Below are positions 1-21,189 of a stretch of DNA of 21,189 nucleotides, piece after piece. The DNA lies in IMG/VR virus record IMGVR_UViG_3300011114_000920, positions 1 through 21,189 of that record. One strand, 5' to 3'. How positions within the stretch are numbered: the stretch's first letter is position 1; the number at the start of each line of letters is the position of its first letter. The stretch comes from a virus. Made by a program: the position numbers and the translations under genes. The notes beneath the pieces are model-generated. The model ran no database searches, had not been told where the DNA came from, and saw nothing but the letters and a program-made list of their open reading frames with translations.

Positions 1-1
1 A

Positions 2-892
2 AAAGGTAATGTAGTGTCAGCAATTAACCTACCAGTTACGACGGTATGTGGAGAATCATTTAATTACGATGTTGGTAGAAAGATCAAATCAGTAAAAGGT
101 GAAACATTCCAATTAGAAGGAGATAGTTGTTTATGGTTCTACTTAAAGGATTTTAGAAGAGCAGATACTAGGGGTTTTGCAACAACCGAGACATCAACAC
201 CACAGTATAAAGTAGGTGATACAGTAAGATTGGTAAGTGAAAGACCGGTTTATTGGAATGCTAGTGGTTTAATGGATCATTTTTTAGGTAAAGAAGTAGT
301 GATTAAGTCTCTTGACTCAGATGGATACAACTTTAAATTTGAAGGAAGTGAATCTTGGTCTTTTTCAACAACCGATATCGAATATTTAGTAAATAATAAA
401 ACAAATACAAATACAGTTATGACAAAGTACACAGTTACAAGAAAGCAATTAAGTGAAATACATCCACAAGTATGTAGTAAATGGCAGAGTATAATCGAAG
501 AAACGATTAAATCGGATATATTTGCCGATAGTTATGAAGTTGCTCATCCTGCAGTATCTAAAGCATTTGAAGAAGCTGATTCAGCACAGGTTGAGATGCT
601 AAGTAAATATTTCCCAACCTTTACACGTTCTTCAGCAATTAAGGAAGCTGTTAAAAAGATTGGTAAGGTAATTTATGCAGGTTATAAAGTAGTTATTGAT
701 GAAGAAAAAAGTAGAATATTCATACCATTACCAAATGCTAATAGAGAATGGTCATTAGCAGCATTCGACTACGTTATAGCATTTATAAAAGCATACCCAC
801 AATCATACCCAGTACATAATGTTGGTAAGGATGAAGCTCCATCAGGAGTATTAGGCGGTAATAGCTGTCTAGTAATCCGATTTGATATATAG
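2..892 (+). CDS. SH3-like domain protein, 5' partial
   Basis: The frame is open to the left edge, so the gene probably starts outside the window; a GTG at 14 is the first possible internal start. From the GTG, residues about 65-125 read as a small beta-barrel of the SH3/Mib-Herc2 type: a YKVGDTVRLV entry strand, a W-N/M-D segment, GKEVVIKSL and an aromatic W-S-F strand before a D-I-E-Y-L end. The same layout occurs in the protein at 15277-15879, so the two are probably related. The remaining 165 residues are mixed helix and strand with no motif I recognise. A strong hairpin terminator follows the stop. The domain is an inference from pattern and the function is unknown. Confidence 0.75.
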   Translation, partial: KGNVVSAINLPVTTVCGESFNYDVGRKIKSVKGETFQLEGDSCLWFYLKDFRRADTRGFATTETSTPQYKVGDTVRLVSERPVYWNASGLMDHFLGKEVVIKSLDSDGYNFKFEGSESWSFSTTDIEYLVNNKTNTNTVMTKYTVTRKQLSEIHPQVCSKWQSIIEETIKSDIFADSYEVAHPAVSKAFEEADSAQVEMLSKYFPTFTRSSAIKEAVKKIGKVIYAGYKVVIDEEKSRIFIPLPNANREWSLAAFDYVIAFIKAYPQSYPVHNVGKDEAPSGVLGGNSCLVIRFDI

Positions 893-901
893 GTTAGAGT
901 A

Positions 902-945
902 GGAAGGGAGACGGGTTTGAATATCTTCTCCCTTTCTTTCTATAT
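902..945 (+). terminator. Rho-independent terminator after the first gene
   Basis: A 10-bp stem (902-911 with 927-936, one G-U pair) is followed by a pyrimidine-rich TTTCTATATT tail. It sits 10 nt after the stop of the upstream gene. Confidence 0.75.
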
Positions 946-965
946 TCAATCAAAGCCAACCAAGC

Positions 966-1238
966 ATGAACTACAAGTATACAAGTAAAGAACAAGATGG
1001 TGAACTAACTCAAATACATACCTACAACCTAGACGGCATACAGGTAGTTGAACTAGACTATACCACGGCTGGAGAGATAGAAATGGAGCGAATCAAGACC
1101 GAGTATCATTCAACCAAGGAACGTAAACTCAAGAAGAAGCTAAAAGAGGACTACGAAGAATTAGTATCTAGGATGAATAAGGAATGGAACACCAAGACAA
1201 AGAAACCTATGGAGGTGTGGGAGAAGAGGTTAAAATAA
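966..1238 (+). CDS. Hypothetical charged protein, 90 aa
   Basis: The ORF starts at an ATG 20 nt past the upstream terminator tail. The N-terminal 45 residues look like beta strands (YKYTSKEQDGEL, IHTYNLDGIQVVELDY). The C-terminal half is very rich in Lys and Glu (HSTKERKLKKKLKEDYEELV) and should form a helix or coiled coil. I do not recognise a family. No promoter with the strict 20-nt spacing is present upstream; a TTG at 917 lies one base off register from TATATTCAA. Confidence 0.7.
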   Translation: MNYKYTSKEQDGELTQIHTYNLDGIQVVELDYTTAGEIEMERIKTEYHSTKERKLKKKLKEDYEELVSRMNKEWNTKTKKPMEVWEKRLK

Positions 1239-1313
1239 TTCTCCTTCACCTTATTACTACTACTAGTATAGACTAGGGAGATGAAAGGCTTATAACTAGA
1301 CAGCTATAAAAAT

Positions 1314-1349
1314 AAAGTTGTTTGTATGAAGAATAATTCATATATTTAG
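1314..1349 (+). promoter_or_regulatory. Bacteroidota-type promoter for 1374 ORF and phosphoesterase
   Basis: TTG at 1318-1320, 20-nt spacer, TATATTTAG at 1341-1349. It lacks the GTATAATCAAAAA leader seen in most of the later copies. Confidence 0.8.
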
Positions 1350-1373
1350 TACGAACAGTAAAACGATTTAACT

Positions 1374-1478
1374 ATGAAAATTAGTGAGTATATAGATAGG
1401 ATAGGGGATTGGTGTAATGATCATCCACTACTCATGGTAACTGTTGTAGTACTAATAATTGTAATCTCTAAAAAGTAG
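1374..1478 (+). CDS. Tiny single-span membrane peptide, 34 aa
   Basis: The ATG lies 25 nt after a good -7 box. The peptide has a polar N-terminus with charged residues (MKISEYIDRIGDWCNDHP), one hydrophobic span at about residues 19-31 (LLMVTVVVLIIVIS) and a KK end, so it is probably an N-out or N-in single-pass peptide. The phosphoesterase gene starts 8 nt after the stop, so the two are probably co-transcribed. Function unknown. Support is the promoter, the start context and the clean membrane pattern. Confidence 0.6.
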   Translation: MKISEYIDRIGDWCNDHPLLMVTVVVLIIVISKK

Positions 1479-1485
1479 GTAGCGT

Positions 1486-2142
1486 ATGTTAACAATACAA
1501 TTAAATAAGGACCAGAAAATATTCTTTACCTCCGACACACACTACGGGCACAAAAATATATGTAGGGGTGTGAGTAATTGGACGGGAGGATTGGATAAGA
1601 CTAGAGACTTTAGGACTATAGACCGAATGAATGCTACTATAATAAACGGTATCAATCAAACAGTAGGTCAAGATGATATCTTAGTACACTTAGGTGATTG
1701 GTCGTTTGGTGGCTTTGAATCTATTCAAGAATTCAGAGACAGGATAATATGTAAAAACATTTACCTTATACTAGGTAACCACGATCACCATATTGAAAAC
1801 AATAGAGGTAACTGTCAGGATTTATTCAAAGGAGTATACCAATACACAAGACTGGAAGTAGTAAGGCCTGTAAACAATAGGATTGTAGAGAAGTTTAATT
1901 TTGTATTGAGCCACTTTCCAATCTGTAGCTGGCATGATATGAACAAAGGTACCTATCATTTATTTGGTCACGTTCATCTACCTCAGTATAAGAAAATAAT
2001 GCCAGGCAAATCAATGGACGTAGGTATGGACGGTAATGATTTAATACCCTACGAACTAAGAGAGGTAGTATCGATACTAAAAGATAGGCCAAATAAGACA
2101 TCAGTAATCCCACAAGATCACCACGAAACAGAAGTGAGATGA
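1486..2142 (+). CDS. Calcineurin-like metallophosphoesterase
   Basis: This is a 218-aa protein with the full metal-binding signature of the metallophosphoesterase superfamily: D17-x-H19 (SDTHYGH), G70-D71 (VHLGDW), GNHD at 97-100, S-H at 142-143 and GHVH at 161-164. These residues normally hold two metal ions and hydrolyse phosphodiesters or phosphomonoesters. The length and compact layout match small phage and bacterial phosphoesterases of the YfcE/MJ0936 kind. The substrate cannot be told from sequence; nucleic acid ends, cyclic nucleotides and small phosphoesters are all possible. It is probably cytoplasmic, since there is no signal peptide. It shares a transcript with the membrane peptide at 1374-1478. 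Confidence 0.93.
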   Translation: MLTIQLNKDQKIFFTSDTHYGHKNICRGVSNWTGGLDKTRDFRTIDRMNATIINGINQTVGQDDILVHLGDWSFGGFESIQEFRDRIICKNIYLILGNHDHHIENNRGNCQDLFKGVYQYTRLEVVRPVNNRIVEKFNFVLSHFPICSWHDMNKGTYHLFGHVHLPQYKKIMPGKSMDVGMDGNDLIPYELREVVSILKDRPNKTSVIPQDHHETEVR

Positions 2143-2252
2143 ATAAAGTATTGTTTATAGTAAGAGAATAGACATGGTTCTAAAAATGTACACGACTGCC
2201 CAGAAGAGACTATTGAGAGAATGAGAGATAGATTTGAAATTTCTTTATAAAT

Positions 2253-2288
2253 AAAGTTGCTTAGTCAAAATAAAATTCTTATCTTTAG
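2253..2288 (+). promoter_or_regulatory. Promoter for 2306 gene
   Basis: TTG at 2257-2259, 20-nt spacer, TATCTTTAG at 2280-2288. The leader to the ATG at 2306 is only 17 nt and A-rich. Confidence 0.8.
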
Positions 2289-2305
2289 TTTATAATAAAA
2301 CAACA

Positions 2306-3061
2306 ATGAAAAATATACATTTACTACCAACAGACAAACTAAGTAGGTTAGCTTATGTAGGAGCTAATGGATTATGTTTAGGAGAAAATTTTCCTAATAC
2401 ATCATATTGTAAACCTCAAAACATCTACATCACTTCTGATGAAGAGATTAAAGAAGGGGATTGGTTTATGACTAACTTAAATGAAATTCTTAAATGTACT
2501 AAAAAGGAAGACAAATTTGTTTGGTATGAAAGATTAACTGTTCCTGGAGTGTCTAAAATAGCTCAACCTTTTAGTATTCACATTAATCTTAAACCTAAAA
2601 AAATAATCCTAACAACAGACCAAGACTTAATTGAAGATGGCGTACAAGCTATTGATGATGATTTTTTAGAATGGTTTGTTAAGAATCCAAGTTGTGAGGA
2701 GGTTAAAATAGAATCTTGGCAAACTAAAGGAGAATGGGATTTAGATTACAAAATCATCATTCCAGTAGAAGAAACTAAACAACAAAGTATTGAAGATTTA
2801 ATTGAAAGTACAGCAAAAACTTTTTCAGATGTCTATAAAGAAGAAAAAGAGAAACAAACTGCTTTTGTTGAGTTTAAACATGGAGCTTATTTTATGGCTA
2901 AAAGAGTGTATAGTGAGGAAGAAATGATTAGTTTTGCGGAATTTGTAGCAACATACCCCGATAAAAATAGAAATGTTTATGGTGAAATGCTGCACTCAAA
3001 ATCAAAATACGATGGGGCTGAAAGAACGATTGATTTATTAGAACAATTTAAAAAGAAGTAA
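2306..3061 (+). CDS. Hypothetical protein, 251 aa
   Basis: The ATG is placed just after a promoter and A-rich leader. The first 80 residues are strand-rich and aromatic (a GDWFMTN segment near residues 51-57, then LNEILKCTKKEDKFVWYERLTVP). This resembles phage hypothetical proteins that begin with a small beta domain, but I cannot name the family. The middle has an acidic EDGVQAIDDDFLEWFVKNPSCEEVKIE segment, a pattern common in Bacteroidota phage hypothetical proteins. Residues about 150-251 are Lys/Glu-rich and helical. No transmembrane span or catalytic motif is visible. Confidence 0.85.
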   Translation: MKNIHLLPTDKLSRLAYVGANGLCLGENFPNTSYCKPQNIYITSDEEIKEGDWFMTNLNEILKCTKKEDKFVWYERLTVPGVSKIAQPFSIHINLKPKKIILTTDQDLIEDGVQAIDDDFLEWFVKNPSCEEVKIESWQTKGEWDLDYKIIIPVEETKQQSIEDLIESTAKTFSDVYKEEKEKQTAFVEFKHGAYFMAKRVYSEEEMISFAEFVATYPDKNRNVYGEMLHSKSKYDGAERTIDLLEQFKKK

Positions 3062-3080
3062 AACGAGAAATAAATACTAT

Positions 3081-3170
3081 ATGATACAATTTATATCCTC
3101 GATAATGATAGGGGTACCGCTATGGTTGATTGCTACTGAATTAAGAGATATAAGAAAGAAACTTAGATGA
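3081..3170 (+). CDS. Possible tiny membrane peptide, 29 aa
   Basis: A short ORF starts 20 nt after the stop of the 251-aa gene. It has one hydrophobic stretch (MIQFISSIMIGVPLWLIA) followed by a charged tail (ELRDIRKKLR), the usual layout of a small inner-membrane peptide. It has no promoter of its own and would be read through from 2306. Evidence is weak because any short ORF could look like this by chance. Confidence 0.4.
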   Translation: MIQFISSIMIGVPLWLIATELRDIRKKLR

Positions 3171-3466
3171 GTGGAGGGAAGGAGATAGTGTATAAAAAAA
3201 GTAGGAAGTAGAAAATATAGAAACGGGGAAAGAGAGGAGAGGTAAGGAAAAACACTAATAGGTAGGAATGGAGAGTGAAGATGTATAGAAAAAAAGGGGG
3301 AACGTTTATAAATAAAGAACCTGGTACCGAGGCTAGCCTGTCTCAGACGTCCAACTTCCTTAGGAAATTTAGAAAATATATACAGTTCCCCATACTATAT
3401 TAGACAATTTCTACCCTTTACCTGCCTTTATTAGACAAAAGGAAAAAAGAGTTAAAACCCAAAAAA
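3171..3466 (+). other. Purine-rich non-coding stretch
   Basis: No supportable gene. From about 3165 to 3305 the + strand is strongly purine-rich, with runs such as GGGGAAAGAGAGGAGAGG. It is followed by a mixed segment with a 10-nt palindrome AGGCTAGCCT near 3332. Stops occur in all three forward frames. It could be a decayed gene, since coding strands here are also purine-rich. Confidence 0.5.
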
Positions 3467-3502
3467 AGAGTTGGCGACTTGAAAATAAGCCCCTATATTT
3501 AG
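3467..3502 (+). promoter_or_regulatory. Orphan promoter without a gene
   Basis: TTG at 3471-3473, 20-nt spacer, TATATTTAG at 3494-3502. The sequence up to the next promoter is almost pure A/T and has no ATG, so a transcript from here would be non-coding or would run through into 3621. Confidence 0.7.
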
Positions 3503-3563
3503 GTATATTAATTAATTAGGGAGGGAAATAAAATAAAAAAAATATTTTAAATTAATTAAAAAA

Positions 3564-3599
3564 AGAGTTGGAAAGTCGAAAAAGAGTTCATATATTTAG
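3564..3599 (+). promoter_or_regulatory. Promoter for 3621 gene
   Basis: TTG at 3568-3570 within AAAAGAGTTG, 20-nt spacer, TATATTTAG at 3591-3599, then the GTATAATCAAAAA leader. Confidence 0.85.
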
Positions 3600-3620
3600 G
3601 TATAATCAAAAATAAACAAT

Positions 3621-3902
3621 ATGATGAAGGAAAATTTAAAAAATGCAATTTCAGTTTGGAGTTTAGAAAATGTAAAAGCCGGCCCGGATGTATTTGGGGA
3701 GGTTGTAATTGAGGAATTTGTAGAGGGTAATATTCCAGAAAATAAAGGAATAAAAGTCCCTAAAGGCTATTTTAATAATGGGATGGCGGATTCGTTAATT
3801 GCAATGAGGGAGGATTTAGAATTAGGGAAAATTAATTTAGATCAGGCGGTTGAGAGAACGATTGCGATTATAACCGACCCTGCTAATTATAGCGGGAAGT
3901 AA
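3621..3902 (+). CDS. Hypothetical protein, 93 aa
   Basis: The gene starts with two successive ATG codons (3621 and 3624) 21 nt after the -7 box; either could be used. The product is mostly acidic and probably alpha/beta: VVIEEFVEGNIPENKGIKVPKGYF in the middle, then a helical MADSLIAMREDLELGKINLDQAVERTIAII. There is no signal peptide, membrane span or known motif. One promoter, one gene. Confidence 0.8.
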   Translation: MMKENLKNAISVWSLENVKAGPDVFGEVVIEEFVEGNIPENKGIKVPKGYFNNGMADSLIAMREDLELGKINLDQAVERTIAIITDPANYSGK

Positions 3903-3924
3903 AAAAGAGTTGAAAAAAGAGTTA

Positions 3925-3953
3925 GGAGATTAGTTGCTAGTCTCCTTTCTTTT
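3925..3953 (+). terminator. Terminator hairpin carrying the next -33 box
   Basis: A 9-bp stem (3925-3933 with 3937-3945, one T-G pair) closes a three-base loop, and TTTCTTTT follows. The loop is the TTG of the next promoter. Confidence 0.75.
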
Positions 3954-3965
3954 CCTTATCTTTAT
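3930..3965 (+). promoter_or_regulatory. Promoter for 3984 gene, overlapping a terminator
   Basis: TTG at 3934-3936 in the loop of the hairpin, 20-nt spacer, TATCTTTAT at 3957-3965. Confidence 0.75.
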
Positions 3966-3983
3966 AAAAATAAAAAAACAGTT

Positions 3984-4277
3984 ATGAAATTTCAAAGACA
4001 TTACAAATCAGAGGATGGTACGAGTTCGATATGGCATTTCGATACCGAGCATTCGGAATACAATCCAATAATGGTAGAAGAGTTAGAAAGAGGTGAATTA
4101 CCAGGTAGTACTATCCAGATTAGTACATTCGCTAACACTCATGAAAAAAGAGTTGTAGACAAAGAAAGAGTTGTAAGCCCTAAAAAGAGTTTACCTAAGA
4201 CCAAACAAAAGTATCTCAATCCAAAAACGGGTAAGGAGGTTGGTTATGTGAGGGCTAAGAATCTAGGCCTGATCTAA
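3984..4277 (+). CDS. Hypothetical basic protein, 97 aa
   Basis: The N-terminal half is aromatic and polar (MKFQRHYKSEDGTSSIWHFDTEHSE). The C-terminal half is lysine-rich with two VVDKERVV-type units (EKRVVDKERVV, residues about 54-64), which are coded by the AAAGAGTT repeat of this region. The tail KYLNPKTGKEVGYVRAKNLGLI looks like a short structured segment. The in-frame repeats suggest that the repeat has spread into the coding sequence or arose from it. No family recognised. Confidence 0.75.
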   Translation: MKFQRHYKSEDGTSSIWHFDTEHSEYNPIMVEELERGELPGSTIQISTFANTHEKRVVDKERVVSPKKSLPKTKQKYLNPKTGKEVGYVRAKNLGLI

Positions 4278-4285
4278 TTCTATTG

Positions 4286-4381
4286 CTAGCCCTTTCATAG
4301 CCTGGGGAGATTAAATGCTCCATGTGTAGGCTATACCTTTATACAAAAAAGAGTTTAGCTAAGGGAGATGAAAGGGTCTAG
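4286..4381 (+). ncRNA. Candidate folded RNA element
   Basis: An outer stem pairs CTAGCCCTTTCAT (4286-4298) with ATGAAAGGG-T-CTAG (4368-4381), 13 pairs with a single bulged T. Inside it a second stem pairs ATAGCCT (4297-4303) with AGGCTAT (4328-4334), capped by GGAG/CTCC (4306-4309 with 4318-4321). The two stems share a few bases at the junction. There is no ORF. It could be a 3' UTR element, a processing site or a small RNA. Confidence 0.45.
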
Positions 4382-4657
4382 TAAAAAGAGTTTATTTCTA
4401 AAAAAGAGTTAGGCACCTTTAAAAAAAGAGTTAAAAAAGAGTTGGAGGTGCCTATTTATAATAGTACAAAAGAAGAACAGAGGTTAAGCCGGACAGGTGC
4501 CGTATAAGAAACTTTATAACCAAACCCTCACACTGTTGTTCTTGGAGTACAAAAAAGAGTTCAATCAAAATTATTCAAAGAGACTTAGTAGTAGGTCTCT
4601 ATCGCTATGTTCGGAAGTCTCTATTACCTATAAAAGAGTTTAATACCTTTCTAAAAA
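4382..4657 (+). other. Non-coding repeat-rich stretch
   Basis: No supportable gene. It holds several AAAAAGAGTT copies, the hairpin at 4412-4452, and a stretch at 4570-4620 with AGAGACTTAGTAGTAGGTCTCT (imperfect inverted repeat AGAGAC/GTCTCT). It may be the remains of lost cassettes. Confidence 0.4.
4412..4460 (+). terminator. Hairpin with repeat-filled loop
   Basis: GGCACCT (4412-4418) pairs with AGGTGCC (4446-4452). The loop is two adjacent copies of the AAAAAAGAGTT motif, and TATTTATAATA follows. The T tract is weak, so termination is uncertain. Confidence 0.4.
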
Positions 4658-4693
4658 AGAGTTGCTAGTCTGAATACTAGTTCATACATTTAG
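4658..4693 (+). promoter_or_regulatory. Promoter for 4715 ORF
   Basis: TTG at 4662-4664, 20-nt spacer, TACATTTAG at 4685-4693. The leader GTATAATCAAAA runs straight into another AAAAAGAGTT copy before the ATG. Confidence 0.8.
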
Positions 4694-4714
4694 GTATAAT
4701 CAAAAAAGAGTTAT

Positions 4715-4870
4715 ATGCGAGTAGAAGCTTCCCTAATCACTTCCCTTCAAAGAAAGGTTTCCAGGCAGATCGAATTGGAGACAGGTCAAAGAGTTTCCAG
4801 GCACAGAGTCCATAGGAATAAGAAGGCCTATGATAGGAGGAGGGATAGAAGAGTTTCTCTACCCTATTAA
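4715..4870 (+). CDS. Arg-rich small protein, 51 aa
   Basis: A short ORF placed correctly behind a strong promoter. The product is very basic, with 14 arginines, and has three RVS units (QRKVSRQ, QRVSRHR, RRVSLPY) coded by AGAGTTTC, a relative of the local DNA repeat. It could bind nucleic acid or could be a decayed gene invaded by the repeat. There is no known motif. Its composition differs from the acidic proteins around it. Confidence 0.5.
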   Translation: MRVEASLITSLQRKVSRQIELETGQRVSRHRVHRNKKAYDRRRDRRVSLPY

Positions 4871-4873
4871 AAA

Positions 4874-4909
4874 AGAGTTGCTAGTCTGAAATAATTAATC
4901 TATATTTAG
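4874..4909 (+). promoter_or_regulatory. Promoter for 4932 gene
   Basis: TTG at 4878-4880 within AAAAGAGTTG, 20-nt spacer, TATATTTAG at 4901-4909. It is the last promoter of the AAAGAGTT type. Confidence 0.85.
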
Positions 4910-4931
4910 GTATAATCAAAAATAAAAAGTT

Positions 4932-5156
4932 ATGCAAAATCAAAAAATTACCCAATTTGTAAATGAATTTTTCTTCGATGATAATTTCCCAGGAGATTAT
5001 CCTAATAAGAAATCCTATATTAAGGAGAGTATTGAAGGTTTTGATGAGATATTGAGAGATGAATTTGAAATTGGATTTGAGGATTTAGATAAAGCTTCTC
5101 AGGAAACTTTTAAAAGCAATTTAAGAAAGGAATGGGAGATTTATTCCGAAGAATAA
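4932..5156 (+). CDS. Hypothetical acidic protein, 74 aa
   Basis: Mostly helical and strongly acidic (FFFDDNFPGDYPNKKSYIKESIEGFDEILRDEFEIGFEDLDKASQETF). Small acidic early phage proteins often work by binding host proteins or mimicking DNA, but nothing here proves that. It has its own promoter and the next promoter begins 8 nt after the stop. Confidence 0.8.
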   Translation: MQNQKITQFVNEFFFDDNFPGDYPNKKSYIKESIEGFDEILRDEFEIGFEDLDKASQETFKSNLRKEWEIYSEE

Positions 5157-5163
5157 TCAAAAT

Positions 5164-5199
5164 AAAGTTGCTCGTTTGAATCCAATATACTATATTTAG
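5164..5199 (+). promoter_or_regulatory. Promoter for 5222 gene
   Basis: TTG at 5168-5170, 20-nt spacer, TATATTTAG at 5191-5199, then the standard leader. Confidence 0.85.
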
Positions 5200-5221
5200 G
5201 TATAATCAAAAAATAAAAAAT

Positions 5222-5467
5222 ATGCAAAGCAAAATTAAAGTAGGAGAAGAGTATGTTACGCTATGGGAAGATAAAGTTAGAGTAGTTAGAGAGGTTAAGT
5301 TTGAGGAAGGGCCTAGTACTTGTTCTAAAGCTATGGAGGGAATAGCTCCGGAATTAGATAAGCCAGAAACTTGGGAGTGGTTTGAAGTAGAAATTTTAGA
5401 GGAAAGTGCGCAAGAGGATTTAGGAGCTCTAGTATTTGTAAATTCTGCAGAGTTAGTTAAGTACTAG
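5222..5467 (+). CDS. Hypothetical protein, 81 aa, small beta-barrel-like
   Basis: The N-terminus KIKVGEEYVTLWEDKVRVVREVKFEEG reads like the first strands of a small SH3-like barrel, though less clearly than in the genes at 9087 and 15277. The centre is acidic (EGIAPELDKPETWEWFEVEILEE) and the end is ALVFVNSAELVKY. No family recognised. The following terminator hairpin carries the promoter of the next gene. Confidence 0.8.
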   Translation: MQSKIKVGEEYVTLWEDKVRVVREVKFEEGPSTCSKAMEGIAPELDKPETWEWFEVEILEESAQEDLGALVFVNSAELVKY

Positions 5468-5487
5468 TAGAGGTTAAAAAAAGTTTA

Positions 5488-5516
5488 GGGAGTAGTTGTT
5501 TAATTGCTCCCTATTA
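5488..5516 (+). terminator. Terminator hairpin overlapping the next promoter
   Basis: GGGAG (5488-5492) pairs with CTCCC (5507-5511), and further wobble and A-T pairs extend the stem inward. The inner stem contains the next -33 TTG. Confidence 0.6.
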
Positions 5517-5527
5517 CTTATCTTTAG
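5492..5527 (+). promoter_or_regulatory. Promoter for 5550 gene
   Basis: TTG at 5496-5498, 20-nt spacer, TATCTTTAG at 5519-5527. The -33 box is inside the preceding hairpin. Confidence 0.85.
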
Positions 5528-5549
5528 GTATAATCAAAAACAAATTAAT

Positions 5550-5747
5550 ATGATAACTTCATTTGAAACCAACCAAGTTCGATTACATCTAGCCAAAGAA
5601 TATCCTTATGCCTGTCAATGCTTTGGAGAGGAATTTGTCAATCAAGAGACTATACCTTATCTAACAGTATCGAATTGGTTTCAGCGTTACTTCCCCTCTC
5701 CTACAGGCTATAATCTATTCAAACAATTAGAATATAGTTTAAAATAA
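5550..5747 (+). CDS. Hypothetical protein, 65 aa
   Basis: The frame stays open upstream to 5496, but that extension only translates the promoter and leader, so I use the ATG at 5550, 22 nt after the -7 box. The product is rich in Tyr and Phe (EYPYACQCFGEEFV, NWFQRYFPSPTGYNLFKQLEY), has a CQC pair and looks like a small globular domain. No family recognised. Confidence 0.8.
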   Translation: MITSFETNQVRLHLAKEYPYACQCFGEEFVNQETIPYLTVSNWFQRYFPSPTGYNLFKQLEYSLK

Positions 5748-5782
5748 AAGTTGGTAGTCTGAATACTAGTTCATATATTTAG
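5747..5782 (+). promoter_or_regulatory. Promoter for 5804 ORF
   Basis: TTG at 5751-5753, 20-nt spacer, TATATTTAG at 5774-5782. The leader is GTCTAATCAAAAA, a one-base variant. Confidence 0.85.
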
Positions 5783-5803
5783 GTCTAATCAAAAATAAAA
5801 AAT

Positions 5804-5965
5804 ATGTTTACAGCAATTAGCTATTTGGAGACAAAATTTGGAACAGTTAGATCTTCAGAAATTGAAAATGCTATAGAGGAGAATTTAGGAATTAATGGGA
5901 GAGATTTATTTTTAGCTCTAGAAAGTGAGGAGGAAGTAGATGAATTTATTTCAGATTTTATTTAA
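5804..5965 (+). CDS. Hypothetical acidic protein, 53 aa
   Basis: Complete ORF 21 nt after the -7 box. The sequence is MFTAISYLETKFG, then TVRSSEIENAIEENLGI, then a helical acidic end (LFLALESEEEVDEFISDFI). It has the size and helical pattern of a small helical-bundle protein. It has its own promoter and the next promoter begins right after the stop. No family recognised. Confidence 0.7.
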   Translation: MFTAISYLETKFGTVRSSEIENAIEENLGINGRDLFLALESEEEVDEFISDFI

Positions 5966-5968
5966 AAA

Positions 5969-6004
5969 AAAGTTGGTAGTCTAAAATTAAAAGCCTATAT
6001 TTAG
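5969..6004 (+). promoter_or_regulatory. Promoter for 6026 gene
   Basis: TTG at 5973-5975, 20-nt spacer, TATATTTAG at 5996-6004, leader GTCTAATCAAAAA as in the preceding copy. Confidence 0.85.
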
Positions 6005-6025
6005 GTCTAATCAAAAATAAACAAT

Positions 6026-6304
6026 ATGACAAAAAAATTATTTGCTTTTATCGATGTTAGCGAAATTGAAGCTTATGCTAAAATGGGATTTGGAATTGAG
6101 AAAGATAGTGCAGACGATTATGTTGCTGAAATGGATTTATCGGCCTATGATAATTTAGCTGTCTATGCTGCATTAGAAGATTGTCTACTGCATAATGATG
6201 TTAGGCTTTCAGTGCATTTAGAGTATGATGGAATGTTGATGTCAGATGAAGAGGCTTTAAATTTTATGGATGAAGTTGCTTCAAAAGCTCCTCTAGCAAT
6301 TTAA
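6026..6304 (+). CDS. Hypothetical acidic protein, 92 aa
   Basis: An alpha/beta pattern: KLFAFIDVSEIEAYAKM, an acidic D-rich linker (KDSADDYVAEMDL), NLAVYAALEDCLLHNDVRLSVHLEYDG and a helical end. It has no membrane span, no Cys pair and no catalytic motif. Small acidic single-gene unit with its own promoter and a hairpin terminator. Confidence 0.82.
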   Translation: MTKKLFAFIDVSEIEAYAKMGFGIEKDSADDYVAEMDLSAYDNLAVYAALEDCLLHNDVRLSVHLEYDGMLMSDEEALNFMDEVASKAPLAI

Positions 6305-6320
6305 TTTAAAAAAAAGTTTA

Positions 6321-6350
6321 GGGAGTAGTTGGAATATTGCTCCCTATTTC
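6321..6350 (+). terminator. Terminator hairpin overlapping the next promoter
   Basis: GGGAG (6321-6325) pairs with CTCCC (6340-6344), flanked by the same AAAAAAGTTTAGGGAGTAGTTG sequence class as the hairpin at 5488. The next TTG is inside it. Confidence 0.6.
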
Positions 6351-6360
6351 TTATCTTTAG
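6325..6360 (+). promoter_or_regulatory. Promoter for 6383 gene
   Basis: TTG at 6329-6331, 20-nt spacer, TATCTTTAG at 6352-6360. Confidence 0.85.
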
Positions 6361-6382
6361 GTATAATCAAAAAATAACAAAT

Positions 6383-6862
6383 ATGAACAAGATTAATTTC
6401 GCAAATCAAATCCAAGTAGCATTATTCAAAAATGAATTATCAGGTCAAATCTCAGATGGTATGTGGGAGAATATTAGACCATTTGATCATTACAAGGTAT
6501 GGTGTAGGGCAGGAGTAGGAGTAGATACTTCAAATGTAGGTGTTAACTTTCATGCTATGAAAAATAATTACAATTTTACTTCCCAGGATTTATTATCGAT
6601 AATAGGGGATAGGATGTTGAATATTGCTAATATGACTGAGAATGGTATTAGTTTAGGAGATTCAAGAGACTTTAATGATTTTGGATACAAATGGGCTTCT
6701 GAATTAGAAGGAGAATATTGGAAAGAAAAATGTGCTAGGTTTATTGAGGTATTTGGTTCAGAGGAGGGTTATAAAACTGCTTGTAAAGGTTCATATGATA
6801 TGAAGAAGTTGAAAAAGGAATTAGGTGAAATGAAAGCAATTATTAAAACTTTTGCAAAATAA
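6383..6862 (+). CDS. Hypothetical protein, 159 aa
   Basis: Start set at the ATG after the leader; the upstream open frame only covers promoter DNA. The protein begins MNKINFANQIQVALFKNELSG and continues with a tryptophan-rich segment (MWENIRPFDHYKVWCRAGVGV) that resembles phage proteins of unknown function with the same 'W...I.PF..YKVW' order. Residues about 100-159 are helical with a Lys-rich end (SYDMKKLKKELGEMKAIIKTFAK). No catalytic motif. It is one of the larger cassette proteins. Confidence 0.82.
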   Translation: MNKINFANQIQVALFKNELSGQISDGMWENIRPFDHYKVWCRAGVGVDTSNVGVNFHAMKNNYNFTSQDLLSIIGDRMLNIANMTENGISLGDSRDFNDFGYKWASELEGEYWKEKCARFIEVFGSEEGYKTACKGSYDMKKLKKELGEMKAIIKTFAK

Positions 6863-6896
6863 AGTTGGTAGTCTGAATCCAATATCCTATATTTAG
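6861..6896 (+). promoter_or_regulatory. Promoter for 6920 gene
   Basis: TTG at 6865-6867, 20-nt spacer, TATATTTAG at 6888-6896. The -33 flank overlaps the upstream stop codon. Confidence 0.85.
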
Positions 6897-6919
6897 GTAT
6901 AATCAAAAAATAATAAAAC

Positions 6920-7153
6920 ATGGCAATTAAAATTATTTGTTGCACAGAAACTATTGATAACAGGGGTAGAACTGAGTCTTCTATGAGAGGAGATATCATA
7001 TTTAGTGTTCTTAATAACGTAGAGGATTGGACTGATGATATGATGTTTGAAGGAGAGGATGGTAGAATGTATTTCATTGATGAACTTGCCGGTAAGGAAG
7101 TTGATGTACCAGAAATTGGCATATTTATAGTACCTGAAGACCCAGAAAAATAA
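6920..7153 (+). CDS. Hypothetical acidic protein, 77 aa
   Basis: A strand-rich acidic protein (AIKIICCTETIDNRGRTESSM, GDIIFSVLNNVEDWTDDMMFEGEDGRMYFIDELAG) with a CC pair near residue 7. The ending IFIVPEDPEK closes just before the next promoter. No family recognised. Confidence 0.78.
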   Translation: MAIKIICCTETIDNRGRTESSMRGDIIFSVLNNVEDWTDDMMFEGEDGRMYFIDELAGKEVDVPEIGIFIVPEDPEK

Positions 7154-7187
7154 AGTTGCCTAATCGAAATAAAGTAGCTATATTTAG
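7152..7187 (+). promoter_or_regulatory. Promoter for 7210 gene
   Basis: TTG at 7156-7158, 20-nt spacer, TATATTTAG at 7179-7187. Confidence 0.85.
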
Positions 7188-7209
7188 GTATAATCAAAAA
7201 TTAAATAAT

Positions 7210-7494
7210 ATGTCAAAAGTAACAGTTACGTCTGAATTAAGAAAGGTTTTAAAAAGTTTAAATTTAGGAACAGGTAGGTATGTATTCTCAGATAGCCGTA
7301 AACCAAAAGGTCAAAAAGCTGTCGGAGTTAAATTTTGTGGATTACAGGTTACTGATTCGCAAAAAGCAGCTGTGGTTACTGAAATGGAAAAAAGAGGTTT
7401 TAAATTCCATTATGCTAGGCTTAATACTGGAAGAGTGGGATATTACGGAGGCTATTACCAAGGTACAAGGTTTTGCTTTAGCAAAATAAATTAA
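7210..7494 (+). CDS. Hypothetical basic protein, 94 aa
   Basis: Start set at the ATG after the leader. Basic and aromatic: VTSELRKVLKSLNLGTGRYVF, then SRKPKGQKAVGVKFCGLQV, and a Gly-Tyr-rich C-terminus (GRVGYYGGYYQGTRFCF). The alternating pattern suggests a small alpha/beta fold that could bind nucleic acid. A second frame inside (7280-7489) is a shadow. No family recognised. Confidence 0.8.
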   Translation: MSKVTVTSELRKVLKSLNLGTGRYVFSDSRKPKGQKAVGVKFCGLQVTDSQKAAVVTEMEKRGFKFHYARLNTGRVGYYGGYYQGTRFCFSKIN

Positions 7495-7508
7495 AAAAAG
7501 TTTACAAA

Positions 7509-7544
7509 ATAGTTGGCCCTTCGGGGCCTTTTACTTATCTTTAG
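7509..7544 (+). promoter_or_regulatory. Promoter for 7567 gene, fused to a terminator
   Basis: TTG at 7513-7515, 20-nt spacer that contains a complete UUCG hairpin, TATCTTTAG at 7536-7544. Confidence 0.8.
7515..7532 (+). terminator. Rho-independent terminator with UUCG loop
   Basis: GGCCC (7515-7519) and GGGCC (7524-7528) close a TTCG tetraloop, followed by TTTT. It starts at the last base of the next -33 TTG. Confidence 0.85.
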
Positions 7545-7566
7545 GTACAATCAAAAATTAAAACAT

Positions 7567-7821
7567 ATGCTATTAAAGTGCACAAAAAATTTAGTATTAG
7601 ACAGTCAGGTAATTATCATGAAACATGATGTTATTAAAATTTTAGGTTCTGATGTTATAAAAGATAGTAGATGGGACAAAGAAGTTGCTTGGTATGATTG
7701 TGAAGTTGAAGTAAGTAGTATGTGTGAAGAGATGGAATTTAGTATGGATATTTTCCAATTAGCAGAGCATTTTGAATACCTAGAAATAAGAAGTAAGCAT
7801 ACTACTTGGAAAGATTTTTAA
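7567..7821 (+). CDS. Hypothetical acidic protein, 84 aa
   Basis: Start set at the ATG at 7567, 22 nt after the -7 box. MLLKCTKNLVLDSQVIIMKHDVIKILGSDVIKDSRWDKEVAWYD is strand-rich, followed by CEVEVSSMCEEMEFSMDIFQLAEHFEYLEI. It carries three Cys but no zinc pattern. No family recognised. Confidence 0.78.
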   Translation: MLLKCTKNLVLDSQVIIMKHDVIKILGSDVIKDSRWDKEVAWYDCEVEVSSMCEEMEFSMDIFQLAEHFEYLEIRSKHTTWKDF

Positions 7822-7824
7822 AAT

Positions 7825-7860
7825 AAAGTTGCTAGTCTGAAATAAAGTTCGTACATTTAG
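7825..7860 (+). promoter_or_regulatory. Promoter for 7882 ORF
   Basis: TTG at 7829-7831, 20-nt spacer, TACATTTAG at 7852-7860. Confidence 0.85.
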
Positions 7861-7881
7861 GTATAATCAAAAATAAAAGAT

Positions 7882-7989
7882 ATGATAACATCAAATTGTT
7901 GCGGAGCGGTAGCAGAGGTTACTTCAGAAGACATAGGTATATGTCCTGAATGTTATGAACATTGTGTATTTGAAAGTGATGAAGAGTAG
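7882..7989 (+). CDS. Zinc-ribbon miniprotein, 35 aa
   Basis: A complete ORF behind a full promoter. It reads MITSNCCGAVAEV, then a 10-residue spacer, then GICPECYEHCVFESDEE. The CCG...CPEC arrangement is that of a small zinc ribbon, and the spacing is like the short ribbons found widely in phage genomes (the 'CCGA...ICPECGEH' type). One metal ion bound by four Cys is likely. Such miniproteins may act as adaptors to nucleic acid or host proteins; the target is unknown. Confidence 0.75.
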   Translation: MITSNCCGAVAEVTSEDIGICPECYEHCVFESDEE

Positions 7990-8005
7990 AAAATTATTTT
8001 AAAAT

Positions 8006-8041
8006 AAAGTTGCTAGTCTGAAACATTTAACCTATATTTAG
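8006..8041 (+). promoter_or_regulatory. Promoter for 8063 gene
   Basis: TTG at 8010-8012, 20-nt spacer, TATATTTAG at 8033-8041. Confidence 0.85.
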
Positions 8042-8062
8042 GTATAATCAAAAAATTACAAC

Positions 8063-8959
8063 ATGACTTACACACAAAAGTATTACGCTACTAAAAAAGC
8101 AAAAGATCTAGGATTAACTCTTGAAGAGTACCTAGTAAGAAAATCAGGCCAGGTTATGGAGCCTAAAGTACCTCAAGTCATAGACTTCGGTAAGGTAGTA
8201 AAGTTGGATCATATTAATATAAACTCCAACATGTTAAAAATAAATAAAACAGGGTTGGTATTGGATACTATCTTCTCATACGAGGGAGGTGTTCCAGTAG
8301 GAACTAATATAATGGCTACAGGAGATCCAGGGGTTGGTAAAACGACTGTATTGCTACATACCTTGGCTAGTTTACAGTTAAAGAATCCTAAATTAAAATG
8401 TTTGTTTGTTTGTGCTGAGATGTCAAAGATTCAAATGTTTAAGTATACTCAAAGGTTTCCAATTTTTGGTAACTTGGAGACTATCTTTACTTCTGATTTC
8501 ATGAATTATAACTCTAAGGAAGTTATAGAGCAGTTGTTTAAAAAGGGATATGACTATATCCTAATCGATAGTATAGTTGAGGTATTAGAATCGGTTAAAG
8601 AGGATGCTAGTATGTCTCAGAGCCAGGCAGAGAAGTGGTTGGTTGATTTATGCGTTGAGCATAATGAAGCTAATAATGAATTAGGAAAGTATACTTCATT
8701 CCTATTAATCCAACAAGTAACTAAAGCAGGAGTGTTTGTAGGTTCAAATAAGATTAAGCATATCACAGATGCGCATATGGAATTAAAGAGGGAAGGGGAG
8801 AGAGAGGGAGGAGGAACTTATATTATGTTCTCAAAAAATAGAAACGGTCAAGCAGGTATTAAATTTACTTACCAACTAAATAATCAGGATATTCATTATG
8901 GAACTTTGGTTGAGGAGAAGGAGGAAGAGGTGGATGGTGAATATTCTTTAAACTCGTAA
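8063..8959 (+). CDS. RadA/Sms-like RecA-family ATPase
   Basis: A 298-aa RecA-fold ATPase. Walker A is GDPGVGKT (residues 87-94), the catalytic-glutamate region is CAEMS (118-121), Walker B is YILIDS (165-170), and a KNRNG motif (258-262) stands where RadA has its conserved KNRFG. LLIQQVTKAGVFVGSNKIKHITDAHMELKR matches the RadA segment that follows Walker B. The N-terminal zinc finger and the C-terminal Lon-like domain of bacterial RadA are absent, so this is a core-only phage form. RadA drives branch migration and loading of helicases at recombination intermediates; here it may act in phage replication or recombination. The N-terminal 60 residues have an unrelated basic start. A terminator follows. 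Confidence 0.88.
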   Translation: MTYTQKYYATKKAKDLGLTLEEYLVRKSGQVMEPKVPQVIDFGKVVKLDHININSNMLKINKTGLVLDTIFSYEGGVPVGTNIMATGDPGVGKTTVLLHTLASLQLKNPKLKCLFVCAEMSKIQMFKYTQRFPIFGNLETIFTSDFMNYNSKEVIEQLFKKGYDYILIDSIVEVLESVKEDASMSQSQAEKWLVDLCVEHNEANNELGKYTSFLLIQQVTKAGVFVGSNKIKHITDAHMELKREGEREGGGTYIMFSKNRNGQAGIKFTYQLNNQDIHYGTLVEEKEEEVDGEYSLNS

Positions 8960-8976
8960 TTTTTGATTGTAAAAAC

Positions 8977-9011
8977 GGCCTGCCCTGTTTCTACGGGGTG
9001 GCCTCTTTTTT
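8977..9011 (+). terminator. Rho-independent terminator after the RadA-like gene
   Basis: GGCC (8977-8980) pairs with GGCC (9000-9003) and an inner CCC with GGG across a small internal loop; TCTTTTTT follows. Confidence 0.75.
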
Positions 9012-9026
9012 AAAATTAGTTAAAAT

Positions 9027-9062
9027 AAAGTTGTTAGTACGAATAGTAGTTCATATATTTAG
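9027..9062 (+). promoter_or_regulatory. Promoter for the 9087-10073 operon
   Basis: TTG at 9031-9033, 20-nt spacer, TATATTTAG at 9054-9062. Three genes follow before the next promoter. Confidence 0.85.
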
Positions 9063-9086
9063 GTATAATCAATAAAAATAAAAAAT

Positions 9087-9416
9087 ATGCAATTTAGAGT
9101 AGGTCAAAAAGTAAGAGTATTAGATGCACGTCAATCGATACTAAAGAAAGGTGATGTAGGATTTATTACCGAGGCAGGTGAGGATAGTTCTTATCGAGTT
9201 CAGGTAGAGGGTAAGGATAATTATGCTAATTGGATATATGAGGATGATATGGAGTTAGCAGAGATGACAGGAGAGGATATGCAAGAGTATCTAAAGGCTA
9301 ATCATATGGAAGAACAGATGCTGCGTCAGTTGATGATGACGATGCCGATGGAGGATGTGAGTTATTGGTATGCTGAAAGAATACTATTAGGAGAGACAGG
9401 TAGTGAAATTAATTAA
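9087..9416 (+). CDS. SH3-like domain protein, 109 aa
   Basis: The N-terminal 55 residues form a small-barrel pattern: FRVGQKVRVLDA, KKGDVGFITEAGEDSSYRVQV and NWIYEDDMEL. This is the same fold type as in the first gene of the window and in the gene at 15277. The C-terminal 50 residues are helical and Met-rich (MQEYLKANHMEEQMLRQLMMTMPMEDVSYW). The combination looks like a binding module plus a helical tail. It is the first gene of a three-gene unit. Confidence 0.82.
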   Translation: MQFRVGQKVRVLDARQSILKKGDVGFITEAGEDSSYRVQVEGKDNYANWIYEDDMELAEMTGEDMQEYLKANHMEEQMLRQLMMTMPMEDVSYWYAERILLGETGSEIN

Positions 9417-9439
9417 CAATCAATAAAAATAAAAATCAT

Positions 9440-9691
9440 ATGTCAAGAAGGAAACAAAATTCAAAAGTAGAACTATTACAGGAGTTAAGAGAGCAATTAG
9501 AAACCCTAAGAGAGAATGCTAGCATTGATGCTGCTACGGTTGGCTTTAGCTCGGTCGAGGAATCAGACTTTGTAGCTATGATCGAAAAGCCATTTGATGG
9601 CCTATTGAATAACTTGGATACATTCCTAGCCAATGTAGAGAATGAAGTGTATGAGGAAGAGGATAACTTCGATGTAGAAGAAGAATATTAA
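9440..9691 (+). CDS. Hypothetical coiled-coil protein, 83 aa
   Basis: The N-terminus is basic (MSRRKQNSK). A helical, leucine-spaced segment follows (VELLQELREQLETLRENA, residues about 10-27), then an acidic tail with EVYEEEDNFDVEEEY. It probably forms a coiled coil with an acidic end. No own promoter; it lies 23 nt after the SH3-like gene with an A-rich leader, so it is translated from the same mRNA. Confidence 0.78.
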   Translation: MSRRKQNSKVELLQELREQLETLRENASIDAATVGFSSVEESDFVAMIEKPFDGLLNNLDTFLANVENEVYEEEDNFDVEEEY

Positions 9692-9713
9692 ACCTTTAAA
9701 ACATTAAACTGCT

Positions 9714-10073
9714 ATGTCAGATCAAAACAAATCTTCGACCCTAGCCCTACTTGATGGTATAGTTGAGACCTTGAAGTTCTTAATCATAACCCTAGTTGTA
9801 TACTTTATCATAGGAGCTGGATGGAATGGTATATACGATTGTTACGCTAGGCTACAGGGTAGGAAGCCAGATAGCCAGACAGGGGAGAGAATAGGAAAGA
9901 GAGCGTTTGGCCTGTTTTGTATAGGACTTATCATCCAAGTAATTATCCTCTGTAATTTACAGGGAGACATCGATTCTGTAATATTATTCTTCTTAGGGCT
10001 AGATGGTATATTCTTATTAGTATCCCTGATAGGTTTTATCTACTTCTGGGCTACTCTAAATCATAAAGATTAA
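9714..10073 (+). CDS. Multi-pass membrane protein, 119 aa
   Basis: Three to four hydrophobic spans are visible, at about residues 19-40 (LKFLIITLVVYFIIGAGW), 67-82 (FGLFCIGLIIQVIIL), 88-98 (VILFFLGLDGIF) and 99-114 (LLVSLIGFIYFWATL). The basic loop between the first two (RLQGRKPDSQTGERIGKRA) should face the cytoplasm. It is the last gene of the unit starting at 9087. Small phage inner-membrane proteins of this sort may serve in superinfection exclusion or lysis control, but no motif proves either. Confidence 0.8.
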   Translation: MSDQNKSSTLALLDGIVETLKFLIITLVVYFIIGAGWNGIYDCYARLQGRKPDSQTGERIGKRAFGLFCIGLIIQVIILCNLQGDIDSVILFFLGLDGIFLLVSLIGFIYFWATLNHKD

Positions 10074-10081
10074 AAAAAAAT

Positions 10082-10117
10082 AAAGTTGGTCGATTGAATC
10101 AGAGTCCTTATATTAAA
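10082..10117 (+). promoter_or_regulatory. Variant promoter for the HTH gene
   Basis: TTG at 10086-10088, 20-nt spacer, TATATTAAA at 10109-10117. The -7 box and leader differ from the common form, so this gene may be expressed at another level. Confidence 0.7.
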
Positions 10118-10139
10118 ATAGTAAATAAAAACAAGCAGT

Positions 10140-10376
10140 ATGAATTTAACAGAAATCACAAAGGTAGCTAAGTTTCAGCAAAAGAGACGTAGAGGAGATC
10201 TAACCAAGCTAGCCACAGAGAGTGGGTACTCAGTATCTCACGTTAGCAATGTAATGAATGGCAGAAGATTCAATTCTTCAATCACCTCAGCCGCTTACCG
10301 AATGGCGAACCGTAGATTAACCAACGCCCAATTGGTATCTCGCCTTAAAACAGAAGTAGCTGTATTATCAGCTTAA
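10140..10376 (+). CDS. Helix-turn-helix DNA-binding protein, 78 aa
   Basis: Residues about 20-45 (GDLTKLATESGYSVSHVSNVMNGRR) fit a lambda-repressor/Cro-type HTH: a first helix LTKLATESG, turn YS, and recognition helix VSHVSNVMNGR. The preceding basic stretch KFQQKRRRG may add DNA contacts. It could regulate the promoter array or its own promoter. It is followed by a strong terminator. Confidence 0.83.
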   Translation: MNLTEITKVAKFQQKRRRGDLTKLATESGYSVSHVSNVMNGRRFNSSITSAAYRMANRRLTNAQLVSRLKTEVAVLSA

Positions 10377-10411
10377 TTGTCCTAACCCTATCTTATGACA
10401 ACACCACTAAG

Positions 10412-10436
10412 TCCCCTTTCTAGGGGATTTTTTTTT
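10412..10436 (+). terminator. Rho-independent terminator after the HTH gene
   Basis: A 6-bp stem (10412-10417 with 10422-10427) with a four-base loop, followed by nine T. It is the best terminator in the window. Confidence 0.9.
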
Positions 10437-10441
10437 GTGTT

Positions 10442-10477
10442 AAAGTTGCTCGTTTGAATAATAGTACCTATATTTAG
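10442..10477 (+). promoter_or_regulatory. Promoter for 10499 ORF
   Basis: TTG at 10446-10448, 20-nt spacer, TATATTTAG at 10469-10477. Confidence 0.85.
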
Positions 10478-10498
10478 GTATAATCAAAAATAAAAGAT

Positions 10499-10651
10499 AT
10501 GGCTAATAATCATCATTTGGAAGTTAAAAAGTGTCAATGTCATAGCTGCGGTAAAGAGTCTCGCAGAAAGTACAATTTTACATTAAAGAAATGGGCTAGA
10601 GAGTTTAAATGTAAATGCGGTAGTAAAAGTTTTAGGTGGTATAATTGGTAA
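10499..10651 (+). CDS. Zinc-ribbon miniprotein, 50 aa
   Basis: Complete ORF behind a full promoter. The first metal half is CQCHSCG (residues 12-18) and the second is CKCGS (38-42), giving CxxC and CxC pairs separated by about 20 residues, with a basic KESRRKYNFTLKKWAREFK between them and an aromatic end (FRWYNW). This is a zinc-ribbon fold with a positive face, probably binding nucleic acid. It is not the same type as the ribbon at 7882. Target unknown. Confidence 0.78.
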   Translation: MANNHHLEVKKCQCHSCGKESRRKYNFTLKKWAREFKCKCGSKSFRWYNW

Positions 10652-10654
10652 AAT

Positions 10655-10690
10655 AAAGTTGGTAGTATGAAATAAAGTAGCTATATTTAG
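10655..10690 (+). promoter_or_regulatory. Promoter for 10712 gene
   Basis: TTG at 10659-10661, 20-nt spacer, TATATTTAG at 10682-10690. Confidence 0.85.
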
Positions 10691-10711
10691 GTATAATCAA
10701 AAATAAAAGAT

Positions 10712-10909
10712 ATGACAACAAAAGTAAGCATAATAGTTCTTAGCCATTTAGAAGATATGGAAATAGAACTTACAACTAATCCGGAAATGGCTTCTAAAAG
10801 ATTGAGACTTGTTAGAATGTTAATCTCAGAATGTCCAGATACTACAGTTAGGATTTCAGATGAGAGATTAGATGAACTTTGGAATGGATTAAAATTAGGA
10901 GAGTTTTAA
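10712..10909 (+). CDS. Hypothetical protein, 65 aa
   Basis: MTTKVSIIVLSHLEDMEIEL, then NPEMASKRLRLVRMLISECPDTTVRISDERLDELWNGL. The pattern is strand-helix-strand-helix, a small alpha/beta domain without known motif. The start is fixed by the promoter leader. Confidence 0.75.
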   Translation: MTTKVSIIVLSHLEDMEIELTTNPEMASKRLRLVRMLISECPDTTVRISDERLDELWNGLKLGEF

Positions 10910-10912
10910 AAT

Positions 10913-10948
10913 AAAGTTGGTAGTCTGAAATAAAGTAACTATATTTAG
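10913..10948 (+). promoter_or_regulatory. Promoter for 10971 gene
   Basis: TTG at 10917-10919, 20-nt spacer, TATATTTAG at 10940-10948. Confidence 0.85.
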
Positions 10949-10970
10949 GTATAATCAAAAAATAAAAAAT

Positions 10971-11228
10971 ATGTCATTATTATCAAGTGCAAAAGAAAAT
11001 TTAGTAGGTAATGCAATTCAACTATGGTCTGATAGACGCTACGATATTACATTAAATGAATACCAGGATCATTTTAAAGGTATGGGGGATTTGATAGCTG
11101 TGATTGACAGTTATGAGAGTTTAGGTATTTTAATTTCCGATATGGAAAAAGGTAAGTTTGAAGTATTAGGTTATTTTAAAGGTGAGGAAGATACTATGCA
11201 AGAATTTATGGAATCTTTAGAGAAATAA
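10971..11228 (+). CDS. Hypothetical protein, 85 aa
   Basis: Helical N-terminus (LLSSAKENLVGNAIQLWSDRRYD), then LNEYQDHFKGMGDLIAVIDSYESLG and an acidic tail. The start and length are well supported by the promoter on each side. No family recognised. Confidence 0.78.
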   Translation: MSLLSSAKENLVGNAIQLWSDRRYDITLNEYQDHFKGMGDLIAVIDSYESLGILISDMEKGKFEVLGYFKGEEDTMQEFMESLEK

Positions 11229-11262
11229 AGTTGCTCGTCTGAATCCAATATCCTATCTTTAG
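11227..11262 (+). promoter_or_regulatory. Promoter for 11285 gene
   Basis: TTG at 11231-11233, 20-nt spacer, TATCTTTAG at 11254-11262. The leader is ATAAATCAAAAA, as at 15244. Confidence 0.82.
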
Positions 11263-11284
11263 ATAAATCAAAAATAAAAAAGTT

Positions 11285-11479
11285 ATGAAACGTCAAATCA
11301 CAACACTGGTCTTAAAAGCAAAACGCAATATCGTCGGTAAGAAGAAAAGAGGTACTCCAGTCCCTACTCCTAGTAGAAGAACGGTTGGAGGCTATGTTAC
11401 TGCATCATTCTATGAGTGGGCTACTGAATTAAATGTGAGTACAAAATTTAGTAAAGATAGAGCAGTATTTTTAGGATAA
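11285..11479 (+). CDS. Hypothetical basic protein, 64 aa
   Basis: A strongly basic N-terminus (MKRQITTLVLKAKRNIVGKKKRGTPVPTPSRRTVGGYV) followed by a short folded end (ASFYEWATELNVSTKFSKDRAVFLG). Lys/Arg in the first 35 residues suggest binding to nucleic acid or the membrane surface. No family recognised. Confidence 0.75.
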   Translation: MKRQITTLVLKAKRNIVGKKKRGTPVPTPSRRTVGGYVTASFYEWATELNVSTKFSKDRAVFLG

Positions 11480-11515
11480 AAAGTTGGTAGTCTGAAATAA
11501 GGTTCATATATTTAG
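11480..11515 (+). promoter_or_regulatory. Promoter for 11548 lipoprotein
   Basis: TTG at 11484-11486, 20-nt spacer, TATATTTAG at 11507-11515. The leader GTATATTAAAAAAC differs from the common one; the other lipoprotein gene (14334) has the same leader start. Confidence 0.85.
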
Positions 11516-11547
11516 GTATATTAAAAAACAAACAAAAATTAAAAGTT

Positions 11548-11658
11548 ATGAAAAAAGTATTAGCAGTATTAGCAGTAGTAGTTTTAGGTCTTACAAGTTG
11601 CAGAAGTACAAATTGTCCTTCACATAGCAAAACCTGGTTCTATCATAATAGAATGTAG
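11548..11658 (+). CDS. Small lipoprotein, 36 aa
   Basis: MKKVLAVLAVVVLGLTSC is a classical signal II peptide: KK, a hydrophobic core and lipobox LTSC, with Cys18 as the lipidated residue. The mature peptide is only 19 residues (CRSTNCPSHSKTWFYHNRM). Phage lipoproteins of this size act as superinfection-exclusion factors or outer spanins; which one applies here is unknown. A second, similar lipoprotein lies at 14334. Confidence 0.75.
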   Translation: MKKVLAVLAVVVLGLTSCRSTNCPSHSKTWFYHNRM

Positions 11659-11668
11659 GTTATAAAAT

Positions 11669-11758
11669 AGTCAGGTGGCGGAATTGGTTAGACGCACCGA
11701 GTGAGCGGCGGAGGTAATAGTCAATAACTCCTAACAGGTTCGAATCCTGTCCTGACTA
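11669..11758 (+). tRNA. tRNA-Leu-like gene with abnormal anticodon arm
   Basis: The 7-bp acceptor stem pairs AGTCAGG (11669-11675) with CCTGACT (11751-11757). The D arm GCGGAATTGGTTAGACGC is of the Leu type. The T arm is perfect: ACAGG, loop TTCGAAT, CCTGT (11734-11750). A long variable arm is suggested by GGAG (11710-11713) and CTCC (11728-11731). Between the D stem and that arm only 14 nt remain, too few for a normal anticodon arm; the best fit is a CCG/CGG stem. The nearest anticodon in register with a T33 is GAG (11703-11705), weakly supported. CCA is not encoded (CA follows the discriminator A). Confidence 0.8.
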
Positions 11759-11764
11759 CATATC

Positions 11765-11864
11765 GTTATACAGGGTATAAAGCCTAAGCCTAGTCAATAA
11801 TCGGCCGATAAAACTAGGTGAGTCTCTGGAATAATTAAGGCGGTTAGACTATACCCTGTATGAC
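11765..11864 (+). ncRNA. Structured RNA candidate after the tRNA
   Basis: A 15-bp stem with one G-U pair joins 11765-11779 (GTTATACAGGGTATA) to 11850-11864. Inside are CCTAGT/ACTAGG (11789-11794 with 11813-11818), enclosing a 10-nt palindrome ATCGGCCGAT, and AGTCT/AGACT (11821-11825 with 11846-11850). GCCT (11782-11785) can also pair with AGGC (11838-11841), crossing the last helix as in a pseudoknot. There is no ORF. It is probably cut from the same transcript as the tRNA. Confidence 0.6.
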
Positions 11865-11875
11865 TAAATTAAAAT

Positions 11876-11911
11876 AAAGTTGCTCGTATGAATACTTTAT
11901 CGTATCTTTAG
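11876..11911 (+). promoter_or_regulatory. Promoter for the DUF932 gene
   Basis: TTG at 11880-11882, 20-nt spacer, TATCTTTAG at 11903-11911; the leader is TTAAATAATAAAAAC, a variant. Confidence 0.82.
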
Positions 11912-11938
11912 TTAAATAATAAAAACAATACAGACATT

Positions 11939-12736
11939 ATGCAAAAATTAGTAACATTAACACCAGAGCAAATCAAAGAAAGAGCACCACAGGTCTACAC
12001 CACAAAGCCTTATGATCAGGTATCAGAGAAGTATGTCTTCTTACCCACTCATCAAATCGTAGATGATATGGCAAAGCTTGGATGGCAGGTATCGGATGCT
12101 AAGACGATGAAGACTAAGAACCAGATTCAAAAGAAGTTCGGTAAACATATGGTAGTATTCTATCATCCAGATATCTTTATCAAAGATGATCAAGGTGAGA
12201 TTGAGGCCTATCCTCAGATCTTGATTCAGAACAATGCAAGAGGTTGGGGTAAGTTAAAGTTCTCTGTTGGTATCTTTCGTATGATCTGTTCAAATGGATT
12301 GATTGTAAAGAGTAAGGACTTAGGTGAATTCAGCTTACGTCACTTTGGATATACCTTCGAAGATCTTCAGAAGCTGGTACAGAGTGTTGTAGAGAGCTTA
12401 CCTAAGATGGTAGAGAAGATTAATGTATTCTCTCAGACTATGATGACACCAGATGAGCAAAGATCATTCGCTTATAAAGCCATCCAAGCTAGATTTGGCG
12501 AAGAAAGATTAGTAGATGATTATGAAATCAATCAGGTCTTAACCTCTACTAGAGCTGAGGATGATGGATCGAGTATCTGGGTTACTTTAAATCGTGTACA
12601 GGAGCGTTTAGTGAGAGGCGGATTTACGATGATAGGAGCAGACAAGAAGGAGAGGAGGGTTCGAAAGATTGTAAATATCCAAGCCGATGTAGCTTTAAAT
12701 GAAAAGTTATTTGAATTAGCTGAAGAATATTGTTAG
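11939..12736 (+). CDS. DUF932 family protein
   Basis: A 265-aa protein with the layout of the DUF932 phage/plasmid family: an N-terminal YTTKPYDQVSEKYVFLPTHQIVDDMAKLGW, a basic strand segment KKFGKHMVVFYHPD, the hallmark VGIFRMICSNGLIV (residues about 110-123), a helical middle (LQKLVQSVVESLPKMVEKINVF), and the conserved end SSIWVTLNRVQERLVRGGF. Family members are found in phages, plasmids and ICE; their function is not known, and roles in replication or defence have been suggested. Codon usage has more C/G than in the small cassettes (many CTC, AAG and CAG codons), as in the RadA-like gene. Own promoter; the nuclease gene follows 127 nt downstream. Confidence 0.88.
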   Translation: MQKLVTLTPEQIKERAPQVYTTKPYDQVSEKYVFLPTHQIVDDMAKLGWQVSDAKTMKTKNQIQKKFGKHMVVFYHPDIFIKDDQGEIEAYPQILIQNNARGWGKLKFSVGIFRMICSNGLIVKSKDLGEFSLRHFGYTFEDLQKLVQSVVESLPKMVEKINVFSQTMMTPDEQRSFAYKAIQARFGEERLVDDYEINQVLTSTRAEDDGSSIWVTLNRVQERLVRGGFTMIGADKKERRVRKIVNIQADVALNEKLFELAEEYC

Positions 12737-12751
12737 AAAGTAGTACTTTAT

Positions 12752-12863
12752 AGCTATTTATATTATATAGAATAGCTGGTACCTGTTCGAATGCTAAAAC
12801 TTATTAGCCTCTTTTTCATTGTAGAGATGTACCAGATCTTTACAGTAATCAGAGGCTTTTTTT
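12752..12863 (+). repeat. Three chained inverted repeats before the GIY-YIG gene
   Basis: AGCTATT/AATAGCT (12752-12758 with 12771-12777), CTGGTAC/GTACCAG (12776-12782 with 12829-12835) and AGCCTCT/AGAGGCT (12806-12812 with 12851-12857). The second and third interleave, so they could form a pseudoknot or alternate folds. Seven T (12857-12863) follow the last stem, so it can act as a terminator for the DUF932 gene directly in front of the ATG at 12864. Confidence 0.65.
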
Positions 12864-13358
12864 ATGATAGGAATATACAAAATTATGAACCCTAAGGGTA
12901 GGGTCTATATCGGTCAGAGTACAGATATACAAGGAAGGTGGCGTCATTATAAAAAGTGTGGGTGCAAGGGACAGCCTAAGTTACATGCATCTTTTCTTAA
13001 GTACGCAGTAGATAGTCACACGTTCGAAGTTTTAGAGGAATGTTCTCTAGAAGAGCTTAATGAGAGGGAGAGGTTTTGGCAGGAGCATTTTAAGGTATTA
13101 GATGAGGGGTTGAATTTAAGGTATACTCCTTTGCATTTTAGGGCGGGTAGGTTAAGCGAAGAGACTAAAGCTAAGATATCTAAGACCTTGACAGGTAGAA
13201 AGATACCTAGGGAGGTTGTTGAAAAGTGGATGGAGGGTAAGGTGCCTTACGAAAGGACTGAAGAGATAAGAAAGAAATGTAGTCTATCTAAGAAAGGTAA
13301 ACCGTTATCAGAAGCGCATAAGCAAGCATTAAGAGACGCTAAGAGGAAGAAGGCTTAA
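12864..13358 (+). CDS. GIY-YIG endonuclease with NUMOD3-like tail
   Basis: GIY at residues 3-5 and YIG at 15-17 begin a GIY-YIG nuclease domain. R25 (GRWRHYKK) is the likely catalytic arginine and E69 (NERERFW) the likely metal ligand. The C-terminal part has two NUMOD3-like DNA-binding units (SEETKAKISKTLTGRKIP at about 98-115, RKKCSLSKKGKPLSEAHK at 136-153). This is the standard design of a phage homing endonuclease of the SegA/I-TevI type. It is free-standing, immediately after the U-tract of the preceding hairpin, without its own promoter; it could be read through from the DUF932 unit. The target site is not known. It looks like a mobile insertion in the cassette array. Confidence 0.92.
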   Translation: MIGIYKIMNPKGRVYIGQSTDIQGRWRHYKKCGCKGQPKLHASFLKYAVDSHTFEVLEECSLEELNERERFWQEHFKVLDEGLNLRYTPLHFRAGRLSEETKAKISKTLTGRKIPREVVEKWMEGKVPYERTEEIRKKCSLSKKGKPLSEAHKQALRDAKRKKA

Positions 13359-13389
13359 TACTCTTTCTTTGTCTAAAATAATTTAACAT

Positions 13390-13425
13390 AAAGTTGTTAG
13401 TCTGGATAGTATATCTTATCTTTAG
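13390..13425 (+). promoter_or_regulatory. Promoter for 13448 gene
   Basis: TTG at 13394-13396, 20-nt spacer, TATCTTTAG at 13417-13425. The spacer GTTGTTAGTCTGGATAGTATATCT is nearly identical to that at 14470. Confidence 0.85.
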
Positions 13426-13447
13426 GTATAATCAAAAAATAACAAAT

Positions 13448-13639
13448 ATGATAGTAAGCTTAAAAACACAGGTCTTCAATTGGCTAGATGCTCATGGATT
13501 ATCTCTTGATGAAGCTGATGATTTCGACTACGTAGAATCTTTGATATATAATTTCGAAGAGTACCCAGGTGAGGAATTAGAAGAAGAAGAGGTTATAGAA
13601 TGTATCTTAGACTATCAGGCGTATCGTAGAAATAAATAA
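13448..13639 (+). CDS. Hypothetical acidic protein, 63 aa
   Basis: Start set at the ATG after the leader. MIVSLKTQVFNWLDAHGLSLDEADDFDYVESLIYNFEEYPGEELEEEEVIECILDY is strongly acidic and helical, similar in type to the products at 4932 and 5804. A DNA-mimic role is possible but not shown. No family recognised. Confidence 0.76.
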   Translation: MIVSLKTQVFNWLDAHGLSLDEADDFDYVESLIYNFEEYPGEELEEEEVIECILDYQAYRRNK

Positions 13640-13642
13640 AAT

Positions 13643-13678
13643 AAAGTTGCTCGTCTCAATCATTTACCCTATATTTAG
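13643..13678 (+). promoter_or_regulatory. Promoter for 13703 ORF
   Basis: TTG at 13647-13649, 20-nt spacer, TATATTTAG at 13670-13678; leader TTATAATTAAAAA. Confidence 0.85.
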
Positions 13679-13702
13679 TTATAATTAAAAAAAAATAAAA
13701 AA

Positions 13703-13861
13703 ATGAAAAAAATTTACACTGTTATTCCATTCTTTTCTGACGATGTTGAAATCTTTCGCGACGATGTTAAAAGTTTTACAACCTACGATAAAGCTCTTGA
13801 CTATGCTAGACTTTACTGTTCAGGAAAAACTTACACAATTATAGAAAATGAATTAGTGTAA
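13703..13861 (+). CDS. Hypothetical protein, 52 aa
   Basis: Complete ORF between two promoters. MKKIYTVIPFFSDDVEIFRDDVKSFTTYDKALDYARLYCSGKTYTIIENELV has a strand-helix-strand pattern with a conserved-looking 'TYDKALDYARLY' helix, typical of small phage proteins with an alpha/beta ferredoxin-like half. No family recognised. Confidence 0.7.
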   Translation: MKKIYTVIPFFSDDVEIFRDDVKSFTTYDKALDYARLYCSGKTYTIIENELV

Positions 13862-13866
13862 TAAAT

Positions 13867-13902
13867 AAAGTTGCTCGTCTCAATCATTTAACTTATCTTT
13901 AG
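13867..13902 (+). promoter_or_regulatory. Promoter for 13925 micro-ORF
   Basis: TTG at 13871-13873, 20-nt spacer, TATCTTTAG at 13894-13902. Confidence 0.85.
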
Positions 13903-13924
13903 GTACAATCAAAAAATAAAAAAT

Positions 13925-13990
13925 ATGACAGTAGTAATCATTTTAATCATCATCTTTATCGTTAGTATTAATAAAAATAATATTAAATAA
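13925..13990 (+). CDS. Membrane micropeptide, 21 aa
   Basis: The whole product is one hydrophobic segment plus a polar tail: TVVIILIIIFIVSINKNNIK. The leader is the same TAATCAAAAAATAAAAAATATG as in neighbouring real genes and the spacing to the promoter is standard. A dedicated promoter for a 21-aa peptide argues that it is real. The next promoter starts directly at the stop. It may act in membrane exclusion or regulate a larger membrane protein. Confidence 0.6.
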   Translation: MTVVIILIIIFIVSINKNNIK

Positions 13991-14025
13991 AAGTTGGTAG
14001 TTTAAATCATTTAACTTATCTTTAG
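13990..14025 (+). promoter_or_regulatory. Promoter for 14048 gene
   Basis: TTG at 13994-13996, 20-nt spacer, TATCTTTAG at 14017-14025. Confidence 0.85.
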
Positions 14026-14047
14026 GTATAATCAAAAAATAAAAAAT

Positions 14048-14275
14048 ATGTCTACAATCACAAAACTTACTCCTACCTCTACATTCAATCCAGCTACAGG
14101 TAGAACTTTTATTATCGAATTATGTAATGGAGAGAGGTTTAGAACTGATTCAGAAGAGCTATTAGATAAGTACTGCTATGATGAGACTAAGCCTGCAGGT
14201 GAAGGATTTGATGAAGAGAAGGCTCGTGAATTAGTAGGGAATAATTTCCAGACTTTATTAAATAAAAGTTGGTAG
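14048..14275 (+). CDS. Hypothetical protein, 75 aa
   Basis: Strand-rich start (STITKLTPTSTFNPATGRTFIIELCNGERFRTDSEELLDKYCYDET), then an acidic helical part (EGFDEEKARELVGNNFQTLL). Its last codons (NKSW and the stop) overlap the -33 flank of the next promoter. No family recognised. Confidence 0.78.
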   Translation: MSTITKLTPTSTFNPATGRTFIIELCNGERFRTDSEELLDKYCYDETKPAGEGFDEEKARELVGNNFQTLLNKSW

Positions 14276-14300
14276 TATGAAACAAAGTAACTATATTTAG
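14265..14300 (+). promoter_or_regulatory. Promoter for 14334 lipoprotein
   Basis: TTG at 14269-14271, inside the end of the previous gene, 20-nt spacer, TATATTTAG at 14292-14300. Leader starts GTATATTAAT, as at 11507. Confidence 0.85.
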
Positions 14301-14333
14301 GTATATTAATAAACAATCAAAAAATAACAAATC

Positions 14334-14453
14334 ATGAAACAATTAGTAGTCATTACAGTATTAATCGTTATCGCTTTATCAAGCTGCTCTCCTAGAATAG
14401 GCACTCGTGCTTATACTTTCTTTCCTCCAGGACATTCTTGCTTGAGGCATTAA
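14334..14453 (+). CDS. Small lipoprotein, 39 aa
   Basis: MKQLVVITVLIVIALSSC is a signal II peptide with lipobox LSSC and Cys18. The mature peptide has 22 residues (CSPRIGTRAYTFFPPGHSC and a short tail). It has the same layout as the lipoprotein at 11548 (both have Cys at 18, a second Cys, an aromatic cluster and a basic His end) but little identity. Superinfection exclusion or an outer spanin are the main options. Confidence 0.75.
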   Translation: MKQLVVITVLIVIALSSCSPRIGTRAYTFFPPGHSCLRH

Positions 14454-14469
14454 AAAAAAGTTACCAAAT

Positions 14470-14505
14470 AAAGTTGTTAGTCTGGATAGTATATCTTATA
14501 TTTAG
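14470..14505 (+). promoter_or_regulatory. Promoter for 14529 gene
   Basis: TTG at 14474-14476, 20-nt spacer, TATATTTAG at 14497-14505; spacer nearly identical to 13390. Confidence 0.85.
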
Positions 14506-14528
14506 GTATAATCAAAAAATAACAAATT

Positions 14529-14816
14529 ATGAAACAATTAAAGTCAATCAAATTCACAAGTATTATTCCAGAGGAAACTTATTTAGTTAGTATAGAAGAA
14601 TATGAAAGATATGGAGGAGAGGGTCCTGATTTATTTGAAGCAACAGGTAAGCAAGTAATCAAAAAGATTGAAGATACTTTCGATTTTAGAAGTTGGATGG
14701 ATACAGAAGTAGAGGAAACAGGAAAAGAGCCTAAAAATCCTACAAAATCTTTCTTGAAATGGGCGATGGATATGAATGGAGATGGTGAAGATTATATTCA
14801 GATTTTTAAAATTTAA
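14529..14816 (+). CDS. Hypothetical acidic protein, 95 aa
   Basis: MKQLKSIKFTSIIPEETYLVSIEEYERYGGEG is strand-rich, then LFEATGKQVIKKIEDTFDFRSWMD and an acidic TEVEETGKEP linker before a helical end (FLKWAMDMNGDGEDYIQIF). No membrane span or known motif. Confidence 0.8.
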   Translation: MKQLKSIKFTSIIPEETYLVSIEEYERYGGEGPDLFEATGKQVIKKIEDTFDFRSWMDTEVEETGKEPKNPTKSFLKWAMDMNGDGEDYIQIFKI

Positions 14817-14850
14817 AGTTGGTAGTATGAAACAAAGTAACTATATTTAG
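14815..14850 (+). promoter_or_regulatory. Promoter for 14876 gene
   Basis: TTG at 14819-14821, 20-nt spacer, TATATTTAG at 14842-14850; -33 flank overlaps the upstream stop. Confidence 0.85.
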
Positions 14851-14875
14851 GTATAATCAAAAAATAAAAAACGTT

Positions 14876-15214
14876 ATGAACAAACAACAAACAATCGAGT
14901 TATTAGAAAGCCAATTACCGAGCTTCTACAGTCAAGAACAAGTAATCAGTATCATTAAAGGTATCCAGGAGGAAGAGAAAGGATTAGATAAAGATCAGGT
15001 TGATTTATTAATCAAGGTAGTGAGTGATAGAGTAAGTAGTGTTATAGAGGATGCTAGTACAGATGATGTGGTTGATTTAAGTAGTGCTCAATTTGAGATT
15101 AGCTACGATAACAAATTAGAATTAGATAGTGTAGATTTAGATTTAGGAGGTATATGTGATAAGGTTAGAGATGCTATTGAAAATTCTATAACAGATTACC
15201 TAGGAGGCCAATAA
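14876..15214 (+). CDS. Hypothetical protein, 112 aa
   Basis: A helical N-terminal half (QQTIELLESQLPSFYSQEQVISIIKGI) and an acidic second half (SSVIEDASTDDVVDLSSAQFEISYDNKLELDSVDLDLGG). The regular acidic VDLS/SVDLD strands suggest a small beta domain. The terminator that follows carries the next promoter. No family recognised. Confidence 0.8.
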   Translation: MNKQQTIELLESQLPSFYSQEQVISIIKGIQEEEKGLDKDQVDLLIKVVSDRVSSVIEDASTDDVVDLSSAQFEISYDNKLELDSVDLDLGGICDKVRDAIENSITDYLGGQ

Positions 15215-15216
15215 TT

Positions 15217-15252
15217 AAAGTTGGCCCTTAGGGGCCTTCTTCTTATCTTTAG
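15217..15252 (+). promoter_or_regulatory. Promoter for 15277 gene, fused to a terminator
   Basis: TTG at 15221-15223, 20-nt spacer holding a hairpin, TATCTTTAG at 15244-15252; leader ATAAATCAATT. Confidence 0.8.
15223..15243 (+). terminator. Terminator hairpin inside a promoter spacer
   Basis: GGCCC (15223-15227) and GGGCC (15232-15236) close a TTAG loop, then TTCTTCT. Same layout as the UUCG hairpin at 7515. Confidence 0.75.
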
Positions 15253-15276
15253 ATAAATCAATTAAAAATAAACATT

Positions 15277-15879
15277 ATGAATAAGAAATTAAAAGTAGGT
15301 GATAAAGTAATGATTAGTGTGTCGTCAGAGTACTATGGTATTAGTAAGTATAATCCAAAAGATGTTGAAGGTGTGATAGCTCGTATTGAAGGAGAGGATG
15401 GTAGTTTACCTTACTATGTTGATTGGAGTAATGGAGGTGCTAATAGCTATGAAGCATCAGACTTAATCAAGGTAGAAGAGGTAAAGGAGAAGGAGAAGAG
15501 TATCCATGCTATCTTAGTAGAAAGAAGTACACTGGAAGTAGGTGACATAGTAAAGGTTACTCATAAGGTACCTAGTTATGAGTTAGGTTGGGATAATAGG
15601 TGGTCTAAGGATATGGATAATGCTATAGGTGAGGAGTGTGTTGTTACTGAAGTACCAGATAATGCTGGTGTTCAATTAGATGGAAAGGGTAATGACTATT
15701 ACTATCCACTCCAATCAGTACGACTAGTACATAAAGGACCTAAACCAATTCACGTACATATCTCCGATGATTATATAGCAGAGGTGACTGAGAAGGGTAT
15801 CAAGATAAATGACCAAGTGGTTACCTTTGAGGACTTCGATGAACTAGCAGAGGCAGTAGCCAAGATGAGAGGTAAATAA
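15277..15879 (+). CDS. Double SH3-like domain protein, 200 aa
   Basis: Two small barrels are visible. The first (residues about 4-66) has KVGDKVMISV, VEGVIARIEGEDGSLPYYVDWSNGG and YEASDLIKV. The second (about 87-152) has LEVGDIVKVTHKV, IGEECVVTEV, GVQLDGKGNDYYYPLQSVRLV. The second matches the order seen in the first gene of the window. The C-terminal 45 residues (HVHISDDYIAEVTEKGIKINDQVV, then FEDFDELAEAVAKM) form a short strand-helix unit. Similar Mib/Herc2-like barrels are common in phage hypothetical proteins; the ligand is unknown. Confidence 0.85.
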   Translation: MNKKLKVGDKVMISVSSEYYGISKYNPKDVEGVIARIEGEDGSLPYYVDWSNGGANSYEASDLIKVEEVKEKEKSIHAILVERSTLEVGDIVKVTHKVPSYELGWDNRWSKDMDNAIGEECVVTEVPDNAGVQLDGKGNDYYYPLQSVRLVHKGPKPIHVHISDDYIAEVTEKGIKINDQVVTFEDFDELAEAVAKMRGK

Positions 15880-15913
15880 AGTTGGTAGTATGAATCCAAT
15901 ATCCTATATTTAG
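15878..15913 (+). promoter_or_regulatory. Promoter for 15935-16462
   Basis: TTG at 15882-15884, 20-nt spacer, TATATTTAG at 15905-15913. It is the last clear copy of the array. Confidence 0.85.
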
Positions 15914-15934
15914 GTACAATCAAAAACAAATACT

Positions 15935-16261
15935 ATGTCAGTTTACAAAGAAGCAGTACATGCAATCAATCTAATTAAAAAGAATACAAAGCGTATCTAT
16001 CCTGATGCTTGTGATGAAGGTACGCCAGTACGTAAAGGAGATGAGGTATGGAATTGGGCTAAGCAGTTAGTAGAGTGGTATGGTGTAGAAGGTAGTCGTA
16101 AGGTAGTAAAGTATAGTACAGGTACTACTGTATCAAATAGAGTGAGGTATATGCCTAATGAACACGGCAGTAGTGTATACAAGACTGTTACCTTAACCTA
16201 TGTTACAACTCGCCATGATAAGGATATAGATGGTTATATAATCCTAGAGGAGGTGAAGTAA
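15935..16261 (+). CDS. Hypothetical basic protein, 108 aa
   Basis: Begins MSVYKEAVHAINLIKKNTKRIY; the centre WNWAKQLVEWYGVEGSRKVVKYSTGTTVSNRVRYMPNEHGSSVYKTVTLTYV has a strand-rich pattern with a cluster of Lys/Arg and Tyr. No family recognised. The membrane peptide gene follows 42 nt later without a promoter. Confidence 0.8.
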   Translation: MSVYKEAVHAINLIKKNTKRIYPDACDEGTPVRKGDEVWNWAKQLVEWYGVEGSRKVVKYSTGTTVSNRVRYMPNEHGSSVYKTVTLTYVTTRHDKDIDGYIILEEVK

Positions 16262-16303
16262 CTAATCAAGTAATCAATCCAGGGTAAACTAAACTAATAA
16301 AAA

Positions 16304-16462
16304 ATGATAAAGATACTAAGACTACTAGTAATGACTCTAGTAATGTGGTTACTATCGAGTATAATAGGAGGTAGCTTCAATCCTCTGGAGTGGCACTGGG
16401 TGTGGAGGGGTATAGCCGTACTATGGTATCTAGCCGTATGGAGAGAGGTATACAGAGACTAG
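16304..16462 (+). CDS. Small two-span membrane protein, 52 aa
   Basis: Two hydrophobic spans: LLVMTLVMWLLSSIIGG (about 7-23) and VWRGIAVLWYLAVW (33-46), with basic ends. Five Trp residues lie in or next to the second span (residues 30-47), as in peptides at a membrane interface. It overlaps a GTG-start frame at 16390 that is only a shadow. It is probably co-transcribed with 15935. Confidence 0.55.
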   Translation: MIKILRLLVMTLVMWLLSSIIGGSFNPLEWHWVWRGIAVLWYLAVWREVYRD

Positions 16463-16700
16463 TTCACGAACTCTTTTCTCGACCGGGGGGAAAAAGTGAC
16501 CCAAGTCCTACCACGACTGCCGGCAGTATGACACCACTATTCCACCAACATGGTTATAGCCCATATACAGTGTTAGGTAGGATAGGTTGGCTTAATGGAA
16601 GTTAGCCAAGCTGTTCAAATCTCGACCTCATACAAAATATATCTTCATATCTTTTTCCAAACAGACAAAAAAATTTAAAAAACATAAAACCCAAGTTTCA
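16463..16700 (+). other. C-rich gap before the second GIY-YIG unit
   Basis: No supportable gene. There is a G run at 16483-16488 and a 6-bp inverted repeat TTGGCT/AGCCAA near 16587-16610. From about 16620 the sequence turns AT-rich with TTTTTCC. No promoter with the standard spacing. Confidence 0.4.
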
Positions 16701-16946
16701 ATGCAGACAAAAATTTCATCCCCAACGCAAAATATATATCCCTATCAAGGTAAAACAGTAGTCGTATCTAGTCTAGATAGATTTCGATATATAATACAAG
16801 GTTGTATACCCACACCCCTTAAAATAGTTCCATCAAGGATTAGAGGTAGGTTCTCCTTCAGATTAACTCCCCAGGAACTAAAATCCCTCCAAGATACGTT
16901 ACAGGGACTACAGATACCCCCTCGCAATGTTTTACGATGCTATTAA
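16701..16946 (+). CDS. Hypothetical basic protein, 81 aa
   Basis: A complete ORF that ends 20 nt inside the start of the GIY-YIG gene. It has a strand-rich centre (KTVVVSSLDRFRYIIQGCIPTPLKIVPSRIRGRFSFRLTPQELKSLQDTLQGL) and a basic character. The codon choice is C-rich, as in the nuclease gene and unlike the cassettes, so both may have come in together. It could be a partner or fragment. No family recognised. Confidence 0.6.
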   Translation: MQTKISSPTQNIYPYQGKTVVVSSLDRFRYIIQGCIPTPLKIVPSRIRGRFSFRLTPQELKSLQDTLQGLQIPPRNVLRCY

Positions 16947-17463
16947 AAAAAACCTAATTCAAATGAAAAGACTAACCCCCGAACAGGCACAGTATCATGT
17001 CTACCTACCCCCCTCCTCAAACCAGTTATGTCAGAGGGCGATTGGTTTTACTCTCACTCCTCTAGGTGATGGATGGGAGCAGGTCAATTACTACGGTGAC
17101 GCAATCTTTGACCCATCAGGTGGTATCCGTAAACCAGAATGGGTTTATATCCTAGTCAATAAAGATATACCAGGTGTATGTAAAATTGGCATGACCACGA
17201 CCTCGGTCGAGCAACGGACTCGCGAGATTAATTCCGTAACCGGTGTCATCTCTCCATGGTTTCCAGTCTTTAGATATAAATGCGTCAATGCTCGTTACCT
17301 AGAACAGGACGTTCATCAATATCTACAGGAGAGAGGTTATAGGGTATCGACAAGGAGAGAGGGATTTTATATCGATTCTAAGTCCGCGGCTGATATCATT
17401 GAAGTGTTAGGACAGGACTATCAAACCTATAGCCAGACAATGGATAGCCCTTCATCTCCCTAG
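16927..17463 (+). CDS. GIY-YIG (T5orf172-like) nuclease
   Basis: The N-terminal 70 residues are a separate basic segment. From residue 72 the domain reads EWVYILVNKDIPGVCKIGMT (VYIL 73-76 for GIY and KIG 86-88 for YIG), then R97 and R99 in QRTREIN, E126 in YLEQDVHQYL and REGFYID (144-150). This order is that of the T5orf172/MUG113 branch of GIY-YIG. It probably cuts DNA; whether it is a homing enzyme is unknown. ATG starts at 16927 and 16969 (RMKRLTPEQ) are both possible. The base composition is C-rich with runs such as CCCCCCTCCTC, unlike its neighbours. Confidence 0.85.
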   Translation: MFYDAIKKNLIQMKRLTPEQAQYHVYLPPSSNQLCQRAIGFTLTPLGDGWEQVNYYGDAIFDPSGGIRKPEWVYILVNKDIPGVCKIGMTTTSVEQRTREINSVTGVISPWFPVFRYKCVNARYLEQDVHQYLQERGYRVSTRREGFYIDSKSAADIIEVLGQDYQTYSQTMDSPSSP

Positions 17464-17564
17464 TCTATCTCAAATCATAACAAAGGTATAAGGCTTTTAA
17501 AAAAAGGGCTAGAATCCAAGATAACCTTTCTTCTTTAATTTATTTCTAGAGGGAGGGTTTTATT

Positions 17565-17900
17565 GTGTCTAGTACTATTTATAACTATATAGATATATAT
17601 AAGAGTATGGTTACCGAATATCTTCCTTACGATGATGCTGATTTTGAATTTCTTTCTCAAGTTGATCCTGGGATGATAGATACGGTGTTTGAAATCCTGG
17701 ATATAGCTGTGATGGGAGTGTGGGAGGCTATGGAATCTGATCCTGAGGAGTTTTTAAATAAGTTAGATCCAAAACAGGCTACAAGCATGCAGACCTACTT
17801 CAAAAAATTATTAAATCTGTATACCCAGTATGAATACTATGAAGAATCTATAGAGATTGTACTAATACTAGACCAGCTAGAAAAAAAGCTAGTGAACTAG
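17565..17900 (+). CDS. Hypothetical acidic protein, 111 aa
   Basis: Starts with GTG at 17565; an in-frame ATG at 17607 is an alternative. AGAGGGAGGG lies 8 nt before the GTG and would be an unusual Shine-Dalgarno in this phage, where leaders lack one. The protein is acidic and helical (YDDADFEFLSQVDPGMIDTVFEILDIAVMGVWEAMESDPEEFLNKLDPK, then TYFKKLLNLYTQYEYYEESIEIVLILDQLEKK). No family recognised. Confidence 0.75.
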   Translation: MSSTIYNYIDIYKSMVTEYLPYDDADFEFLSQVDPGMIDTVFEILDIAVMGVWEAMESDPEEFLNKLDPKQATSMQTYFKKLLNLYTQYEYYEESIEIVLILDQLEKKLVN

Positions 17901-17931
17901 TTGGAAATATGAAGAAAAAACATTAGCTTTT
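17896..17931 (+). promoter_or_regulatory. Variant promoter for 18000 gene
   Basis: TTG at 17900-17902 at the end of the previous gene, 20-nt spacer, TAGCTTTTT at 17923-17931. The leader of about 65 nt holds a TTAGC/GCTAA hairpin (17922-17936). Confidence 0.55.
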
Positions 17932-17999
17932 TGCTAAATCAATAACTATTAAAAAATAGCAAGATAGTAAGAAAGAGAGAATAAAAAAATAGAAATAAA

Positions 18000-18290
18000 A
18001 TGTTACAAATATATACGCTAGAAGGTTGTAGTCGATGTAATGCTCTAGTAAAAGAACTAAATGGTCAAGGTATTAGTTATAAGAATATCGATGCCGATAT
18101 TAATGCAGAATTAGCAGATAAGGTAGAAAGATTACTATCAACTACTCTATATCCTATCATACACATTAAAAAATTAACAAAAAGTATTTACCTAACAGGT
18201 GAAGATTGTCAACATACTGCTTTTAGCGATACTGTTATGACTTATGATTCAATACCTCACGCCGTTATATTAATAAAACAAAACTTATGA
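18000..18290 (+). CDS. Glutaredoxin-like protein, 96 aa
   Basis: Residues 2-15 (LQIYTLEGCSRCNA) hold the thioredoxin-fold active site C10-S-R-C13. YPII with P52 is the cis-proline region after the central strand, followed by HIKKLTKSIYLTG. The fold order fits glutaredoxin/NrdH. In T4-like phages such proteins reduce ribonucleotide reductase or other partners; no reductase gene is in this window. It is the first gene of the 18000-18469 pair and overlaps the next gene by 4 nt (ATGA). Confidence 0.85.
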   Translation: MLQIYTLEGCSRCNALVKELNGQGISYKNIDADINAELADKVERLLSTTLYPIIHIKKLTKSIYLTGEDCQHTAFSDTVMTYDSIPHAVILIKQNL

Positions 18291-18469
18291 GAAATAAACA
18301 AGTAGTTACTAGTAAACTAGAGACCGTAGTAAATCGTTTAACTAGTCTAGATTCTAGTATGTCGATCGGTAAACCGATTAGAGACCTAAAGTTAGAGATT
18401 GAGGATATCAAAGAAAAGTTAGCCGATATACAAACTTTAGTAAATAATGAGAGCGATAGTTGGAATTAA
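18287..18469 (+). CDS. Small coiled-coil protein, 60 aa
   Basis: ATG overlaps the stop of the glutaredoxin-like gene (ATGA), so the two are translationally coupled. LETVVNRLTSLDSS and IRDLKLEIEDIKEKLADIQTLV are heptad-like helices separated by IGKP. It probably dimerises. No family recognised. Confidence 0.75.
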   Translation: MRNKQVVTSKLETVVNRLTSLDSSMSIGKPIRDLKLEIEDIKEKLADIQTLVNNESDSWN

Positions 18470-18491
18470 GCTAATAAGTCCGTATATTGGT
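18456..18491 (+). promoter_or_regulatory. Variant promoter for the HD gene operon
   Basis: TTG at 18460-18462, 20-nt spacer, TATATTGGT at 18483-18491; the -7 box departs from the array form. Confidence 0.6.
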
Positions 18492-18509
18492 TATTAAATA
18501 TATAACAAT

Positions 18510-19277
18510 ATGCAATTAACAGCTGAACAGATTCAAGAAAATTACCAAATCTTCTTGACCAACATCGAGACCTATATTGAGTCTCCGCGTAAAGAAGCTT
18601 TACTTACCTATTATAAGTCTATTGAAGATCATCTAGTACTAGCACCTGCTTCTATTAGAGAGACCTATCATAACTGTCTCCCTGGAGGCTATGTAGACCA
18701 TATCAATAGAGTAGTTAAGGCTTCTTTGCAATTGAGTGAACTCTGGAGTCAACACACACCGCTAACCTTTACGCAAGAGGAATTAATCTTCGCTGCTATC
18801 AATCATGACCTAGGTAAATTAGGTCTTGGAGATAAGTCTGGAGTATTCCCTAATGACAATGATTGGCAGGTAAAGAATCAAGGAGTCATGTATAAAATTA
18901 ATACCGCTCTAACTTTCTCTACTGTACCAGATCGTACTTTATTCATCTTACAGAGTATAGGTGTACCAGTTACTGAGAATGAATATCTGGGTATTAAATT
19001 ACATGATGGTTTATATGATGAATCTAATAAACCTTATTTAATGTCTTACCAGAACGAAGCTAGATTAAGAACCTCTTTACCTTTAATTTTACATCAAGCC
19101 GATTTATTATCAGCTAGAGTAGAATGGGAGAGGGTGTGGATGGAGAGATTAACTAGCGGTATTACTCCTTCAAAACCTAAACCCAAAAGTTTTACCTCAG
19201 TAGATGCTAGAAAAGAAGCAGTATCGAAGATAGGTAAAGCTAATCCAGGTTTGGCTAACATACTAAAAAACTTATAA
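18510..19277 (+). CDS. HD-domain phosphohydrolase
   Basis: The HD pattern reads H64 (YVDHINRV), H99-D100 (INHDLGKLG), H165 (LHDGLYDE) and D198 (LHQADLLSAR). This is the H...HD...H...D order of HD hydrolases, which remove phosphates from nucleotides or cut cyclic nucleotides using one or two metal ions. The 255-aa length and the YHNCLPGGYVDHI entry match phage HD proteins of unknown substrate; nucleotide hydrolysis is the most likely general role. A basic tail (SKPKPKSFTSVDARKEAVSKIGKANPG) follows. It heads an operon with the next three or more genes. Confidence 0.87.
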   Translation: MQLTAEQIQENYQIFLTNIETYIESPRKEALLTYYKSIEDHLVLAPASIRETYHNCLPGGYVDHINRVVKASLQLSELWSQHTPLTFTQEELIFAAINHDLGKLGLGDKSGVFPNDNDWQVKNQGVMYKINTALTFSTVPDRTLFILQSIGVPVTENEYLGIKLHDGLYDESNKPYLMSYQNEARLRTSLPLILHQADLLSARVEWERVWMERLTSGITPSKPKPKSFTSVDARKEAVSKIGKANPGLANILKNL

Positions 19278-19280
19278 TAT

Positions 19281-19556
19281 ATGATAATAGCAAGCGTCAT
19301 GTTATGGATCGTTACAATCTTAGGATATGTAATCTATAACCTTTACAGTAAGAATACTAAGTTAGAGAAAATGGTGGTTGAGAGGGATCAGATATTATCC
19401 GATCTTTCTAATACTATCACAGAATCAGATAGAGTATTAAAAGAGATAGATAAACTAGGTGCTTTTAAGAGTGATGATGAGATAGGAATCTTTTTCACAA
19501 CCGTTAAAGATATCCAAGCAGCCTTAAATCAATTCACTACCAATAAGACAAACTAA
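19281..19556 (+). CDS. Single-span membrane protein, coiled coil, 91 aa
   Basis: The N-terminus MIIASVMLWIVTILGYVIYNLY is one membrane span, then a long helix (NTKLEKMVVERDQILSDLSNTITESDRVLKEIDKL) points into the cytoplasm or periplasm. It lies 3 nt after the HD gene and 4 nt before the sigma factor gene, so it is part of the operon. An i-spanin-like layout is possible, but there is no lysis gene nearby to support it. Confidence 0.78.
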   Translation: MIIASVMLWIVTILGYVIYNLYSKNTKLEKMVVERDQILSDLSNTITESDRVLKEIDKLGAFKSDDEIGIFFTTVKDIQAALNQFTTNKTN

Positions 19557-19560
19557 CCGA

Positions 19561-20310
19561 ATGGATATATTCACACCCGAGATCGAAATCACACTCACAC
19601 AACAAGGCACGGTTAGAAAGAGGAAGCCTAAACAAGCTAATATCTATTTTACCCAAGAGACTGAAGATGCAATCGTAAGATATACTACGAGTGAAGATGA
19701 TATAGAGAGGAATGAAATCTTTAATACGCATATCAATTATGCCTTTCATAAATTAGCAGAGAATATCATACACACCTTTAAATTTTATTATTCAGAGGTG
19801 GAGACGATAGAGGAGTTAAAGCACGAAGTGGTATGCGTACTATTAGAGAAGTTAAAGTTATATAAACAAGAAAAAGGTAAAGCTTACTCATACTTTGGTA
19901 CAATTGTAAAGAGGTACTTAATTGTTTACAATAACAATAACTATAAGAAACTCAAGAATAAAGCTACCTTAGATGAAGTAGATACAGATCAGACTATTGT
20001 TGGAGGATTGGTAGATGAAGTGGATTATGAATTAGGTAGAGTTAATTTCATAGATGTTTATGTAGACTACATTGACGATAAATTATTTACGTTATTTCCT
20101 AAAGAAAAAGAGGCTAGAGTAGCAGATGCTATACTAGAATTATTTAAAAAGAGAGAGAATCTAGATATCTTATCCAAGAAAGCTTTATACATTTATATCC
20201 GAGAAATTACAGAAACTAGTACCCCAACCATTACGAAAGTCATTAAAAAACTTAAAACACTCTACAAGAAACTCCATAACAAGTATCTAGAACAAGGACA
20301 CCCTTCGTAA
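19561..20310 (+). CDS. T4 gp55-like late sigma factor
   Basis: A 249-aa protein. Residues about 50-125 resemble the sigma-70 region 2-like part of T4 gp55 and its relatives: helical EIFNTHINYAFHKLAENIIHTF, then LKHEVVCVLLEKLKLYKQEKGKAYSYFGTIVKRYLIVYNN, where AYSYFGTIVKRYLI is a hallmark of phage late sigma factors. The remaining part is a 120-residue helical domain ending with a Lys-rich tail (ITKVIKKLKTLYKKLHNKYLEQG), longer than T4 gp55. It should direct host RNA polymerase to late promoters. No late-type TATAAATA boxes were searched rigorously. It lies in the operon with the HD gene. Confidence 0.72.
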   Translation: MDIFTPEIEITLTQQGTVRKRKPKQANIYFTQETEDAIVRYTTSEDDIERNEIFNTHINYAFHKLAENIIHTFKFYYSEVETIEELKHEVVCVLLEKLKLYKQEKGKAYSYFGTIVKRYLIVYNNNNYKKLKNKATLDEVDTDQTIVGGLVDEVDYELGRVNFIDVYVDYIDDKLFTLFPKEKEARVADAILELFKKRENLDILSKKALYIYIREITETSTPTITKVIKKLKTLYKKLHNKYLEQGHPS

Positions 20311-20350
20311 TTTTTATAGAAAAGATCTATTTATTAGTAAAGAACAGTGT

Positions 20351-20710
20351 ATGGATTTCGAACAAGAGTTATTTAAAGGTAAGAGTTTTTCATCTCTACT
20401 CAAAGATATTTACGATAATAGCAGAAGCAAAGAAAAGCAACTCAAGGATCTAGTCGGCCAGTTAAAAGACATGGTCACTGAACCTGGAGATGCTACTTTA
20501 ATTGTACCTTTATTACAAGGGTATATGGAGGTAGCTGTTAAGAATGATGAAGCTTTGATTAAGATGGCAGGCATAGTTCAAAAGGCTATGTCGGTGGCAG
20601 CGAAAGCAGAAGGCGATACAGAATTACTATCCGAAAAAGATAAGGAATTATTGTTCGCTGAAATTAAAAAGATAGATATACCTGAAGTAACTAAAAAACT
20701 AACTGCTTAA
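20351..20710 (+). CDS. Hypothetical helical protein, 119 aa
   Basis: Helical throughout: FEQELFKGKSFSSLLKDIYDN, SRSKEKQLKDLVGQLKDMV, LIVPLLQGYMEVAVKNDEALIKMAGIVQKAM, and a charged end. It follows the sigma gene by 40 nt and precedes the right-edge gene by 5 nt, so it may belong to the late or virion module. No family recognised. Confidence 0.8.
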   Translation: MDFEQELFKGKSFSSLLKDIYDNSRSKEKQLKDLVGQLKDMVTEPGDATLIVPLLQGYMEVAVKNDEALIKMAGIVQKAMSVAAKAEGDTELLSEKDKELLFAEIKKIDIPEVTKKLTA

Positions 20711-20715
20711 TACAT

Positions 20716-21189
20716 ATGGCATCTAACCTACTTGGAGTAAATTACAGCCTATATAACCAAAATCCTACACAGGGTCTAGGACAGGGCACCATCATAGCTA
20801 GGGTCAATAGAATTATTCTAGGTCCTAGGGATTCAAGAGGTAATGTAGATACGTATTTTAAAAATAACGGTGAATGGGCTAGTGTAGGAGGTATCTTATA
20901 TACAATACTTTATACAGATCTTTCAGTAGAAACTCTAGATAGTATTCGACCTCTAGCACTCCCTATAAGTACGGCGATTAAAAAATACCCTGTAGAAGGA
21001 GAGATTGTAGAATTAATCGCCGGTCCATCGCCTAACTTAAATGATGATGCTTCAAGTAAGCAGTACTATTATAGAGAACCGTATAACCTATGGGGATCGA
21101 CACATCATAATGCTTTCCCAGACTTAGTTCAATACGGTAATTTTACACAAGCTCAACAAACAGGCTATGCTGCGACAGAGGCAGGTGCG
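20716..21189 (+). CDS. Putative phage structural protein, 3' partial
   Basis: The gene starts at ATG 20716 and runs off the right edge (158 codons seen). The visible part is strand-rich: GTIIARVNRIILGP, then YTILYTDLS, a proline-rich LALPISTAIKKYPVEGEIVELIAGPSPN and an aromatic YYYREPYNLWGSTHHNAFP. The PVEGEIVELIAGPS segment resembles the OB-like fold of baseplate hub or virion proteins in T4-like and related phages. The assignment to virion structure is inference from the pattern. Confidence 0.7.
   Translation, partial: MASNLLGVNYSLYNQNPTQGLGQGTIIARVNRIILGPRDSRGNVDTYFKNNGEWASVGGILYTILYTDLSVETLDSIRPLALPISTAIKKYPVEGEIVELIAGPSPNLNDDASSKQYYYREPYNLWGSTHHNAFPDLVQYGNFTQAQQTGYAATEAGA

Follow-up and report, generated by a model that had tools for sequence, protein, structure and literature searches.

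The window analysed here is a 21.2-kb phage fragment taken from a virus record. Between 3.6 and 16 kb of the window the open reading frames are mostly shorter than 120 aa, and an array of putative promoters extends from 1.3 to 15.9 kb. Counted with the consensus TTG-N20-TA(T/C)(A/C)TTTA, the array comprises 33 promoters (Table 1), all on the + strand and each with a spacer of exactly 20 nt. The strict form of the downstream box, TATMTTTAG, occurs 30 times on the + strand of the window and never on the - strand, and the reversed-pattern control for this form gave no matches in the window. In related phages, a TTG is found at exactly 20 nt in 329 of 344 TATMTTTAGGTA sites, a set that was partly ascertained by pattern.

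The Bacteroidetes sigma-A consensus consists of a TTG near -33 and TAnnTTTG at -7, and in Flavobacterium psychrophilum the latter box occupies positions -12 to -5 relative to the transcription start (PMC9723704). The phage promoters keep the TTG and TAnnTTT, with the final G of the consensus changed to A at all phage sites (TATMTTTAG). Thus, the -7 box is alike in shape and place to that of Flavobacterium sigma-A promoters, whereas its sequence is TAT(A/C)TTTAG in the phages and TAnnTTTG in the host. The boxes in the window resemble the Bacteroidetes promoter type, apart from the A in place of the last G, and are putatively active as promoters. A generic sigma70 scan of the window was uninformative for promoters of this type.

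Five of the 33 promoters also carry a spacer stem, and at each of them a spacer of exactly 20 nt separates the TTG from TATCTTTA (Table 1); the base after the box at 3957 is T, not G (TATCTTTAT). Three layouts occur in the window: a tetraloop stem inside the spacer (two sites), the TTG as the loop (one site), and the TTG in the upper stem and loop (two sites). The gap between stem and -7 box is 5-10 bases, mostly T or C. RNA fold energies of the stems range from -10.8 to -15.7 kcal/mol, and the 15223 stem was weakly better than its shuffles (z -1.8). All five hairpin and promoter composites originally proposed, at 3925, 5488, 6321, 7515 and 15223, are present. In 1000 rounds of shuffling, applied to the spacer and the upstream flank of every site in the array of 33, between zero and four promoters had a spacer stem, and five were never reached. 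The original prediction also placed the TTG inside the hairpin; this is true of three sites, whereas at 7515 and 15223 the stem takes in only the G of the TTG.

Table 1. Putative promoters, stems and terminators in the window
Feature	Position	Strand	Remarks
Array of 33 putative promoters, TTG-N20-TA(T/C)(A/C)TTTA	1318..15913	+	28 without spacer hairpin
Putative terminator stem AGGAGATTAG-ttg-CTAGTCTCCT	3924..3946	+	10 bp; loop is the -33 TTG (3934-3936)
-7 box TATCTTTA	3957..3964	+	20 nt after TTG; predicted transcription start ~3969
Putative terminator stem TAGGGAGTAGTT-gttt-AATTGCTCCCTA	5486..5513	+	12 bp; spans the -33 TTG (5496-5498)
-7 box TATCTTTA	5519..5526	+	predicted start ~5531
Putative terminator stem TAGGGAGTAGT-tggaat-ATTGCTCCCTA	6319..6346	+	11 bp; spans the -33 TTG (6329-6331)
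-7 box TATCTTTA	6352..6359	+	predicted start ~6364
-33 TTG (7513-7515) and stem GGCCC-uucg-GGGCC (7515-7528)	7513..7528	+	5 bp; stem opens with the G of the TTG
-7 box TATCTTTA	7536..7543	+	predicted start ~7548
-33 TTG (15221-15223) and stem GGCCC-uuag-GGGCC (15223-15236)	15221..15236	+	5 bp; stem opens with the G of the TTG
-7 box TATCTTTA	15244..15251	+	predicted start ~15256
Predicted separate intrinsic terminator	8980..9001	+	TTG of next promoter at 9031
Predicted separate intrinsic terminator	10409..10430	+	TTG of next promoter at 10446

IMG/VR was scanned with the pattern TTGNNNNTTCGN8TTCTTATMTTTAG, in which the loop and the -7 box are fixed and pairing of the arms is not demanded. Among the 56 distinct contexts retrieved, 48 are fully paired (5/5), and six arm pairs are represented (GCCTC/GAGGC, GGCCC/GGGCC, GCCCC/GGGGC, GCTCC/GGAGC, GGATC/GATCC and GGCCT/GGGTT). 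Across promoter-rich loci, a stem ending in the spacer is present at 111 of 423 distinct promoter sites, compared with a mean of 9.7 and a maximum of 16 in 30 sets of shuffles; when all sites of the searched kind are left aside, the figure is 52 of 359. Because these sites share ancestry and some of them were retrieved with a pattern, the counts are not independent and the p-values derived from them are indicative. In the UUCG/UUAG class, covariation is 0.43 versus 0.19 in shuffles (0/500), and slid partners give at most 0.20. The TTG-loop class, which was never searched for, is 97.5% paired and shows double changes at three pairs; its arm pairs are AGGAGATTAG/CTAGTCTCCT, AGCAGATTAG/CTAGTCTGCT and AGGGAATTAG/CTAGTTCCCT. 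Identical or covarying copies of the 7515-type stem occur in many phages. Both UUCG and GAAA loops are found, and the stem of the UUCG class keeps a fixed register inside the promoter, while across the relatives stem size varies and the position relative to the -33 box shifts between classes. Compensatory change in related phages, the check offered with the original prediction, is therefore observed, with the stem and the 20-nt spacing both kept. The covarying stems and the constant spacing are what would be expected of a composite terminate-and-restart element.

Where one or two pairs of a stem depart from Watson-Crick pairing, the sense strand has G.U at 55 sites and A.C at one. A sense-strand A.C corresponds to a G.U on the other strand, and repeats that are read as DNA should show no strand bias. 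The ratio of 55 to 1 therefore indicates that the folding form is sense-strand RNA, from transcription that runs the same way as the promoter. Moreover, the folding RNA can come from upstream only, because transcription from the element itself would begin downstream of the -7 box. These observations bear on the possibility that the inverted repeats are operators, at which a repressor or activator binds the spacer palindrome as DNA. The spacer is the classical operator position, and in some relatives the stem abuts the -7 box directly (GGGAGT-n9-ACTCCC); two such stems have no T-tract and stand where no co-directional gene ends upstream, and stems of this abutting kind may be operators. However, the stem sequences diverge while their pairing is kept, the loops include UUCG and GAAA, the wobble pairs lie on the sense strand, and the position of the stem shifts between classes, all of which make binding of the repeat as an operator very unlikely.

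The surroundings of the stems are consistent with an RNA that arrives from upstream. A co-directional reading frame ends at most 150 nt upstream of 102 of 104 hairpin promoters, compared with 237 of 290 promoters of the plain kind (p = 5e-6, indicative as noted above), and the median distance from the stop codon to the TTG is 8 nt. At least four T are present in the next 8 nt after 110 of 111 stems. In class I, where 7 nt separate the stem from the box, these seven positions hold on average 5.1 T and 6.9 pyrimidines, versus 3.2 and 4.5 in plain promoters. Hairpin promoters also favour TATCTTTA over TATATTTA (TATC versus TATA) by 80 to 31, whereas the ratio in plain promoters is 115 to 197. The T-rich tail and this preference suggest that the -7 box serves as the far part of the U-tract and therefore may do double duty. 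On the transcribed strand, a stable G+C-rich RNA stem is directly followed by a U-rich tract, the arrangement of intrinsic (Rho-independent) terminators. As counterpoints, the T-tracts are broken by C and sometimes by A, and two of the stems in the window are just 5 bp long. The stable stems directly after stop codons could also be taken to protect or mark 3' ends, as an exonuclease barrier or an RNase site, with the ends arising by processing and not by release; the T-rich tract straight after nearly every stem is the mark of intrinsic termination, however, and renders such a role highly improbable. A reading in which the hairpin belongs to the promoter itself and is recognised as extruded DNA or as a single strand, as in the virion RNA polymerase promoters of phage N4, agrees with a stem inside the promoter and with the fixed register of the UUCG class, but is hardly credible given that 28 of the 33 window promoters are stemless with the same boxes and spacing and that stem position and size vary. 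Covariation, the strand asymmetry of the wobble pairs and the many stemless promoters led us to reject both the operator and the DNA-hairpin readings.

The geometry, the covariation, the strand of the fold, the gene context and the cassette junctions described below can all be read in the DNA itself, and on these grounds each site very probably combines an intrinsic terminator and a promoter in one fused element of about 50 bases; termination itself, with its efficiency and timing, is inferred. According to this proposal, a polymerase arriving from the upstream gene would cross the -33 region of the next promoter, and its nascent RNA would fold into the hairpin. The U-tract for release of the transcript would be supplied by the end of the spacer, which is rich in T, together with the equally T-rich -7 box TATCTTTA that follows it. 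Sigma would read the same DNA as the -33 TTG, the 20-nt spacer and the -7 box, and the next transcript would begin about 10-15 nt further on, with its own 5' end free of the hairpin.

A further step can be imagined: having let go of its RNA at the stem, the polymerase would still sit on the promoter over which it has passed, and with sigma rebound or retained it would start again from that place. According to Kang et al. 2020 (PMC6978380), polymerase can remain on the DNA after release at an intrinsic terminator and start again at a promoter close by. Such recycling was seen there in single-molecule experiments in vitro, whereas for the phage elements it is suggested by the geometry only, and we regard this relay as doubtful. 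If it were true, termination of one gene would feed initiation of the next, and the fused geometry would have been selected for coupling and not only for compactness.

The original prediction also held that the hairpins insulate each gene from its neighbour, which the distribution of the elements does not support. Putative fused terminators are present at five of the 33 junctions, or at seven when the two separate terminators (Table 1) are counted; for the remaining 26 window promoters no terminator is predicted, either within the promoter or shortly before it. Insulation of every gene is therefore rejected, and since most junctions are without a predicted terminator, the element is not required. 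The view that the composite was built several times independently survives in part. Three to four architectures and 55 distinct arm pairs speak for it; however, the 5486 and 6319 stems share their arms, and the UUCG form recurs, near-identical at many genes and in many phages, with identical UUCG elements at unrelated genes. Copying therefore occurs as well, and the 5486 and 6319 stems look like copies, not independent inventions.

A cultured relative of the window is Flavobacterium phage vB_FspM_immuto_2-6A (NC_055915) from the Baltic Sea, whose host is Flavobacterium sp. LMO8. The two share a protein at 50% identity and a similar gene order around the promoter array, and the elements are common to both at the same position. 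The annotation of immuto includes T4-like Gp20 and Gp23; in the window no T4 core gene was recognised at Pfam/PHROG thresholds. The protein of gene 19561 in the window has only weak matches to sigma factors, and its family gave no match to solved structures. Megablast of 8 kb of the window against named phages returned no match, and no relatives were found with the DUF932 protein as probe. In 101 Flavobacterium genomes, none of 48 UUCG-pattern sites with a TAnnTTTG box forms a stem, and on this basis a host origin of the UUCG-pattern element was rejected. Matches with paired arms on genome contigs were confined to one 3.3-kb metagenomic contig, which has further phage-type promoters.

A closer relative, L197, is 93-96% identical to the window over the longer aligned stretches. 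Missing from it are a pair of window genes at 4932-5467 and single genes at 5804-5965 and at 6920-7153, and every junction lies inside a promoter. At the first junction of L197, the gene that stands behind hairpin promoter 5496 in the window is preceded by a plain promoter resembling the one at 4878; the putative terminator was therefore swapped out with the cassette (or gained together with it in the window). Meanwhile, the 3924 element is unchanged in L197 and has compensatory variants in other phages, and the 6319 stem is kept in L197/L089. The elements stand in a region of many small genes whose promoters are nearly identical and may double as crossover points for the gain and loss of cassettes, by a putative recombination mechanism.

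Stem-loops of phage RB49 are said, in work of Arbiol and colleagues from 2010, to terminate transcription. These belong to the promoter-early stem-loops (PeSLs) of T4-type phages, including RB49/phi1 and others, which are summarized in PMC4503421 (citing Arbiol 2010, doi 10.1093/gbe/evq006, and Comeau 2014) as composite cassettes of a promoter and a stem between small non-core genes, where crossovers explain gene gain and loss. The elements described here share these features: a host-type promoter, of presumed strength, is joined to a stem-loop or stands beside one (in the window at 5 of 33 promoters, in relatives at 111 of 423), the cassettes are set in a hyperplastic region of small non-core genes, and indels between close relatives (the window and L197) break at them.

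For a comparison of geometry, we computed PeSL layouts directly on the RB49 sequence, using candidate sigma70-like promoters. Nineteen of 82 candidates have a stem that ends downstream of the -35 box and at most 14 nt beyond the -10 box. For seven of these stems the end falls within the spacer or just reaches the -10 box, one of the seven being chance-like, and 12 straddle the -10 box. Since RB49 also has stems inside promoters, the fused layout is not new in kind. However, the fused stems of RB49 are followed by 1.7 T in the next 8 nt and those of the Flavobacterium phages by 5.5 T; the RB49 stems with a T-rich tail sit upstream of the -35 box, whereas fused stem and U-tract form a single unit in the Flavobacterium phages. 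Furthermore, PeSLs have sigma70 boxes at a spacing of 16-18, in contrast to the Bacteroidetes-type -33/-7 boxes with 20-nt spacing, and unlike PeSLs, the Flavobacterium-phage elements have many unrelated stem sequences with UUCG and GAAA loops.

The principle of the PeSL, a composite terminator and promoter that is also a crossover site, would thus recur in phages of another phylum with a different promoter type, where the -7 box of Bacteroidetes, being rich in T, would allow the same bases to serve both promoter and U-tract. Since the parts are small, show covariation in nature and are available in a cultured phage and host pair, they are candidate insulators for Bacteroidetes genetics. Beside the PeSLs and the recycling described by Kang et al., the elements offer a natural test bed for restart in place by a terminated polymerase.

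In some relatives, the stem adjoins the -7 box, with a short T tract or none between them. These stems occur in L104, L108, L115 and L120, and some of them may be operators, that is, palindromes bound as DNA by a regulator, and not terminators. Many related phages carry a conserved upstream sequence followed immediately by a promoter, likewise conserved, whose spacer is rich in pyrimidines (e.g. TTGCCCCTTCCCTTTTTTCTTCGTATATTTAG); no obvious stem was found there. The promoters of the window that lack a spacer hairpin (e.g. 7829, 8010 and 10917) have in common, 3' of the -33 box, the sequence TTG(G/C)T(A/C)GT(C/A)TGAA. This motif is similar to CTAGTCTCC, the 3' arm of the hairpins whose loop is the -33 TTG, and may be an activator site in its own right, or else the material from which the stems arose.

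The sequence AAAAGAGTT occurs 18 times on the + strand within 1.4 kb (3443-4881) and nowhere else on that strand of the window. The majority of the copies read A6GAGTT, the flank and start usually seen at the -33 box, and few are accompanied by a -7 box; copies also lie inside an ORF (3984-4277). The repeat region is kept in the close relative L197, where short indels fall at the copies.

Features of the window and related phages
Feature	Location	Detail
Stems adjoining -7 box	L108, - strand 2231; L115, + strand 5167; L104, L115, L120	GCGGCC/GGCCGC; GGAGGCCC-GAAA-GGGCTTCC; GGGAGT-n9-ACTCCC
Pyrimidine-rich-spacer promoter	L095, L098-L103, L105-L107, L110-L113, L116, L118, L119, L122-L124, L126-L128, L130, L131	
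GIY-YIG/NUMOD3 and T5orf172 proteins	12864-13358 and 16927-17463	
tRNA-Leu (gag)	11669-11759	within promoter array
Conserved 249-aa protein	19561-20310	

The GIY-YIG/NUMOD3 and T5orf172 proteins are probably endonucleases of the homing type; their genes lie within the promoter array and shortly past its end. The conserved 249-aa protein, whose gene adjoins a likely baseplate gene, has more than 500 relatives in viral contigs, and in PHROG five of 18 family members weakly match RNA polymerase sigma factor; it is a candidate late sigma factor, gp55-like.
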